64,000 nt of DNA. It comes from Bauldia sp. (GTDB lineage: Bacteria > Pseudomonadota > Alphaproteobacteria > Rhizobiales > Kaistiaceae). The stretch covers positions 1 through 64,000 of the forward strand of contig JAHCJZ010000010.1 in NCBI GenBank assembly GCA_026126025.1, in the 5' to 3' direction. Under the pieces are notes generated by a model. The model did no database searches and was not told where the DNA came from. It was given only the letters and a program-made list of their open reading frames with translations. Both the position numbers and the translations under genes were made by a program. Shown here piece after piece: positions 1 to 64,000 of this stretch (positions within the stretch are counted from its first letter, which is position 1; each line of letters starts with the position of its first letter).

Positions 1-28
1 GGGTGGTGGGGGCCGGCCCCACGGCCGC

Positions 29-87
29 GCCCCCCTCCCGAAGCTCGCTTCGCGACCTTCGACCTCCCCACCAGGGGGAGGTTGTCT
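29..87. repeat. Partial intergenic palindromic repeat, family A
   Basis: GC-rich stretch downstream of rpsP that shares the blocks 'ctcccgaagctcgcttcgcg' and 'gggggaggtt' with the fuller copies at 2361-2493, 24306-24442 and 35666-35784. The inverted arms are cctcccc and gggggagg. It looks like a half copy of the same dispersed non-coding element. Confidence 0.6.
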
Positions 88-107
88 TTAGGGCGCCGCG
101 CAGGAAA

Positions 108-485
108 CTACGCCGCGGGCTCGGCGGCGGGGGCCGGCGCCTCGGCGGGGGCGGTGGCGGCAGCAGCCGCCGCGGCGGCGCGCTCCTGCGCCTTCTTGCC
201 GGGGACGGCCTTTTGCGGGTTGTTGCGCGGATCGCGCTTGCGGATGCCGGCGGCGTCGAGGAAGCGCAGCACGCGGTCGGTCGGCTGGGCGCCGACGGAC
301 AGCCAGTGATTGACGCGATCGACATTCATGACGACGCGGTCGGCATCGTTCGGCAGCAGCGGGTTGAACGTGCCGAGCTTCTCGATGAAACGGCCGTCGC
401 GCGGCGCATGGCTGTCGGCGACGACGATCCGGTAGAACGGGCGCTTCTTGGCGCCGCCGCGGGCAAGGCGAATCTTGAGGGACAT
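108..485 (-). CDS. rpsP: 30S ribosomal protein S16
   Basis: Small-subunit ribosomal protein bS16, 125 residues. The core (about residues 1-85) starts [20 protein letters not shown] and keeps the family pattern [16 protein letters not shown], [14 protein letters not shown] and [15 protein letters not shown]. The last 35 or so residues are a low-complexity Ala/Pro/Glu tail, common in alphaproteobacterial bS16. It lies downstream of ffh on the same strand, the usual alphaproteobacterial order ffh-rpsP-rimM-trmD; rimM would be off the left edge. About 190 bases with a palindromic repeat separate it from ffh, so it may have its own promoter or be read through from ffh. Confidence 0.97.
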
Positions 486-529
486 GTGTCTACTGACCTT
501 CAGTTGGTGACGTGTTGGGAACGGTGCCC

Positions 530-646
530 GCCGCCATCCTTCGAGGCTCGCTGCGCGAGCACCTCAGGATGAGGTCGGGGGATGCATTAAAATCTCGGCC
601 TCGTCCTGAGGTGCCCGGCGAAGCCGGGCCTCGAAGGACGGCGGCG
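530..646. repeat. Intergenic inverted repeat, family C
   Basis: Long inverted repeat between ffh and rpsP. The left arm around 531-547 (ccatccttcgagg) pairs with the right arm around 627-643 (cctcgaaggacgg), and inner arms cacctcaggatgagg and cctcgtcctgaggtg also pair. Such CATCCTTCGAGG...CCTCGAAGGATG elements are familiar as dispersed intergenic repeats in Rhizobiales genomes. No gene is seen inside. Confidence 0.75.
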
Positions 647-677
647 AACGACTGCCGATTGCCGATTGCGAACTGCC

Positions 678-2165
678 TCATTTCTTCTTCCCCATGCCGG
701 GGAGGCGCGGGCCGCCGAGGCCGCCGCCGAAACCGGGCGGCAGGGTGAAGCCGGGGGGCACGCCCGGGAGCTTGCCGGTCTGCGCGATGCGTTCGAGCTC
801 CGCGGGGTCGACCTTGGGCATCGAGCCCATGCCGAGGCCGCCCATCATCCGGCCCATCAGCCCCTTGCCCTTGCCGGCCGACTTCATCATGTCGGCCATC
901 TGGCGGTGCATCTTGAGGAGCTTGTTGACCTCCTCGACCGTCGTGCCGGAGCCGGCGGCGATGCGGCGCTTGCGGCTCGCCTTCAGCACGTCCGGTTTCT
1001 CGCGCTCGGTCGCGGTCATCGAGGAGATGATCGCGCCCTGGCGCTTGAAGATGCGGTCGTCGATGCCGGCCGCCTCGATCTGCTTCTTCACCTTGCCGAC
1101 GCCGGGGAGAAGCCCGAGGACGCCCGACATGCCGCCGATCCGCTGCATCTGGCGCAGCTGGTCGGCGAGGTCGTTGAGGTCGAAACCGCCCTTCTTCATC
1201 CGCTCGGCGAGCTTCTGCGCGCGCTCCGCGTCGATCGTCTCGGCCGCCTTCTCGACGAGGCTGACGATGTCGCCCATGCCGAGGATGCGGTTGGCGATCC
1301 GCGACGGGTTGAACTCCTCCAGCGCGTCGGCCTTCTCGCCGGTGCCGATGAACTTGATCGGCTTGCCGGTGACCGCGCGCATCGAGAGCGCGGCGCCGCC
1401 GCGGCCGTCGCCGTCGACGCGGGTGAGGACGAGGCCGGTGATGCCGACGCGGTCGTCGAACGAGCGGGCGAGCTGCACCGCGTCCTGGCCGGTCAGGCTG
1501 TCGGCGACGAGGAGAATCTCGTGCGGCGCGGCGGTCCGCTTGATCTCCGCCATCTCCAGCATCAGCGGCTCGTCGATATGGGTGCGGCCGGCGGTGTCGA
1601 GCATGACGACGTCGAAGCCGCCGAGGCGCCCGGCGGTCATCGCGCGCTGCGCGATCTGCGTCGGCGTCTGGCCGGCGACGACGGGAAGCGTGTCGATCTC
1701 GTTCTGCTCGCCGAGGACGCGCAGCTGCTCCTGCGCCGCCGGGCGGCGGGTGTCGAGCGACGCCATCAGCACCTTGAGCTTCTGGCGGTCGCGGAGGCGC
1801 CGGGCGATCTTGGCGGTGGTGGTCGTCTTGCCCGAGCCCTGCAGGCCGACCATCATGATCGCGACCGGCGGCGTCGCGTTGAGGTCGAGCGGGGCGGGGT
1901 CCTTGCCGAGCGTCTCGACCAGCTGGTCGTGGACGATCTTGACGACCATCTGGCCCGGTGTGACCGAGCGGATCACCTCCTGGCCGACGGCGCGGTCGCG
2001 CACCTTGTCGGTGAAGGAGCGCACCACGTCGAGCGCGACATCCGCCTCGAGGAGGGCGCGACGGACCTCGCGGATCGCCTCGTTGACGTCGGCCTCGGAC
2101 AGCGCGCCGCGTCCGGTCAGGCGGTCGAAGACCGCCGATAGCCGGCTGGAGAGGGATTCGAACAT
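678..2165 (-). CDS. ffh: Signal recognition particle GTPase Ffh
   Basis: Protein subunit of the signal recognition particle, 495 residues. It binds signal sequences and 4.5S RNA and targets ribosomes to FtsY and the Sec translocon. The N domain is residues 1 to about 90. The GTPase domain has the P-loop GLQGSGKTTTTAKIA near residue 105, DTAGR near 190 and TRVDGDGRGG near 250, where most homologues have TKLDGDARGG. The methionine-rich M domain occupies the last 170 or so residues (MGGLGMGSMPKVDPAEL and similar) and ends in a Gly/Pro/Lys tail. Length and domain order are normal for the family. Confidence 0.98.
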   Translation of the reverse strand: MFESLSSRLSAVFDRLTGRGALSEADVNEAIREVRRALLEADVALDVVRSFTDKVRDRAVGQEVIRSVTPGQMVVKIVHDQLVETLGKDPAPLDLNATPPVAIMMVGLQGSGKTTTTAKIARRLRDRQKLKVLMASLDTRRPAAQEQLRVLGEQNEIDTLPVVAGQTPTQIAQRAMTAGRLGGFDVVMLDTAGRTHIDEPLMLEMAEIKRTAAPHEILLVADSLTGQDAVQLARSFDDRVGITGLVLTRVDGDGRGGAALSMRAVTGKPIKFIGTGEKADALEEFNPSRIANRILGMGDIVSLVEKAAETIDAERAQKLAERMKKGGFDLNDLADQLRQMQRIGGMSGVLGLLPGVGKVKKQIEAAGIDDRIFKRQGAIISSMTATEREKPDVLKASRKRRIAAGSGTTVEEVNKLLKMHRQMADMMKSAGKGKGLMGRMMGGLGMGSMPKVDPAELERIAQTGKLPGVPPGFTLPPGFGGGLGGPRLPGMGKKK

Positions 2166-2360
2166 CGGCGCTGCCTCAGGGATCGTGACGGGGAGCCGGA
2201 AATAGGTTTCAGCGCCCGCGGGCGCAACGCGCTGGCGGACGGTGACCTCCGGGCTCCCGGCCCGGTCGGTGGCTCATCGACACGATCGTTCGACGAAAGT
2301 GGCCGCCACTAACGGCACGCGCCACGGAAAGTCAATGTTCTGGCGTCCAACGCTGTCTTC

Positions 2361-2493
2361 AACCCTCCCCTTGCGGGGGTCGAAACCGCGCAGCGGTTTC
2401 GCGGAGGGGTGCTGAGCCAGAGGCTGAACGCAGCCGCAGCACCCCCTCCCGAAGCTCGCTTCGCGACCTTCGACCCCCGCAAGGGGGAGGTTC
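2361..2493. repeat. Intergenic palindromic repeat, family A (complete copy)
   Basis: Compound inverted repeat filling much of the 367-base gap upstream of ffh. The outer arms are aaccctcccc and gggggaggtt, with nested hairpins cgaaaccgcgcagcggtttcg and gaagctcgcttc, and central arms gaggggtgctgag and cagcacccctc-like. Related copies lie at 24306-24442 and 35666-35784. No gene is visible in the rest of the gap. Confidence 0.8.
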
Positions 2494-2532
2494 AACAAGA
2501 AGGGCGGAGGCTGATGAACGACCGCAGCGCCC

Positions 2533-3117
2533 TTACTCCGTCATGATCGCGTCGAGGGCTTCGAGGTGCTCGGTGACGAGGTCGATGTTCTGCTGCGGCG
2601 GGGCGTTGGCGGCGAGCATGGCAGCCTGGCTGGCGAACATCTGCCGCATCGCCGCCTTCTGGTCCTCGGGGATGTTCGGGTCGGCCTCGATCTGCGCGAG
2701 GGCCTCGGCCATCTGGGCGTCCATGCCGCCGCTCATCGCGTAGGCATAGGCGACCGCGATCGCCGAGAAGACCTGCGTCCAGTGCAGGAAGCCGTCGAAG
2801 CCGTAGGGCACGACGACGCCGTCGAGTTCGGCCATCGCCTCCTGGTAGGCGCCCATCGCCGCGATCGCACCGGCCGGCGAATCGACCTCGTCCTCGGGAA
2901 GGTCGTAGCGCTCGTCGAGCGTCTCCATCGCCGCGGCGATCTCCGGATAGCTCGCGATGAAGGCGACGACCTCCTCCTCGCTGAGGAGGTACTGCTCGCC
3001 GGGCAGGCCCATCTGCGCCGCGGCCGGAACCGCTGCGACGACCATTGCAACCGGCAGGAATGCGAGCGCGGACGCGACGCCCGCCCCGCGTATGAACTTC
3101 ATCAAACGACGGCTCAT
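2533..3117 (-). CDS. Secreted protein of unknown function, Ala-rich
   Basis: A 194-residue protein I do not recognise. The start at 3117 is chosen because GGAGGAT precedes the ATG at good spacing and because the protein then opens with a signal peptide (MSRRLMKFIRGAGVASALAF, then VPAAAQ/MG as the likely cleavage site). The mature part is acidic and helical, with YLLSEEEVVAFIASYPEIAA near the front and no recognised catalytic motif or cysteines. It probably acts in the periplasm. It lies 93 bases downstream of the kinase gene on the same strand and could be co-transcribed with it. Confidence 0.8.
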   Translation of the reverse strand: MSRRLMKFIRGAGVASALAFLPVAMVVAAVPAAAQMGLPGEQYLLSEEEVVAFIASYPEIAAAMETLDERYDLPEDEVDSPAGAIAAMGAYQEAMAELDGVVVPYGFDGFLHWTQVFSAIAVAYAYAMSGGMDAQMAEALAQIEADPNIPEDQKAAMRQMFASQAAMLAANAPPQQNIDLVTEHLEALDAIMTE

Positions 3118-3210
3118 CGGCGTATCCTCCAGACCGCGCGGAGGGGTGATTCCGGCGGGAATGCCTCGCGGAATGAATGCACTCCTCCCCGGCCTTGGCA
3201 AGAAGCCGCG

Positions 3211-5073
3211 TCACAGCGCGGCCGCCGCCTGCCGCGGTTCGTCGACGAGATGGTAGGCCGGGATGAGGAAATCCGCCCGCACCCCGGATTCGGCGAAGTC
3301 GAGCTTCACTTCGGCGTTGAGCGAGCGCGAGACGTTGAACTCGACCACGATCCGGCCGAAGCCGCGCCGCGTCGGCGCCACCACCGGCGGGCCGCCGGTC
3401 TCACGCCAGGCGAGCCGCAGCATCGGCTCGTCATGGCCCTCGGTTTCTATCGTCCAGCTGACCGAGACCATGCCGGCATTGTTGGAGAAGGCGCCATGCT
3501 TGGCGGCGTTGGTCGCCAGCTCGTGGAGCGCGAGCGCCACGGTCTGCGTCGCCTGCGGGCTGAGGCGAAGCGCCGGCCCTTCGACCAGCACGCGGTCCCC
3601 TTCGGTCGGCGCGTAGGGCAATGTCTGGTCGCGCACCAGGCTCGCAAGGTCGGCGCCCACCCAATTGTCGGCGACGAGAAGATCCTGCGCGCCGGCAAGC
3701 GCGCGAAGCCGCTGGCCGAAGCCTTCGACGAAGCTCGGCACGTTCTCCGCCTGGTCCGCCGTCTGCCGTGCGATGGCCTGCACCACGGTAAGGAGGTTCT
3801 TCGAGCGATGCGACAGCTCGCGCATGACGAGGCGCATGCGCTGCTCGTTGCGCTTGCGCTCGGTCACGTCGACCGCCGCGCACACCACGCCCGACACCTC
3901 GCCTTCGGCCTGGGCCCGCGGCTCGATATGGAGGTCGAAATAGGTGCGCGCGTCGCCCTCGCCGATGTCGATCTCGGCGTAGCGCGGCACCTGCGCCTCC
4001 ACGGCCTCGTGCAGCAGCGTCCGCAGCGCCTGCTGCTGCCGCGACTCCTGCGCCTGCGGGTTCGCCATCAGCGCCGTCAGCGGATTGTGGAGCCGGTTGG
4101 ACCACACCTCGTTGAGATCGCGGTCGAGGCTGAAGACGAAGATCTCGCTCGAGCGGAGCGCGAGGTTGAAGAACTGCACGGTCTCGGCGAGCCGCCGCGA
4201 AAGGTCGCCGCGCATCGCCTCCAGCCGCTTGGCGCGGGTGACGTCGAACGAGATCGACACCAGGCCGGTGACCTTTTCCTCGCCGTCATGCAGCGGCGTC
4301 ACCACGAAGCGCCGCCAGAGCGTTTCGCCGTCGGCGCCGAGCTCGACCTCGAAGGTCTGCGGCTCGTCCAGTTCAATGGCGCCGCGCTTGCCGGCGATCA
4401 CCAGATCGGCGCCCGGCCGCGGCAGCAGCTCCTCGTCGGTGCGGCCGAGCACCGCCTCGGGCTCACCGAGCCAGGGGTTGTGGACCCAGCTGTAGCGAAG
4501 GTCGGTGTCCTGCGCCGACACCGCGACGTCGGCGCCGGAGGTCGCCGCCTCGAAGAGCTGGGTGACCTCGGCCAGCTCGCGCGTCCGGCGCCTGACCTCG
4601 TCCTCGAGCGCGTTGCGTGCCTGCTCCAGCTGGCGGAACGCGTCCTCGCGCGCCGCCCCCTCGACCCGCAGCCGCTCATTGGCGGCGCGCAGATCCTCGG
4701 GGGAGGGGAGCGCCGCAAGCCGCGGCAGCATGCGCACCAGCACCAGCGCCGCCGCGACCGCGACCACGGCGGCGGCAAGGCGCAGGAACCCCGCCCCGCT
4801 ATAGACCTCGAACCACACCGTCATCAGCCCGGCCAGCGAGGCGACGCCGCCGAGAAAGACGAAGGCGCCGAGGAGGAGCGCGATGATGCGCAGCGACCGC
4901 GGCATGCGCGGCGCCCGCCGGAGGAGCAGGAGCACCGCCGCAGCGATCACCAGCGACGCGACGCCGATCGCGCCCTCCGCAAGGCCGTGGAGGACGACCA
5001 GCTCGGCGGGCCAGGTCTCTATCCGCGGAACCGGCCCGGCCGCGCCGAAGATCGATTGCAGCAGACTGTCCAA
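3211..5073 (-). CDS. Membrane-bound HWE-family sensor histidine kinase with PAS domains
   Basis: About 620 residues. The N-terminal 120 residues hold three to four hydrophobic segments (IGVASLVIAAAVLLLLRRAP, IIALLLGAFVFLGGVASLAG, AAAVVAVAAALVLVRMLP). A coiled coil and two PAS-like domains follow (about 180-295 and 300-410). The transmitter has the HWE signatures: ELSHRSKNLLTVVQAIARQT with the phospho-acceptor His at residue 422, HELATNAAKHGAF as N-box, and WRETGGPPV...GFG. The start is inferred as TTG at 5073, with GGAG a few bases upstream; the open frame continues further 5' but lies opposite the Crp/Fnr gene. No response regulator is adjacent. The divergent Crp/Fnr gene may belong to the same regulatory unit. 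Confidence 0.88.
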   Translation of the reverse strand: MDSLLQSIFGAAGPVPRIETWPAELVVLHGLAEGAIGVASLVIAAAVLLLLRRAPRMPRSLRIIALLLGAFVFLGGVASLAGLMTVWFEVYSGAGFLRLAAAVVAVAAALVLVRMLPRLAALPSPEDLRAANERLRVEGAAREDAFRQLEQARNALEDEVRRRTRELAEVTQLFEAATSGADVAVSAQDTDLRYSWVHNPWLGEPEAVLGRTDEELLPRPGADLVIAGKRGAIELDEPQTFEVELGADGETLWRRFVVTPLHDGEEKVTGLVSISFDVTRAKRLEAMRGDLSRRLAETVQFFNLALRSSEIFVFSLDRDLNEVWSNRLHNPLTALMANPQAQESRQQQALRTLLHEAVEAQVPRYAEIDIGEGDARTYFDLHIEPRAQAEGEVSGVVCAAVDVTERKRNEQRMRLVMRELSHRSKNLLTVVQAIARQTADQAENVPSFVEGFGQRLRALAGAQDLLVADNWVGADLASLVRDQTLPYAPTEGDRVLVEGPALRLSPQATQTVALALHELATNAAKHGAFSNNAGMVSVSWTIETEGHDEPMLRLAWRETGGPPVVAPTRRGFGRIVVEFNVSRSLNAEVKLDFAESGVRADFLIPAYHLVDEPRQAAAAL

Positions 5074-5328
5074 TCGGGACTCCTTCAGCGCCGTCAGCGG
5101 CGCAAGCGCGCGCCTCCTGCGATCGATCTTGGACGCGGAAAGCCGGCCGCGAAAGCGCCGGAGACGCCCGGATGCCGGGTCACAACCGAAATCGCTCGTC
5201 AGCAACGGCTGGCGACCCGCGCTGTTCCCGGGAACGCACTCTTCGGGAACAACATGCCGCGTTTTCCTTTGACTAAGGATGGCGATCCGCCGCCCCGCCA
5301 CGCCAGCCTTCATCAGGAGGCGCCCCGC

Positions 5329-6090
5329 TTGACCGCTGTCGCCGCCCGCAAGAGCGGAGGGATTTCGATCCCCTGCACGGCCTGCCCGCTGCGCAAGCTC
5401 AGCCGCTTTCGCGAGTTCAACGCCGAAGAGCTGGCCTTCGTCCTCGAGCTGAAGCGCGGCGAGCTGTCGGTGGAGCGCGGGGCGGCGATCGTGATGGAGA
5501 AATCGGCCAGCCCCCACCTCTACACCGTGCTGTCGGGCTGGGGCTTCCGCTACAAGACGCTCGCCGACGGCCGCCGCCAGATCCTCAACTACATCCTGCC
5601 TGGCGACTTCGTCGGCCTCCAGACCTCGGTGTTCGAGATGATGGATCACGGCATCGAGTCGCTGACCGAGATGCTGCTGTGCGTCTTCCCGCGCGACCGG
5701 CTGCTCGACGTCTATCGCCGGTGCCCGAGCCTCGGCTTCGACATCACCTGGCTCGCCGCGCGGCAGGAGCGGCTGCTCGACGACAACCTCCTTTCGGTCG
5801 GCCGCCGCACCGCGCGCGAGCGCATGGCGTTCATCTTCCTCTATTTCTACCGCCGCGCCGAAGAGGCCGGCATCGTCCAGGGCAGGAAGCTCCGCCTCCC
5901 GATCACCCAGCAGCAGCTCGCCGACACGCTCGGCCTGTCGCTGGTCCACACCAACCGCACCCTCGGCAAGCTCCGCGCCACCGGCAGCATCCGCTGGACC
6001 GACGGCACGATGGAGATCGTCGACGTCGACCGGCTGATCGCGATCGCCGGATCGGACTTCGCGACCGACCAGGTCCGGCCGTTCATCTGA
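5329..6090 (+). CDS. Crp/Fnr-family transcriptional regulator
   Basis: About 253 residues. The N-terminal effector domain follows the cyclic-nucleotide-binding fold (IPCTACPLRKLSRFREF, LYTVLSGWGFRYKTLADGRR, ILNYILPGDFVGLQ). The C-terminal winged helix-turn-helix reads LPITQQQLADTLGLSLVHTN followed by RTLGKLRATGSIRW. It carries only CxxC near the N terminus, so a full FNR-type 4Fe-4S cluster is not evident. I place the start at TTG 5329 because AGGAGG lies exactly eight bases upstream; ATG 5254 is an in-frame alternative with no good ribosome site. It is divergent from the HWE kinase, and the roughly 255-base gap between them would hold both promoters. Confidence 0.88.
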   Translation: MTAVAARKSGGISIPCTACPLRKLSRFREFNAEELAFVLELKRGELSVERGAAIVMEKSASPHLYTVLSGWGFRYKTLADGRRQILNYILPGDFVGLQTSVFEMMDHGIESLTEMLLCVFPRDRLLDVYRRCPSLGFDITWLAARQERLLDDNLLSVGRRTARERMAFIFLYFYRRAEEAGIVQGRKLRLPITQQQLADTLGLSLVHTNRTLGKLRATGSIRWTDGTMEIVDVDRLIAIAGSDFATDQVRPFI

Positions 6091-6152
6091 GACATCATCC
6101 CGGCGTCCACGCTCCGGGTTCTCCGGGTTTGCCGGAATGACGAGAGGGATCG

Positions 6153-8504
6153 CTAGTCGCTACGCGCTTTCATGCTTGTGCTCCGGCCGTCCGCTTCCTC
6201 ATCGTCCGCCTTCGTCTTGAACCAGCGCCGCGCCGGGCCGGCCATGATGGCGGGGAGGAAGAGGAGGTCGCCGAAAAGGGCGACCGAGAGGCTCACCATG
6301 GCGAGCGTGCCGAACAGCGCGATCGTGGGGAGGCCGCTGAAGAGCGTCATCGTCAGGCCGATGACGATGACGAGGGTCGTGCCGACGAGGACGGGGCCGA
6401 CCCGCCGGGCGGCTTCGACCAGCCGGTCGCGGAGCCGCCCCGGCCGGGTCTCGTGCATCAGCGTGTTGAGGTAGTGCACCGTGTCGTCGACCGCGATGCC
6501 ATAGGCGATCGTCAGAGACACAACGCTGGCGAAGCGCATGCCGTCGCCGAGGAAGAAGAGAAGGCTCCCGGTCGCCGCGATCGGGAGGAGGTTGGGGATC
6601 AGCGCGACGAGCCCGATCGCCGGCCGCCGGAAGGCGAGGCCGATGAGGAGGATCGTCACCGCCACGTCGAGCGCGAGGCTGAGATTGAGCCCGCGGATCG
6701 AGCGCGTCGCCTCCTGGGCTGACAGCGCGACGCCGCCGGTGACGATCGCGCCCGGCACCGCGGCTTCCGCCGCCGCCGCGATGGCGTCGACCACGCGCTT
6801 GGTGTCCGCGGTCCGCATCTCGTGGAGGGTCACTGTCACCAGCGCTCCGGGCGCGGCGACGAAGCGCCGCTGCACCTCGTCGGGCAGCGCCGCCAGCGTG
6901 TCGGGCGAGAGGCCGCCTTCAGCCGCGGCGCCCGCCCAGTCCACGAAGCTCCACAGCGACAGCGTCGTCGCAGCTTCGGGGATCGCCGCGACCGCGCGGT
7001 GGACCGCCCCGATGCGCGCCAGCCCGTCGTCGGAGGTCGGCGCAAGGCGCTCCATCGGCACGATGATCTGCACCGCGAAGGCGCCGCCGAGCTCGGCATC
7101 CATCACCCGGAGCGCGCGGCCGGCAGCGCTATCGGCGGGGATGTTCTCGCTGGTCGAGATCTCGGGCGGCACCGCGAGGAAGAGCGACAGGAAGCCGAGC
7201 GTGAGCGGCACCGACAGCAGCGTGATCAGCCGGCCCCGCCGCGCCGAGAACGCCGTGATCGCCGCGAGCGGGCCGGCGAGCCAGCTGATCGGCAGCGTCG
7301 TCATCCGGCTCCGGTCCGCCCAGAAGCGGCCGATGAGGCGCGCGACGAGGCCGTGGGTGACGAGCACCATGAGGACGCCGGTGATCGTGCCGAGCGAGCC
7401 GACCCAGCCGAAGCTGCGCACCATGCGCACGTCCGAGATCGTCATCGACAGGAAAGCCAGCGCGGTGGCGAGCCCCGCCAGCACGCAGGCCGCGCCGACT
7501 TCGTCGAGCGCCCGCCGCACCGCCACCGCCGGCGAAAGGCCGGCGTCGCGATGGCGCCGGAAGGCGTAGGTGATGTGCATGCCGTCGGCATAGCCGAGGA
7601 TGATCACCACCGCCGGGACCACGTTCGACATGATCGTCACGTCGATGCCGAGCGCGGCGGTCCAGCCGAGGAGCGTCATGCCCGCCGCCGCCGCAGGGAG
7701 CGCCGTCATCAGCGCGGCGGTCAGCGAGCGGAAGAGGAGGAGCGAGAGGAGGAAGCCGAGGACGAGGCCCGACCCGTTCAGCACGATCTGGTCGCGCCGC
7801 ACCAGCTCGATGATCTCGATGCGGAGCGCCGCATAGCCGGTGACGGTGACGGCGAGCCCGGTGTCGGCCTCCACCGCCGGGATCAGCGCGGCGATCTCGG
7901 CGAGGATCGCAACGTGCTCGTCCTCCGTCGCCAGCGCTGCCGCCGGCGTGACGACGAACGCCATCGCGGCGCGGTCGGCGGACAGGAGCTGGCTGCCGCC
8001 GATCGGGTGCCCACGGATTGCGGCCGTGAGCGTGTCATCTAGCCCGGCCGCGGCGTCCGCCACCACCGGCCGCAGGCGCCCGTCGGCCCCTGGCGGCGCG
8101 ACCAGCGAGAACAGCGAGAAGACGCCGCGGACATCGGGCAGGAGCTGCATGTCGAGGTGGAAGAACTGGAGGCGCTGGAGGTTCGCGCCCTCGGCGATCC
8201 CGGCGCCCTCGACCAGGACGAGGATCTGGTTCTCGGGGTCGGCGAAGTTCTCCGTCACCGTGACGTAGTTGCGGTAGGCCTCGCTCTCCCCGCTGAAGAG
8301 CTCGCGGAGATTGCGGTCGATGGTGATGTTGAAGAGGCCGTAGACGGCGACGCCGAGGATGATGACGAGGAACGCCGCGGTGATCCGCGGATGATCGGCG
8401 GCGATCAGGCCGATCCGCTCGATGCCGAAACCGAGCGACGGCCGCTTGCGTTCCGGCGTGCTGTCCACCGGCCGAGGTGGGTATCGCCGGCGGCCGCGGA
8501 GCAC
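6153..8504 (-). CDS. MMPL/RND-family membrane transporter
   Basis: Predicted RND-superfamily permease, 783 residues, in the MMPL/sterol-sensing-domain branch, which moves lipids or hydrophobic molecules using the proton gradient. One N-terminal helix (ITAAFLVIILGVAVYGLF) precedes a large periplasmic loop, then a helix bundle with PAVVIILGYADGMHITYAFR. The pattern repeats in the second half, ending with GIAVDDTVHYLN; the conserved Asp motifs are in the expected membrane segments. Start: GTG 8504 gives the longest frame, and a GTG at 8468 is equally plausible; neither has a strong Shine-Dalgarno. It lies downstream of alkB on the same strand, separated by repeats, so a link to hydrophobic substrates is possible but not shown. 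Confidence 0.88.
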   Translation of the reverse strand: MLRGRRRYPPRPVDSTPERKRPSLGFGIERIGLIAADHPRITAAFLVIILGVAVYGLFNITIDRNLRELFSGESEAYRNYVTVTENFADPENQILVLVEGAGIAEGANLQRLQFFHLDMQLLPDVRGVFSLFSLVAPPGADGRLRPVVADAAAGLDDTLTAAIRGHPIGGSQLLSADRAAMAFVVTPAAALATEDEHVAILAEIAALIPAVEADTGLAVTVTGYAALRIEIIELVRRDQIVLNGSGLVLGFLLSLLLFRSLTAALMTALPAAAAGMTLLGWTAALGIDVTIMSNVVPAVVIILGYADGMHITYAFRRHRDAGLSPAVAVRRALDEVGAACVLAGLATALAFLSMTISDVRMVRSFGWVGSLGTITGVLMVLVTHGLVARLIGRFWADRSRMTTLPISWLAGPLAAITAFSARRGRLITLLSVPLTLGFLSLFLAVPPEISTSENIPADSAAGRALRVMDAELGGAFAVQIIVPMERLAPTSDDGLARIGAVHRAVAAIPEAATTLSLWSFVDWAGAAAEGGLSPDTLAALPDEVQRRFVAAPGALVTVTLHEMRTADTKRVVDAIAAAAEAAVPGAIVTGGVALSAQEATRSIRGLNLSLALDVAVTILLIGLAFRRPAIGLVALIPNLLPIAATGSLLFFLGDGMRFASVVSLTIAYGIAVDDTVHYLNTLMHETRPGRLRDRLVEAARRVGPVLVGTTLVIVIGLTMTLFSGLPTIALFGTLAMVSLSVALFGDLLFLPAIMAGPARRWFKTKADDEEADGRSTSMKARSD

Positions 8505-8514
8505 AAGGGCTCAG

Positions 8515-8716
8515 CGGGAGCGAATAGGGGGTAGCGAATGGGGACGGGGGAATAGGGGCTGGGGACTGGGGAACGCCAACGGCATCCGTCGTCATTCCGG
8601 CGAAAGCCGGAATCCAGGGCCGCTTGCGACTGCCCGTCGTATGGCGCTGGACCCCGGCCTTCGCCGGGGTGACGAAGGAACGGTGCCGGCTATTCGCTAT
8701 TCGCTACCCACTATGA
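8515..8716. repeat. Nested intergenic repeats, families E and B
   Basis: The gap between the MMPL gene and alkB is filled with repeats. The outer element has gagcgaatag/gtagcgaatggg at 8517-8545 and the inverse tattcgctattcgctaccc at 8694-8712. Inside lies a family B palindrome: gtcattccggcgaaagccgg at 8591-8610 faces ccggccttcgccggggtgac at 8652-8671. Family B recurs inside dnaE2 (28144-28237), and a remnant sits at about 6096-6144. Family E recurs at 27063-27137. Confidence 0.75.
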
Positions 8717-8717
8717 G

Positions 8718-9830
8718 CTAGGTCTGCGGCGCCGAGGCCTGCTGGCGCGGTTTCCAGCCCGAGGCGGCGATGATGGCGCGCTCTTCGGGACTGGCGAAAT
8801 CGCGGTCCCAGGATTCGAGATAGGGCTGCATCACGCGGTGGAAGAGCGGCGGGATCGTCGCCAGCACCGCCATGATGAAATAGCCGTAGGGCAGCTGCGG
8901 CGCGTCCTTGCGGCTGTCGAGCTCCCAATAGGGCTTGCCCGGCTTGACGTGGTGGTCGGAGTGCCGCGGCAGGTTGAAGAGCATGAAATTGGTGAGCTTG
9001 CGGCCGGAGTTCCACGAATGGCGGCCGTCGACGCGGGTGCCCTCGGCGCGCACCAGCCCGTAATGCTCGATGTAGTTGGTCATCTCCAGATAGAGCTTGC
9101 CGGCGAACGCCATCGCGAGGAACACCAGCACCCCGCGCCAGCCGCCGGCGATGGCGAACAGCACCACCCAGGTCAGCGACATCAGCTGGCCGGTGATGAA
9201 GCGGTTCTTGAGGCTCCACACCCGCTGGCCGCGCTTGGTGAGGAAGCGCTTCTCGATGTCCCACGCGTTCTTGTTGGCGCGCCAGATCATGCCGCCGAGG
9301 AACGGCCAGAAATTCTGGCCGCGCCGCGCCGTCGCCGGGTCGCTCGGCATGCCGACATGGAGATGGTGGCCGTAGACATGCTCCAGAGCGAAGCCGGTGT
9401 CGAACGAGAAGGAGAGCAGCCAGCGGCCGACATTCACCGCGACCTTGCTGTTGCGGTGGATCAGCTCGTGGGCGACGTTGATCCCGGCGATGCCGTAGAA
9501 GAGGCCGAGCGTGAAGAACGCCATGAAGGTCTGGCGCGGCGCGGAGGTGTCGCGCGCCTCGTTGATCGCGCTGCCGAGGAAGGTCCAGTCGCTGACATAG
9601 TACGCGGCGAGGAAGGTGCCGAGGATCAGCGTCGGCAGCTGGGCGTAGAGGATGAGGCTGAGGAAGACGCCCTTGCGGCCCTTGTAGCGCTCCCAGTCGT
9701 CGCCGACGATCTCGTCGACCGGGATCGCGATCACCCAGATCAGGATGATGGTCGCCGACAGCCAGATCCCCCCGAGGAAAAAGGCGCCGCAGAACAGGAG
9801 GGTTAGAATTGGAAGAAGTAAGAAAAACAA
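8718..9830 (-). CDS. alkB: Alkane 1-monooxygenase (AlkB family)
   Basis: Integral-membrane non-heme diiron hydroxylase, about 370 residues, expected to oxidise medium- or long-chain n-alkanes to 1-alkanols with rubredoxin electrons. The histidine clusters that hold the iron are all present: HELIHR, EHVYGHHLHVG, NYIEHYG and LPRHSDHH, in the order and spacing of the family. Hydrophobic segments precede and separate them. The first codon is TTG 9830, because the frame upstream closes without an ATG or GTG. The protein is somewhat shorter than the usual 400, lacking part of the N-terminal extension. No rubredoxin or rubredoxin reductase is next to it. I cannot exclude a related substrate within the membrane fatty-acid hydroxylase family, but the LPRHSDHH motif favours alkanes. 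Confidence 0.93.
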   Translation of the reverse strand: MFFLLLPILTLLFCGAFFLGGIWLSATIILIWVIAIPVDEIVGDDWERYKGRKGVFLSLILYAQLPTLILGTFLAAYYVSDWTFLGSAINEARDTSAPRQTFMAFFTLGLFYGIAGINVAHELIHRNSKVAVNVGRWLLSFSFDTGFALEHVYGHHLHVGMPSDPATARRGQNFWPFLGGMIWRANKNAWDIEKRFLTKRGQRVWSLKNRFITGQLMSLTWVVLFAIAGGWRGVLVFLAMAFAGKLYLEMTNYIEHYGLVRAEGTRVDGRHSWNSGRKLTNFMLFNLPRHSDHHVKPGKPYWELDSRKDAPQLPYGYFIMAVLATIPPLFHRVMQPYLESWDRDFASPEERAIIAASGWKPRQQASAPQT

Positions 9831-10033
9831 GGTCTTCGGCCTAGGTTCGGGGAGTCGGCGAGACTATAATCCAGCGCGATTTGCCATGCAAAGGGAACGG
9901 CGGCCCCTGTGCGCGGTTGTTTGTCACCGTCGCCGCCGGTGCGGTTCCTTCATCGCACATTCATCCGCGCCATGAATTGTCCCACCTCAAACGCCATGGT
10001 GGCTGTGGGGTCACTCAGTCGGAGTTCCATTTG

Positions 10034-10612
10034 ATGCGTTTCCTTGCAACCGCCGCCACCGCGCTCGTCGTGTCGGCCGCGGCGATCGCCCAGTCGAACA
10101 GCGTTGCCGTAGCGCAGGCCGGGGTTTCGGACCCCGCGGCGATCGCCGAATTCCTCGCCGGCTTCCACGGCACCTGGTCGGGCCGCGGCATGACCCGCAA
10201 CAGCCTCGATTCCGATCTCGAAGCCGCTGCCTGCGGCCTCCAGGGTTCGTACACGCCGAACCCCGTCGTCCTCGTCACCAGCGGCGAGTGCGCCACCGCC
10301 ACCGCCCAGCAGCGCATCGCGCTCGACGGCCGCATGGAGGTCGCGCCGAACGGGTCGGTGTCGGGCGGCTTCTTCAGCGGCTTCCAGACCGCGGTGCTGC
10401 TGGAGTCCGACACGCGCTTCTACGAGACCTATTTCGAGGTGGACGCCGCCTACCAGGTCCAGCTCGACGGCGAGACCCGCCGCATCGACCTCGTGGTCTC
10501 CGTCGGCCGCCCCGCCGACAACCGGTTCAACCTGATCCTTGAGGTCCAGCATCCCGAGACGGGCGAGCTGGTCCAGTTCACGACGATGGAATTCCGCAAG
10601 CAGGGCGTCTAG
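10034..10612 (+). CDS. Secreted protein of unknown function
   Basis: A 192-residue protein opening with a signal peptide (MRFLATAATALVVSAAAIAQ). ATG 10034 is preceded by GGAG at nine bases. The mature part begins with SDPAAIAEFLAGFHGTWSGR, a pattern seen in several lipocalin-like or DUF1579-like secreted proteins in which a 'GTWSG' strand starts a beta-barrel. Two cysteines are visible (AACGLQG and SGECATA). It is followed by a strong terminator and tRNA-Gly. Function is unknown. Confidence 0.8.
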   Translation: MRFLATAATALVVSAAAIAQSNSVAVAQAGVSDPAAIAEFLAGFHGTWSGRGMTRNSLDSDLEAAACGLQGSYTPNPVVLVTSGECATATAQQRIALDGRMEVAPNGSVSGGFFSGFQTAVLLESDTRFYETYFEVDAAYQVQLDGETRRIDLVVSVGRPADNRFNLILEVQHPETGELVQFTTMEFRKQGV

Positions 10613-10620
10613 CCGCACGC

Positions 10621-10653
10621 AAGGCGCCGGGCTTGCAATGCCCGGCGCCTTTC
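10621..10653 (+). terminator. Rho-independent terminator after the secreted protein gene
   Basis: A 12-bp perfect stem, aaggcgccgggc paired with gcccggcgcctt around a seven-base loop, followed by a short T run. It starts nine bases after the stop codon at 10612 and isolates this gene from the tRNA. Confidence 0.85.
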
Positions 10654-10689
10654 GCGATATAGGAGCCCGCCTGGCCACGCCGGGCGCGA

Positions 10690-10764
10690 GCGGGTGTAGC
10701 TCAGGGGTAGAGCACAACCTTGCCAAGGTTGGGGTCGAGGGTTCGAATCCCTTCGCCCGCTCCA
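10690..10764 (+). tRNA. tRNA-Gly (anticodon GCC)
   Basis: A 75-base cloverleaf including the encoded 3' CCA. The acceptor stem GCGGGTG pairs with CGCCCGC, with one G-T pair. The anticodon stem-loop is CCTTGCCAAGG with GCC in the loop, and the T arm contains GGTTCGAATCC. The D arm has AGCTCAGGGGTAGAGC. It reads GGC/GGT codons. Confidence 0.97.
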
Positions 10765-10839
10765 ATTCTCCCAACCGGATCCGATGGCTCGAACGGCCGT
10801 GGCTCGCGAGGAGCCACGACTGCCCGATCGACCGGGACG

Positions 10840-11754
10840 CTACCAGTTGATTTCGATGCCGAGCGACGCGCCATGGGCGAAGACGCTGCCGTTGGTGTCG
10901 AGTGGAAGCGGCGGGGGGACGACGCTGAACTGCAGCTGATTGCCCGCCAGCGCGACGTTGTTGATCCACAGCAGCTGATAGCCGGCGCGCACGCCAACGC
11001 GCTCGGTCGCCTGATAGACGCCGGCGACCCCCAGATCGCCGACGAACGCAACCGAGCGTTCCGTGGCGGTTTGATCGAAGCCGACCGTATTGGTGTAATG
11101 CCCCTGATTGTGCGTCCAGTATACACCGGCCTTGGCCGAGCCTTCCACGCTGAAGCGGCCGGCGCTCCACAGCACGGCGTCGACGCCAACCTGGCCGCCA
11201 TACAAATGGGCGCCGGTGCTGGTGGCGAAAGCGAATCCGATGGCGCTCAGCTCGTTGTTGATCTGCTCGTGCAATTCGATCCAGCGGAAGCCGACCAGGT
11301 AGGCGAACCGGTCGCTGCGTTGGGTCCGAAGGTTGATTTCGGTGCTGTAGAGACCGGCGTCATACGAACCGTCGAAGACCGTCCCGAACCCGTCGTCGAG
11401 CAGGTAGTCGGCGTGCCAGCCTTGGACGCTGAAATGCCGCACGTCGATCCAATGGACGCAGTGTATGCGCCGGGCCACATACACGTCGGGCCCGGCGACC
11501 CAGCCGAAGCCGCTGTTGTCGAGGATGAACTGCCCGGCAGGCGGGACCAAGGGCGGACCGTCGCGCGTGAGGATCACCGCACCGGTGCGAGCGACCCACG
11601 CCGCGTCGACACACTCGTCGGCCGAATAGACCGGGCTTGGGACGCCGAAATCCGCGGCTTGAGCCTGAACCGTTCCCAGAATCAGCGTGGCGCCCGAAGC
11701 GATGGCCCCGGCCACGACTGATCGCAACAGGATACTGCGACGCGCATTTGCCAT
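10840..11754 (-). CDS. Predicted outer-membrane beta-barrel protein
   Basis: A 304-residue protein with a signal peptide (MANARRSILLRSVVAGAIAS, then QAQAA/DF). Alternating hydrophobic strands with aromatic ends follow, finishing in LGIEINW, an aromatic C terminus typical of barrels inserted by the BAM complex. The start at 11754 gives the signal peptide; the frame extends 28 codons further without support. Motifs such as WHADYLLDDGFG and AGYQLLWINNVALAG resemble the BBP7-type putative porins, but I make that assignment tentatively. GC content is a little lower than in neighbouring genes, which hints at more recent acquisition. Confidence 0.75.
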   Translation of the reverse strand: MANARRSILLRSVVAGAIASGATLILGTVQAQAADFGVPSPVYSADECVDAAWVARTGAVILTRDGPPLVPPAGQFILDNSGFGWVAGPDVYVARRIHCVHWIDVRHFSVQGWHADYLLDDGFGTVFDGSYDAGLYSTEINLRTQRSDRFAYLVGFRWIELHEQINNELSAIGFAFATSTGAHLYGGQVGVDAVLWSAGRFSVEGSAKAGVYWTHNQGHYTNTVGFDQTATERSVAFVGDLGVAGVYQATERVGVRAGYQLLWINNVALAGNQLQFSVVPPPLPLDTNGSVFAHGASLGIEINW

Positions 11755-12068
11755 GGTCGCCCCCGTTCGATTTGAGCAGATTCCCCTTTGCTTGCAGTCT
11801 CGTCTGAGGCCTAGCATCGAACCTCGGGCGGTTGGCATATAAATTCACCTGTATCCAAGTATTTCACTGCTCATTGTTGCAAGCACGCAACTCCGCGGAG
11901 ACTGCAAATCGAAGGCGTCACTGGTACGCACAATGAAACGCAGGAAAGCAAGATACTGATAACCAAGGAAGAAGCGTCCGCTGACCGGCGACCGTCAGGT
12001 CGAGGGGCATAGTGAAACGATCCGATTACAGGGACACAACTCATGGTCATGTGCATCGCAGCGCGGCG
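11755..12068. other. Gene-free stretch of lower GC
   Basis: A 314-base gap upstream of the barrel gene and downstream of the next leftward gene. It is visibly more A+T-rich than its surroundings and should carry the promoter for the barrel gene. I see no ORF with a ribosome site, no strong terminator and no RNA signature. Confidence 0.5.
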
Positions 12069-12812
12069 CTACGACCCGAACGCGGTGGTCAGCTGGATGA
12101 TCGCGGTCATCAGCTGCGCGCCGTCGAGGATCGCGCTGGCGCTGGCGTAGAGCCCGGGGACGCCGCCGCCGATGTCGACCACCGAGACGGCGTTGATGGC
12201 GACGCCGAGGGCGACGAGCTCCGGCGGCATGGTGAAGACCGCCTCCACCTCGGCGAAGCCGCGGCGGAGCTCGCCCTCGACGAACTCCGCAAGCGCCGCT
12301 TCGACGCCGAGCGCCTCCATCAGCGCGTTGCCGAGGTCGAAATAAGTGAGGTCGGCCGCGACGCCCACTGAGGTCGCGGTCGCCTCGGGCCGCAGCGCCA
12401 GGCGGAACGCCGCGACGCCATCGACCGGCGCGCCGAACAGCGGATCGGCGGTCCGGATACGGAGGAGCCCGGTGAGCCAGATCGCGCCGTCGCCGGCCTG
12501 CGGCGGGTCGAGCCGCGGGAAGCTGAAGCTGACGGCGTCGACCCGGCGCGCGGCGAGCGCGGTGAGGATGGCGGGCGCCCGCGCCTGCAGATCCCCGAGG
12601 CCGAGACGGACCCTGAGGTCGACCTGGTTGGCGGCGCCGAGCGGAAGGATGCGGTAGTCCGCCGCGATGTCGATCCGCACCGCCTCGCCCTCGATCGGGA
12701 ACGTCGTGGACGCAGCGGGCAGCGCGATGAAGTCCTGTCCCGCCGCCGGCATCGCGGCGAGGACGAGCGGCGCGACGATGCAGAGGGATCGGAGGATCGT
12801 CCGGCCTGTCAT
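12069..12812 (-). CDS. Secreted protein of unknown function
   Basis: A 247-residue protein with an N-terminal signal peptide (MTGRTILRSLCIVAPLVLAA then MPAAGQ/D). ATG 12812 is preceded by GGAGG about ten bases upstream. The mature region alternates beta-like and helical stretches (VRIDIAADYRILPLG, VDLRVRLGLGDLQAR) and contains no cysteines in the mature part. The layout suggests a lipid-binding or adhesin-like periplasmic fold, but I recognise no family. It is divergent from the GH3 gene, about 110 bases away. Confidence 0.75.
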   Translation of the reverse strand: MTGRTILRSLCIVAPLVLAAMPAAGQDFIALPAASTTFPIEGEAVRIDIAADYRILPLGAANQVDLRVRLGLGDLQARAPAILTALAARRVDAVSFSFPRLDPPQAGDGAIWLTGLLRIRTADPLFGAPVDGVAAFRLALRPEATATSVGVAADLTYFDLGNALMEALGVEAALAEFVEGELRRGFAEVEAVFTMPPELVALGVAINAVSVVDIGGGVPGLYASASAILDGAQLMTAIIQLTTAFGS

Positions 12813-12920
12813 CGAATGGTAGCCTCCTCGGCAAGCCCCGCCTAACGATTCTCGCTCATCTTCGTTGACAACGCATGGATGAACCGAGCACGCGGCGCCG
12901 ACAACCAACCGAGGCCGATG

Positions 12921-14012
12921 ATGATGAAGCTCTTCGCCGCCGCCACGCTCGCGCTGGGCGTCGCCACGACCGCTGCAGGGGCGCAGACCCTCGACCAGAT
13001 GGCCGGCCAGATGATCATGGTCGGCTTCGAGGGCGCGACGGTCGACGCGGCGGATACCCGCCTGATGCGCGACCTGATCGAGGCCGGCACGATCGGCGGC
13101 GTCATGTATCTGCGCCGGAACGTCCAGTCGCTGGACGAGGTGGCGGCGATGAACCGCGCCTTCGCCGCCGCCGGCCCCGGCCTGCCGCCGCTGATCGCGC
13201 TCGACCAGGAGGGCGGCCGCATCAACCGGCTGGGCGAGGCGGTCGGCTTCGGGCAGATCCCGTCGGCCGAGGCGCTCGGCGCCGGCACGCCCGCCGACGC
13301 TGAGGCGATCTACGCGGACCTCGCGCGGCGGCTGACGGCGCTGGGGTTCAACGTCAATTTCGGACCGGTCGTCGACCTCGACCTCAACCCGGACAACCCG
13401 ATCATCGGCGGCCTCGAACGCTCCTTCGGCACCGACCCGGCGGCGGTCGCCGCCTTTGGCGCAGCGTTCGTCAACGGCCACCACGCCGCCGGCATGCTGA
13501 CGGCGCTGAAGCATTTCCCTGGCCATGGCTCGAGCCTCGGCGACACCCATGAAGGCTTCGTCGATGTCACTGAGGTCTGGCAGCCGCAGGAGCTCGAGCC
13601 CTACCGCATCCTGATCCGCGGCGGCCTCGCCGACATGGTGATGGCCGCGCACATCTATAATGCCGACTATGCCGGCGACGACGCCGTACAGCTCCCCGCG
13701 AGCCTCTCCGCGCAGTGGATCGGCGGCGTGCTAAGGACCGAGCTCGGCTTCCGCGGCGTCGTGATCAGCGACGACCTCGGCATGGGCGCGGTGCAGGATC
13801 TCTTCGACCTCCGCGAGACCGTCATCCGCGGCGTGATGGCCGGCAGCGACATCCTCCTCTTCGCCAATTTCGAGAACTACCGCCCGGGACTCGCCGCCGA
13901 GGTCCACGCCATCCTCATGGCGGAAGCCGCCCGCGACCCCGCCTTCGCTGCCCGCATCGCGGAAAGCTACGGCCGCATCGCGGCGCTCAAGGCACGGCTC
14001 GCCGGGGGCTGA
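12921..14012 (+). CDS. Secreted glycoside hydrolase family 3, beta-N-acetylhexosaminidase-like
   Basis: A 363-residue protein with a signal peptide (MMKLFAAATLALGVATTAAG). The GH3 N-terminal barrel motifs are clear: GQMIMVGFEG, LIALDQEGGRINRL, NFGPVVDLDLNPDNPI, LKHFPGHGSS with the nearby GDTHEG carrying the general acid/base His, and VISDDLGMGAV with the nucleophile Asp. This is the NagZ-type single-domain layout. Cytoplasmic NagZ recycles peptidoglycan, but the export signal here suggests a periplasmic role on muropeptides or chitin fragments. ATGATGATG gives three possible starts; 12921 has GAGG six bases upstream. Confidence 0.92.
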   Translation: MMKLFAAATLALGVATTAAGAQTLDQMAGQMIMVGFEGATVDAADTRLMRDLIEAGTIGGVMYLRRNVQSLDEVAAMNRAFAAAGPGLPPLIALDQEGGRINRLGEAVGFGQIPSAEALGAGTPADAEAIYADLARRLTALGFNVNFGPVVDLDLNPDNPIIGGLERSFGTDPAAVAAFGAAFVNGHHAAGMLTALKHFPGHGSSLGDTHEGFVDVTEVWQPQELEPYRILIRGGLADMVMAAHIYNADYAGDDAVQLPASLSAQWIGGVLRTELGFRGVVISDDLGMGAVQDLFDLRETVIRGVMAGSDILLFANFENYRPGLAAEVHAILMAEAARDPAFAARIAESYGRIAALKARLAGG

Positions 14013-14019
14013 CGCGACG

Positions 14020-14706
14020 CTATCGCGTCCCCGCTTCCGCCAGGAACCGCCACACCTCGCGCGCCGGGTTGATCAGGTGGCCGCCGGAGGTGCGGCGGAC
14101 CACCTTGACCGGGGCGTTCGTGCCGTTGGTGGCCTGCCAGAATGCCGCCAGGTCGCTGGCGGGGCGGGCGCTGAGCTTGAAGCCGGCCGCCTTGCCGCCG
14201 GCGACCGGGACGATGCGGTCGTCCTCGGCGTTGACCATGATGGTGGGGACGGGACGCGCCGGCTTCGGCGGCGCCGCGAAGATGCAGCCGGCGACAAGGC
14301 CGAGCCCGTCGATGAGGTCGGCGCGCCGGGCGGCGACGAGGGTCGCTAGCATCGCGCCGTTGGAATAGCCGACGAGGAAGACGCGCTTGTACCGGGCGCG
14401 TGCGTCCTCCAGCAGCGCCACGATGCGCCCGACATCGTCGAGCCCCTTCTTCGCGGCGGTGCCGCAGCACCCCGCCGCGTTCCAGCTCCGCGGGAAGCCG
14501 GTGCCCTGCGGCATTTCGAGATCGAAGCCGTGCTCCTCGCTGAGCGCGATCAGCGTCTCGTCGATCCGGGAGACGACGTGCCCGCCGAAGCCGTGGAGAT
14601 AGACGACGAGGACAGGCGGCCGGCGGCGTTCCTCACGCGGCGCGTCGGGAAGGAGGCCGTGCCGCCGGGCGAGGCGGACCAGCGGGCCGAGCGGACGGCG
14701 CGCCAT
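14020..14706 (-). CDS. Polyhydroxybutyrate-depolymerase-like / feruloyl-esterase-like alpha/beta hydrolase
   Basis: A 228-residue alpha/beta hydrolase of the LpqC/PHB-depolymerase type. It shows VVYLHGFGGHV as oxyanion region, WNAAGCCG (the family has WNAGGCCG), the nucleophile elbow GYSNGAM, the acid AEDDRIV and the catalytic His in SGGHLI. No export signal is apparent, so it is probably cytoplasmic, or starts differently. It lies three bases downstream of the M15 gene on the same strand, and the two are very likely co-transcribed. The substrate is not determinable from sequence. Confidence 0.85.
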   Translation of the reverse strand: MARRPLGPLVRLARRHGLLPDAPREERRRPPVLVVYLHGFGGHVVSRIDETLIALSEEHGFDLEMPQGTGFPRSWNAAGCCGTAAKKGLDDVGRIVALLEDARARYKRVFLVGYSNGAMLATLVAARRADLIDGLGLVAGCIFAAPPKPARPVPTIMVNAEDDRIVPVAGGKAAGFKLSARPASDLAAFWQATNGTNAPVKVVRRTSGGHLINPAREVWRFLAEAGTR

Positions 14707-14709
14707 CGG

Positions 14710-16203
14710 TCACTCCCAGTTCTGGTTCCAGCCGCGGACGTCGACATGGACGAACGTATTGTAGGCGTGGAGGCCGCCGGCGAAGAAGCCCTCCTGGCGC
14801 ATCGCGTCGAGCACCGCCGCCCAGGCGCGCGGCCCGGAGCGGTCGTTCTTGACGACGAAGTCCGCCGCCTTGAACTGGAGATGCTGGCTGCCGGTCGCGC
14901 CGCCGACGAACTTGTTGTAGCTCGGGCTGCGATAGACGCTGCTCAGCACCACCTGCTTGCCGATGCGGCGCCGGAACTCGTCCAGCACCAGCGCCAGCTT
15001 GACGAGGTTCGGCCACAGCTCCTCCGGCGGATCGGAATTGGGATGCGCCGCGCTGTGCGAGGCGCCTTTCACCAGGAACTCGGACGGCTTGAAGAACTGC
15101 AGCGACGGGATGTTCTTGGTGACGAACCGTTCGAACGGCGTCCGCCCGGTGCCGCTGGCGGCGGAGCCGCGCTCCGGCACCGTCTCGCGCTCGCCGGCCT
15201 CGTCGCGGGTGTCGGCGATCTCGCCGGTGCGCTGCAGGAAGCGCAGCAGCACCGCGGCGCCGCATTGCGCGGACACCAGCCCCGAGCTGAACTCGCCGTC
15301 GCGGGCGAACTTCCCCTTCTCGTAGATCGTCGAGAACGACCAGAGATAGGGGCTCGGGATGCGGTGCCGGCGGTAGCCGAGGCCGTTATATTGCTCCCAG
15401 CGGTAGAGCGCGCGCGGCAGGCTCCAGTCGCGGAGGCCCGCCAAGCCCTCGCCGGCGAGCGCGTCCGCCGCGCTGTCTTCCCAGCGGAAAGGCGCCCGCC
15501 CCTGCGACGGTCGGCCCGGCGGCACGCGCACCGTGCGCGCTGTCAGCGGGTCGCCATTGTGGAGATGGGTCGAGAAGTTGAAGCCCGATTCCAGCATGTG
15601 GACCGCCGCGATGAACCACCACGGGATGCCGAGCGGCCCGCCCACCGCGGCATAGCGGCCACGATTGGCGAGCGCGATGTCGGCGAGCGCGGCGACCGCG
15701 CCCTCGCGCTCCTGGCGGATCGCCATGCCGCCGAAGAAGCGCAGATATTCGTCCTTCAGCTCGTCATAGGTCTTGGCGTCGGAGGTCGCCGGCTGCTGGA
15801 GGATCGGCGGGAAATTGCCGATGGACAGCGGCCCTGGCTCGATCGAGGGCGGGTCGCGGTCCTCGTCCTTGTCGCGGGTCGCGAGCCCCTCGCCGGGATC
15901 GCGCGCCGAGCGCAGCGCTTCCTTGTCGTGATCGCGGCGCTGCTGGTCCGCGATCTTCTCGATCAGCTCGCGCAGCCGGCGCCGCAGTCGCGGTCGCGCC
16001 TCGCTCTCCGCGCTCAGAAGATCGCCCAGCAGCGCGGCGAACACCGTGGTGCGCGCGCCGAAATCAGTGACCGCGGAAAGCCGCTGGTGCAGCCGTTTCT
16101 GGAGGATCTCGCGAAGCCGGGCGCGAAGGCCGACCGAGAGGCCGCCGCCGCCTCCGACGAGATCCGTCAGCATGTCCTCGATTTCGTCGATCAGTCCGGC
16201 CAT
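14710..16203 (-). CDS. Two-domain peptidoglycan-active protein: lysozyme-like plus peptidase M15-like
   Basis: A 497-residue protein. ATG 16203 has GGAGGGGG five bases upstream. Residues 1 to about 120 are charged and partly coiled-coil. Residues about 150-330 form a lysozyme-like region (GIPWWFIAAVHMLESGFNFS with a candidate catalytic Glu, then LYRWEQYNGLGYRR and LWSFSTIYEKGKF). The last 140 or so residues are a peptidase M15/VanY-type zinc domain (VVLSSVYRSPSYNKFVGGA, SQHLQFKAADF, NTFVHVDVRG), with His, Asp and His ligands in place. There is no clear signal peptide. Such fusions occur in phage endolysins, but no phage genes surround it. It is operonic with the downstream hydrolase. Confidence 0.82.
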   Translation of the reverse strand: MAGLIDEIEDMLTDLVGGGGGLSVGLRARLREILQKRLHQRLSAVTDFGARTTVFAALLGDLLSAESEARPRLRRRLRELIEKIADQQRRDHDKEALRSARDPGEGLATRDKDEDRDPPSIEPGPLSIGNFPPILQQPATSDAKTYDELKDEYLRFFGGMAIRQEREGAVAALADIALANRGRYAAVGGPLGIPWWFIAAVHMLESGFNFSTHLHNGDPLTARTVRVPPGRPSQGRAPFRWEDSAADALAGEGLAGLRDWSLPRALYRWEQYNGLGYRRHRIPSPYLWSFSTIYEKGKFARDGEFSSGLVSAQCGAAVLLRFLQRTGEIADTRDEAGERETVPERGSAASGTGRTPFERFVTKNIPSLQFFKPSEFLVKGASHSAAHPNSDPPEELWPNLVKLALVLDEFRRRIGKQVVLSSVYRSPSYNKFVGGATGSQHLQFKAADFVVKNDRSGPRAWAAVLDAMRQEGFFAGGLHAYNTFVHVDVRGWNQNWE

Positions 16204-16294
16204 CCGAGCCCCCTCCAGCCACCGATCGGCGCCGACGATACGCCAACCGGCGGCCGGCGTCGCATCCAATTTGAGCTTTCGGCGGAGGCGCGGC

Positions 16295-17539
16295 TCAGAG
16301 TTCGCGCTGCGCGAGCTCGCGGAAGCCGTCGGGCACCGAGGCGGCGCGGCCGAGCGCGATGGCGGCATAGCCGACCGCCTCGCGGCCGAAGCGCTCGCGC
16401 ACCCGGTCCATCGCGCGGTCGACCAGCCAGCGCGCCGCGCCGCGCTTCGAGCCGGGCCGGCGGCGCTCGTCGCCGAGGTCGAACGGGAGGTCGAGCTGCA
16501 GCGCCGACACTTCTTCCAGGTGCGAGGTGGCGATCGCAACCAGCGAGATGAACGCCTCCGCCGGGTGGTCGGCGAGGGCGACCGCGACGAGGTCGGTCGC
16601 AACCTCCGCCAGCATCCCGGTCGCCGCGATCGGCTTGTCGAGCGTGACCGAGCGGGTGATCGCGCGAAGGTCGGCGAAGCGGACGCGCACGGTCACGGTG
16701 CGCGCGGCGAAGGATTTGGCGCGAAGCCGCGAGGCGACGCGGTCGGCGAGGTAGAGGAGCGCCGGGCGGTAGACCGCCTCGGTCGCGGGCTTGCGGCCGA
16801 GCGCCGACTGCGCCCCGATCGACCGCGCCCGCCGGCCCGACTCGACCGCGCGCTCGTCGCGGTTCCAGGCAAGCGCGCGGAGCTTGTTGCTTGCGGCCGG
16901 GCCGAGCAGCGCCTCCAGCGAATTGCCGGGCATCGCCGCCAGCTGCCCGATCGTGGCGACGCCGACATCGGCGAGGCGCGTTCGGGTCGCGGGGCCGACG
17001 CCCCACATCAGTCCCACCGGGAGGTCGTGGAGGAAGGCGAGCTCGGTCGCCGGATCCACCACCACCAGCCCGTCGGGCTTGGCGACCTGCGAGGCGATCT
17101 TCGCCAGATGCTTGGTGCGCGCCACGCCGACCGAAATCGGCAGGCCCACCTCGTCGCGCACGCGCTGGCGCACCCGCGCCGCGATCGCCTCCGGCGAGCC
17201 GAAGAGATGCTCGCAGCCGGCGACGTCGGCAAAGGCCTCGTCGATCGAAATCCGCTCGACCGCCGGCGTGAAGTCGTTGAGGACGCCGATCGCCGCGTCG
17301 CCGAGCCGCTGATACTGGTCGAAATGCCCGGTGACGAAGTGAAGCTCCGGGCAGAGCGCCCTGGCCTGGCGGCCGGGCATACCGCCTTTCACCCCGAAGG
17401 CCTTGGCCTCGTAGGACGCGGCGAGCACCACCCCGCCGCCCACCGCGATCGGCCGCCCCTTCAGCTTCGGATCGAGCATCTGCTCGACCGACGCGTAGAA
17501 TGCGTCGAGATCGGCATGGAGGATGGTCGCGGACGACAT
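16295..17539 (-). CDS. dinB: DNA polymerase IV (Y family)
   Basis: Translesion DNA polymerase, 414 residues. The catalytic carboxylates lie in LHADLDAFYASVEQ (near residue 10) and in ISIDEAFADV (near residue 105). It also has AVGGGVVLAASYEAKAFGVK, the fingers-region SVGVARTKHLAKIASQVAKP and the little-finger domain. The C-terminal little finger is slightly longer than in E. coli and ends without an obvious beta-clamp motif, apart from the hydrophobic stretch ALQLDLPF near residue 345, which fits a clamp-binding QLxLPF peptide. A LexA box sits 26 bases before the start. Confidence 0.96.
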   Translation of the reverse strand: MSSATILHADLDAFYASVEQMLDPKLKGRPIAVGGGVVLAASYEAKAFGVKGGMPGRQARALCPELHFVTGHFDQYQRLGDAAIGVLNDFTPAVERISIDEAFADVAGCEHLFGSPEAIAARVRQRVRDEVGLPISVGVARTKHLAKIASQVAKPDGLVVVDPATELAFLHDLPVGLMWGVGPATRTRLADVGVATIGQLAAMPGNSLEALLGPAASNKLRALAWNRDERAVESGRRARSIGAQSALGRKPATEAVYRPALLYLADRVASRLRAKSFAARTVTVRVRFADLRAITRSVTLDKPIAATGMLAEVATDLVAVALADHPAEAFISLVAIATSHLEEVSALQLDLPFDLGDERRRPGSKRGAARWLVDRAMDRVRERFGREAVGYAAIALGRAASVPDGFRELAQREL

Positions 17540-17564
17540 GGTGGGGGCCTGGCTCGGACCTCCG

Positions 17565-17579
17565 GAACATAGAGTGAAC
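17565..17579 (-). promoter_or_regulatory. LexA (SOS) box upstream of dinB
   Basis: On the minus strand this reads GTTC-ACTCTAT-GTTC, a perfect direct repeat GTTC-N7-GTTC, the LexA-binding form used by alphaproteobacteria. It ends 26 bases before the dinB ATG at 17539, in position to block the promoter. Confidence 0.85.
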
Positions 17580-17899
17580 GACGCGAGTCGGTCAAACCGG
17601 ACCGCAGGCCGCTGTCACAGAACTGTTATCCGGCCGTCTCACGCCTTCGTGAAGGCGCAGAGCTACCAGCCGCACGAACACGACACCCGGCCGACGCTGG
17701 CCGTGCCGACGCTAACGCGTTGATTTACCGGGGCGGATCGCCGTCGGCGCGGTCACGCCGTCGGAGGGTCGCGACGGGCGGCCTCACGGCGCCGTGACCG
17801 ATATAGGCAAACCCGATATCGATCATAGCTTGGCCATTCCCGGGGTCGGATTACGTTCATCGCATACCGGCGCTCCCGCCGGCCAACCGGAGAACGACA
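17580..17899 (+). promoter_or_regulatory. Leader/promoter region of pqqA with a perfect 14-base palindrome
   Basis: A 320-base stretch with no longer gene, between the dinB control region and pqqA. It contains TCACGGCGCCGTGA at 17784-17797, a perfect palindrome about 100 bases before the pqqA start, which could be an operator. The repeated GATAT motif (17810-17822) lies just after it. I could not identify convincing -35/-10 hexamers. Confidence 0.4.
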
Positions 17900-17977
17900 A
17901 TGTCCTGGAAGACCCCGAAGATTGCGGAAGTTTGCGTCGGCATGGAAATCAACATGTATGCCTGCGCGAAGCGCTAG
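17900..17977 (+). CDS. pqqA: PQQ precursor peptide PqqA (orphan copy)
   Basis: A 25-residue peptide, MSWKTPKIAEVCVGMEINMY followed by ACAKR. It matches the PqqA pattern: W at position 3, P at 6, the VGME core, and the glutamate and tyrosine (E16 and Y20, spaced ExxxY) that PqqE cross-links to become pyrroloquinoline quinone. GGAGA lies about six bases before the ATG. A strong terminator follows the stop by 21 bases, so this is a monocistronic unit; pqqB, C, D and E are not in the window. Unusual features are two cysteines (C12, C22) and a basic C terminus. The stop codon is inside a perfect palindrome, TAGTCCGCGGACTA (17975-17988). It is the only PQQ biosynthesis gene near the five quinoprotein dehydrogenases in this window. 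Confidence 0.9.
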   Translation: MSWKTPKIAEVCVGMEINMYACAKR

Positions 17978-17998
17978 TCCGCGGACTAAGCTTTGATG

Positions 17999-18025
17999 AA
18001 AGGGCGGCCTTCGGGCCGCCCTTTT
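17999..18025 (+). terminator. Rho-independent terminator of pqqA
   Basis: An 11-bp stem, AAAGGGCGGCC with GGCCGCCCTTT, around a TTCG tetraloop, continuing into TTTT. It is a textbook terminator 21 bases after the pqqA stop. Confidence 0.95.
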
Positions 18026-18156
18026 CATTTGTGGCCGCGCGAGGTCGGGGGCGTTAACGCGTGTGGCGGGCAGCGCGCCCGGGTCCGGGGTTGCGTCCAA
18101 TTTGCCGATGCGCCGTAACGGTTCCTTGCGGCACGCGGAGTCATCGTGGTGGACAA

Positions 18157-18474
18157 ATGATGACCCGCAGGAAGCAGGAACTGGATCGCCGCCGCGCGCC
18201 GCGTCGCAGAACCACGGCGGTGGCGACGATTCACGTCTTCGGCCAGCGGATGACCTGCAGCGTCGTCGACATCTCCGACAGCGGCGCGAAGATCGATATC
18301 CCGCCCGAGTGGATCGTGCCGCCCTCCTTCTATCTCCACATTCCCGGCGAGCGCGTCTTCAGCCGCGCCTCCCTCGTCTGGCGCTCGACCTTCCAGGCCG
18401 GCGTCTCGCTCGGCGAAATCTGGGCCCGGCCGGAAGACCACCCCGACCCCGCGGTGCAGGCGCTCTTCGTCTAG
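18157..18474 (+). CDS. PilZ-domain protein
   Basis: A 105-residue single-domain protein. It has the c-di-GMP-binding signature of PilZ: the Arg motif (DRRRAPRRRTT, an RxxxR form) at the N terminus and DISDSGAKI (the D/NxSxxG motif) about 30 residues later. The remaining strands (FYLHIPGERVFSRASLVWR) complete a beta-barrel. ATG 18157 and ATG 18160 are adjacent alternatives. It is probably a cytoplasmic c-di-GMP receptor; no partner is encoded nearby. Confidence 0.88.
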   Translation: MMTRRKQELDRRRAPRRRTTAVATIHVFGQRMTCSVVDISDSGAKIDIPPEWIVPPSFYLHIPGERVFSRASLVWRSTFQAGVSLGEIWARPEDHPDPAVQALFV

Positions 18475-18476
18475 CG

Positions 18477-19850
18477 CTACTCCGCGGGCGGGATGTTCTG
18501 GTTTAGGTGGAAGAAATTGTCGGGGTCGTAGACCGCCTTGATGCGCTGGAGGCGCTCGAAGGCGCCGCCGGGATAGGCGGCGCGGACGCGCGCGGCGCCT
18601 TCGTCGGCGAGGAAGTTCACATAGGCACCGTCGTCACCCTGGCGCAGCGCGCCGGCGAGCGCCGCGACCCAGGCCTCGCGCGACGCTCTGTCGGGCCCGG
18701 TGTAGAACGACGCGACATTGGCCATGATGCGGCTGTGGCGGTGGGCATAGGCGGTCGCGTCGTTCGCCACGCGCGCCACCGCACCGCCGAGGACCCGCAG
18801 CTGCACCACCCGCATCGGCGCGTCCGAGGCGGCGAGACGGCCAAGCATCAGCGCCGCCTCGTCGCGGCCGACATGGTCGAGGAAAATAGTCTGCGCGACC
18901 GCCGTCGGGTGGTAGCCGCCCTCCTCCGGCGGAAACATCCCGGCATAGGGCATCGGCGTCACCATGTCGGCATGCGGGGTCGCCAGCGCGCGGAATGGCT
19001 CCAGCGCCGCGGCGGCTTCCTCGGGCGGGCCGGCGAAGGCGAGCTGCGCGAAGATCACCAGCGCCCCGTGAAGCGCGGCCGGAAGGAACGGCATCGGCGG
19101 CGCCGGCATGACGTTGGCGATGGTCGACAGCGCGTCCGGCGCCTCGTCGGCGGTCGCGACGAACCCGGCGATCGTCGCGGGCGTCGCTGGCAGGATCAGC
19201 ATGCCGCCGGTGAAGTCGGTCAACGCGTGGAGGCGGAAGCGGAGCCGCGTCGCCACGCCGAAATTCCCGCCGCCGCCGCGGAGCGCCCAGAAGAGGTCGG
19301 AATGCGTCTTGGCGTCGGCATAGACGACCGAGCCGTCGGCGGTCACCACCTCCGCCGCGATCAGCGAATCGATCGTCAGCCCGTGCTTGCGTGCCAGGAA
19401 GCCGACGCCGCCGCCGAGCGTGATGCCGCCGATCCCGACCGAGCCGGTGTCGCCGAAGCCGACCGCGAGCCCGTGCTCCGCCGCCGCGATGGTGAACGCG
19501 CCCGCCGTGGCGCCAGTCCCGGCCCAGGCGGTGCGGCTTTCCGCGTCGATCTCGATCGCGCTCATGTCGCGAAGGTCGATGACCAGCCCGCCCTCGGTCG
19601 CGCTGTGCCCGGCGACGCTGTGGCCGCCGCTCCGCACCGCCAGCTCGAGCCCGTGGTCGCGGGCGAAGGCGACCGCAGCCGCAACATCCGCCGCATGCGC
19701 GACGCGCGCGATCGCGGCCGGGCGGCGGTCGATGCCGCCATAGAACACGGCGCGCGCCGCGTCGAAATCGGCGTTGCCGCGGCGGATGAGACGCCCGGCA
19801 AGCCGCCGGGCAAGCGTGTCGAGCGGCAGGCTCGTCGCAGCGATGTTCAT
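18477..19850 (-). CDS. FAD-linked oxidoreductase, berberine-bridge-enzyme type
   Basis: A 457-residue flavoprotein. The PCMH/FAD_binding_4 fold is shown by LAVRSGGHSVAGHS (near residue 75; the His of this motif often bonds covalently to FAD), GGLVIDLRDMSAIEID and GSVGIGGITLGGGVGFLARK. The BBE C-terminal motif is YDPDNFFHLNQNI near the end. ATG 19850 has GGGAG upstream, and the longer frame has no support. Only three bases separate its stop from the end of the convergent PilZ gene. It oxidises an alcohol, sugar or secondary metabolite with O2 or another acceptor; the substrate is unknown. Confidence 0.9.
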   Translation of the reverse strand: MNIAATSLPLDTLARRLAGRLIRRGNADFDAARAVFYGGIDRRPAAIARVAHAADVAAAVAFARDHGLELAVRSGGHSVAGHSATEGGLVIDLRDMSAIEIDAESRTAWAGTGATAGAFTIAAAEHGLAVGFGDTGSVGIGGITLGGGVGFLARKHGLTIDSLIAAEVVTADGSVVYADAKTHSDLFWALRGGGGNFGVATRLRFRLHALTDFTGGMLILPATPATIAGFVATADEAPDALSTIANVMPAPPMPFLPAALHGALVIFAQLAFAGPPEEAAAALEPFRALATPHADMVTPMPYAGMFPPEEGGYHPTAVAQTIFLDHVGRDEAALMLGRLAASDAPMRVVQLRVLGGAVARVANDATAYAHRHSRIMANVASFYTGPDRASREAWVAALAGALRQGDDGAYVNFLADEGAARVRAAYPGGAFERLQRIKAVYDPDNFFHLNQNIPPAE

Positions 19851-20011
19851 GGCGGGCTCCCTTGTCGCTGGCTGCTCCCTGCTCCAACGACGAACGGCCG
19901 CCGCCGATTTCGACACGCCGCGCGATTCTTTTTTCGCGGCGCGGCGCCGCCCGTGTCGCCGCCACGTGATTTCGGCTAGGTAACCGGCACGGGTTCGCTG
20001 GGGAGGTGCGC

Positions 20012-21319
20012 GTGCGGAAATCTGTCGTCGGTCTCGTTCTCGTGCTTGCCAGCCTTGTCGCGGCGCCGAACCTTGCGGCCGCGCAAAACGCCAGCTCGGC
20101 GCTTGCCGCCTTTCGCAACGCCGCCAACGCGTCCGGGACCGAGGAGGAGCGCATCCACGCCCTCCTCATGACGATGACCCACCAGAACCAGCCGGAGAAG
20201 CCGCAGCCGGCCGGCCCGGCGGTCCGCAACAATTCCTGTGAATGGGCCAATGACGGCGAGTGCGACGAGCCCGGCATCGGCACCGGCGCCTGCGCCTCCG
20301 GCACCGACTACAATGACTGCTGGCGCATCGCGCAGGGCGTCGAGGACGATTCCTGCCGCTGGGCCAATGACGGCGAGTGCGACGAGCCCCATCTCGGCAC
20401 CGGCTCCTGCGCCCAGGCGACGGACGTCTCCGACTGCGGCTCGCTGATCACGCTGCGCTTCCAGAACGACAGCTGCATCCACGCCTTCGACGGCGTGTGC
20501 AACGTGCCCGGCGTCGGCGACGGCACCTGCGAGCCGCGCACCGACCGCTCCGACTGCATCGGCCGCGAGCGGCCGATGGGGATCATGGATCACTTCTTCG
20601 GCCACGACGACCGCAGGCTGATGGACACGGCGGTGATGCCCTGGGCGGTCGTCGGCACGCTGACCGACAATGACGGCGGCTCCTGCACCGCCACGCTGAT
20701 CGGCGCCGACGTGCTGGTCACCGCCGCGCATTGCATCGAGGTCGAGGAGGGCGGGGTCGACGTCAGCCAGCAATTCACCACCGGCTTCGGCCTCCCCGGC
20801 GGCCCGCGCAGCGCGCGCGTGATCGGCTACATGCTGTCGCCCAACCGCGCCGCGGACCTTGCCAGCAAGAACGAAGACACCGAGGGCACCGACTGGGCGC
20901 TGCTGCGCATCGACCGGCCGCTCGGCACGGAGCTCGGCTATCTTGAGGTCCGCCCGCCGGTCGCGACCTGGAGCGCGCAGGAGCTCCTCGGCAGCATCCG
21001 CCTCCTCCAGGCCGGCTACAGCTGGGACACCGGCGTCAATCTCTCCGGCAATGTCGGCTGCAGGATCGTCTCGGTGTTCGACGACAACACCTTCGCCCAT
21101 GACTGCGACACCACCAAGGGCGACTCCGGCTCGCCCTTCATGGTCGAGGAGAATGGCGCCTGGTACGTCGTCGCGACCGACTCCGCGTTCCGTTTCGCCG
21201 AGCCCGGCGCGCCGGCGCTCTACGTCGCCTCGCGCGCCGATGCCTGGTTCGGCTTCCTTCCCGGCTTCGCCTCGGGCGAGCTCGGCACGATGGTCGGCGG
21301 CTCGAAGCCGAAAGTCTGA
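20012..21319 (+). CDS. Secreted trypsin-like serine protease with three Cys-rich repeats
   Basis: A 435-residue protein. GTG 20012 follows GGGAGG at five bases; an overlapping GTG at 20006 is less likely. The signal peptide is VRKSVVGLVLVLASLVAAPN with cleavage near AAAQ. Residues about 75-185 are three tandem repeats of roughly 35 residues with the pattern SC-x6-DGxC-(D/N)-x-P-x-x-G-x-G-x-C-x(8)-DC. The chymotrypsin-fold domain follows, with its triad in VTAAHC (His), TDWALL (Asp) and KGDSGSP (Ser). The Cys repeats resemble small calcium-binding LNR-like modules and may control or target the protease. Confidence 0.9.
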   Translation: MRKSVVGLVLVLASLVAAPNLAAAQNASSALAAFRNAANASGTEEERIHALLMTMTHQNQPEKPQPAGPAVRNNSCEWANDGECDEPGIGTGACASGTDYNDCWRIAQGVEDDSCRWANDGECDEPHLGTGSCAQATDVSDCGSLITLRFQNDSCIHAFDGVCNVPGVGDGTCEPRTDRSDCIGRERPMGIMDHFFGHDDRRLMDTAVMPWAVVGTLTDNDGGSCTATLIGADVLVTAAHCIEVEEGGVDVSQQFTTGFGLPGGPRSARVIGYMLSPNRAADLASKNEDTEGTDWALLRIDRPLGTELGYLEVRPPVATWSAQELLGSIRLLQAGYSWDTGVNLSGNVGCRIVSVFDDNTFAHDCDTTKGDSGSPFMVEENGAWYVVATDSAFRFAEPGAPALYVASRADAWFGFLPGFASGELGTMVGGSKPKV

Positions 21320-21402
21320 GGCAACCATCCGCGGCCGTCGGTCGTGACTTCGCCGCAACCTCCGCGCTAGGCTCCCCCCGGGACGAGCCGGAGGAAAGCC
21401 AC

Positions 21403-22524
21403 ATGCACAGGACATGGCAGACGGCCTTGGCCGCGGCCGCGATCACCCTCAGCCTCGCCGCTCCCGCGGCGGCGCAGGGCATCGGCGTCGACCTCGTCGC
21501 CGACGATTTCGATTCCCCGATCCTCGTCACCGCACCGGCCGGCGACGACCGGCTGTTCGTCGTCGAGCAGACCGGGCGGATCTGGATCATGGAAGGCGGC
21601 GCCCGCCTTCAGACCCCGTTCCTCGACATTGCGGGTGCGGTCATCGCCGGCGGCGAGCAGGGCCTTCTCGGCCTCGCCTTCCATCCCGACTACGCGGCGA
21701 ACGGCCGGTTCTACCTGAACTACACCAACCGCGCCGGGAACACCGAGATCGCGCGCTTCACCGTCTCGGCGGACGCCAATGTCGCCGACCCGGCGAGCGA
21801 GAGCGAGGTGCTCGAGATCGAGGACTTCGCCGGCAACCACAATGGCGGATGGATGGAGTTCGGTCCCGACGGCTTCCTCTACATCGCCACCGGCGACGGC
21901 GGCGGCGGCGGCGACCCGCGGCGGAACGGGCAGGACACCGGCGCGCTCCTCGGCAAGATCCTCCGCATCGACGTCGATAGCGGATCGCCCTACGCGATCC
22001 CGCCGGGCAACCCCTTCGCGGGCGGCGGCGGCGCGCCCGAAATGTTCGTCTATGGCGTCCGCAATCCGTGGCGGAACGCGATCGACGGCAACGACCTCTA
22101 CATCGCCGATGTCGGCCAGAATGCGTGGGAGGAGGTGACGGTGATCTCGCTCGACGATGCCGGCGCCAATCTCGGCTGGAACGTCGCCGAGGGGAACCAC
22201 TGCTACGAGCAGCAGGGCTGCGACCTCTCGGCCTTCACCCCGGCGACCTACGAATACAGCCACACCGAAGGCTGCTCGATCACCGGCGGCTACGTCTATC
22301 GCGGCGCGGCCGTCCCCGCCCTCGCCGGCCACTACATCTTCGCCGACTACTGCACCGGCCTGGTGCGCTCCTTCGTCTATGACGGCGGCCCGCCGGCGGA
22401 GGTCACCGACTGGACCAGCGCCATCGGGTTGATCGGCAACATCACCTCCTTCGGCCGCGACGCCGCGGGGGAGCTCTACATCACCACCGCCCGTGGCGCG
22501 GTGTACCGGATCGTCGCCCGATAG
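21403..22524 (+). CDS. Soluble PQQ-dependent sugar dehydrogenase family protein
   Basis: A 373-residue periplasmic protein of the GSDH/sorbosone dehydrogenase family, a six-bladed propeller related to aldose dehydrogenase Asd and soluble glucose dehydrogenase. The signal peptide is MHRTWQTALAAAAITLSLAA with APAAAQ/G. Family motifs are VVEQTGRIWIMEGG, GGEQGLLGLAFHPDY, NHNGGWMEFGPDGFLYIATG (with the catalytic His), VYGVRNPWR and DVGQNAWEEV. It would oxidise an aldose with PQQ as cofactor and pass electrons to a cytochrome or quinone. It lies 3.4 kb from pqqA and is unrelated in fold to the eight-bladed dehydrogenases at 43.7-63.2 kb. Some members of this family bind PQQ poorly, so activity is inferred. 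Confidence 0.9.
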   Translation: MHRTWQTALAAAAITLSLAAPAAAQGIGVDLVADDFDSPILVTAPAGDDRLFVVEQTGRIWIMEGGARLQTPFLDIAGAVIAGGEQGLLGLAFHPDYAANGRFYLNYTNRAGNTEIARFTVSADANVADPASESEVLEIEDFAGNHNGGWMEFGPDGFLYIATGDGGGGGDPRRNGQDTGALLGKILRIDVDSGSPYAIPPGNPFAGGGGAPEMFVYGVRNPWRNAIDGNDLYIADVGQNAWEEVTVISLDDAGANLGWNVAEGNHCYEQQGCDLSAFTPATYEYSHTEGCSITGGYVYRGAAVPALAGHYIFADYCTGLVRSFVYDGGPPAEVTDWTSAIGLIGNITSFGRDAAGELYITTARGAVYRIVAR

Positions 22525-22680
22525 CGCGCCCGGGGCTGGACCCCGGTTCTGCGGTGCACCGTTTCACGCTGCACCGCGCCCGGGGAATGCTCTTGGGAAA
22601 GATGCCGTTTCCCGGGCGCAGCGCAGCACGAAGTGGTGCGCTGCAGAACCGGGATCCACCGCTGCGAAGAATAGGGGCGC
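22525..22680. repeat. Intergenic inverted repeat, family F
   Basis: Downstream of the sugar dehydrogenase. The left arm, cccggttctgcggtgcacc (22541-22560), faces the right arm, gtgcgctgcagaaccggga (22635-22653), with inner gcgcccgggg/cccgggcgc arms. The layout is that of the dispersed palindromes elsewhere in the window. No gene is seen. Confidence 0.65.
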
Positions 22681-22688
22681 GTGCAAAA

Positions 22689-22719
22689 CAAAGGGGCCGC
22701 AAAGTGCGGCCCCCTTCTT
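22689..22719. terminator. Bidirectional terminator between the sugar dehydrogenase and csbD
   Basis: The stem AAGGGGCCGC pairs with GCGGCCCCCTT (one bulged base) around AAAGT, with A-rich sequence on the left and a T-rich tail on the right. It lies between convergent genes and can serve both. Confidence 0.8.
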
Positions 22720-22738
22720 CACGAGCGGTGCGGCGGCG

Positions 22739-22939
22739 TCAGTTGACGCGCGCCATCCACTCGTCGACCTGGCGGCGGGCGTCGTCCTTGGCGATGCCGT
22801 AGCGCTCCTGGATGCGGCCGGCGAGCTGCTGGAGATCGCCCTCGGCGACCGTGAGGTCGTCGTCGGTGAGCTTGCCCCACTGCTCCTTGATCTTGCCGGT
22901 GAACTGCTTCCAGTTGCCCTCGATACGGTCCCGGTTCAT
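22739..22939 (-). CDS. CsbD-family stress-associated protein
   Basis: A 66-residue acidic helical protein, MNRDRIEGNWKQFTGKIKEQ then WGKLTDDDLTVAEGD, matching the CsbD family (IxGNWKQFxGKxKEQWGKLTDDD). GAGGAG lies seven bases before ATG 22939. CsbD proteins are induced in general stress in many bacteria, with no defined biochemical role. Confidence 0.95.
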   Translation of the reverse strand: MNRDRIEGNWKQFTGKIKEQWGKLTDDDLTVAEGDLQQLAGRIQERYGIAKDDARRQVDEWMARVN

Positions 22940-23056
22940 CGCTTCACTCCTCGTCGTTTGTGAGCCGCGCATCGTGCGGCGGGACCTCTGAAACGCCCCG
23001 CCGCACGATGGGTTCCCCGCCTGCCCCTCATCGGCCGACGCGGCTACACTTCCCCG

Positions 23057-24271
23057 ATGAGTCGGCTCCTCGCCCTTCTCCTGACCCTCCTCGCGCTGGC
23101 CGTGCCTGCCACCGCGCAGGACCTCAATGCCGACTTCCGCCGCTGGCTCGACCAGAGCCTCTGGCCCGAGGCGTCGGCCGCCGGCGTGTCGCGCGCCACC
23201 TTCGACGCGGCGTTCGCCGGCATGGCGCCCGACCTGACGCTGCCGGAGCTCAACCTCGGCGGCGGCGACGGCCCGGCGATCGACCAGTCCGAGTTCCGCA
23301 GCCCCGCGCTCTACTTCAACGAATCCAGCATCGCCCGCCTCGTCGCCGACGGCCGCCGTCATCTTTCCACCTGGTCGCAAACGCTTGCCGCGATCGAGCA
23401 GCGCTACGGCGTGTCGCGCGGCATCCTCGTCGCGATCTGGGGCCGCGAATCGGCCTATGGCGCGGCGTCGATCCCGCACAACGCGATCGTCACGCTCGCG
23501 ACCCACGCCTTCATCGGCCGCCGCCCCGCCGCCTTCCGCGCCGAGCTGATCGCCGCGCTCCGCATCCTGCAGCGCGGCGACGTCGCGCCGTCGCGGATGA
23601 TGAGCTCATGGGCTGGCGGCCTCGGCCAGCCGCAATTCCTGCCCTCCGCCTTCCTGCAATACGCCGTCGACTTCGACGGCGACGGCCGCGCCGACATCTG
23701 GGACTCGGTCCCCGACACGCTCGCCTCGATCGCCAATTATCTCGCCCGCCATGGCTGGGACGGCACGCGTGGCTGGGGCCTCGAAGTGTCGCTCCCGGCG
23801 AGCGTCCCCTGCATGCTGGAGGGCGAGCATCAGCCGATCCCGCTCGCCACCTGGCAGAACCTCGGCGTCACGCCCGCCGACGGCACCGCCTTCACCCGCC
23901 CGGGAAACACGCTCTACCATCTGGTGATGCCGGCCGGCCGCCTCGGCCCCGCCTTCCTGGTGACGCCGAATTTCTACGTCCTGAAGGACTACAACCAGTC
24001 CGACCTCTACGCGCTCTTCGTCGGCGCCCTCGCCGACCGCATGACGCTCGACGACCGTCCCTTCCGCACCGCGTGGCGCGACATCGGCCATTTCTCCCAC
24101 GCCGACGTGCAGGCGATGCAGCGGCGCCTGATCGGCATGGGCTACGATGTCGGCGGCGCCGACGGCCTCATCGGCTACCGCACCCGCATCGCCATCGGCG
24201 ACTGGCAGACCCGCTCCGGCCTGCCCGTGACCTGCTTCCCCGACGCCGGCCTCATCGCCGCGCTGCGGTAG
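23057..24271 (+). CDS. Lytic murein transglycosylase (MltB-like) with peptidoglycan-binding domain
   Basis: A 404-residue secreted enzyme. The signal peptide is MSRLLALLLTLLALAVPATA with TAQ/D. The SLT_2 domain has the catalytic Glu in AIWGRESAYG (near residue 135), then SSWAGGLGQPQFLPSAFLQY and VDFDGDGRADIWDSVPDTLAS, typical of MltB/Slt35-like enzymes. The C-terminal 70 residues are a PG_binding_1 domain (VQAMQRRLIGMGYDVGGADG). It cleaves the MurNAc-GlcNAc bond to give 1,6-anhydro ends. No lipobox is present, so it is soluble in the periplasm. Confidence 0.95.
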   Translation: MSRLLALLLTLLALAVPATAQDLNADFRRWLDQSLWPEASAAGVSRATFDAAFAGMAPDLTLPELNLGGGDGPAIDQSEFRSPALYFNESSIARLVADGRRHLSTWSQTLAAIEQRYGVSRGILVAIWGRESAYGAASIPHNAIVTLATHAFIGRRPAAFRAELIAALRILQRGDVAPSRMMSSWAGGLGQPQFLPSAFLQYAVDFDGDGRADIWDSVPDTLASIANYLARHGWDGTRGWGLEVSLPASVPCMLEGEHQPIPLATWQNLGVTPADGTAFTRPGNTLYHLVMPAGRLGPAFLVTPNFYVLKDYNQSDLYALFVGALADRMTLDDRPFRTAWRDIGHFSHADVQAMQRRLIGMGYDVGGADGLIGYRTRIAIGDWQTRSGLPVTCFPDAGLIAALR

Positions 24272-24305
24272 GGTGCGTCCGGCCGATGCGCAGCCTACTG
24301 GGCGG

Positions 24306-24442
24306 CTAACCTCCCCCTCGTGGGGAGGTCGAAATCGGCAAGCGAAGCGCCGCCGATTTCGGGAGGGGGGACGGCCTCTCAGTCAGCCCCCCTCCCCGAA
24401 ACCGCTTCGCGGTTTCGACCCTCCCACAAGGGGAGGGTTAGC
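24306..24442. repeat. Intergenic palindromic repeat, family A
   Basis: A compound inverted repeat: taacctccccctcgtgggga at the left and tcccacaaggggagggtta at the right form the outer arms. Nested hairpins include gaaatcggcaagcgaagcgc-type and gaaaccgcttcgcggtttc. Same family as 2361-2493. Confidence 0.8.
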
Positions 24443-24499
24443 CGCGTCAGTCTGATGCGCTCACACTCTAGGATCGCGTGAGCGAGAAGGAGGAAAACG

Positions 24500-24913
24500 A
24501 TGGCCTATTGGCTGTTCAAGTCGGAGCCCGGCAGCTGGTCGTGGACCGACCAGATCGCCGCGGGCGCCAAGGGGCAGGAATGGGACGGCGTCCGCAACCC
24601 GCAGGCGCAGGGCCACATGAAGGCGATGAGGAAGGGCGATCTCGGCTTCTTCTACCACACCGGTGACGTGAAGGCGGTGATCGGGATCGTCGAGGTGATC
24701 GGCGAGGCCCACCCCGAATCGAAGGATCCGGCGTGGCAGTGCGTCGACCTTGCCGCCCGCGAGGAGCTGCCGCGGCCGGTGACGCTCGCCGCGGTGAAGG
24801 CCGACCCGCAGCTGAAGGACATGGTGCTCGCCAAGGCGCCGCGGCTCTCGGTGCAGCCGGTCACCGCGGCCGAATGGAGCCGCATCCGCATCATGGGCGG
24901 CCTCGCCGGCTGA
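24500..24913 (+). CDS. EVE-domain protein
   Basis: A 137-residue single-domain protein of the EVE (PUA-like) superfamily. It has MAYWLFKSEPGSWSWTDQIA, WDGVRNPQAQGHMKAMRKGD, FFYHTGDVKAVIGIVEV and IRIMGGLAG, all characteristic. EVE domains bind modified bases in nucleic acids and often partner with restriction systems, but nothing of that kind is adjacent here. It is cytoplasmic. Confidence 0.95.
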   Translation: MAYWLFKSEPGSWSWTDQIAAGAKGQEWDGVRNPQAQGHMKAMRKGDLGFFYHTGDVKAVIGIVEVIGEAHPESKDPAWQCVDLAAREELPRPVTLAAVKADPQLKDMVLAKAPRLSVQPVTAAEWSRIRIMGGLAG

Positions 24914-25055
24914 TCCGGCGTTTCATCGATCCGTCGCGCCGCCGTCATGACATGACAGCGGCGATTGTCATCCCAGCTTCGCGGGCGCGTCACGCGCGCC
25001 TGCTCTCCTCCGGGGCGCTCACACGAAGCGAGCGCGACTTCAACCGGAGGCAAGG

Positions 25056-26293
25056 ATGCTCACCCTTACGAGGATGATCGTCGCCGGCCTGCTGGCGGTT
25101 TCGACCGTCGGCGGCGTGGCGGCACCCGCTCTGGCCGATGAGGCCATCCAGCTCGGTCCCCGCCCGTTCTTCCTGGTGGAGAACATGGACGAGGGCGAGC
25201 TGAAGGACATGCTCCAGCAATGCGAGGCGGGCCCGTTCGCCCGCACCGCGTTCTCGATCGCCCATCGCGGCGCGCCGCTGCAATTCCCCGAGCACACCCG
25301 CGAGGCCTATGAGGCCGGCGCGCGGATGGGCGCGGGGATTCTCGAATGCGACGTGACCTTCACCGCGGACCGCCAGCTGGTGTGCCGCCACTCGCAGTGC
25401 GACCTTCACACCACGACCGACATCCTGCTCCATCCCGAGCTTGCGGCGCGGTGCACCCAGCCCTTCCAGCCGGCCGACGCCGCGGCGGGCACGCCGGCGA
25501 CCGCGATGTGCTGCACCAGCGACATCACGCTGGGCGAGTTCCGCCAGCTCAGTTCAACCCCAACGCCGCCACCGTCGAGGAATATGTCTTCGGCACGGCG
25601 AGCTTCCGCACCGAGCTCTACGCATCGCAGGGCGGCACGCTGATGACCCATGCCGAGAGCATCGCGCTCTTCGACGAGCTCGGCGTCGACTTCACGCCCG
25701 AGCTGAAGGAGCCGAGCGTCGCCATGCCGTTCGACGGCGACTACACCGAGGCCGACTACGCCCAGCAGCTGATCGACGAATATGTCGCCGCCGGCATCGA
25801 CCCGTCGCGGGTCTTCGCGCAGTCCTTCGACATCGACACGGTGCTGTACTGGATCGCGAACGCGCCGGAGTTCGGCGCGCAGGCGGTCTATCTCGACGAC
25901 CGCTACGAGCGTCCGGGCCATGAGGGCTTCAACCCGCTCGACCCGGCGACCTGGCATCCGACGATGGACGAGCTCGTCGCGGAGGGTGTGCGGATCATCG
26001 CACCGCCGATCCCGATCCTCCTCACGCTCGACGAGACCGGCGCGATCGTGCCGTCGCCCTACGCGATCGCCGCGAAGGAAGCCGGCCTCGACATCATCAC
26101 CTGGACGCTGGAGCGCTCCGGCCCGCTCAACAGCGGCGGCGGCTTCTACTACGCGTCGATCTCGGACGCGATCGACAATGACGGCGACATGTTCACCGTG
26201 CTCGACGTCCTCGCGCAGGAGGTCGGCGTCCTCGGCGTCTTCTCCGACTGGGCGGCGACGGTCACCTACTACGCCAACTGCGCCGGCCTCTAG
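25056..26293 (+). pseudogene. Glycerophosphodiester phosphodiesterase, frameshifted
   Basis: A secreted GDPD-family enzyme split across two frames. The first frame (25056-25550) has GGAGG and ATG, a signal peptide ([20 protein letters not shown], cleavage near ALA), and the catalytic start [20 protein letters not shown] then [19 protein letters not shown]. It runs to [10 protein letters not shown]. The second frame, starting at 25550, continues with [39 protein letters not shown] and [10 protein letters not shown] and stops at 26293. In homologues a short segment (L-x-G-K/R-M-D) joins these two parts, so the data fit a deletion of about 16 bases at the CAGctCAG repeat (25545-25552), which shifts the frame. 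The alternative is an assembly or sequencing error. As written, the protein would end prematurely at 25643. Confidence 0.85.
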
Positions 26294-26304
26294 CCGGAGC
26301 CGGG

Positions 26305-26345
26305 GTCCGGGGCGGCGCCGCGAGGCTGCCCCGGACCTTTCCCCC
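26305..26345 (+). terminator. Probable terminator after the GDPD gene
   Basis: A nine-base perfect stem, gtccggggc with gccccggac, around a 14-base loop, followed by ctttcccccc. It starts 12 bases after the stop codon. Confidence 0.65.
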
Positions 26346-26499
26346 CACGAAGAAGCGGCCCGCGCTGCGTTGTGCAGGCGGGCCGAGGTGGCGGAGGAGG
26401 TCCGCGGGAGGAGGGAGAGGAAAGAGACCGAAGGAAGAGGAATGCGTCGGGGATGGCCGGTCCGGCGGGGCTGGCCGCCGGACCGGGGGAAGGGAAGGC

Positions 26500-26871
26500 C
26501 TAGTAGATGTTGGGCAGGGGCTGGCCGGTGATGCAGGCGTAGTAGGCGTTGTTGTACTCGGCCTGCCACTGCGGCTGTCCGATCAGGGCGCCGCCGGCAA
26601 GGCCGAAGCCCGCGCCGACCGCGGCGCCGCCCAGCGGGTTGCCGAACAGGCTGCCGCCGACGAAGTAGCCGACGCCGGCGCCGACCAGGGTGCCGAGGAG
26701 GATGCGGCCGCCGCGATGGCCGGCGACGAGGTTGGCATAGTCCTTGGCGTAGCTGTCGCAGGCGGTGGGCGAGCGGACGATGAGGGGGGAAGCGGAAGAG
26801 GTGGCGGTGGTGGCGCCGATCATGCCGACGGAGAGGGCGGAGGCGACCAGGATCTTGGAGAAGGTGCGCAT
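26500..26871 (-). CDS. Small secreted glycine-zipper protein
   Basis: A 123-residue protein. The signal peptide is MRTFSKILVASALSVGMIGA with cleavage near SSA. A glycine-zipper membrane-like stretch follows (ILLGTLVGAGVGYFVGG, LGGAAVGAGFGLAGGALIG), then YNNAYYACITGQPLP. Such proteins are often attached to or inserted in the outer membrane. Two cysteines (ACDSYAK and YYACITG) may pair. No specific function is known. Confidence 0.82.
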   Translation of the reverse strand: MRTFSKILVASALSVGMIGATTATSSASPLIVRSPTACDSYAKDYANLVAGHRGGRILLGTLVGAGVGYFVGGSLFGNPLGGAAVGAGFGLAGGALIGQPQWQAEYNNAYYACITGQPLPNIY

Positions 26872-27062
26872 TGGGGTTGTCCTCAGGGTTGGAGCGGGTG
26901 TTGCGGCCCGCTGTTGAATTCGATGATGCGGTTCTAGGGTCCGTGCCCTGAACCCGACCTGAGGCTGTCGTTATGTTCTGTTCAGGTGGCTGCGACGGCC
27001 GCGAAACGGCGGAACGCCGCGGTTTCGAGGGCCAAAGATTTTTTCGCCGAGGCTGTTGGAGG

Positions 27063-27137
27063 CGAGTAGTGGGTAGCGAATAGCGAATAGGGAGCCGTCC
27101 CCTTTCCCCCTATTCGCTACTCGCTATTCGCTACTCC
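27063..27137. repeat. Intergenic inverted repeat, family E
   Basis: The left arm, gtagcgaatagcgaatagg (27073-27091), faces the right arm, ccctattcgctactcgctat (27107-27126). It lies just past the end of dnaE2. The same sequence words flank the repeat block at 8515-8716. Confidence 0.75.
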
Positions 27138-27139
27138 CT

Positions 27140-30637
<3,498 letters not shown>

Positions 30638-30687
30638 GGGACTTGCCCCGCCCTTGCAAAAGGAGCAGATCGTACCGACAATATGCT

Positions 30688-30963
30688 ATGGAGTATGAGT
30701 GGGATCCGGTAAAGGCAGCTGGCAACCTCGCCAAGCATGGCGTCGCCTTTGAACAGACGCAGGGCTTCGGCTGGGAGGAAGCCACGACAACAGAGGATGC
30801 CCGCAGGAACTATGGCGAGAGCCGGTTTATCGCGGTTGGACCGATCGAAGGCCGGCTCCACGTGCTGGTCTACACCCGACGCGGTGATCGCATTCGAGTA
30901 ATCGGTCTTCGCAGGGCGAACGACCGGGAGAGAGTGAAACATGAGCGAGCGAAAGAAGCCTGA
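30688..30963 (+). CDS. brnT: BrnT-family toxin
   Basis: A 91-residue RelE-fold ribonuclease toxin of the BrnT family. It has MEYEWDPVKAAGNLAKHGVA at the start (the family has FEWDxxKxxxNxxKHGVxF), FIAVGPIEGRLHVLVYTRRG and IRVIGLRRANDRERVKHERA. The family cleaves RNA to arrest translation and is neutralised by BrnA. ATG 30688 is used; a longer frame extends 15 codons upstream without support. It overlaps brnA by 23 bases and runs opposite to the SOS genes on both sides. Confidence 0.92.
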   Translation: MEYEWDPVKAAGNLAKHGVAFEQTQGFGWEEATTTEDARRNYGESRFIAVGPIEGRLHVLVYTRRGDRIRVIGLRRANDRERVKHERAKEA

Positions 30964-31243
30964 CCACATCTCCCGGGAAGACTGGGACGATCTCGATATC
31001 CCAGAGCTGACCGACGAGGACTTTGCCCGGATGCGCCCGGCGCGCGAGGTGTTCGCCGAACTCGGCCTGGAGATGCCGAAGCCGCGCAGCCGCGGGCCGC
31101 AGAAGGCGCCGACCAAGGTCCAGACCACGTTGCGGCTCGATCGGGAGGTGGTCGAACATTTCCGCGCCGCAGGCCGCGGCTGGCAGGGCCGCATCAACGA
31201 CACGCTGAAGAAGGCCGTCGCGCGGGCGCGGAAGGGTGGATAA
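30941..31243 (+). CDS. brnA: BrnA-family antitoxin
   Basis: A 100-residue antitoxin. The N-terminal part (DHISREDWDDLDIPELTDED) is acidic and would wrap the toxin. The C-terminal ribbon-helix-helix is PTKVQTTLRLDREVVEHFRA then GRGWQGRINDTLKKAV, the usual BrnA motif. It represses its own operon in known systems. It starts inside the end of brnT, and ten bases separate its stop from the end of the convergent imuB. Confidence 0.92.
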   Translation: MSERKKPDHISREDWDDLDIPELTDEDFARMRPAREVFAELGLEMPKPRSRGPQKAPTKVQTTLRLDREVVEHFRAAGRGWQGRINDTLKKAVARARKGG

Positions 31244-31253
31244 TGCCACGCGC

Positions 31254-32825
31254 TCATGCCAGCAGCCCCTGCATGAACCAGCGCGGGCTGTCGGCCTCGC
31301 TGTAGAGGCCGTCGCGGTAGAGCCAGAAGCGGTGACCGGCGCGGTCCTCGACGCGGTAATAGTCGCGGGTGAGCCCGTCCTCGCGCCACCATTCGGCGGC
31401 GATCCGCTCCGGGCCTTCGGCGCGGGCGACCTCGTAGAGCGCGCGGCGCCAGCGGAAGCGGAGCGGCGGCCCTTCGGGAATCTCGGCGATCGCGTCAACC
31501 GGCTCCGGCCGGTCGAGAAGGCGGAGCGGCCGGTCGATCGGATCGTCGGCGGCATGCTCCGGCCATGACGCGCTCTCGACGGTGGCGGAGGCCATCAGCG
31601 CCCGCGCCGAGCGCTCGGGGATGTGGCTCTCCTGCAGCGAGAGGCGTAGCACACGGCTGAGACCGAGCCGCGCGCCGAGGCGGTCGACCAGCCGCTCGAC
31701 CCCGGCCGTGCCGTCGGCTTCGCCGGTGAGGTCGATCTGCGCCGCGGTCGCGCGATCGACCGCAAGCACCGCGAGACGGATCAGGTCGAAGCCGAAGCCG
31801 GCGTCGAAATCGTCGCCGATCGCGGTGAATTTCTCGGCGAAGAGCTCGGCGACGAGATGCGGGGCGCGGAGCGGGCGGCCGGTGGCGATTTCGGCGCGCT
31901 CGACCGCGCCGTCGGTGCGGTAGAGCGACAGCTCGAAATGCCGGCCGCCGACGCCGCCTTCGGTCAGCCGCGGCTCCAGCGTCCCGGCCAGCGACAGCAC
32001 CGTCGCCGCGATGTCGGCCTCAAGGCTCACCGGCTCGGCGAAGCGGCGCTCGGCGAAGAGCTGGGGCATCGGCCGGCGCGGCGAGATCGCCTCCTCCTCG
32101 CGGCCGGACGCCTGGTCGAGGCGACGGAGCAGCGCCGCGCCGAAGCGGACGGCGAGCGGCGCCCGCGGCGCCTCGGCGATCTGGCCGATGGTCCTCAGCC
32201 CGACGCGCTCGAGCCCGGCGACGATGTCGGCGGGAAGGCGGAGCGCCGGCAGCGGCAGGCAGCGGAGCGCCTCGTGCGAGCCGCCGGGCGGGACGACGCC
32301 CGGCCGGCCATAGGCGGCGACGGCGAAGGCGGCACCCGGCGTGTCGGCGATCGCCGCGGCGACGGCGAACCCCTCCGCCCGAACGCGGGCGAGGAGATCG
32401 CGGAGCAGCGCCGCCTCGCCGCCGAAGAGATGGGCGCAGCCGGTGATGTCGAGCATCAGCCCGTCGCTGCCGGCAAGGCCGACCAGCGGGGTATAGCGCT
32501 CGGCCCAGTCGGCGATACCGCCGAGGAGCCGCGCATCGGCGTCGGCGTCGGCCTCGACCGCCTCGAGCGCGGGGATCATCGCGCGGGCTTCGGCGAGCGT
32601 CTGGCCGGGCGACAGGCCGCAGCCGAGCGCGACCTCGTCGAGCGCGACCAGCCGGACCGCGCTCTTCAGCCTGTCGGTGACGGCGAGCGGCGGCGCGTCA
32701 GGCGGTGCGGCGGTATGGCGCCACGACCGTCCCCGCCGCTGCCGGAGGATCCGGTCGGTCGAAAGGAACGGCAGCACCAGCGCCAGCACCCGCCGCGCCG
32801 GCAGGGGCGAAGCGTGCCTTGGCAT
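31254..32825 (-). CDS. imuB: ImuB, Y-family polymerase-like mutasome protein
   Basis: A 523-residue non-catalytic Y-family homologue that tethers ImuA and DnaE2 to the beta clamp in damage-induced mutagenesis. It has RRVLALVLPFLSTDRILRQR at the start, RLVALDEVALGCGLSPGQTL, LVGLAGSDGLMLDITGCAHL (the residues that replace the DinB acid pair) and a helix-hairpin-helix (IVAGLERVGLRTIGQIAEAP). The C-terminal domain ends in RFWLYRDGLYSEADSPRWFM, a typical ImuB ending. A clamp motif is likely near MPQLFAERRF. The ATG at 32825 makes it overlap imuA by 128 bases. Confidence 0.93.
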   Translation of the reverse strand: MPRHASPLPARRVLALVLPFLSTDRILRQRRGRSWRHTAAPPDAPPLAVTDRLKSAVRLVALDEVALGCGLSPGQTLAEARAMIPALEAVEADADADARLLGGIADWAERYTPLVGLAGSDGLMLDITGCAHLFGGEAALLRDLLARVRAEGFAVAAAIADTPGAAFAVAAYGRPGVVPPGGSHEALRCLPLPALRLPADIVAGLERVGLRTIGQIAEAPRAPLAVRFGAALLRRLDQASGREEEAISPRRPMPQLFAERRFAEPVSLEADIAATVLSLAGTLEPRLTEGGVGGRHFELSLYRTDGAVERAEIATGRPLRAPHLVAELFAEKFTAIGDDFDAGFGFDLIRLAVLAVDRATAAQIDLTGEADGTAGVERLVDRLGARLGLSRVLRLSLQESHIPERSARALMASATVESASWPEHAADDPIDRPLRLLDRPEPVDAIAEIPEGPPLRFRWRRALYEVARAEGPERIAAEWWREDGLTRDYYRVEDRAGHRFWLYRDGLYSEADSPRWFMQGLLA

Positions 32826-33594
32826 GATCCCACTCCAGGTCGAATTGGCCCGTCGGGCCGTGACGGTTCTTCTCCAGCACCGCGCGAAAGGCCGGACGCC
32901 CGACCCCACCGGCGAAGCCGTCCATCACGCCGGACGGACGCGGCTCGATCAGCCAGCGCGTGACCGCCGCCCCGGGCTCGGGGTCGCTGGCGAGGCGCAC
33001 CATCAGCCCGGTGACGCGACGCTCGCGGGCGCGGAGCGCGAGGCGCCGGCTGCCCGTGAGGTCGAGCGCATGGGGCGTGCCGCGGGTCACGCCGACGGCG
33101 GCGGCAAGGCCGGGGCAGCGCAGCCCTTCCTCCACCGCCCACAGCGCCTCTGCGGCGCGCCGCGCCCGCACGATGACGAGGCGGCCGGGGTCGAGGCCGA
33201 ACTGCGCGAGGCCGGGACCGAACGGGAAGCCCGCCTCGGCCAGCGCCGTCTCCTCCTCGACCCAGAGCACCGGGCGGGGATCGCGGGCGCCGATCAGCGC
33301 CAGCAGCGCCACGGCGAAGCCGGTCGCGGCGCCGCCGCTCCGGGTGGTCTCGACGCGGATCTCGTGGAGCGCGGAGAGCGCCAGCCCGCCGCCGAGCCTG
33401 CCGTCGAGCGCCGCGATGCCGAGGGGGAGGCGGTCGCCATCCTCGGGATGCCGGAAGCCGGCCTGATCGGGCTCGGCAAAGCCGCGCGCATCGCGACCGT
33501 CCTCGCCCAGGAAGACGGGACGTCCCTCGATGGCAGCGATGCTGCGCCGAAGCGCGGGAAGCTGCGCCTGTGCCATGGTCGCGCTCTCGCGCAT
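32698..33594 (-). CDS. imuA: ImuA, RecA-like mutasome protein
   Basis: About 298 residues. It has the RecA-like core of ImuA (LPLGIAALDGRLGGGLALSA, ALHEIRVET, DPRPVLWVEEETAL, RLVIVRARRAAEALWAVEEG), with a degenerate P-loop, as in the family. The end of the core, GQFDLEWDHAKARF, is followed by a Gly/Ala/Pro-rich tail of about 38 residues that is encoded by the same DNA as the imuB start. I place the start at ATG 33594 (33576 also possible), since the SOS box at 33615-33629 would otherwise lie inside the gene. Confidence 0.88.
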   Translation of the reverse strand: MRESATMAQAQLPALRRSIAAIEGRPVFLGEDGRDARGFAEPDQAGFRHPEDGDRLPLGIAALDGRLGGGLALSALHEIRVETTRSGGAATGFAVALLALIGARDPRPVLWVEEETALAEAGFPFGPGLAQFGLDPGRLVIVRARRAAEALWAVEEGLRCPGLAAAVGVTRGTPHALDLTGSRRLALRARERRVTGLMVRLASDPEPGAAVTRWLIEPRPSGVMDGFAGGVGRPAFRAVLEKNRHGPTGQFDLEWDHAKARFAPAGAAGAGAGAAVPFDRPDPPAAAGTVVAPYRRTA

Positions 33595-33614
33595 GGCTGT
33601 GCCTGCCCGGTATT

Positions 33615-33629
33615 GTTCCTGATTTGTTC
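33615..33629 (+). promoter_or_regulatory. LexA (SOS) box upstream of imuA-imuB
   Basis: GTTC-CTGATTT-GTTC, a perfect GTTC-N7-GTTC direct repeat, 21 bases before the chosen imuA start. The A+T-rich bases around it suit a promoter. The same motif controls dinB at 17565-17579. Confidence 0.88.
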
Positions 33630-33696
33630 CCATGGATTCCAGAGCCGCGGTCGAGAGTCAAGCGAGCGCTTCGACCCGGTAGGGATCACATCCAGA

Positions 33697-34011
33697 TCAC
33701 GGGAAGACAGCGATGGACACATCTGTGTCAATGCCGCTTTGGGCCATCTTCTCCATACGCGCGAGAGCCACCGATGTTGAAATCAGCAACAGATAGTACC
33801 AGGTGGCTTCATCCAAATTTGAGGTATTCGCAACGTCAACTCTATACGGAGGCTCGATCGCATTCATACCGCCATACACCATGGAATCTATCCAAGCGTC
33901 TGGCCCCTTCCCGTGCCCCTCTGGGGCGCCAAGCGCTGCCTTCAGCGCTTGGTCGACATCAGCCGGACGCCTCCATTGAGAGGCATCCAATTGGATAACA
34001 TGGTCTGCCAT
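33697..34011 (-). CDS. Barstar-family-like protein
   Basis: A 104-residue protein. The start HVIQLDASQWRRPADVDQAL, then LKAALGAPEGHGKGPDAWID and GGMNAIEPPYRV, follow the barstar pattern (DADDFYxALLxALGAPxWHGxNLDAxxDS...NxIEPPYR) seen in small alphaproteobacterial barstar proteins. The C-terminal part (ATWYYLLLISTSVALARMEK) completes it. Barstars inhibit barnase-type ribonucleases, but no such nuclease is encoded nearby. GC content is clearly lower than in the flanking genes, which suggests acquisition. It lies between imuA and a divergent MFS gene. Confidence 0.75.
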   Translation of the reverse strand: MADHVIQLDASQWRRPADVDQALKAALGAPEGHGKGPDAWIDSMVYGGMNAIEPPYRVDVANTSNLDEATWYYLLLISTSVALARMEKMAQSGIDTDVSIAVFP

Positions 34012-34140
34012 GACCCCAATGTCCCCTCTCTTCTGTCTAATCTTCTAATCGCCATACCCCCATTTGCGGCCTTCCGCCCTTGATTGCGACGGCGAAACGC
34101 TGACACTCGCGCCACGAACGCGGCCGAGGGGGGATTGCCG

Positions 34141-35640
34141 ATGTCGACGCTGCCGCTGGCCCATGCCGGCGACCCGCCGCATACCGTGGCGCCGGACGAG
34201 GCCGGGCCGCCGGCGCCGGTCGGCCGGCGCGCGATCCTCGCCTGGTTCCTGTTCGACTGGGCGGCGCAGCCGGTCAACACCCTGATCACCACCTTCGTCA
34301 TCCCGCCCTTCTTCGTCGGCGTGGTGGTGCCGCGCTTCCTCGAAGCGATCGCCGCGTCCGACCCCGCGAGCGCCGCCGCCACCATGACCGCCGACGACAT
34401 GGAGGCGGTCGGCCAGGCGTGGTGGGGCTGGGCGGCGGCGCTCGCCGGCATCGCCGTCGCGATCCTGTCGCCGATCCTCGGCGCCATCGCCGACGCCGCC
34501 GGCCGGCGGAAGCCGTGGATCGCCGCCTTCGGCGCGCTCCTCGTCCTCGGCTCCTTCGCGCTGTGGTTCGCCGAGCCGGGGGCGCCCGGCGCGGTCATCA
34601 TCGCGCTGATCGGCTTCGCCATTGCCACTCTCGGCGACGAGTTCGCGACCGTCTTCAACAACGCCATGATGCCGCGCCTCGTCGCCGCCGACCGGCTCGG
34701 GCGGCTCTCCGGCTCGGGCTGGGCGATGGGCTATTTCGGCGGCATGCTGGCGCTCGTCATCCTCCTTGCCTTCTTCGTCGCCAACGCCGACGAGACCACC
34801 ACTTTCTTCGGCTTCGCCCCGCTCTTCGGGCTCGAACCGGCGACCTATGAGGGCGTGCGCGCCACCGGCCCGCTCACCGCGCTGTGGTTCGTCGTCTTCG
34901 TCATCCCGATGTTCCTCTACGTGCCCGACACGCCGCGGCTGATGCCGGTTCGCGCCGCGGTGCGCATGGGGCTCGCGACGCTGCGCAAGACCCTCACGGG
35001 CCTTCGCGGCGAATACAACATGCTGCGCTTCCTGATCGCGCGGATGATCTATGCCGACGGCCTTGCCGGGCTCTTCGCCTTCGGCGGCGTCTACGCCGCC
35101 AGCACCTTCGACTGGGGCACCACCGAGACGCTGCTCTTCGGCGTCGTCGTCATCGTCGCGGCGATCCCCGGCGCCTTTCTCGGCGGCCGGCTCGACGACC
35201 GCCTCGGCTCCAAGGCGGTCATCCTCGGCTCGCTGACGGTGCTGGTGGTGGCGTCGCTGCTCGCGGTCTCGATCGACGCCGACAGCATCCTCTTTGGCAT
35301 CGCCTCCGCTCCGCCGCTCGCCGATGACGGGCTCTTCGCCAGCACCGGCGAGCAGCTCTACCTCATCCTCGGCGCCGCGATCGGCGCGGTGGCGGGGCCG
35401 CTCCAGGCGGCAAGCCGCGCCCTCCTCGTCCGCCTCGCGCCGCGGCCGCGCATCACCCAGTTCTTCGGCCTCTACGCGCTGACCGGCAAGCTCACGACCT
35501 TCGTCGCCGCGCTCGCCGTCGCCCTCCTCACCACCCTCAGCGGCAGCCAGCGGATCGGCATTTCGGTGCTGGTCGTGTTCTTCGTCGCCGGCGGCGTCCT
35601 GATGCTCGGCGTCCGCGAACGGCAAACGGGAAGAGCTTAA
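34141..35640 (+). CDS. MFS transporter, UMF1/Atg22-like family
   Basis: A 499-residue membrane protein with about 12 helices. LAWFLFDWAAQPVNTLITTF near the N terminus is the UMF1-family signature (xxWxLYDWAxxxxxT). AIADAAGRRKPWIAAFGALL is the MFS loop 2-3 motif, and GPLQAASRALLVRLAPRPR lies in the C-terminal half. Substrate is unknown; relatives have been linked to amino-acid or lipid-related export. ATG 34141 has a G-rich ribosome site about eight bases upstream. Confidence 0.9.
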   Translation: MSTLPLAHAGDPPHTVAPDEAGPPAPVGRRAILAWFLFDWAAQPVNTLITTFVIPPFFVGVVVPRFLEAIAASDPASAAATMTADDMEAVGQAWWGWAAALAGIAVAILSPILGAIADAAGRRKPWIAAFGALLVLGSFALWFAEPGAPGAVIIALIGFAIATLGDEFATVFNNAMMPRLVAADRLGRLSGSGWAMGYFGGMLALVILLAFFVANADETTTFFGFAPLFGLEPATYEGVRATGPLTALWFVVFVIPMFLYVPDTPRLMPVRAAVRMGLATLRKTLTGLRGEYNMLRFLIARMIYADGLAGLFAFGGVYAASTFDWGTTETLLFGVVVIVAAIPGAFLGGRLDDRLGSKAVILGSLTVLVVASLLAVSIDADSILFGIASAPPLADDGLFASTGEQLYLILGAAIGAVAGPLQAASRALLVRLAPRPRITQFFGLYALTGKLTTFVAALAVALLTTLSGSQRIGISVLVVFFVAGGVLMLGVRERQTGRA

Positions 35641-35665
35641 GGGTCTCGGACACCCACCTTTTTTT

Positions 35666-35784
35666 CAACCCTCCCCTTGCGGGAGGGTCAAAACCGCGGA
35701 GCGGTTTTGGGGAGGGGTGCTGACAGCAGGCTGAGACTCTGCCGAAGCTCAGCACCCCTCCCGAACCCGCAAGGGGGAGGTTGA
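35666..35784. repeat. Intergenic palindromic repeat, family A
   Basis: Outer arms caaccctccccttgcgggag and cccgcaagggggaggttg, with nested hairpins gtcaaaaccgcggagcggtttt and gaggggtgctga facing tcagcacccctc. It fills the gap between the MFS gene and ispA. Same family as 2361-2493 and 24306-24442. Confidence 0.85.
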
Positions 35785-35807
35785 AGAAGACGTGGTGGAG
35801 CGTGGTC

Positions 35808-36713
35808 CTAGGCCCCGCGGGCGGCGATGAAGGCGCAGGCGGCCGAGAGAGGCGTGGCTGCGGCGCCGTAGGGGGCGAGCTCGGCTTCGGCGGCGGCGAT
35901 GTGGGTTGCGAGGCGGCGGCGGGCTTCGTCCATGCCAAGGAGAGCCACCAGCGTCGGCTTCTTTCGCGCCGCGTCCTTGGCCGAGGCCTTGCCGAGCGCG
36001 GCGGCGTTGCCGGAGGCGTCGAGGAGGTCGTCGGCGAGCTGGAAGGCGGCGCCGAGCGCGGCCCCGAAGCGGGCGAGGCGGACGCGGTCGTCCGGCCCGG
36101 CGCGACCGAGGATCGCGCCGGCTTCCGCGGCGTAGCGGATCAGCGCCCCGGTCTTCATCGCCTGGACGCCGGCGATCGTCTCAGCCGGCAGCGCCTTCCC
36201 CTCGCCCGCCATGTCGAGCATCTGGCCGCCCGCCATGCCACCGATCCCCGCGGCCCGGGCGAGGCCGGCGATGAGGGCAAGGCGGACGTCGGGATCCGGG
36301 TCCGTCGCCGGGTCCGCGAGGATGTCGAAGGCGAGCGTCAGCAGGGCGTCGCCGGCGAGGATCGCGGTCGCCTCATCGAAGGCGCGGTGGACGGTCGGCC
36401 GGCCGCGGCGGAGGTCGTCGTCGTCCATCGCCGGCAGGTCGTCATGGACGAGGCTGTAGCAATGCACGCATTCGAGCGCGGCCGCCGCGCGCAGGACGCC
36501 GCTGCCCTCGGCGCCGAACAGCCGCGCGTTCTCGATCAGCAGGAACGGGCGGAAGCGCTTGCCGCCGCCCAGCGCGGCATGGCGCATCGCGGCGACAAGC
36601 CGCTCCGGCCGCGCCAGCTCGCCCTCGCCCGGCGCATCGGAAAGGAGCGCGGCGAGCGTCGCCTCGGTTGCGGCGGCGGCTTCGGCGAGGCGGGATTCGA
36701 ACGTATCGCTCAT
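35808..36713 (-). CDS. ispA: Polyprenyl diphosphate synthase, farnesyl diphosphate synthase type
   Basis: A 301-residue isoprenoid chain synthase that condenses IPP with DMAPP and GPP to FPP. The first Asp-rich motif is CYSLVHDDLPAMDDDDLRRG (DDx4D, the bacterial FPP form) near residue 85-100. The second is AFQLADDLLD near residue 225. GGKRFRPFLLI near residue 50 binds IPP. Length and the CxxxYSLVHDDLPAMD context match IspA. No dxs or xseB is next to it. Confidence 0.93.
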   Translation of the reverse strand: MSDTFESRLAEAAAATEATLAALLSDAPGEGELARPERLVAAMRHAALGGGKRFRPFLLIENARLFGAEGSGVLRAAAALECVHCYSLVHDDLPAMDDDDLRRGRPTVHRAFDEATAILAGDALLTLAFDILADPATDPDPDVRLALIAGLARAAGIGGMAGGQMLDMAGEGKALPAETIAGVQAMKTGALIRYAAEAGAILGRAGPDDRVRLARFGAALGAAFQLADDLLDASGNAAALGKASAKDAARKKPTLVALLGMDEARRRLATHIAAAEAELAPYGAAATPLSAACAFIAARGA

Positions 36714-36789
36714 CGCCCGCTCCGATGCGGCGAAGCGGCCGGCGGGTCAAGCCGGAGCGGATGAAGTGATGGGAAACCCGCCACCTCCG

Positions 36790-36877
36790 CGTCATGGCCG
36801 GGCTTGTCCCGGCCATCCACGACTTGTTGCCTGGCTGTGAAGGAAGCGTCATGCCCGCAACAAGTGCGGGCATGACG
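36790..36877. repeat. Intergenic palindromes, family D
   Basis: Two palindromes in series: gtcatggccgggcttgtccc/ggccatccacg and gcgtcatgcccgcaacaagt/gcgggcatgacgc. Both are sequence types commonly scattered through Rhizobiales genomes. Confidence 0.75.
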
Positions 36878-36921
36878 CTTGTGGGGGTGTTGTCGGGTAC
36901 TTGTGGGGATGTTGTCGGGTA
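36878..36921. repeat. Two-copy 22-base direct repeat before mtgA
   Basis: cttgtggggXtgttgtcggg plus ta is repeated twice in tandem (X is g, then a), ending ten bases before the mtgA start codon. The two copies differ at one base. Confidence 0.85.
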
Positions 36922-36931
36922 GAAGCGCGGC

Positions 36932-37654
36932 ATGACCGTGGGGGACGAGACACAGGGGCCGCGCCGAGCGCGGCGCACCGCCGAGCGGAAGCCGCGGCCA
37001 TTGTGGTGGCGGGTGCTGCGGGGCGTGGTGATCGCGGTGGTGATCGTCGCCGCGATCCCGCTGCTGTTGACGCCGCTCTACCGGGTGGTGGCGCCGGTCT
37101 CGACGCTGATGGTCTATGAGCGGCTGTTCGGCAACGGCGCCGAGCGCGACTGGGTGACGCTCGACCAGATGTCGCCGGCGCTGATCCGCGCGGTGGTGGC
37201 GTCGGAGGATGCGTTCTTCTGCCGCCATCACGGGATCGACTGGGGCGCGGTGCGCGAGGTGATCCAGGCGGGCGACAGCCGCGGCGCGTCAACCATCGCG
37301 ATGCAGACCGCGAAGAACCTCTTCCTGTGGCCGGGGCGGAGCTGGCTCCGGAAGGGGCTCGAAGTGCCGCTCGCCTGGTGGGCGAACCTCACCCTCGGCA
37401 AGCGGCGGCTGATGGAGGTCTATCTCAACGTCGCCGAATGGGGCCCCGGCATCTTCGGCGCCGGCCGGGCGGCGCAGTTCCATTTCGGCGTCCCCCCCGA
37501 TGCGCTGACCGCCCGCCAGGCCGCGCTCCTCGCGGTGACGCTCCCCGACCCGATCGGCCGCAATCCCGCCGCTCCCGGTCCTGGCCTCTCCGCCCTTGCC
37601 GACCGCATCGCGTCGCGGGCCGCGGACGTGTCATGCCTCGGGCTCTCCCCTTGA
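36932..37654 (+). CDS. mtgA: Monofunctional biosynthetic peptidoglycan transglycosylase
   Basis: A 240-residue glycosyltransferase family 51 enzyme that polymerises lipid II into glycan strands. One transmembrane helix (LRGVVIAVVIVAAIPLLLTP) anchors it in the inner membrane. The catalytic Glu is in VVASEDAFFCRHHGIDWGAV, followed by RGASTIAMQTAKNLFLWPGR, KGLEVPLAWWANLTLGKRRL and EVYLNVAEWGPGIFGA. Length is normal. The ribosome site is weak and close to the 22-base tandem repeat. Confidence 0.95.
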   Translation: MTVGDETQGPRRARRTAERKPRPLWWRVLRGVVIAVVIVAAIPLLLTPLYRVVAPVSTLMVYERLFGNGAERDWVTLDQMSPALIRAVVASEDAFFCRHHGIDWGAVREVIQAGDSRGASTIAMQTAKNLFLWPGRSWLRKGLEVPLAWWANLTLGKRRLMEVYLNVAEWGPGIFGAGRAAQFHFGVPPDALTARQAALLAVTLPDPIGRNPAAPGPGLSALADRIASRAADVSCLGLSP

Positions 37655-37691
37655 AGCCCGCAGGCGCAGGCGCCGTTCCTTCAGCGCGGCG

Positions 37692-38567
37692 TCAGCCGAT
37701 CATGCCGCGGGCGCGCCATTCCTCGACGAAGAGCTTCTCGACATTGCCGTCGGTGGGCGCGAGCAGGTAGCGGCCGTGGCTGCGGGAGAGCACCGCCTGG
37801 ATCTGCGCCCGCCAGGCCGCGACGGCGCGCTCGTAGCGGTCGATCGAGGCCCGGTCGATGGCGAGCTCGACCTCATGGCCGCTCTCGATGTCGACGAGGC
37901 GGACCTCGCCGCGGCCGAGCATCGTCGGATCGAGCTCCTCCGGCGAGACGACCTGGAGCCCCCACACTTCCTGTCCGGTGGCAACGAGGAGCGCCAGCTC
38001 GGCCTCGATGTCGTCCTCCCACCAGTCGCTGAGGATGATGAGAAGGCCGCGGCCGCTCAGATTGCGGGTGGCCGAACGGAGCGTGGCGCCGAAATCGCCC
38101 TCGTTCTCCACGGTGCGCTCGCCGAGCCATGCGAACATCCGCTGGGCGCGCTGGGCGCCGTGGTAGCGCACCGACCAGTGCAGCCTGCGGCCGGCGCCGA
38201 CGCCGATCTGGACCTGATCGCCGCCGGCAAGCCCGACGAAGCCGAACAGCGCAGCGAGGCTCCGCGCATAGTCGAACTTGTTCGGATGCCCGAAATTCAT
38301 CGAGCGGCTGGCGTCGAGGAGGATGGTGATCGGGAGCTGCTGATAGACCTCGTATTGCCGGATGTAATGCGCGCCGAAACGGGCATAGAGGTGCGGGTCG
38401 AGATAACGCAGATCGTCGCCCGGCTGGTATTCGCGGTGCTCGGCGAACTCCATGCCCGCGCCCTTGGTGCGCGAGCGGCGCTCGCCGACGCCGACGGACG
38501 CCACCGCCCAGCGCGTCAGCAGCTTGGCGCGCGACAGCTTGTTGAGAAGGGCAGGCGAGACGATCAC
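37692..38567 (-). CDS. DUF58 protein (MxaS-like), partner of MoxR
   Basis: A 291-residue protein. The DUF58 core is KGAGMEFAEHREYQPGDDLR and YLDPHLYARFGAHYIRQYEV. An adjoining vWA-like part has LPITILLDASRSMNFGHPNK, with a DxSxS metal-adhesion motif, and LSGRGLLIILSDWWEDDIEA. No transmembrane helix is present, so it acts on the cytoplasmic face. Its start overlaps the end of moxR by four bases (ATGA), so they are translationally coupled. In methylotrophs the equivalent MxaR-MxaS pair works with MxaA/C/K/L to put the metal into methanol dehydrogenase; the same role for the quinoproteins next door is inference. Confidence 0.9.
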   Translation of the reverse strand: MIVSPALLNKLSRAKLLTRWAVASVGVGERRSRTKGAGMEFAEHREYQPGDDLRYLDPHLYARFGAHYIRQYEVYQQLPITILLDASRSMNFGHPNKFDYARSLAALFGFVGLAGGDQVQIGVGAGRRLHWSVRYHGAQRAQRMFAWLGERTVENEGDFGATLRSATRNLSGRGLLIILSDWWEDDIEAELALLVATGQEVWGLQVVSPEELDPTMLGRGEVRLVDIESGHEVELAIDRASIDRYERAVAAWRAQIQAVLSRSHGRYLLAPTDGNVEKLFVEEWRARGMIG

Positions 38568-39619
38568 GCGGCCTTCCGCACTTCGCCGTCGAGGAGGCCC
38601 TTCAGCACGCGCTGCGGATCGATGCCCTCGGCCTCGCCCTCATAATTGAGCTGGAAGCGGTGGCGCAGCACCGGGCCGAGCATGGCGCGGATGTCGTCGA
38701 AGGAGACATTGTAGCGCCCGGAGAGGAGCGCGTTGCCCTTGGCCGCCAGCACCAGCGACTGCGCGCCGCGCGGCGAGAGGCCGAAGCGGAAATAGCGGCG
38801 CACCTCGTCGGCGTTCGCGGCCTGATCGGGCTGCGTGGCGATGGCGAAACGCGCGATCGCGGCGCGGACATGGTCGGCGATCGGCACCTGCCGCACCAGA
38901 TCCTGCAGCAGCAGGATGTCGGCCGGCGACAGCACCTGGTCGGGCGTCTTCTGCTCGATGCCGGTGGTGAGGTCGAGGATCGCGTCGAGATCGGACGCCG
39001 ACGGGTATTCGACGATCGTCTTGAACAGGAAGCGGTCGATCTGCGCCTCGGGGAGGCGATAGGTGCCTTCCATCTCGACCGGGTTCTGCGTCGCGAGGAC
39101 GAAGAACGGCTCCGGCAGCGCCATGCTGCGGCCCGCCGCGGTGACGGTGTGCTCCTGCATCGCCTCCAGCAGCGAGGACTGCGTCTTCGGCGTGGCGCGG
39201 TTGATCTCGTCGGCCAGAAGAAGCTGCGTGAAGATCGGGCCGGGCTGGAACTGGAGCCGGCTGTGGCCGGTCTCGTCCGGCGTCAGCGCCAGGCTGCCGG
39301 TGATGTCGGCGGGCATGAGGTCCGGGGTGAACTGGACGCGGGCGAAACTGAGGCCGGTCGCGGCGCCGAGCGTTCGCACCAGCAGCGTCTTGCCGACGCC
39401 GGGTGCGCCCTCGAGGAGGACGTGGCCGCCGCAGATGAGGGCGATCAGGAGCTGGTCGACCACTTCCTTCTGGCCGACGACCGCCTTGCCGATCTCCTCG
39501 CGGGTGCGCTTGAGCGCGGCGAGCAACCGGTCAAGACCGGCGGCGTCCACCTCCGCGCGCTCGCGCGGCTTGCGGGCGCCCTTGGCGTTGCCGGCAGCCG
39601 GCACGCTATCCATTCCCAT
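38564..39619 (-). CDS. moxR: MoxR-family AAA+ ATPase
   Basis: A 351-residue chaperone ATPase. Walker A is HVLLEGAPGVGKTLLVRTLG (near residue 65), Walker B is LLLADEINRATPKTQSSLLE, sensor 1 is FFVLATQNPVEMEGTYRLPE and the sensor 2 region is LSPRGAQSLVLAAKGNAL. The MoxR-specific VQFTPDLMPADITG is present. GGAG lies about eight bases before ATG 39619. MoxR proteins act with DUF58 and vWA proteins in maturation of metalloenzymes, including methanol dehydrogenase. It is downstream of the ABC exporter and binding protein in one leftward operon. Confidence 0.95.
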   Translation of the reverse strand: MGMDSVPAAGNAKGARKPRERAEVDAAGLDRLLAALKRTREEIGKAVVGQKEVVDQLLIALICGGHVLLEGAPGVGKTLLVRTLGAATGLSFARVQFTPDLMPADITGSLALTPDETGHSRLQFQPGPIFTQLLLADEINRATPKTQSSLLEAMQEHTVTAAGRSMALPEPFFVLATQNPVEMEGTYRLPEAQIDRFLFKTIVEYPSASDLDAILDLTTGIEQKTPDQVLSPADILLLQDLVRQVPIADHVRAAIARFAIATQPDQAANADEVRRYFRFGLSPRGAQSLVLAAKGNALLSGRYNVSFDDIRAMLGPVLRHRFQLNYEGEAEGIDPQRVLKGLLDGEVRKAA

Positions 39620-39705
39620 CGTGACGTCTCCTTCTCGTCACCCGGGTCCGCCGGGTCGTTCGGGTTGCGGTGGCGCGCTGCGCCGGTCGATCGGTATCGT
39701 CCTCG

Positions 39706-40524
39706 TCACGGGGCGGCCTCGCCGAAGGTCGCCTCGATCGGAGCGATGTCGTAGCGCTCGATGAGGTCGTCGAAGACGCCTTCGTCGCGAAGGTCGTCGA
39801 GGATCCGCACGAGGGCGCGCTTCAGCGTGAGGTCGCCCTTCCAGAGGCCGAAGGCGATCGGGTCGCGGTCCGCCGGCCCGCTCAGCCAGGCGATCGCCCA
39901 GTCCTCGGCCCCGGCAATCTGCCGCCCGAGGAGGCCGTCGGTGACGCCATACGCATACGTGCCCTCGCGCAGGCCGGCGATGAACTCAGCGCGGTTGCTG
40001 ACGACCCGCGCGGTCGCGCCCGCTTCGCGCAGCAGACGGCTGAGAGCGAGACGGTCGCGCCCCGAAAGCCCCGCGAAGAAGCCGACGGTCACCCCGTCGA
40101 GCGAGGCCGGCACGTCGCGGCCGATCAGCACCCAGCCGGTTTCCAGATGCGGCGGCGTGGTGTCGAGAAAGGATCGCGTGGTGTTGGTCGCGACGACGCC
40201 GCCGGCGATGATCTGGCATTGCGCACGGGTCACCCGCCAGTTGCGCGGGTTGAAGTCGCTGCCGATCGCCGAGTTGACGTTGAAGGAGAGCCGGAGCTCC
40301 AGCCGCGCCGCGATCTCCTGCAAAAGCTCGACCTCGACCCCCGGCGCCTCCGGATTGCCTGTGATCAGCGGCGGATAGTCCGGCGGCAGGCAGACGCGGA
40401 GCACGCCGGTGCGGCGGACCTCGGCGAGCGAGGTGTCCGGCGGCAGCAGGTAGACGAGCGAGAACAGCCCGACGACAACGAAGATCGTCAGGATGTCGAC
40501 CAGCCGCTTCGCGGAGGCGCTCAT
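39706..40524 (-). CDS. Membrane-anchored family-3 solute-binding protein
   Basis: A 272-residue protein. One N-terminal helix (ILTIFVVVGLFSLVYLLPP) anchors a periplasmic SBP_bac_3 domain: GVLRVCLPPDYPPLITGNPE, VEVELLQEIAARLELRLSF, AQCQIIAGGVVATNTTRSFL and EGTYAYGVTDGLLGRQIAG. Cysteines lie at the two places (RVCLP and RAQCQ) where MxaJ/XoxJ-like proteins also have them. There is no amino-acid permease next to it; it sits between an ABC-2 type permease and moxR, which fits an accessory role to the quinoprotein system more than nutrient uptake. Confidence 0.85.
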   Translation of the reverse strand: MSASAKRLVDILTIFVVVGLFSLVYLLPPDTSLAEVRRTGVLRVCLPPDYPPLITGNPEAPGVEVELLQEIAARLELRLSFNVNSAIGSDFNPRNWRVTRAQCQIIAGGVVATNTTRSFLDTTPPHLETGWVLIGRDVPASLDGVTVGFFAGLSGRDRLALSRLLREAGATARVVSNRAEFIAGLREGTYAYGVTDGLLGRQIAGAEDWAIAWLSGPADRDPIAFGLWKGDLTLKRALVRILDDLRDEGVFDDLIERYDIAPIEATFGEAAP

Positions 40525-40557
40525 GAAGCATGACCCGGTGCCGGCATGGTGCTGCGC

Positions 40558-41358
40558 TCAGGTCCGCCGGAAGTCCCAGAGGGCGATCGCGAAGAACGCG
40601 ACGACCATGATCACCATCACGATCGGCCCATAGGACTCATCGAACTGGTTGAAGCCGATGAACACGCCACGGAGCGAATCCACCGCGTAAGTGATCGGGT
40701 TCCACTCGACGAGCGTGACCAGCCATTCGGGGTAGAGGACGCGCGTCTGGGCGCCAGACAGCGCCGGATCGAGCGGGAACACCGAGCTCGAGGTGAAATA
40801 GAGCGGCAGGATCACCGCATTGGAGAAGACGCCGAAGCCCTCGAAGCTGCGGATGCGGTTGGCGATGACGATGCCGAGGCAGGTGAGGCCGAAGGCGAGG
40901 AGGAACATCAGCCCGAGGCCGAGGAAGAGATCGCCGAGCCGGAGGTTCACGTCGGTGAACTCGGCAAGGATCAGCACGATGCAGCCGTGCACCATCGCGA
41001 CCGTCGCGCCACCCAGCACCTTGCCGATCAGCACGAGGCTGCGCGGCATCGGGGACACCAGCACCTCGCGCAGGAAGCCGAACTCCCGGTCCGCGATCAC
41101 CGACACCGCGGACTGTACCGCCGTGTACATGATGTTGAGGACGATGACGGCCGGGAAGATGAACTGAAGGTAGGTGTAGGGGACGACGAAGCGGACCTCG
41201 CCGTAGATCTCGGCGCGGAAATACGGGTTGAGCCCGATGCCGAGGATCAGCACCCACAGCAGAGGACGGCTCACGCCGCCGATCAGCTGGCCGCGGTCGC
41301 GCAGCGCCCGCTTGATCTCGCGCAGCCAGATTGCATAGACGCCGACGAGGGCCCCCAC
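40558..41358 (-). CDS. ABC-2 type exporter permease, PQQ-dehydrogenase-system type
   Basis: A 266-residue permease with six predicted helices (LLWVLILGIGLNPYF, FIFPAVIVLNIMYTAVQSAV, GLGLMFLLAFGLTCLGIVIA, PIVMVIMVVAFFAIALWDF). FGFLREVLVSPMPRSLVLIG and the ABC-2 family signature near FSNAVILPLYFTSSSVFPLD match the NodJ/DrrB branch. Start GTG 41358. It pairs with the ATPase 32 bases upstream. ABC-2 pairs of this kind are recurrent neighbours of PQQ alcohol dehydrogenases; what they export is not established. Confidence 0.9.
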   Translation of the reverse strand: MGALVGVYAIWLREIKRALRDRGQLIGGVSRPLLWVLILGIGLNPYFRAEIYGEVRFVVPYTYLQFIFPAVIVLNIMYTAVQSAVSVIADREFGFLREVLVSPMPRSLVLIGKVLGGATVAMVHGCIVLILAEFTDVNLRLGDLFLGLGLMFLLAFGLTCLGIVIANRIRSFEGFGVFSNAVILPLYFTSSSVFPLDPALSGAQTRVLYPEWLVTLVEWNPITYAVDSLRGVFIGFNQFDESYGPIVMVIMVVAFFAIALWDFRRT

Positions 41359-41390
41359 TTCGCGCTCTCCTCAGGTCCGGGATTTCATCA

Positions 41391-42332
41391 TCAGCCGCGC
41401 ATTCCGCGCGTCGCCGGCTGATCGCGGATCTCGCGCCCGGTGAGGGCGAGGAACACGCTTTCGAGGCTCGGCCGGTCGTAGGACAGGTTGCGGATCTGCG
41501 GCCCGAAATCGCGCAGCAGCGTCTCGGTGACGGTGCTGTCGGCGCCGATGATCGCGATGTCGCCGTCGCGCTCCTCGGCGGTCGGGAAGCGGGCGCGGAT
41601 CGCGGCCGTCGCCGCCGCGTCGCGGGGCACGACGCGGACGATCTCGCGGCCATGCTCGGCGCGGAGCGTCGATGGCGCGTCGAGCGCGAGAATCCTGCCG
41701 TGGTCGATGATGCAGACGCGGTCCGCCTCGTCGACCTCCTCGATGTAATGCGTGGTGACGATCAGGGTGAAGCCGCGCGCCGCCTTCAACTGGCGCAGAT
41801 ATGTCCAGATGTTGCTGCGCGACTGCGCGTCGAGCCCGACCGTCGGCTCGTCGAGGATGACGACCTTGGCGTCGTGGATCAGCGCACGGGCGAGCTCCAC
41901 GCGGCGCTTCATCCCGGCAGAGAGCGTGCGGACCAGCTTGTCCGCCCAGTCGGAGAGGTCCACCAGCTCGAGGAGCTCGGTGATCCTTTGCCGGCGCACC
42001 GCGCGGGGCACGCGATAGACCATGCCGTGGAATTCGAGATTCTCGCGCACGGTCAGCCGGGCGTCGAGGCTCGGCTCCTGGAAGATGACGCCGAGATTCT
42101 TGCGGGCGCGCAGCGACTGCCGGACCACGTCATGGCCGCTGATCTTCGCCGTCCCGGAATCGGGGCGCAGGATCGTGCAGAGGATATGGATGAGGGTGGT
42201 CTTGCCTGCCCCGTTAGGGCCGAGCAGAGCGAACGTTTCGTCCGCGCCGATGGTCAGGTTGATGTCGTCGAGGGCGAGCGTGCGCCCGTAGCGCTTCGAC
42301 AACCCGGCGATCTCGACTGCATTCACCGTCAC
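41391..42332 (-). CDS. ABC transporter ATP-binding protein, PQQ-dehydrogenase-system type
   Basis: About 313 residues. Walker A is ALLGPNGAGKTTLIHILCTI, the Q-loop is FQEPSLDARLTVRENLEFHG, the signature is LSAGMKRRVELARALIHDAK and Walker B is VVILDEPTVGLD, with the H-loop in IVTTHYIEEVDEADRV. The C-terminal 70 residues are the extension typical of drug/polysaccharide-type exporters. Start GTG 42332 is chosen (42326 is an alternative); the frame extends upstream without support. It is the first gene of the leftward five-gene operon, divergent from the cytochrome c gene across a 653-base gap. Confidence 0.9.
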   Translation of the reverse strand: MTVNAVEIAGLSKRYGRTLALDDINLTIGADETFALLGPNGAGKTTLIHILCTILRPDSGTAKISGHDVVRQSLRARKNLGVIFQEPSLDARLTVRENLEFHGMVYRVPRAVRRQRITELLELVDLSDWADKLVRTLSAGMKRRVELARALIHDAKVVILDEPTVGLDAQSRSNIWTYLRQLKAARGFTLIVTTHYIEEVDEADRVCIIDHGRILALDAPSTLRAEHGREIVRVVPRDAAATAAIRARFPTAEERDGDIAIIGADSTVTETLLRDFGPQIRNLSYDRPSLESVFLALTGREIRDQPATRGMRG

Positions 42333-42985
42333 GCCGGGCGTCCCGTCGCTCCGGTCGCGGTTGCTGCGCCCTCCATCGCTTCCACCCCTTCCGCGCGTCT
42401 GTGCGCGCTCACTTCCTGGATGGTCGGCGCCTGACGACCCGCCATTCCGTTTCGCCGCTCCCAAAAGTGGGCCGTCTACTTGGAGGTAGACGGCCCAAGT
42501 TCCGTACTGGGAGGAAACCTGAGTACCATACTCAGGTTTTAGGACCACTATGGATCGACCCGTGGAGCGTCAAGGCGGCAGCGGTCTCCCGAAGGCATCG
42601 GAGGGCGGCCCGTCACCCGTGTGGGGGGCGTGCCGTTTGGCCGAAACTCCAGCAAGCGTGCGGCGCCTCGGCCCAAGGCATTGGCGCCGATCACGATTTT
42701 GGGATGGTCGAGCACGGCTCTGTGATCGAGCCGACCTGCGGCAGGTGCCCGTCGGCCCGGTACAGCAAAACGCAAAGACAAAAACATGAGTGTTGACCTC
42801 ATCTTTTATCGTCTGATCTGGTGCGCACACATTTGCCCGGTCATTGAACCCGCCCGCCGCGTCGCTCCGCTCGGCACTGCTGCGGCGTCGGATGGCCAGT
42901 GGACAGCGCGTCAACGCCGATGCTATCGCCAATTTATGAGTCTGGGAGTCATATTTCTCTCGGACGGCAAGCCGGGAGCATTTGC
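42333..42985. other. Divergent control region with no recognised gene
   Basis: A 653-base gap between the leftward exporter operon and the rightward quinoprotein genes. It holds two strong hairpins (annotated separately) and a weaker one (CGGCTC...GAGCCG, 42715-42733). The stretch 42760-42960 is A+T-richer than the coding DNA and is the likely promoter area. Short open frames exist on both strands, but none has a ribosome site or a recognisable product. Confidence 0.55.
42469..42541. repeat. Twin perfect hairpins upstream of the ABC operon
   Basis: Hairpin 1: GGGCCGTCTAC (42469-42479) pairs with GTAGACGGCCC (42486-42496), an 11-bp stem with a six-base loop. Hairpin 2: AAACCTGAGTA (42515-42525) pairs with TACTCAGGTTT (42529-42539) with a three-base loop and a T run after it, so it resembles a terminator on the plus strand. 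They are 18 bases apart. Confidence 0.8.
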
Positions 42986-43510
42986 GTGCGGAAAGTTCAT
43001 CTTCTGGGGGCTGTCATCCTGCTGGCGGGCGTCGGATTTGCCGCTGCACCGGCTCTGACGTTCGATCCGGGGGCCAGGGTCGCACAGAACGACCCCCTTC
43101 ACGGCGGCGGCGCGCCCGCGGCGCCCGCGCCCGCGCCGTCAGACGCGGCAGCGCCGGCGCTCAACGACGGCATCTACACCGCGGAGCAGGCCGAGCGGGC
43201 CTGGGAGCCCTACTTCGCCGAATGCGCGCAGTGCCACGGCAACACGTTGCGCGGCACACCGGGAGGGCCGCGGATCGTCGGCTCGTCGTTCCGCAACAAG
43301 TGGGTGGGGGAGTCGGTGGGCGCCTTCTCCGATTGGGTCCGCGGCAACATGCCGGCGGGTCGCGGCGGCCAGCTGCCGATCCAGGTCTATGCCGATCTGC
43401 TGGCGCTGATCTTCCAGGAGAACGGCTATCCCGCCGGCGATACCGAGTTCGATCCCCTCAACGAGGTTTGGGCGGAGGTGACGTTCACTGATCCGCCGCC
43501 GGCCGAATAG
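42986..43510 (+). CDS. Periplasmic class-I cytochrome c (first of three)
   Basis: A 174-residue protein. The signal is VRKVHLLGAVILLAGVGFAA. An Ala/Pro-rich linker follows, then one heme domain with CAQCH at residues 80-84 and the likely axial Met in RGNMPAGRGG. GTG 42986 follows GGGAG at eight bases. It is the first gene of the rightward quinoprotein series and lies about 180 bases before dehydrogenase 1, with a hairpin between them. By analogy with MxaG/XoxG it should take electrons from the dehydrogenase. It shares the start of its heme domain (TAEQAERAW...) with the cytochrome at 57873. Confidence 0.92.
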   Translation: MRKVHLLGAVILLAGVGFAAAPALTFDPGARVAQNDPLHGGGAPAAPAPAPSDAAAPALNDGIYTAEQAERAWEPYFAECAQCHGNTLRGTPGGPRIVGSSFRNKWVGESVGAFSDWVRGNMPAGRGGQLPIQVYADLLALIFQENGYPAGDTEFDPLNEVWAEVTFTDPPPAE

Positions 43511-43519
43511 GCCGGCCCT

Positions 43520-43547
43520 GCGGCGGGTCAGGAAGGGGGCCCGCCGC
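43520..43547 (+). promoter_or_regulatory. GC-rich hairpin between cytochrome c and dehydrogenase 1
   Basis: The stem GCGGCGGG pairs with CCCGCCGC around a 12-base loop, nine bases after the cytochrome stop. There is no T run, so it is more likely an mRNA stability or attenuation element than a full terminator. Confidence 0.65.
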
Positions 43548-43691
43548 AAAGGACACCCATCCGCAACGGGGTCGGGAGAACCCCGGGGCCGGACCGTGGT
43601 GGGAGGACGCGCGGGGCGGTTTGCCCCACTTCGAGGTGCCGCTGTTGGATGAAGCGCCCTCGCAACCACGCTCGAGGGAGGGCGATCGATA

Positions 43692-45443
43692 ATGAAACTG
43701 CGCCTTCGGAATCTGTTTCTGGCGACAGCCGGGATGGCCGTGCTGGCCGGCCCCGTCCTGGCCCAGAACACCATCGCCGACTATGAGCCGGTGACGGACG
43801 AAATGCTGGCCAATCCGCCGGCCGGCGAGTGGCCGATCTACCGCCGCAATTATCAGGGCTGGGGGTACAGCCCGCTCGACGCCATCACGCCTGACAACGT
43901 CAGCAGCCTGACGCTCGTCTGGTCGCGTGCCCTGGAGTCGGGGAGCAACGAAGACACGCCGCTGATGCATGACGGCGTGATCTTCATCGGTACCACCAAC
44001 GACGTCATCCAGGCGATCGACGCCGCCTCCGGGTCGCTGATCTGGGAGCACCGCCGGACGCTGCCCGACCAGTCGGAGCTCAACGTGATCGGCCAGAACA
44101 AGCGGTCGATCGCGCTCTATGACGACAAGGTCTATTTCATGTCGCAGGACAACTTCGTCGTTGCCCTCGACGCGGCCACAGGCCAGGTGGTCTGGGAATC
44201 CGATCGCGGCGACAGCCCCGACATCACCAACTCCAACGGCCCGATCGTGGTCCAGGGCGTGGTGATCGCGGGCAGCTCGTGCCAGTTCGCCGGCCGCGGC
44301 TGCTACGCGACCGGCCATGACGCCGAGAACGGCGAAGAGCTGTGGCGGCACAACTTCATTCCGGGTCCGGGCGAGCCGGGCGACGAGACCTGGGGCGGCG
44401 CCCCGTTCGAGTCGCGCTGGATGACCGGTTCCTGGGGTGGCTACACCTACGACCCGGTCACCGGCCTCGTCTATTACGGCTCGACCGGCGCCGGCCCCGC
44501 TTCGGAGACGCAGCGCGGTTCGCCGGGCGGCAGCATGGCGGGCACCAACACCCGCTTCGCCGTCAACCCGCTGACCGGCGATATCGTGTGGCAGCACCAG
44601 GTCCTGCCGCGCGACAACTGGGACCAGGAGTGCACCTATGAGGGCATCATCGTCGATACGCCGGTGAACCCGAACCCGAATGCCGACGGCATGCTCGCGG
44701 TCGGCAACGTGTCGGGCGAAACCCGCCGCGTCGTGACGGGCGTTCCCTGCAAGACCGGTGTCGCCTGGACCTTCGATGCCGCCACGGGCGAGTTCCTGTG
44801 GGCCAAGGAGACGACGGAACAGAACCTCATCGCCTCCATCGACACTGCCGGCATGGTCTCGGTCAACGAGGACGTCATCCTTGAAGTGGTCGGCCAGACC
44901 TACTTCATGTGCCCGACCTTCCTCGGCGGTCGCGACTGGCCGCCGGCTGCCTACAGCCCGGAGACCAACGCGTTCTACGTCCCGCTGAACAACTGGTGCA
45001 CCAACATCAGCGCCAACGAGGACGAGCCGACGCCGGCGGACGTGTACAACACGACCGACGAGCAGGTGATCGCGCCGGGCCACGAGAATGTCGGCCGCAT
45101 CGACGCGATCTCCGTCGAGACCGGCGACACGCTGTGGAGCTGGGAGACCCGGAACGGCCTGTACGCTCCGGTGCTGGCCACCGGCGGCGGTCTGCTCTTC
45201 GTGGGCGGCATGGACCGTCACTTCCGCGCCATCGACATGGCGAGCGGCACCACGGTGTGGGAGACCCGCCTGCCGTCGTCGGTCGGCGGCCACCCGACAT
45301 CGTTCGAGGTCGACGGGCGTCAGATGATCGCCATCACTTCGGGCGGTGCGCTGGTCGGCGCATTCGCCGAGGGGCTTGACGACAGCCCCGACCGCGTCTC
45401 CGGCAACAACGCGCTTTTCGTGTTCGCGTTGCCCGGCAACTAG
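43692..45443 (+). CDS. PQQ-dependent dehydrogenase 1 (eight-bladed quinoprotein, divergent type)
   Basis: A 583-residue periplasmic protein with signal MKLRLRNLFLATAGMAVLAG (cleavage near LAQ/N). The quinoprotein blade repeats are clear: WGYSPLDAITPDNVSSLTLV, IQAIDAASGSLIWEHRRTL, VALDAATGQVVWESDRG, IDAISVETGDTLWSWETRNG and FRAIDMASGTTVWETRLPSS. LPRDNWDQECTYEG is the counterpart of the methanol dehydrogenase HDEWDYAG region, and PCKTGVAWTFD carries a Lys at the PQQ-contact position. Between blades it has STGAGPASETQRGSPGG, unlike the three paralogues. It lacks the adjacent Cys-Cys of MxaF. It has extra cysteines (SSCQFAGRGCYAT, ECTYE, PCKTG, MCPTF, NWCTN). GGGAGGG is about eight bases before the ATG. 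Substrate unknown; probably an alcohol or aldehyde. Confidence 0.9.
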   Translation: MKLRLRNLFLATAGMAVLAGPVLAQNTIADYEPVTDEMLANPPAGEWPIYRRNYQGWGYSPLDAITPDNVSSLTLVWSRALESGSNEDTPLMHDGVIFIGTTNDVIQAIDAASGSLIWEHRRTLPDQSELNVIGQNKRSIALYDDKVYFMSQDNFVVALDAATGQVVWESDRGDSPDITNSNGPIVVQGVVIAGSSCQFAGRGCYATGHDAENGEELWRHNFIPGPGEPGDETWGGAPFESRWMTGSWGGYTYDPVTGLVYYGSTGAGPASETQRGSPGGSMAGTNTRFAVNPLTGDIVWQHQVLPRDNWDQECTYEGIIVDTPVNPNPNADGMLAVGNVSGETRRVVTGVPCKTGVAWTFDAATGEFLWAKETTEQNLIASIDTAGMVSVNEDVILEVVGQTYFMCPTFLGGRDWPPAAYSPETNAFYVPLNNWCTNISANEDEPTPADVYNTTDEQVIAPGHENVGRIDAISVETGDTLWSWETRNGLYAPVLATGGGLLFVGGMDRHFRAIDMASGTTVWETRLPSSVGGHPTSFEVDGRQMIAITSGGALVGAFAEGLDDSPDRVSGNNALFVFALPGN

Positions 45444-45452
45444 ACCCAGTCA

Positions 45453-45484
45453 GCGGGGGCCGGCGGCACATCGCCGGCCTCCGC
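45453..45484 (+). promoter_or_regulatory. Hairpin at the dehydrogenase 1 / binding protein 1 junction
   Basis: A 13-bp stem (one G-T pair), GCGGGGGCCGGCG with CGCCGGCCTCCGC, around a six-base loop, nine bases after the dehydrogenase stop. No T run follows. Confidence 0.75.
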
Positions 45485-45510
45485 TTCCCCTAGCCGAACC
45501 AACAAGAAGA

Positions 45511-46404
45511 ATGACCTTCGGAAGCGTCCCGCGGATCGGTCGGGATCCGCATCGGCTGGCAGCCTTGGTCGGAGCGGTCCTGCTCGCCGTCACCCTCGGC
45601 GCCGATGCCGCCATCGCCCAGCGCGGCGGGGGCGGCGCTCCCGCGCCGTTGCCCCGCAACTTCTACGAAGACCGCCTCAGCCGCCAGGGCGACAAGATCA
45701 TCTTCTGCGTCAACCAGGACGCCATGATGGCCGATTTCGAGCGCGACCTTGCGCGGCTCATCGGCGAGGTGCTGCTGGTCGAGGTCGAAATCTACGATGT
45801 CGATCCGCCGCTTCCCACCATCCCGCTCGACTACCGCCTGCCGTTGCTGCCGGAGCAGATATTCCTCGTCCTGATCGACGACTGCGACGCGATGTTCGGC
45901 TTCGCGCTCGCCGGAAGCTATCGCGACTGGATCACGCTCAGCCGGCCCTATCTCGACACGCGCATGGTGCTCGTCGTCGCCGATCCGGCGATCGCCGGCT
46001 TCACGGACATCCCGCGCGACGGCGCGGTGGGGACGCGTGCGATGAGCAATGGCGACATCGCGCTGATCACCTACCTCCAGGCGCTGCCGGCCAGCAATCG
46101 CTGGCAGCGCATCGGCTATTTCACCAACGAGATCCTTCTCGAGCGCCTGCGCGACGGCACCGTCGGCGGCGCGGTGATGTGGGAGCCGGCGGTCCATTTC
46201 GCGACTGAAGGTGACCCCGCATCCGCCGGACTTCGCATCCTGCCGCTGCCCTTCGTGCCGCGCCCGACGCAGCTCGGCCTCGCGATGCTGGCCGAGGACC
46301 TGTTCCTGCGGACCGCGCTCGACGAGGCGATCGCCGTGCTCGTCGCCGACGGGGCGGTCGAGGCGCTCGCCGTGGAGCACCACCTGCGGCCGGTGCCGCA
46401 ATGA
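45511..46404 (+). CDS. MxaJ/XoxJ-like periplasmic binding protein 1
   Basis: A 297-residue protein with a signal region (LAALVGAVLLAVTLGADAAI, cleavage near AIAQ). It has the shared pattern of the quinoprotein-associated binding proteins: IIFCVNQDAMMADFERDLAR, LVLIDDCDAMFGFALAG, DWITLSRPYLDT, DIPRDGAVG and VGGAVMWEPAVHF. The two cysteines (FCVN and DDCDA) are the likely disulfide. Known relatives (MxaJ, XoxJ) bind the dehydrogenase and may help its activation instead of importing a solute. It has no transporter partner here. ATG 45511 has only a weak A/G-rich ribosome site, which may limit its level relative to the dehydrogenase. Confidence 0.88.
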   Translation: MTFGSVPRIGRDPHRLAALVGAVLLAVTLGADAAIAQRGGGGAPAPLPRNFYEDRLSRQGDKIIFCVNQDAMMADFERDLARLIGEVLLVEVEIYDVDPPLPTIPLDYRLPLLPEQIFLVLIDDCDAMFGFALAGSYRDWITLSRPYLDTRMVLVVADPAIAGFTDIPRDGAVGTRAMSNGDIALITYLQALPASNRWQRIGYFTNEILLERLRDGTVGGAVMWEPAVHFATEGDPASAGLRILPLPFVPRPTQLGLAMLAEDLFLRTALDEAIAVLVADGAVEALAVEHHLRPVPQ

Positions 46405-46438
46405 CAATCGCAATCCGCATTCCGGGAGACGCCACGCC

Positions 46439-47935
46439 ATGACTGCCGCGACTTTCGACGGTCTCGCCCTTCCGTCCGCGCTGCCGCTCCTGTCGGAGCG
46501 CCTGATCCAGTCCACCCGCCGCGCGACATTGTCGGGCTTCGTCCTTGCAGGCGCGATCGCGGTCTCGGCGGCTTGCGTCGTCTATGGCATCGCGCAGCTC
46601 GCGATCGGCTTCGGCGCAACCATCGCGGCTGATGGCCTATGGTTCGCGATCGGCGCGGGAGCAGCGGGTTTCGTCGTCGCGGCGGTTGCCGTTTTCGCGA
46701 CGCGTCGGTCGTCCTTCGACCTTGCCCGCGATGCCGATCGCGTCTTCGCGCTCCGCGAGCGCATGTCGACGGCGCTGCAGGTGAGCCGTGGCCGTCACGG
46801 GGCGTCTGCGGTCGGCACGGCGCTGCTCCGCGACGCCGAGGCCGAGGCCGCGGCGATAGATCCGCGGCGTCTTGCGCCGCTCCGGCCGGATCGCGTGGCG
46901 CTCATCCTCGCCGGCGCGATCGCCTTTCTCGCTCTGGCCCTTGTCGTGAAGGCGATCGCCTATGACGAGCCGGGGACCGCGCCGGTGGCGACGGCACTTC
47001 CGGCCGCACTCTCGACCGAGGATCAGGCCGAGGTCGCGCAGCAGCTGATGCGGGTCGCGGCCCTGATTGCCGACGACGCCGAAGAGCGCTCCGATCCGTT
47101 CCTCCAGGCCATCGCGCGCGAAGTTGCCGCGCTCGGCCAGCGGATCGAATCGGGCGCGGTTGTCGAACGCTCGGAGATCGTCGCCGAGCTCGACCGTCTC
47201 GCCAACTACGCCGGCGACGCCTATGTCGCGGCCGGCGAGACCATCGGCGGCGCGGAGGATCTGTCGCAGCTTCTCGAGGCGGTGGGGCTGTCGCTGGAGC
47301 CGCAGACGCCGCGTCCGATCGAGCAGACCGCGGCCGGAGCCGACGGTCCCGCTCCGCCGCCCGACGACGTGTCGCTGCCGCCGAACCTGCCGCAACAGCC
47401 GCCGCTCAACGCGCCCGCCCTCGACGAGATGCTGGCCGAGTTCGAGGCGGCGGATGCGGCGAGCGACGCGGCGCGGATCGAGCGCGGTGAGCGCCAGCTG
47501 CCCGACGGCTACTTCGGCGGCGACTACTACGCGATTGCCGCGCAGCAGGCCGCTGAGGCGGCCGCCCGGCGCCAGGCCGAAGGGGCGCTGCCCGACGGCG
47601 CGATGCTGGCCGGCGCGGCCGAAGAGGCCGGAGCAGGCGACAGCCGGCTCGCCGGCGAGGGCGTCGGCGCGCTCGACGGCGAGATCACCGAGAACGATCC
47701 CTTCGCCATGGCTGGCGAACTGCTCCTCCAGGACGAGATCGACGGCGAGGGCCGCCGCATCCGCGTCGAGGTGCCGCCGCAGCAGGGTGAGCCGGTCGTG
47801 CTCGTTCCCGGCGAGATCGTCGCTGGCGACTGGCGGCCGATGGCCGAAAGCGAGGTCTCGCGCGCCGGGATCCCGCCCGCCGACCGCGACGCCGTCGCGC
47901 GCTACTTCCGCTCGATCGCCGAGGCCGCCGAGTGA
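46439..47935 (+). CDS. Three-helix membrane protein of the vWA/MoxR maturation module
   Basis: A 498-residue protein I cannot assign to a named family. Three helices are predicted: about residues 30-58 (LSGFVLAGAIAVSAACVVYG), 66-88 (WFAIGAGAAGFVVAAVAVFA) and 150-172 (LILAGAIAFLALALVVKAIA). The rest is acidic, Ala/Glu/Gln-rich and probably periplasmic or cytoplasmic, with low-complexity stretches (AIAAQQAAEAAARRQAEGAL). Its stop overlaps the start of the vWA gene (GTGA), so the two are coupled. In position and topology it could play the part of MxaK or MxaA in the methanol dehydrogenase system; that is inference. SBP 1 lies 34 bases upstream. Confidence 0.75.
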   Translation: MTAATFDGLALPSALPLLSERLIQSTRRATLSGFVLAGAIAVSAACVVYGIAQLAIGFGATIAADGLWFAIGAGAAGFVVAAVAVFATRRSSFDLARDADRVFALRERMSTALQVSRGRHGASAVGTALLRDAEAEAAAIDPRRLAPLRPDRVALILAGAIAFLALALVVKAIAYDEPGTAPVATALPAALSTEDQAEVAQQLMRVAALIADDAEERSDPFLQAIAREVAALGQRIESGAVVERSEIVAELDRLANYAGDAYVAAGETIGGAEDLSQLLEAVGLSLEPQTPRPIEQTAAGADGPAPPPDDVSLPPNLPQQPPLNAPALDEMLAEFEAADAASDAARIERGERQLPDGYFGGDYYAIAAQQAAEAAARRQAEGALPDGAMLAGAAEEAGAGDSRLAGEGVGALDGEITENDPFAMAGELLLQDEIDGEGRRIRVEVPPQQGEPVVLVPGEIVAGDWRPMAESEVSRAGIPPADRDAVARYFRSIAEAAE

Positions 47936-50900
47936 CCTTCCTTTCGCCGGCCTGGCTCGTCGTCGCCGCCCTCGCGGTCCCGATCATCCTCCTCCACGCG
48001 CGGCTGCGCCGCCGCGTCGAGGTCGCGAGCGTCCACATCTGGCGGCTGATCGGCCTCGCTGCCGACCGCCGGCGCTCGCTCCAGCGCCCTCCGGTCGGAC
48101 TCCTCCTCGTCCTGCAGCTGATCGCGCTGTTCGCTCTCGCCGTCGCACTGGCGCAGCCGCGCTTCGGCGCCGCCGCAGGCGAGGGCGAGCACGTCGTCTT
48201 CCTCGTCGACGCCTCGGGCAGCATGCAGGCGACCGACATCGCGCCGTCGCGTTTCGATGCCGCGCGCGATGCCGTTGCCGACGCCGTGCGCACCCTCGGG
48301 CCCGGCGCGGCGCGCATCTCGGTGGTCGAGGTCGGGAGCAATGCGCGCGTCGCGGTCGCCCGGCAGGCCGATGCCGGCGGCATCCTCCCCCTCCTCGACG
48401 CGCTGGCGCCGACGGATGGGCCGGCAGACTGGGCGGGCGCGTCGGCGCTGGTCGAGTCGCTCCTGCGCGCCGGCGAGACCACGCGGCTCGTTGTCGTCGG
48501 CGACGACCCGGCCAGCGCCACGCTCGGCGACGGTGATGTGGAAGTGATCGCGCTCGGCGCGGCCGACACCGGCAACCGCGCCCTTTCGGCGACGCTGTCG
48601 GCCGAGGCGGACGGCGATCTCGTCGTCGCCGGCACGGTCCGGTTCTTCGGCACCGAGACGGCGGCAACCGAGATTGCCGTGCGCTTCGGGCCGGGCGGCG
48701 ACGAGAGCCTCCTCGATTTCGGCACCATCGCCGTCGCTCCGCCCGAAATCGGCGAAGGCGAGGCATTGCCGGAGGCGTTGCGGTTCGAGGCCGGGCTCGA
48801 GCTTCCCGGCGAGGGGACGCTGGTCCTGGAGATCGGCCCCGATGCCGGGCCGCACGACAACGCGTCCTATTTCCATGTAGGTGCGCTCGACCGGGTCGCC
48901 CGCATCCTCGTGGTCGGCGGGCCGAGCGAGGCACTTCTTCGCGCGCTCGCGGCGGTCGACGGCGTCGAGGTGTTCCAGGTCGATGCGCTGCCGGCCAATG
49001 CCGACGGATACGATCTCGTGGTGGTCGACGACGTCGCGATCGCGCGCAAGCCGGCGACGAACGTCCTGTGGGTCGAGCGCGGGCGGCTCGCCGACGAGAC
49101 GGAGCCCCAGCCGATCCTCGACGCCTATTTCACCGGGTGGGACGCGACCCACCCGCTATCCTCCGGCGTCGACTGGAACGCGGTGACGACGCCGCGGGCG
49201 TTTGCGGTGCCAAGCCTCCCCGGCGCGACGGTTGTCGTGGAATCCTCGGGCAATCCGCTGGTCCAGGCGCGCACCACGCCTGCGGGCCGCGAAGTGCGGC
49301 TCGCGCTCGCCGCCGACGCGTCCGGCTGGCTCAACGACCCGAGCTACCCGCTCTTCATCGCAGCGGTGATCGACTGGCTCGACATCGCAACCGGTCCGGC
49401 CGATCCGGCACCCTGCATCGTGGGCGTATGGTGCGTGCTTCCGGCGAGCCTCGTTGCCGCGTCGATCGTGGCACCCGACGGGGAGGTTCTGCCGTCGACC
49501 GCTCCGGCCGATGCGGCGTGGCTCGCCGCCGGCACCGATGCCGGGTTCCTTCCGGCCCGCGCCGGCTTCTACCGCGTCGCCGGCGCCGCGGGCGAGGTGA
49601 TCGTCGCGGTCAACCGCGCGGATGATGCCGACGGGAACCTCGCCATCGCCGCGTCCGCCGGCGAGGCTCCGGCCTTCGCCGCCGGTTCCTCCCGGCCGTG
49701 GTGGCTGCTGGCGATCGTGCTCGTCGTCCTTGCTGCCGAGACCTGGTTCGCCGGCCGCGGCTCCGAGCGCTTCCTGCGGCCCGGCGCGCTGCGCCGCGGC
49801 GTTCCCTTCGCGACGCAGCGGCGCTGGCATCTCGGCCTTCGCATCGCTGCGGGCGTGGCACTGGTGCTCGCCATCGTCCCGCTCGTCGTGCCGACGCGGG
49901 AGCCGGCCTCGGCCACCGTCGTCGTCGCAGCGGAGGCGGTTACCGACGGCCGCCAGGATCTCGCGCGGAGCATGCTCCTCGCCACCATCGACGAAAATCG
50001 CGACGGATCGGCGGGCCGGATCGGGCTCGTCGCCGCCGCGGCGCCGCCGGCGGTCGCCGTCGACCTCGGGGAAAGCGGGGCGGCGTCGGGCGCACCGATG
50101 TTGGCGCCGGGCGCCGATATCGGCGATGCGGTGGCGCTCGCAGTGGCAATGCTCCCGGCGGATCGTCCCGGCCGGGTGGTCGTCGCCGGCGACGGCAACA
50201 TGACGGCGGGGAACCTCGGCGCCGGCATCTCCGCGGCGGTCGCGCGCTCCGTGCCGCTCGACACCGTCCCGCTGGTCGATGCTCCGGTCGGCGAGGTGCT
50301 CGTCGCTTCGGTCGACGCGCCGGCCACGGCCTATGTCGGCGACCGCTTCACCGTGAACGCCTTCGTTCACAGCGAAGGCCCCGCCGAAGCCACGATCGAG
50401 CTGATGCGGAACGGCGCGGTGGTGTCCACCCAGCTGGTGCCGCTCGCCCTCGGCACGAACCGCATCGAGGCGGTGTTCGACGTCGCCGAGGCCGGGGATG
50501 CCCTCTTCGAGGTCGCGGTCGACGCGCCCTCCGACGTGATCGCCGCGAACAACCGCGACGGCGTCGTGGTGAGGGCGGAGGCACCGCCGCGCATCCTCAT
50601 CGTGACGCCCGAGGTCGACTGGGGCGACTTCTTCGCCGGCGCCCTCGCGGTCCAGGGCCTCACGGCCGAGGTCGTCCTCCCCGACGACGCGCCGTTCTTC
50701 ATCAGCGGCTTCCTCGAATACGACCTCGTCGTCCTGATGAACGTCCCCGCCATCGATCTCAGCGTCGGCCAGCAGCGGCTGATCGCCGACTATGTCGAGA
50801 CCCATGGCGGCGGCCTCCTCATTCTCGGCGGCGAGCGCAGCTTCGGGCCGGGCGGCTATTTCCAGACCGACCTCGAGCGGGTGTCGCCGCTGTCGGCGCG

Positions 50901-52290
50901 GGTGCCGCAGGACGAGCCCGGCGCGGCGCTGATGTTCGTGCTCGACCGCTCCGGCAGCATGCAGGCGCGGGTCGAGGACGTGAACCGCCTCGACATCGCG
51001 AAGGAAGCGACGGTGCAGGCGATCGGGCTTCTTCACCCCGACAGCCAGGTCGGCGTGATCGTCTTCGACTCCGAGCCGCATGTGATCGTGCCGATGCAGC
51101 AGGGGGTGAACCTGCCGGCGATCGAGGCGGCGCTCGCCCCGGTCCAGCCCGGCGGCGGCACCGACCTCTATCCCGGCCTTGCCGAGGCGGTGGCGCAGCT
51201 GTCGCAGACCGACGCCCTCGCCAAGCACATCGTGGTCATGACCGACGGCCTCCTGGAGCCGGCCGATTTCCCCACGCTCCTCGGCGAGGCGGTCGAGGCC
51301 GGGATCACCGTCTCGGCCGTCGCGATCGGCGGCACCGCCGACGTGATCCGCGCCGAAGCCATCGCCCGCCTCGGCGGCGGGGCGTTCCATTCCACGCAGG
51401 ACTTCCGCGCGCTGCCGAGCATCCTGTCGCAGGAGGCGATGATGATGTCCGGCTCGCCGGTCGAGGTAATCGAGACCCCGGTGTTCTGGATCGACCGCGG
51501 CGCCGACTTCCTCGCCGGCCTGCCCGAACAACTGCCGCCGCTCGAGAATTACGTGCGTACCACCGAGCGCGAGACCGCGACGCTCCACCTCGCCGCGCTC
51601 GACGAGGAAGGCGAGACGGTGCCGATCATGGCGTCGTGGCGCTATGGCAATGGCCGTGTCCTGGCCTTCGCCAGCCACGGCGCCGGCTCGGGAACGCAGA
51701 ACTGGCTGACGCTGCCGGACTACCCGCTGCTCTGGGCGCAGATCGCGCGCCATTTCCTGCGCGGCACCGAAGGGCCGGGACTTCATGCCGAGATGACCCG
51801 TCTCGGCGACGGCGCGGTGCTCCGCGTCGATGCCCTCGACAAGGACGGCGCGCCGCTCGCCGACGCCGTCATCACCGCCACCCTTTCGGCGGACGCGGTG
51901 CCGGTTGCGCTCATGGAGACCGAGGCCGGCCGCTACGAGGCCGCGCTCGGCGCGCTCCCGCCGGGCACGCACAGCGTGACGGTGACCATGGGCGAGACTA
52001 CGACGCGCGCGGCGCTCCATGTCGGCTATCCGGCGCGGCTCAACTTCGCGCGCGCCGACGCTGCCGCATTGTCGCCGCTCGCCTTCGCGACCGGCGGCGT
52101 CGCGGGCCCGTCCGATCCGCTGGCGGGCGCCGCAGAGACGCGCTGGGCGCTCGTGCCGAACGATCATCCCTGGATCGTGCTCGCGCTGATCCTCTTCATC
52201 GCCGACCTCGTGGTGCGCTACGCGCCGGGCCTGATGTCGCTCCGGCGGCGAGCCGCGCGCGACGCGGCCCCAAGGCCTGCCCCCGCATGA
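47932..52290 (+). CDS. Giant double von Willebrand A membrane protein (BatA-like fusion)
   Basis: A 1452-residue protein, GTG start. The N-terminal BatA-type part (FLSPAWLVVAALAVPIILLH) has two helices up to residue 75, then a vWA domain with MIDAS motif DASGS at 93-97. A GATase-like Rossmann segment (ILVVGGPSEALLRALAAVDG) and helices near 590 and 640 (WWLLAIVLVVLAAETWFAG, LRIAAGVALVLAIVPLVV) follow. The second half has Ig/CARDB-like strands, another GATase-like domain (RILIVTPEVDWGDFFAGALA ... GGGLLILGGERSFGPGG near 885-985), a second vWA domain with DRSGS at 1005-1009, and a C-terminal helix (WIVLALILFIADLVVRY). It resembles two MxaC/MxaL- or BatA/B-like proteins fused end to end, with most of the mass in the periplasm. 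Likely role: metal or cofactor insertion with MoxR and DUF58 at 37.7-39.6 kb. Confidence 0.88.
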   Translation: MTFLSPAWLVVAALAVPIILLHARLRRRVEVASVHIWRLIGLAADRRRSLQRPPVGLLLVLQLIALFALAVALAQPRFGAAAGEGEHVVFLVDASGSMQATDIAPSRFDAARDAVADAVRTLGPGAARISVVEVGSNARVAVARQADAGGILPLLDALAPTDGPADWAGASALVESLLRAGETTRLVVVGDDPASATLGDGDVEVIALGAADTGNRALSATLSAEADGDLVVAGTVRFFGTETAATEIAVRFGPGGDESLLDFGTIAVAPPEIGEGEALPEALRFEAGLELPGEGTLVLEIGPDAGPHDNASYFHVGALDRVARILVVGGPSEALLRALAAVDGVEVFQVDALPANADGYDLVVVDDVAIARKPATNVLWVERGRLADETEPQPILDAYFTGWDATHPLSSGVDWNAVTTPRAFAVPSLPGATVVVESSGNPLVQARTTPAGREVRLALAADASGWLNDPSYPLFIAAVIDWLDIATGPADPAPCIVGVWCVLPASLVAASIVAPDGEVLPSTAPADAAWLAAGTDAGFLPARAGFYRVAGAAGEVIVAVNRADDADGNLAIAASAGEAPAFAAGSSRPWWLLAIVLVVLAAETWFAGRGSERFLRPGALRRGVPFATQRRWHLGLRIAAGVALVLAIVPLVVPTREPASATVVVAAEAVTDGRQDLARSMLLATIDENRDGSAGRIGLVAAAAPPAVAVDLGESGAASGAPMLAPGADIGDAVALAVAMLPADRPGRVVVAGDGNMTAGNLGAGISAAVARSVPLDTVPLVDAPVGEVLVASVDAPATAYVGDRFTVNAFVHSEGPAEATIELMRNGAVVSTQLVPLALGTNRIEAVFDVAEAGDALFEVAVDAPSDVIAANNRDGVVVRAEAPPRILIVTPEVDWGDFFAGALAVQGLTAEVVLPDDAPFFISGFLEYDLVVLMNVPAIDLSVGQQRLIADYVETHGGGLLILGGERSFGPGGYFQTDLERVSPLSARVPQDEPGAALMFVLDRSGSMQARVEDVNRLDIAKEATVQAIGLLHPDSQVGVIVFDSEPHVIVPMQQGVNLPAIEAALAPVQPGGGTDLYPGLAEAVAQLSQTDALAKHIVVMTDGLLEPADFPTLLGEAVEAGITVSAVAIGGTADVIRAEAIARLGGGAFHSTQDFRALPSILSQEAMMMSGSPVEVIETPVFWIDRGADFLAGLPEQLPPLENYVRTTERETATLHLAALDEEGETVPIMASWRYGNGRVLAFASHGAGSGTQNWLTLPDYPLLWAQIARHFLRGTEGPGLHAEMTRLGDGAVLRVDALDKDGAPLADAVITATLSADAVPVALMETEAGRYEAALGALPPGTHSVTVTMGETTTRAALHVGYPARLNFARADAAALSPLAFATGGVAGPSDPLAGAAETRWALVPNDHPWIVLALILFIADLVVRYAPGLMSLRRRAARDAAPRPAPA

Positions 52291-52328
52291 CGATCGGTCG
52301 AAGCGGCTGCTGAAGCGCGGCGAGGAAC

Positions 52329-53468
52329 ATGATGGACACGCCCCAAAGCGACCGTCTCGTTCACCGCCTCTATGATGCTGCGTTGGGCCGCAGCGAGTGG
52401 ACCGTCACGATGCAGGCGCTGGCGGCAACCTTCGCGGCCCGGATCGCGGTGATCCATACCTTCCCGCAATGCCAGGCGAACCGGTACTTCGCCACGCCGG
52501 AATTCGAGCCGGTGGTGGAGGACTGGTTCTCGTCCGACTGGCGCGAGAACGATCCGCGCGTCCGGGCGATCCGCGGCCTTCGCCAGCGCGGTGGCCGCCA
52601 GACGGTGACCGACGAGACGGTACGCCGGTATGACCCCGGCACGCTGGGACATTTCCGCCGCGGCTTCCTGGACCGGCACGCGCTCGGCGATTTCGCCGCG
52701 ACGCTGGTGGAGCTTGGCCGCGACGGCGGCTGCGGGGTGCTGGCATTCATTCGCGACAGGGAAGCCCCCGACTTCTCGCGTCATGACCTCACCCGCATGA
52801 TGGCGATCCGCGGCCATGTCGAGGCGAGCCTTCACCTTGCGGAGCATGTCCTCGGCGTTGCGGACGATGCGAGCGCGTGGCTGCGAGCCCTCGAAGAGGC
52901 GGGGACCGCGGCGGTCTTCCTCACCGGCAAGGGGCGCGTCGTCGCCGTCAGTACGCCGGCGAAGCGGCTGTTCGCCGATGACCTGCGCGTCGACAAGGAC
53001 AGGCTCGTCAGCCGGTCGCCGGTTGCCCAGGCGCGGATCGAGCGTCTCGTCGCCTGCCGCGAAGGGGTAACGACGGTGCCGCGCGCCATCGGACGGCGTC
53101 CGCTGCTCGTGCGCGCAGTTCCGGTGAGCGGCCTCGCGCCGGCCAATGGCTGGGTATTCAGCCAAAACCGCATCGAGATCATCCTCATCCTGGTCGCGAT
53201 CGATCCGCGCGTTGACCATCGCGCCGGCGCAGAAGCGCTGGGCCATCTCGGCCTGTCGCCGGCGGAGGCGCGTGTCGCTGCGCTGGTCGGGGCCGGCGCA
53301 TCCGCTGCCAAAGCGGCGGAGCGCCTCGAGCTCACCGAGGCGACCGTGCGATCCTATCTCAAGCGAGTCTACGCCAAGCTCGAGATCTCCGGACGGGCCG
53401 AGCTTGGCCTGCTGTCGAGCAAGATCCGGAGCCTTTACGACCTCGACGTGCATCGCGAGCCGTCGTGA
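52329..53468 (+). CDS. LuxR-family transcriptional regulator
   Basis: A 379-residue protein. The N-terminal 290 or so residues are a sensing region with no standard domain that I recognise. Near the end is a LuxR/GerE helix-turn-helix: LGLSPAEARVAALVGAGASA, then AKAAERLELTEATVRSYLKR and VYAKLEISGRAEL. This N-terminal plan is common in alphaproteobacterial orphan LuxR proteins. It lies 38 bases after the vWA gene and about 165 before dehydrogenase 2, so it is the best candidate for local control of the quinoprotein genes. ATG 52329 follows GAGG closely. Confidence 0.9.
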   Translation: MMDTPQSDRLVHRLYDAALGRSEWTVTMQALAATFAARIAVIHTFPQCQANRYFATPEFEPVVEDWFSSDWRENDPRVRAIRGLRQRGGRQTVTDETVRRYDPGTLGHFRRGFLDRHALGDFAATLVELGRDGGCGVLAFIRDREAPDFSRHDLTRMMAIRGHVEASLHLAEHVLGVADDASAWLRALEEAGTAAVFLTGKGRVVAVSTPAKRLFADDLRVDKDRLVSRSPVAQARIERLVACREGVTTVPRAIGRRPLLVRAVPVSGLAPANGWVFSQNRIEIILILVAIDPRVDHRAGAEALGHLGLSPAEARVAALVGAGASAAKAAERLELTEATVRSYLKRVYAKLEISGRAELGLLSSKIRSLYDLDVHREPS

Positions 53469-53633
53469 CGCATTGGTGGCGGCGGTGCGCGCTTTCCTCG
53501 GCCTGCAACCCCCGAACCGAGGTATCGGGCGGCGCGTCCGTCCCGACAGACTGCCGCGTTGTTAGCCGCGCCGCCGAACCCGCGAGGGACGGGCGGCGGC
53601 CGGTCGCCGCACAAGACATGGGGAGAACTGAAA

Positions 53634-55367
53634 ATGAGATCGTCACTAGGGCGAGTCCTGCTCGCCTCCGCTTCGGCGCTGGTCATTGCCTCGCCCGCCT
53701 GGGCCCAGAGCAGCGCCTTCTCCGACTATCGTCCGGTCACCAACGAGATGCTGCAGAACCCTGACGACGGCGACTGGCTGTCGTTCCGGCGCACCCAGAA
53801 TTCCTGGGGCTTCAGCCCGCTTGCCCAGATAACGCCGGACAACATCACCGGCCTCGACCTGGTGTGGGCGCGCGGCATGGATGCTGGCTACAACGCCACC
53901 ACGCCGCTCGTCCATGACGGCGTCATGTTCCTGCCCAACCCCAACAACGTCATCTTCGCGCTCGACGCGAGCAACGGCGACATGCTGTGGGAGTACCGCC
54001 GCACCCTGCCGGAAGGCACGGTCGGCAGAAACCGCTCGATCGCGATGTACGAGGACAAGATCTTCACCATCAGCGCCGACAATTTCCTCGTCGCCGTCGA
54101 CGCGCTGTCCGGTCAGCTGGTGTGGGAGGTGGCGCTTGCCGATCCCGGCGAGAACCCCAACAACGCCGGCCCGCTCATCGTCAACGGCATGGTGGTGTCG
54201 GGCAAGTCGTGCCCGCAGGCGGGTCCGCCCGAATCCTGCTACGTCGCGGCCTACGACACCGCGTCCGGTGAGGAGCTGTGGCGCACGCTGACCATTCCGA
54301 GCCCGGGCGATCCGGCCGACGAAAGCTGGGCCGGCGTGCCGTACGATTCCCGCGCCCATGTCGGCAGCTGGATGGTGCCGTCCTACGACCCGGTCACCGA
54401 CCTCATCTATATCGGCACTTCGGTCACGTCGCCCTACGCGAAGTTCTACTTCGCCGATCCGGAGGACGTCGACGACGACTACCTGTACCAGACCTCGACG
54501 CTCGCGCTCGATCCGGAGACCGGCGAGATCGTCTGGTACTTCCAGCACATGCGTGACCAGTGGGATCTCGATCATCCGTTCGAGCGCGTGCTGGTCGATA
54601 CGGCGGTGACGCCGAATCCGGACGCGGTGGCCTGGATCAACCCGAACCTCACGCCCGGCGAGGAGCGTCAGGTGCTTACGGGCATTCCGGGCAAGACCGG
54701 CCTGTTCTACTCGATCGACCGCGCCACCGGCGAGTTCCTGTGGGCGCGCGAGACGATCTACCAGACCGCGATCCTCGACCTCGATCCCGCCACCGGCCGC
54801 GCCACCATGAATCTCGGCGAGGGCGTGGGCCCGACCGCGGTCGGCCAGGACGTCGAGATCTGCCCCGGCGGCTATGGCGGCGGCAAGAGCTGGCACGTCA
54901 GCTCCTACAGCCCGGACAGCAACGTGCTGTTCGTGCCGCTCCTCTACCACTGCATGGTGATGCATGTGGAGGAGGACGACCTCCAGCCCGGTCCGCTGTT
55001 CCTGCCGCCCGGCGAGGAGAACAACGGCTCGATCTGGGCGATCAACGTCGAGACCGGCGAAGAGGTGTGGCGCTACGAGCAGACCCATCCGGTTGGGTCG
55101 GTGGTCGCCACTGCCAGCGGACTGCTCTTCGCCGGCGATCTCAACCGCCGCTTCCGCGCCTTCGATCAGTCGAACGGTGACATTCTCTGGGAGACCATCC
55201 TCGGCGGATCGATCGTCGGCGTGCCGGTCAGCTACGAGGTCGACGGGCGGCAGTACGTTTCGGTCGCGACCGGGCCGTTCCCGGTCGATCCGTGGATCCT
55301 GGAGTTCCACCCGGACCTCCAGGCCACGGTTGGCAACACGCTCTATACGTTCGCGCTTTCCGAGTAG
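53634..55367 (+). CDS. PQQ-dependent dehydrogenase 2
   Basis: A 577-residue periplasmic quinoprotein. The signal is MRSSLGRVLLASASALVIAS with WAQ/S. Blade motifs: WGFSPLAQITPDNITGLDLV, IFALDASNGDMLWEYRRTLP, VAVDALSGQLVWEV, LDPETGEIVWYFQHMRDQWD and FRAFDQSNGDILWETILGG. Active-site-region features shared with dehydrogenases 3 and 4 are GTSVTSPYAKFYFADPED, HMRDQWDLDHPFERVLVDT and GIPGKTGLFYSIDRATGEFL. The Cys pair SGKSC...ESCYVA replaces the MxaF region with its calcium-binding Glu. It also keeps a pair ICPGG/HCMV like the MDH ICP...HICM disulfide. GGGGAG is about nine bases before the ATG. Substrate unknown. Confidence 0.92.
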   Translation: MRSSLGRVLLASASALVIASPAWAQSSAFSDYRPVTNEMLQNPDDGDWLSFRRTQNSWGFSPLAQITPDNITGLDLVWARGMDAGYNATTPLVHDGVMFLPNPNNVIFALDASNGDMLWEYRRTLPEGTVGRNRSIAMYEDKIFTISADNFLVAVDALSGQLVWEVALADPGENPNNAGPLIVNGMVVSGKSCPQAGPPESCYVAAYDTASGEELWRTLTIPSPGDPADESWAGVPYDSRAHVGSWMVPSYDPVTDLIYIGTSVTSPYAKFYFADPEDVDDDYLYQTSTLALDPETGEIVWYFQHMRDQWDLDHPFERVLVDTAVTPNPDAVAWINPNLTPGEERQVLTGIPGKTGLFYSIDRATGEFLWARETIYQTAILDLDPATGRATMNLGEGVGPTAVGQDVEICPGGYGGGKSWHVSSYSPDSNVLFVPLLYHCMVMHVEEDDLQPGPLFLPPGEENNGSIWAINVETGEEVWRYEQTHPVGSVVATASGLLFAGDLNRRFRAFDQSNGDILWETILGGSIVGVPVSYEVDGRQYVSVATGPFPVDPWILEFHPDLQATVGNTLYTFALSE

Positions 55368-55378
55368 AGCGCAACAGC

Positions 55379-55410
55379 GGGTGGAGGCGTCGGCGCAGTC
55401 GCCTCCACCC
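55379..55410 (+). promoter_or_regulatory. Hairpin at the dehydrogenase 2 / binding protein 2 junction
   Basis: An 11-bp perfect stem, GGGTGGAGGCG with CGCCTCCACCC, around a ten-base loop, 11 bases after the dehydrogenase stop. It has no T run and the next gene starts 35 bases later. Confidence 0.78.
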
Positions 55411-55445
55411 ATTCTCCAACATTCCAGCACCGCTGCCGGTCGGAC

Positions 55446-56285
55446 ATGGTGAAAATCAGGCGTGGCATCGGGCTCTCATTCGCTCTCGCCGCTCTCGTGA
55501 TCGACGCCGCGTTTGCCCAGGGAGGCATCCGCCTCGCACCGCAGGATTTCCTGCAGCCGGGCCTGCGCTCGGGACCGGTCCGCTTCTGCATCAACACCGC
55601 CAGCATCCTGGCCGACTTCGATCGGGCGGTCGCGGATCTGATCGCCGAGACGATGCTGGTCGAGTCGACTCTGCATGACATCGTCGATCCTTATCTTCGG
55701 CCCAGTCCGTACGACTATCGCATCATCCGCAGCAGCCCCGACTTCTATGTCGACGTCATCAACGACTGCGACGCGGTGATGGGCTACCCCCTGCCCGACG
55801 GCACGGTGCCGAACTGGCTCACCGTCAGCCGGCCCTACTACACGTCCAGCGTCGTGCTGGTTGCGACCGACGAGTCCTTTCGCCGGCTTGGCGACATCCC
55901 CCACGACCGCCCGATCGGCGGGCGCATCCGCGACGACACGCTGTTCCGCGCGTACCTCACCACGCTGCCGCAGGGCCGGTCGTGGCGGCTCGTGCCGTAT
56001 CTCCACAACAACCTCCTCCTCGAAGCCGTGATCGAAGGATCGGTCGCGGCCGCTGTCGTTTGGGAGCCGGCGTCCGCCTTCTATCTTGCGCTGGAGGGCC
56101 AGTCCGCGCCGCCGATGCATGTCGTCGAGGTTCCCGTCGACTTGAAGACGGTCGAGCTCGCGGTCGCCTTTCGCGCCGGCGACGCGTTCCTGCGCTCCGC
56201 CATCGACGCCGCCATCGACGAGCTCGCGGCTGACGGACTGCTCCGGCAGCTGGCGGCCGAGTTCGCCCTGCCGGCACCCCCCTAG
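55446..56285 (+). CDS. MxaJ/XoxJ-like periplasmic binding protein 2
   Basis: A 279-residue protein. The signal is MVKIRRGIGLSFALAALVID with AFAQ/G. Conserved family features: VRFCINTASILADFDRAVAD (Cys 48), VINDCDAVMGYPLPDG (Cys 108), NWLTVSRPYYTSSVVLVA, DIPHDRPIGG and AAAVVWEPASAFYLA, the last corresponding to the VWGP motif of XoxJ-type proteins. It follows dehydrogenase 2 and precedes cytochrome 2 by 33 bases, so the order is dehydrogenase-J-G, as in mxaFJG and xoxFJG operons. Confidence 0.9.
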   Translation: MVKIRRGIGLSFALAALVIDAAFAQGGIRLAPQDFLQPGLRSGPVRFCINTASILADFDRAVADLIAETMLVESTLHDIVDPYLRPSPYDYRIIRSSPDFYVDVINDCDAVMGYPLPDGTVPNWLTVSRPYYTSSVVLVATDESFRRLGDIPHDRPIGGRIRDDTLFRAYLTTLPQGRSWRLVPYLHNNLLLEAVIEGSVAAAVVWEPASAFYLALEGQSAPPMHVVEVPVDLKTVELAVAFRAGDAFLRSAIDAAIDELAADGLLRQLAAEFALPAPP

Positions 56286-56318
56286 CCCCACGATCTCCAC
56301 GTCAGAAAGGAAGGACGA

Positions 56319-56867
56319 ATGCTCATGCTTGGAAAGACGAGACGGTCGCGGACGCTGCGCATGGCCGGCGTCGCCGCCCTCATGGCCGGTGCGGCGGCCG
56401 TCATCGGCAGCGCCAATGTGGCCGCGCAGCACTCCGCCCCGCCGCCGAGCGACCCCGCCCCGCAGGAAGAGGCAGCCGCGGAGGCCGAGGCCGGCGACGA
56501 CCTGCCCGGCGCCGGAGCGGACGGACCGGTCTCGGCGCTCGACGGCGTCTACACGGTGGCGCAGGCGGATGCGGGCCTTGAGATCTACTTCGGCAATTGC
56601 TCGGCCTGCCACGCCGGCAACATGCGGGGCAGCGGCTTCACGCCAGGCCTGCTGGGCCGGCGCTTCATCGCCAAATGGGACAGCGCTGCGGAGCTGGTCG
56701 CGTTCATGCAGTCGGCCATGCCGCCCGCAGCGCCCGGCAGCCTCGAGCCTGAGCAATACATGCTCATCGTCGCGGCCGTGCTGCGCGCCAACAATTTCCC
56801 CGCCAGCGAGACCATCCAGCTTCAGCTCGATACCCTCGATCAGGTCGTCATCGAGCTCGCGCAATAG
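56319..56867 (+). CDS. Periplasmic class-I cytochrome c (second of three)
   Basis: A 182-residue protein. The signal or anchor is LRMAGVAALMAGAAAVIGSA. A long acidic Pro/Ala/Glu linker follows (SDPAPQEEAAAEAEAGDDLP). The heme motif is CSACH at residues 94-98, with the axial Met probably in QSAMPPAAPGSL. GGAAGGA precedes the ATG. By position it is the electron acceptor (MxaG/XoxG equivalent) for dehydrogenase 2. It has a GLEIYFGNCSACHAGNM pattern related to the cytochromes at 42986 and 57873. Confidence 0.92.
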   Translation: MLMLGKTRRSRTLRMAGVAALMAGAAAVIGSANVAAQHSAPPPSDPAPQEEAAAEAEAGDDLPGAGADGPVSALDGVYTVAQADAGLEIYFGNCSACHAGNMRGSGFTPGLLGRRFIAKWDSAAELVAFMQSAMPPAAPGSLEPEQYMLIVAAVLRANNFPASETIQLQLDTLDQVVIELAQ

Positions 56868-56924
56868 CGCTCGCCGGCCGCCGGTCCCCAGCCGCGGGGC
56901 CGGCGGGCGGACGCTTTGAGCGCG

Positions 56925-57536
56925 TCAGTTCAGCACGTATCTGGCGACCGCGCGGACGGCGGGGCTGAGGTTGTTGGCGGCATTGATGGCGAAGAGAACG
57001 ATGCCGACCGCGATCGCCGGGATGATGATGCGTTTGGTGATCCGACGGTAAAGGTCGGGCGCGATCAGCGTCAGCACGAGCCCCCCCGTGAAGGGCGGGA
57101 TGGGGATGAGGTTGATCGCCGCAAACCACACCGACATCGTCGCGGTGGTGTCGATCCACAGCAGGATCGAGCGCACGAGGCTGGTGTCGGGGAAGGTGGT
57201 GAGGATCGTCGGGCGGAGGAGCCACAATGCGAGCGCGACGAGGACGGTGAGCGCGAGGCTGCCGAGGATGATGACGGCGATGCCGACGACCGGCCACCGG
57301 AGCTCTTTGGGATCGACGGCGACCGGCCGCAGCCACGGGCTGCGGAAGAGGATGGCCGATAGCGCGCCGATCGGCTCAAAATGTCTCAGCGGGTTCAGGC
57401 TGAGCCGGCCGTCATAGCGCGGTCCCTTGTCGCCCATCAGCATGGCGAGCCACGCCACGAAGAAGCCGTGCGTCGCAAGAATGAGCAGGAGGGCCGCAAA
57501 CCGCAGCAGCACCTGCTGGCCGGTGAGGTCGAACAT
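56925..57536 (-). CDS. Site-2-protease-like membrane protein with lost catalytic motifs
   Basis: A 203-residue membrane protein with five to six helices. Sequence around GPRYDGRLSLNPLRHFEPIG and AINLIPIPPFTGGLVLTL follows the M50B site-2-protease pattern (GDxTArxxGRLTLNPLxHIDPxG and NLLPIPPLDGG). However, the zinc motif HExxH is replaced by HGFFV in ILATHGFFVAW, and the Asp of the DG motif is Thr (PPFTGG). It therefore looks like a catalytically dead relative, possibly a chaperone or scaffold. It is encoded on the opposite strand, interrupting the series of quinoprotein genes. Confidence 0.75.
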   Translation of the reverse strand: MFDLTGQQVLLRFAALLLILATHGFFVAWLAMLMGDKGPRYDGRLSLNPLRHFEPIGALSAILFRSPWLRPVAVDPKELRWPVVGIAVIILGSLALTVLVALALWLLRPTILTTFPDTSLVRSILLWIDTTATMSVWFAAINLIPIPPFTGGLVLTLIAPDLYRRITKRIIIPAIAVGIVLFAINAANNLSPAVRAVARYVLN

Positions 57537-57872
57537 TGTGGGCCTCGCTTGCTGTGAATGCGAACCAGCAAGGCCCGCTAGTTACCGATTTCTTTTCTAT
57601 TAGACTCATAAAATGACCGATCGAATCAAGCCGGGTCGTCCCGACACGCACCCAAATCGTTTCGAACTCAAGCACTTGTGAGTCCGATTGGCGGCCGCGC
57701 CGCGCGTTTTCGCGCGCGTCCCTGTTTGACCATTCGTGGAAATCCATTACCGTGGGTGGACCGGAATGAACTTGGGCTTCCGGTGAGAGGCAGAGCCCGT
57801 GTGTCGGGTTCAGCATCCTTTCACCCCGCGGGCGCGCAGGCGCTTGCGGTCATCGAGCACAGGATGAGGTTG
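57537..57872. other. Divergent promoter region, no gene seen
   Basis: A 336-base gap between the S2P-like gene (leftward) and cytochrome 3 (rightward). The part at 57580-57680 is A+T-rich compared with everything around it (for example gatttcttttctattagact) and should hold one or both promoters. I find no ORF with a ribosome site. Confidence 0.5.
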
Positions 57873-58397
57873 ATGAAGCTCAAAGGCGTTCCCGGATGGG
57901 CGAAGCTCGCCCTGATCGTTCCCGCGCTTGGCGCCATGACCGGCATTGCGGTCGCGCAGATGGGCGCGAACGAACCGGCCATGGATGCGGACGAGCCGGC
58001 CATGGAGGCGGAGGACCCGGCCATGGAGGCCGCCGCCGGCGAGATGGTCAGCATTCAGGTGGGCGTCTACACCGAAGAGCAGGCCGAACGCGGCCTCGCG
58101 ACGTTCATGTCGCGCGGCTGCAATGGCTGTCACGGCAACGAGATGCAGGGCTCGCCCGGCGGTCCGACGCTGAAGGGCTTCCTCTTCAACTTCCATTGGG
58201 GCGACAAGCCTGCAACGGAAGTCATGGCGTTCATGCAGGCGAACATGCCGCCCGGCGCCGCCGGCAGCCTCACCGACCAGGCTTATACGGACATCCTCGC
58301 CGCCATCTTCCACGCCAACGGCTATCCCGTCGGCGACGACGAGCTCGTCTACGAGGAGCTTGCGAACATCCTCGTCGAGAACGCGCCCCAGGAATAG
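57873..58397 (+). CDS. Periplasmic class-I cytochrome c (third of three)
   Basis: A 174-residue protein. The signal is MKLKGVPGWAKLALIVPALG then IAVAQ. An acidic linker with three near repeats of EPAM(D/E)A follows. The heme motif is CNGCH at residues 83-87, and the axial Met lies in QANMPPGAAGSL. ATG 57873 has AGGA eight bases upstream (57864 is an alternative). It lies about 225 bases before dehydrogenase 3. YTEEQAERGL at the start of its heme domain matches cytochrome 1 (YTAEQAERAW), so the two are paralogues. Confidence 0.9.
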   Translation: MKLKGVPGWAKLALIVPALGAMTGIAVAQMGANEPAMDADEPAMEAEDPAMEAAAGEMVSIQVGVYTEEQAERGLATFMSRGCNGCHGNEMQGSPGGPTLKGFLFNFHWGDKPATEVMAFMQANMPPGAAGSLTDQAYTDILAAIFHANGYPVGDDELVYEELANILVENAPQE

Positions 58398-58413
58398 GCC
58401 CCGCTTCGCGGCG

Positions 58414-58429
58414 GGCGGCTTCGGCCGCC
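58414..58429 (+). promoter_or_regulatory. UUCG-capped hairpin after cytochrome 3
   Basis: GGCGGC-TTCG-GCCGCC, a six-bp stem with the very stable UUCG tetraloop, 16 bases past the cytochrome stop. There is no T run, and a low-feature spacer of about 190 bases leads to dehydrogenase 3. Confidence 0.55.
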
Positions 58430-58622
58430 AGCCGCGCCAAGGGCACCGGCGCGGGCGGCTTCCCAAGGGCTTTCCCCGCGCCGGTCGCTACACCGGCCGG
58501 CCCATCGCCATTGGGCTGGCCAAAATGTTGAGTGACAAAGTCATCTTATACGAGCCGGGCGAACCGGCCGGCCGCCCCCGGCGGCGACGTACGGGGAGAG
58601 ACACCCAGAAGGAGGGAGAACC

Positions 58623-60356
58623 ATGAGATCCTTGAAGACATTACTGCTGGGCGGCGTATCGCTGGCGGTGCTCACTGCGCCGGCGCTTGCCCAGAGCGAT
58701 CCGTTTGCCGGCTTCGTTCCGGTCACCGACGAGATGATCCAGAACCCCGATGACGAGGACTGGATCTCCTGGCGACGCACGGTCAACAACTGGGGCTACA
58801 GCCCGCTCGACCAGATCAATCGCGACAATGCCGGATCGCTGACCCATGTCTGGTCCCGTTCGATGGAGGACGGCTTCCAGGAGGCGACGCCCGTCGTCTA
58901 TGACGGCATCATGTTCCTGCCGCATCCCAACGATGTCGTGCAGGCGCTCGACGCCACGACCGGCGACCTCCTTTGGGAATACCGCCGCCAGCTGCCGGAC
59001 GACGTCGGCGGCATCATGGCGACCCGCGGTCTCGGCCTCTGGCAGGATCGCGTCATCCTGATGTCGAAGGACAACGTCATGGTCGCGCTCGACGCGACCA
59101 GCGGCGAGGTCATCTGGGAAACCGCGGTCCGCGCCCCGGACGGCGGCATCCAGACCTCGACGGTGACGGTCGCCAACGGCGTCGCGGTGTCGGGTCGCAG
59201 CTGCTTCACCGCGGAGAACTGCTTCGTCGCCGCGCATGACCTCGAGACCGGCGAGGAGCTGTGGCGGTTCTACACGCTGCCGCAGGAGGGCCAGCCCGGA
59301 TCCGAGACCTGGGGCGACGTGCCGATGGAAGCCCGCCGCCATGTCGGCAGCTGGGCCGCCGCGCCGGCCTTCGATCCCGAGCTCAACATGATCTACATCG
59401 GGACGTCGGTGACGAACCCCTATCCGAAGTTCTTCTTCGCCGACATCGAGGACATCGACAACGAGTTCCTCTACCAGACCTCGACGCTGGCCCTGAACGC
59501 GGAAACCGGCGAGCTGGTGTGGTACCAGCAGCACATCCGCGACCAGTGGGATCTCGACCACCCGTTCGAGCGCATCATTCTCGACACGGCGATTGCCCCG
59601 AACCCGGACGAGGTTCGCTGGATCAATCCGAACGTGACGCCCGGCGAGGAGCGCCAGGTCCTGACCGGCATCCCGGGCAAGACCGGCATCTTCTATTCGA
59701 TCGACCGCCTCACGGGCGAGTTCCTGTGGGCAAGGGAGACGACATACCAGAACGTCGTCCTCGACATCGACCCGTCAAACGGACGTGCGACGATGAACGC
59801 CGAGCTGTTCCCGACCGAGACCGGACAGCAGTTCCTGGTTTGCCCGGCGGCAGGCGGCGGCAAGGACTGGATGGCCGGCGCCTACAGCCCGGACACCAAC
59901 GCGATCTACTATCCGCTGCAGAACTTCTGCATGGATTCGGTCGTGACGGACACCGACATCGAGCTCACGCCGTTCGTCATGGCACCCGGCGAAGAGAATG
60001 CCGGCACCATCCAGGCGGTCAGCGTCGAGACCGGCGAACTGCTGTGGAAGTTCGAGACCCGCGCCGCGGCGATGTCGTCGGTGCTGGCGACCGGTGGCGG
60101 CCTGATCTTCCAGGGTGACTACAACCGTCGCTTCCGCGCCCTCGACGACACCACCGGCGAGGTGCTGTGGGAGACGATCGTCGCCTCGCAGGTCGGCGGC
60201 TACCCGATCAGCTACGCGGTCGATGGACGCCAGTATGTCGCCATCCCGGTCGGCGCGACGCTGATCTCGGGCGGCTACTACGCCCCGGTCACGCCGGAGC
60301 TGCGTCCCGGCAGCTCGGGCAACAGCATCTACGTGTTCGCCCTGCCGGAGAGCTGA
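58623..60356 (+). CDS. PQQ-dependent dehydrogenase 3
   Basis: A 577-residue periplasmic quinoprotein with a perfect AAGGAGG before the ATG. The signal is MRSLKTLLLGGVSLAVLTAP then ALAQ/S. Blades include WGYSPLDQINRDNAGSLTHV, VQALDATTGDLLWEYRRQLP, VALDATSGEVIWETAVR, LNAETGELVWYQQHIRDQWD and FRALDDTTGEVLWETIVAS. Features in common with dehydrogenase 4: GTSVTNPYPKFFFADIED, QHIRDQWDLDHPFERIILDT, GIPGKTGIFYSIDR and LWARETTYQNV. The Cys pair is SGRSCFTAENCFVA. There is no adjacent Cys-Cys. Dehydrogenases 3 and 4 are the closest pair, evidently a tandem duplication. Confidence 0.92.
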   Translation: MRSLKTLLLGGVSLAVLTAPALAQSDPFAGFVPVTDEMIQNPDDEDWISWRRTVNNWGYSPLDQINRDNAGSLTHVWSRSMEDGFQEATPVVYDGIMFLPHPNDVVQALDATTGDLLWEYRRQLPDDVGGIMATRGLGLWQDRVILMSKDNVMVALDATSGEVIWETAVRAPDGGIQTSTVTVANGVAVSGRSCFTAENCFVAAHDLETGEELWRFYTLPQEGQPGSETWGDVPMEARRHVGSWAAAPAFDPELNMIYIGTSVTNPYPKFFFADIEDIDNEFLYQTSTLALNAETGELVWYQQHIRDQWDLDHPFERIILDTAIAPNPDEVRWINPNVTPGEERQVLTGIPGKTGIFYSIDRLTGEFLWARETTYQNVVLDIDPSNGRATMNAELFPTETGQQFLVCPAAGGGKDWMAGAYSPDTNAIYYPLQNFCMDSVVTDTDIELTPFVMAPGEENAGTIQAVSVETGELLWKFETRAAAMSSVLATGGGLIFQGDYNRRFRALDDTTGEVLWETIVASQVGGYPISYAVDGRQYVAIPVGATLISGGYYAPVTPELRPGSSGNSIYVFALPES

Positions 60357-60382
60357 TCGCTCGTCGGCATTCCGCAAGCATC

Positions 60383-60411
60383 GGTACGGCGGGGCTCAGC
60401 CTCGCCGTACC
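60383..60411 (+). promoter_or_regulatory. Hairpin at the dehydrogenase 3 / binding protein 3 junction
   Basis: GGTACGGCG pairs with CGCCGTACC, with an inner GGCT/AGCC extension, so nearly the whole 29 bases are paired. It starts 27 bases after the dehydrogenase stop. No T run. Confidence 0.78.
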
Positions 60412-60434
60412 CGACTCCGGAGGGATCCCGGGAG

Positions 60435-61310
60435 GTGAAACCGTCGCCCGTCTTGAGGGTCGCGATGGCAGGCGTCGTCGCGCTGGGCGCGATGGCGGCG
60501 TCGGCGCCGGCTGCTGCGCAGGACGTACCCGGCCGCAACGTGCGCGACGCGGTGCCCGACGGCTTCCTCGACTTCACCCGGCGCACCGACGGCCGCATCC
60601 ATTTCTGCCTCAACATGGCGAGCGCGATCGTCGAGTACGACCGCGCGGTGGCCGAGGCAATTGCGGACTCGCTGCTCGTGCCGCCGAACTTCTTCGAGAT
60701 CATCGACCCCTATATGTCGCCCTACCCGTTCGACTACCGGTTCACGGTCGGCGCGCTAAACCTTTTCGTGGGCGTCAGCAATGAGTGCGACGCGCTGATG
60801 GGGTATCTGCTGCCGGCCTACGGCACGCCGCCGGAATGGCTCACCGTGACGCGGCCCTATCTGATCGCGCCGACCGTTTTCGCCGTCGCCGACCCGGCCT
60901 ATCGGCGCCTCGAGGACATCCCGCCCGGCATGCGGATCGGCACCGGCCTCGGCGAGCCCGGGGACGCGACCTTCCGCACCTACAACAACACCCGCCCGGC
61001 AAGCGCGCGATGGCGGCGCGCGGTGACACCCAGCCCGGGCGACCTCGTGAACGGTCTTCTTTCCGGCGAATACGCCGGCATCCTGATCTGGGAGCCCGGG
61101 CTCCATCTCGCGCTGGGCGGCGATCCCCCGGAGGCCGGGGTCAGCCTCGCTTCGACGCCTTTCAGCGTGCCCCCCCTTCAGTTCTCCGTCGCCCTGCCCG
61201 CCGCCGGCGCGTATGTGCGCGGGCTTCTCGACCAGGCGATCACGGCGCTGGAGGCCGACGGGACGCTCCGCGCGCTCGCGATCGAGCACGGCATCGCGTC
61301 CGCCGATTGA
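60435..61310 (+). CDS. MxaJ/XoxJ-like periplasmic binding protein 3
   Basis: About 291 residues. The signal is VKPSPVLRVAMAGVVALGAM with PAAAQ/D if the GTG at 60435 is used; ATG 60465, with GAGGG five bases before it, is an alternative but gives a signal peptide without its basic start. Family features: IHFCLNMASAIVEYDRAVAE, VSNECDALMGYLLPAYG, EWLTVTRPYLIAPTVFAVA, DIPPGMRIG and AGILIWEPGLHLALGG. It follows dehydrogenase 3 and precedes dehydrogenase 4. Spacing to the latter is about 155 bases. Confidence 0.88.
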   Translation: MKPSPVLRVAMAGVVALGAMAASAPAAAQDVPGRNVRDAVPDGFLDFTRRTDGRIHFCLNMASAIVEYDRAVAEAIADSLLVPPNFFEIIDPYMSPYPFDYRFTVGALNLFVGVSNECDALMGYLLPAYGTPPEWLTVTRPYLIAPTVFAVADPAYRRLEDIPPGMRIGTGLGEPGDATFRTYNNTRPASARWRRAVTPSPGDLVNGLLSGEYAGILIWEPGLHLALGGDPPEAGVSLASTPFSVPPLQFSVALPAAGAYVRGLLDQAITALEADGTLRALAIEHGIASAD

Positions 61311-61464
61311 GCTTGCACGGGAGGCGCCTCGGTCAGGACGCGAGATGGAACGAACCGGCCGGGCGTCGAGTCCGGTCGAGCTTGGTCAAAGGGCCGGCAA
61401 CAGGCTCGCCGCTGGAAGGAGCGGGTCACCGGCTGGGAGGGCTTCAACAAGGAGGTTCCAGGAA

Positions 61465-63207
61465 ATGAGACACCTGAAAGCACTGTTGTTGGGCTCGGTC
61501 TCGATTGCCATCATGGCGGGATCGGCCGCGGCGCAGGACGATCCGTTCGCCAGCTTCACGCCGGTGACCGACGAGATGCTGCAGAACCCGCCGGCGGAAG
61601 ACTGGCTGTCGTGGCGCGCGACGCTCAACCACTGGGGCTATAGCCCGCTCGACCAGATCAATCGCGACAATGTCGATGACATCGAGATGGTGTGGTCGCG
61701 TGCGATCACCGAAGGCTTCGTCGAGGGCGCGCCGCTCGTCCATGACGGCGTGATGTTCGTGCCGCATCCCGCGGACGTCATCCAGGCCCTCGACGCCACC
61801 AATGGCGACCTGCTGTGGGAGTATCGGCGCGAGCTGCCCGACGATGTCCCCGCGATCATCGTCACCCGCGGTCTTGCGATATGGGAGAACCTCATTCTCC
61901 TCCAGTCGAAGGACAATTTCCTGGTTGCCCTCGACGCCACGACCGGCCAGCTGGTCTGGGAGACCCAGATCCGCAGCCCGGACAACTGGTCATGGTCGAC
62001 CCAGGGTCCCATCATCGCCAACGGCAAGGCGATCAGCGGCCGCAGCTGTTCGCAGCAGAACGGCCCCGGCGGGGCCGAGGGTTGCTTCCTCACCGCCCAC
62101 GACCTTGCCACCGGCGAGGAGCTCTGGCGCTTCTACACCATCCCGCAGCAGGGCCAGCCCGGTTCCGAAACGTGGGGTGATGCGCCTTACGAGACCTGGC
62201 ATCACGTCGGCAGCTGGCTTACGCCGAGCTTCGACCCCGAGCTGAACCTCGTCTATTTCGGGACATCGGTGACCTCGCCTTACGCGAAGTTCTACTTCGC
62301 GGAGCCGGACGAGCTCGACAACGAGTTCCTCTATCAGACCTCGACCCTCGCGATCGACGCCGATACCGGCGAGCTCGTCTGGTACCAGCAGCACATCCGC
62401 GACCAGTGGGATCTCGACCACCCGTTCGAGCGCATCCTGGTCGACACGGTGATTGCTCCGAATCCGGATGAGGTCCGCTGGATCAACCCGAACGTCACAC
62501 CGGGCGAAGAGCGCCAGGTCCTGACCGGCATTCCGGGCAAGACCGGCATCTTCTATTCGATCGACCGCGCCACCGGCGAGTTCCTGTGGGCGAGGGAGAC
62601 GACCTACCAGAACGTGATCTCGGACATCGATCTGACCACGGGGCGCGCCACGCACCCCATCGAGACGATCCCCACCGAGATCGGCCAGCAGATCTTCATC
62701 TGCCCGGCGGCGAATGGCGGCAAGGGATGGCATCAGGGGGCGTTCAGCCCGCTGACCAACACCATCTACTATCCGCTGCATAATTCCTGCATGAACACGC
62801 TGACGACCGACACCGATATCCAGCTCAACCCGCGCGAGATTTCGCCCGGCGAGGACCATCTGGGCAACGTGTTCGCCGTCAATGTGGAGACCGGCGAGAC
62901 CGAGTGGGTGTTCGAGACCCGGGCGGCCCATGGCAGCCTGGTCACGACCGGCGGCGGTCTCATCTTCGGCGGCGATCTCAACCGGCGCTTCCATGCCCTC
63001 GACCAGGAGACCGGCGAGGTGCTGTGGGAGGTCGTGCTGAGCTCGCCCGTCAACGGCACGCCGATCAGCTACGCCGTGGACGGCCGGCAGTACGTCGCGG
63101 TCTCGGTCGGCGGCGCGCTCAACAGCGCCGGCCTGCTCGGGCAGACGCCTGAGCTTCGCCCCGGCACGGGCGGCAACACGCTCTACGTGTTCGCCCTCGA
63201 CGAATAG
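61465..63207 (+). CDS. PQQ-dependent dehydrogenase 4
   Basis: A 580-residue periplasmic quinoprotein. The signal is MRHLKALLLGSVSIAIMAGS with AAAQ/D. ATG 61465 is preceded by GGAGG and AGGA. Blades: WGYSPLDQINRDNVDDIEMV, IQALDATNGDLLWEYRREL, VALDATTGQLVWETQIRSP, IDADTGELVWYQQHIRDQWD and FHALDQETGEVLWEVVLSS. Shared active-region features: GTSVTSPYAKFYFAEPDE, DQWDLDHPFERILVDT, GIPGKTGIFYSIDRATGEFL and FICPAANGGKGW. The Cys pair SGRSC...EGCFLT has a longer loop than in the paralogues. Most similar to dehydrogenase 3. Substrate unknown. Confidence 0.92.
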   Translation: MRHLKALLLGSVSIAIMAGSAAAQDDPFASFTPVTDEMLQNPPAEDWLSWRATLNHWGYSPLDQINRDNVDDIEMVWSRAITEGFVEGAPLVHDGVMFVPHPADVIQALDATNGDLLWEYRRELPDDVPAIIVTRGLAIWENLILLQSKDNFLVALDATTGQLVWETQIRSPDNWSWSTQGPIIANGKAISGRSCSQQNGPGGAEGCFLTAHDLATGEELWRFYTIPQQGQPGSETWGDAPYETWHHVGSWLTPSFDPELNLVYFGTSVTSPYAKFYFAEPDELDNEFLYQTSTLAIDADTGELVWYQQHIRDQWDLDHPFERILVDTVIAPNPDEVRWINPNVTPGEERQVLTGIPGKTGIFYSIDRATGEFLWARETTYQNVISDIDLTTGRATHPIETIPTEIGQQIFICPAANGGKGWHQGAFSPLTNTIYYPLHNSCMNTLTTDTDIQLNPREISPGEDHLGNVFAVNVETGETEWVFETRAAHGSLVTTGGGLIFGGDLNRRFHALDQETGEVLWEVVLSSPVNGTPISYAVDGRQYVAVSVGGALNSAGLLGQTPELRPGTGGNTLYVFALDE

Positions 63208-63215
63208 GACCACGC

Positions 63216-63247
63216 GCGTCGCGTCCGATCCCTCCCGGACGCGACGC
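63216..63247 (+). promoter_or_regulatory. Hairpin at the dehydrogenase 4 / binding protein 4 junction
   Basis: A 12-bp perfect stem, GCGTCGCGTCCG with CGGACGCGACGC, around an eight-base loop, eight bases after the dehydrogenase stop. The tail is C-rich, not T-rich. Confidence 0.8.
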
Positions 63248-63310
63248 CCCCTTCACCAAGAGGTACGCCGGCCGCGGGCCGGCGTGCCGGTTTCGCGCCG
63301 GAGTGTCGCC

Positions 63311-64000
63311 ATGGGCTTGCCCGATCGGAAGTGCCGGCGCCGGAGCAGCATCCGCGCGATCCTTGTCGCGACGGCGGCCGCGATGGCAGCGCCGCCGACC
63401 TTTGCCCAGGTCGGCGCCGATGTGCCGAGCGAGTTCCTCGACTTCTCGCGGCGCTCCGGCGACCGCATCCGCTTCTGCATCAACATGGCGAGCGTCACCG
63501 CGCCGTTCGACCGGGCGGTGGCGCAGGCGATTGCCGACAGCGTCCTCCTCGAGCCCGACATCTATGAGGTCACGGACCTCGATCCCCCGCGCCCGCTCGA
63601 CTACCGGTTCACTCTGGAGGAGATCGAGCTCTACATCGTGGTCAACAACGAGTGCGACGCGCTGATGGGCTATCCGCTCCCGCAGGTCGGCGCCGTGCCC
63701 GACTGGCTGACGGTCACCCGGCCCTATCACCTCACCGGCGTTGCCTTCGTCGTCGGTAGTCGCGGGCGCACGCTTCGCGATCTTCCGCCCGGCGCCGCTA
63801 TCGGCTCGCGGGTCGGCGCGACCGAGACCATGTTGCTGCGCGGCTTCCTCGACTCGGCAGGGTCGACGTGGCGATGGCGGGCATTCTCTGCGAATGATCG
63901 GCTGGTCGAGGACGCGGTCGACGGCGTCGTCGCCGCGGCATTCGTGTGGGAGCCGGCGCTGATGCTTGCCACCGGAGGCGACCCCGCGGCCAGCGGCCTC
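63311..64000 (+). CDS. MxaJ/XoxJ-like periplasmic binding protein 4 (cut by the window edge)
   Basis: An open frame of 230 codons from ATG 63311 to the end of the window with no stop. It opens MGLPDRKCRRRSSIRAILVA, with a basic n-region, a hydrophobic core and likely cleavage after TFAQ. Family features match proteins 1-3: IRFCINMASVTAPFDRAVAQ, VVNNECDALMGYPLPQVG, DWLTVTRPYHLTGVAFVV, DLPPGAAIGSRVGATETMLL and AAAFVWEPALMLATGGDPA. About 50-60 residues should be missing at the C terminus. It follows dehydrogenase 4 across a hairpin, and the series may continue to the right. Confidence 0.88.
   Translation, partial: MGLPDRKCRRRSSIRAILVATAAAMAAPPTFAQVGADVPSEFLDFSRRSGDRIRFCINMASVTAPFDRAVAQAIADSVLLEPDIYEVTDLDPPRPLDYRFTLEEIELYIVVNNECDALMGYPLPQVGAVPDWLTVTRPYHLTGVAFVVGSRGRTLRDLPPGAAIGSRVGATETMLLRGFLDSAGSTWRWRAFSANDRLVEDAVDGVVAAAFVWEPALMLATGGDPAASGL

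Follow-up and report, generated by a model that had tools for sequence, protein, structure and literature searches.

The role of MxaJ/XoxJ-type proteins is still debated, partly because the well-studied systems have one enzyme and one J protein. These proteins are thought to bind the partly folded apo-enzyme and to aid the insertion of PQQ and metal, according to a review (PMC12997753). The locus described here shares with the mxa/xox operons (F-J-G plus R-S-A-C-K-L) the order dehydrogenase-J (DH-J), a cytochrome c, and MoxR, DUF58 and VWA genes. It differs from them in that its dehydrogenases come from another clade and have no vicinal Cys-Cys, that no small-subunit gene was identified, that its J proteins score far below the MoxJ cut-offs, and that many DH-J units are present per maturation set. 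PedG of the Pseudomonas ped cluster and the exaF-linked J-like protein of M. extorquens are also J-type periplasmic-binding proteins located beside a PQQ alcohol dehydrogenase and a cytochrome, with ABC genes in the vicinity (PMC12997753); unlike the J proteins of the array, they are single copies as described, and their enzymes are not of the sorbose dehydrogenase clade.

The closest characterized enzymes, namely the P. saccharoketogenes alcohol dehydrogenase (4CVB), the K. vulgare sorbose dehydrogenase (4MH1) and Devosia DepA (7WMD), have the same fold as the array dehydrogenases, belong to the same clade and likewise have no vicinal Cys-Cys. They share the WDxEC motif with DH1, whereas DH2-7 form a separate D-x-D subclade and lie in tandem; the K. 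vulgare sorbose dehydrogenase locus, as read here, has no adjacent J gene, unlike the array. PQQ dehydrogenases have also expanded greatly in marine genomes of Acidobacteria and UBA9145, as against Rhizobiales here; those genomes carry dozens of Ln-type enzymes, with as many as 70 PQQ dehydrogenases in one genome (Voutsinos et al. 2025; PMC11996626). XoxJ does not occur in the main text of that study, which thus describes no co-duplicated J partners, unlike the array; its D-x-D sorbose dehydrogenase group was proposed to be lanthanide (Ln)-dependent.

Organization of the array

The DNA analysed (the window) comprises 64,000 nucleotides of Bauldia sp. (GCA_026126025.1, contig JAHCJZ010000010.1, positions 1 to 64,000, forward strand). 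A literature search for Bauldia or Kaistiaceae with PQQ found nothing. PQQ is made by the organism (pqqE, 604 bits). The four PQQ-propeller dehydrogenase genes and the four binding-protein genes of the original prediction are all intact open reading frames of the + strand, each J directly following its DH after a gap of 67-103 nt. DH3 and DH4, of the sets predicted to be a tandem duplication, are 68% identical. The array had also been noted to run off the right edge and is indeed larger, as was suspected: the contig, extended to the right, continues with DH5, J5, DH6 and DH7 until a tRNA-Arg ends the array, and the whole cluster therefore comprises seven quinoprotein dehydrogenases and five J proteins, with three cytochromes c, within 28 kb. 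An eighth DH and a sixth J survive as relics, and another contig of the same genome (C42) holds one further DH-J pair. Profile scores of the array genes (928-1139 bits for DH, 413-460 bits for J) are far beyond chance. No sign of a foreign island was found, the GC content being 0.68 in the array and 0.69 around it. The array features are as follows.

43692..45443, + strand: DH1, quinoprotein dehydrogenase, motif WDQEC (D-x-E); 4cvb at 794 bits, groups with 4cvb/DepA
45444..45510, + strand: DH1-J1 hairpin; -32.5 kcal/mol, z -3.7
45511..46404, + strand: J1; J profile 442 bits
53634..55367, + strand: DH2, motif WDLDH (D-x-D); DH profile and motif
55368..55445, + strand: DH2-J2 hairpin; z -3.4
55446..56285, + strand: J2; J profile 413 bits, TIGR03871 33.6 bits against a cut-off of 212
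58623..60356, + strand: DH3, motif WDLDH (D-x-D); AlphaFold2 pLDDT 87, best PDB fold 4cvb, TM 0.90
60357..60434, + strand: DH3-J3 hairpin; z -3.2
60435..61310, + strand: J3; AlphaFold2 pLDDT 91, type-II periplasmic-binding-protein fold, MxaJ 5sv6 among the matches
61465..63207, + strand: DH4, motif WDLDH (D-x-D); DH profile and motif
63208..63310, + strand: DH4-J4 hairpins; z -4.0
63311..64168 (window part to 64000), + strand: J4; J profile
64436-66196, beyond the window edge: DH5; DH profile
66455-67276, beyond the window edge: J5; J profile
67324-67389, between J5 and DH6: relic of a DH C-terminus
67519-69267, beyond the window edge: DH6, without intact J; DH profile
69351-69419, between DH6 and DH7: relic of a J C-terminus
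69605-71365, beyond the window edge: DH7, without intact J; DH profile

The three small c-type cytochromes of the prediction (42986, 56319, 57678) were recovered with one CxxCH each, the third with a probable start at 57864. They stand among the following neighbours.

37692..38567, - strand: DUF58 protein (MxaS-like), maturation module; PF01882, 94 bits
38564..39619, - strand: MoxR-type AAA ATPase (MxaR-like), maturation module; PF07726, 198 bits
39706..40524, - strand: membrane-anchored type-3 solute-binding protein; PF00497, 34 bits
40558..41358, - strand: ABC-2 permease, DrrB/PedC-like; TIGR01247, 160 bits, and TIGR03861, 121 bits, both below cut-off
41391..42548, - strand: ABC ATPase, DrrA / PQQ_ABC_ATP-like; TIGR01188, 295 bits, and TIGR03864, 230 bits, below cut-off
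42986..43510, + strand: small cytochrome c 1 (CAQCH)
46439..47935 (start as assigned here), + strand: protein without family assignment; synteny
47932..52290, + strand: large BatA/VWA protein (MxaC/MxaL-like); PF13519, 126 bits, and PF07584, 28 bits
52329..53468, + strand: LuxR-type regulator; PF00196
56319..56867, + strand: small cytochrome c 2 (CSACH); PF13442, 30.7 bits
56925..57536, - strand: membrane protein, weakly M50-like; PF02163, E 7e-4, below cut-off
57864..58397 (start probable), + strand: small cytochrome c 3 (CNGCH)

Several of these neighbours recur at other DH-J loci: homologues of the MoxR-type ATPase adjoin two of them (L121 and L129), homologues of the type-3 solute-binding protein occur in four (L122, L130, L137, L138), small genes resembling the membrane protein adjoin three (L136, L137, L138), and the protein at 46439..47935, which had no Pfam or NCBIfam match, is kept 3' of DH-J in five (L121, L123, L124, L126, L127). 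The large BatA/VWA protein is conserved with the module by synteny. The cut-offs for a PedA1A2BC-type lanthanide ABC transporter were missed (TIGR03861, 121 of 241 bits; TIGR03864, 230 of 302 bits).

Clade and metal motif of the dehydrogenases

Sequence comparison assigns the array enzymes to the sorbose/alcohol dehydrogenase clade (4CVB, 4MH1, DepA). Indeed (i) DH3 scores 413-433 bits against 4cvb, 4mh1 and DepA and at most 198 bits against every other group, and DH1 reaches 794 bits against 4cvb, (ii) the predicted structure of DH3 has a TM-score of 0.90 to 4cvb (AlphaFold2 pLDDT 87), and (iii) the clade has an SH-aLRT support of 99 in a dehydrogenase tree with references. In this tree, DH1 groups with the characterized enzymes 4cvb/DepA, and DH2-7 form a sister subclade outside the characterized D-x-E core. 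One reference row, from a Sinorhizobium meliloti plasmid, carries the label XoxF, which is our assumption; its metal motif is not XoxF-like and no conclusion uses the label. The initial comparison with the F-J-G set of methanol dehydrogenase did not hold for the enzymes, which lie in the sorbose/alcohol clade instead. A methanol dehydrogenase identity is rejected on the scores, on the tree and on the lack of the vicinal Cys-Cys near PQQ, which in the alignment is missing from all seven array enzymes and present at those columns in a Deinococcus control (SCCDVV). The methanol/ethanol family model TIGR03075 gave 312-336 bits, missing its cut-off of 480. Placement of all four window enzymes inside one single-substrate clade, which would have counted against the prediction, was not found: DH1 lies with enzymes that are not single-substrate, DH2-7 lie in their own subclade, and a single-substrate clade is not supported for the array. 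The substrate range of DepA was reported as broad (PMC10975547).

The D-x-E motif of the characterized, Ca-assayed members is present in DH1 as WDQEC, and the D-x-D motif is present in DH2-7 and in the C42 copy and absent from DH1. DH1 thus probably uses Ca like its characterized relatives, and DH2-7 are probably lanthanide enzymes, judging from the D-x-D signature, which is a predictor of lanthanide use and no proof. That DH2-7 are instead Ca enzymes, D-x-D being no lanthanide site in this fold, seems rather unlikely to us. Ca was used in assays of the D-x-E relatives (K. vulgare, PMC10301637), and the membrane glucose dehydrogenase, which has the D-x-D motif, nevertheless forms complexes with Ca, Mg, Zn or Sr (PMC11996626). 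Against this, D-x-D in XoxF and ADH type 2b is regarded as directly indicating that Ln is bound, a model of a D-x-D sorbose dehydrogenase puts both Asp at the metal (PMC11996626), and every other clade of our tree has D-x-D, D-x-E being confined to one nested subclade.

The J proteins and their pairing with the dehydrogenases

By sequence, the J proteins form a distant branch of MxaJ/XoxJ-type proteins, below every curated cut-off. The label "MxaJ/XoxJ-like" of the original prediction is therefore right about the fold, the Cys pair and the position of the gene, and fails at each family threshold. Its motifs FC-[IVL]-N, (D/E)CDA and WEP are present in all four window J proteins, but in the wider family only the two Cys are invariant and WEP is not. 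TIGR03870/TIGR03871 matched 11 of 26 J proteins weakly (best E 3e-10), against 305 bits for a XoxJ-type control taken from a different genome of this order. Both Cys (..VCADP.. and ..CDVIMG..) are kept in an alignment of 28 of 28 J proteins. A search of PDB sequences with the J profile found no MxaJ or XoxJ, and structure and profile-profile comparison were therefore used: hhalign aligned J with XoxJ (98.8%) with both Cys in the same columns, and the J3 model has a type-II periplasmic-binding-protein fold matching MxaJ 5sv6 (E 1.7e-11), with amino-acid-binding proteins as top matches and MxaJ not better than them.

All 36 strong J loci examined in the order have J directly 3' of a sorbose-clade DH: 26/26 in five genomes (one DH being cut by the contig end) and 10/10 in further genomes, J counts in the class, order and phylum searches being lower bounds (six candidates scored per genome). 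The same order was found in Paracoccus aminophilus and Deinococcus aetherius, and the reversed order J-DH in Ketogulonicigenium. In the Bauldia genome itself, J accompanies 6 of 8 clade members and none of about 43 other PQQ enzymes (Fisher p 2e-6), so J does not accompany PQQ enzymes in general. Nor is J lanthanide-specific as a rule, because D-x-E enzymes have J too.

The fold matches, together with the ABC ATPase, permease and further solute-binding protein nearby, would suit ordinary substrate-binding proteins that feed a DH substrate or product to an importer, the parallel trees then reflecting matched substrate specificity. We consider this improbable: J adjoins DH in 36/36 cases whereas only some loci have ABC genes nearby, the ABC set comes with a binding protein of its own and an ABC-2 (exporter-type) permease, and 28/28 J retain the Cys pair of XoxJ type. 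The type-3 solute-binding protein of that set adjoins the ABC-2 transporter and shows a similar Cys pair in an alignment.

The matching of DH and J trees proposed as a check gave a strong result, with a Mantel r of 0.86 and 19 of 25 splits shared; none of 5000 within-genome permutations reached this value (best 0.72). Linked genes can give parallel trees without physical partnership. Co-divergence could thus reflect linkage and joint inheritance, with J an interchangeable helper and the copies a matter of dosage, as would fit the shared history expected by default of linked genes, the intactness of DH6 and DH7 after J loss, and the single maturation set serving all copies. On the other hand, the separate J copies of the array have stayed intact, with pairwise identities of 32-47%, and the pairing lasts over deep clades and dispersed loci. 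Since linkage alone can yield parallel trees, this explanation is only weakened, and we give it a minor share of the probability.

In 23 of 25 DH-J pairs, the DH stop codon is followed by a strong hairpin (mean z -3.4 against -0.8 at control junctions, p 6e-9), which could keep DH mRNA above J mRNA, as would fit a catalytic helper.

Proposed function and significance

The reading that we favour, with reasonable though far from full confidence, is that the J proteins are client-specific assembly helpers, co-duplicated with their dehydrogenases, in a probably lanthanide-type oxidation of sugars or polyols. The region would be an operon module that has been multiplied and that serves to oxidize sugars, polyols or similar alcohols in the periplasm. 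Each unit would comprise a sorbose/alcohol-clade PQQ dehydrogenase and its own dedicated J; the c-type cytochromes would accept the electrons, and all units would share a single set of MxaR/S/C/L-like maturation genes. J would act like MxaJ/XoxJ, as a periplasmic-binding-protein fold retired from import that recognizes the partly folded form of its own DH and assists the entry of PQQ and metal; given such a client-specific fit, DH and J would duplicate and diverge together. Recombinant D-x-E-clade enzymes of K. vulgare are active with PQQ and Ca and no added J (PMC10301637), and J is therefore not strictly needed in vitro; the persistence of DH6 and DH7 without an intact J also speaks against an assembly helper. 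The fuller proposal, of a J branch in which each helper is specific to one sorbose-type quinoprotein, is co-duplicated up to eight times per genome and serves lanthanide-dependent sugar/polyol dehydrogenases at a DH:J ratio set by the hairpin, is put forward tentatively.

The roughly two dozen linked DH-J pairs with congruent trees, together with two array dehydrogenases without an intact J, amount to a natural duplication experiment and a ready matrix for testing client specificity by swaps. J-type assembly would be extended from methanol/ethanol enzymes to the sorbose dehydrogenase clade, which has uses in making vitamin C and in detoxifying mycotoxins. The tree suggests a derived position for the Ca-assayed D-x-E enzymes, as a subclade within a D-x-D, putatively lanthanide family, and La or Ce together with the J partner may therefore reveal activity in enzymes that seem inactive with Ca alone.

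Extent and decay of the array

The four dehydrogenase and binding-protein (DH-J) pairs of the original prediction are genuine, intact and all in the same orientation, and the array runs on past the window, as had been allowed for. The contig (C2) has 129,685 bases, of which the window takes up the first 64 kb; beyond the window's right edge the contig encodes:

64436-66196, quinoprotein dehydrogenase DH5
66455-67276, binding protein J5
67519-69267, quinoprotein dehydrogenase DH6
69605-71365, quinoprotein dehydrogenase DH7

A tRNA-Arg after DH7 marks the end of the array, which totals seven DH, five J and three cytochromes c. Identity is 66-87% within DH3-DH7 (87% between DH5 and DH7), and identity to the remaining array DH is about 55% for DH2 and about 44% for DH1. 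Two relics are present: (i) a DH C-terminus of 22 residues between J5 and DH6 (C2:67324-67389; L021:7324-7389), 86% identical to DH5, and (ii) a J C-terminus between DH6 and DH7 (C2:69351-69419; L021:9351-9419; 67% over 18 residues, E 2e-4 within the gap). Therefore, at least one additional DH and at least one additional J were probably once present, and the array shows units arising and being lost. The sample is one draft genome (99.6% complete, 0.15% contamination), with an additional DH-J pair on contig C42.

Directly after the array, on the minus strand, C2:71811-75272 (L021:11811-15272) encodes an ApbE-family protein and a NosR-like protein with two 4Fe-4S (Fer4_5) domains, a possible electron-transfer link. 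Genes repeatedly found near DH-J loci code for c-type cytochromes, for a MoxR ATPase and a DUF58 protein, for two further proteins, one unclassified (46439-47935) and one very large of the BatA/VWA type, and for an ABC-2 transporter that has a solute-binding protein (SBP) of its own; this content mirrors mxaF-J-G plus mxaR-S-C-L. By family scores, the ABC set of the array is only distantly similar to the Ped set, which serves lanthanide uptake in Pseudomonas (review PMC12997753). The gene at 56925-57536 (-) encodes a small membrane protein weakly similar to M50 peptidases; genes of like size adjoin DH-J in loci L136, L137 and L138, and a 200-aa gene does so in L142.

Dehydrogenase clade and metal motifs

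Among all PDB chains, the best matches of DH3 are 4cvb (alcohol dehydrogenase of P. saccharoketogenes), 4mh1 (K. vulgare SDH), 22vi, 9m2c and 7wmd (Devosia DepA) at 413-433 bits, versus at most 198 bits for every other PQQ enzyme; DH1 scores 794 bits to 4cvb. The AlphaFold2 model of DH3 (pLDDT 87) has 4cvb as top fold match (TM 0.90). Maximum-likelihood analysis (a quick search, with SH-aLRT as sole support measure) unites the array DH and their relatives in one clade with sorbose dehydrogenase, the P. saccharoketogenes enzyme and DepA (99). DH1 is placed with 4cvb and DepA (93); the sister subclade to this group consists of DH2-7 and the C42 copy (support for the two subclades combined, 97). 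The array DH lack the vicinal Cys-Cys that methanol dehydrogenases carry. DH1 carries the metal motif WDQEC (D-x-E) and DH2-7 carry WDLDH (D-x-D). Among 28 DH-J pairs, D-x-E is restricted to the 4cvb subclade and all others have D-x-D, a distribution that, read on the DH tree, makes D-x-E look like the derived state. In the literature, D-x-D is taken as a lanthanide signature, and a D-x-D sorbose dehydrogenase group was proposed to be Ln-dependent from sequence and models (PMC11996626); PQQ and Ca were used in the assays of four K. vulgare enzymes that share 55-58% identity with DepA (PMC10301637).

The 3.2 Mb genome also encodes about 43 PQQ dehydrogenases that do not belong to the array clade, frequently grouped in runs, on contigs C1, C4, C11, C12, C23, C34, C41, C43, C44 and C45 (e.g. 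loci L023, L025, L027, L032). Those sampled make up a separate sister clade, and their neighbours included no J, VWA or MoxR genes. The motif, read in 41 of them (L023:5256-7241, L027:6089-8188, L028:7941-9701 and others), is D-x-D in 26 and E-x-D (EWD, EHD, EKD, EAD) in 15, the latter with Glu in place of the catalytic Asp and the lanthanide Asp retained.

Partner proteins and their pairing

No Pfam or NCBIfam model matched J above cut-off. The J model (pLDDT 91) is a type-II periplasmic binding protein, and its fold matches include MxaJ (5sv6), on par with amino-acid-binding proteins. Profile-profile comparison with proteins of the XoxJ-type family TIGR03871 (control protein, 305 bits) gave a probability of 98.8% and aligned the two conserved cysteines column for column. 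Because J combines scores below family cut-offs with this fold and these cysteines, it is best regarded as a deep branch of its own within the MxaJ/XoxJ kind. The membrane-anchored SBP beside the ABC-2 genes (39706-40524, -) reached 97.6%, below J, and has a similar pair of cysteines where XoxJ has them; the system thus holds two J-like proteins.

When whole genomes were searched with the J profile, strong matches occurred only in this genus, a sister genus, a minority of the order's other genomes and one MAG deposited as Devosia sp.; outside close relatives, where six candidates were scored per genome, J counts are lower bounds. J lies directly 3' of a DH of the sorbose/alcohol dehydrogenase clade in 26/26 cases in the first five genomes and in 10/10 further J read, one of these 36 having its DH interrupted by a contig end. 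In the present genome, J accompanies six of eight clade members versus none of the approximately 43 other PQQ dehydrogenases (Fisher p 2e-6). The same DH-J order is found beside ABC genes in Paracoccus aminophilus pAMI5 and Deinococcus aetherius; in Ketogulonicigenium vulgare, an organism used in vitamin C production, J is directly upstream of DH. There, L141:7929-10408 holds a J-like gene annotated as hypothetical, then a D-x-D dehydrogenase.

Parallel trees had been put forward as support for co-duplicated pairs, and for the 28 pairs the DH tree is congruent with the J tree (Mantel r 0.86; 19/25 splits in common). With J labels permuted within genomes, the observed r was reached in 0/5000 permutations (maxima: r 0.72, 9 splits). 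Mere linkage of DH and J is possible and can alone yield parallel trees; by itself it does not explain a separate J for nearly every DH despite wide J divergence.

Junction hairpin and proposed role of the pairs

In the array a long G+C stem lies right after the DH stop codon (z -3.2 to -4.4), and the window has four such strong hairpins:

45444-45510, hairpin
55368-55445, hairpin
60357-60434, hairpin
63208-63310, hairpin

Across five genomes, z is below -2 in 23 of 25 DH-J pairs; the mean is -3.4, against -0.8 for 73 further co-directional junctions (p 6e-9). The position is conserved and the sequence differs among pairs; such low z with differing sequences suggests a conserved structure. Most simply, it would protect the DH mRNA and lower J output.

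Most likely, J would bind, in the periplasm, the partly folded form of its own DH and aid the entry of PQQ and metal, an assembly role also proposed for MxaJ/XoxJ (review PMC12997753). PQQ is made by the genome itself (pqqE is present). The array DH, whose metal and substrate we infer, would oxidise sugars, polyols or similar alcohols and pass electrons to the cytochromes. Dosage is a possible reason for the duplicated copies; under duplication of DH together with J, each pair would be free to drift in substrate or metal range while keeping its helper.
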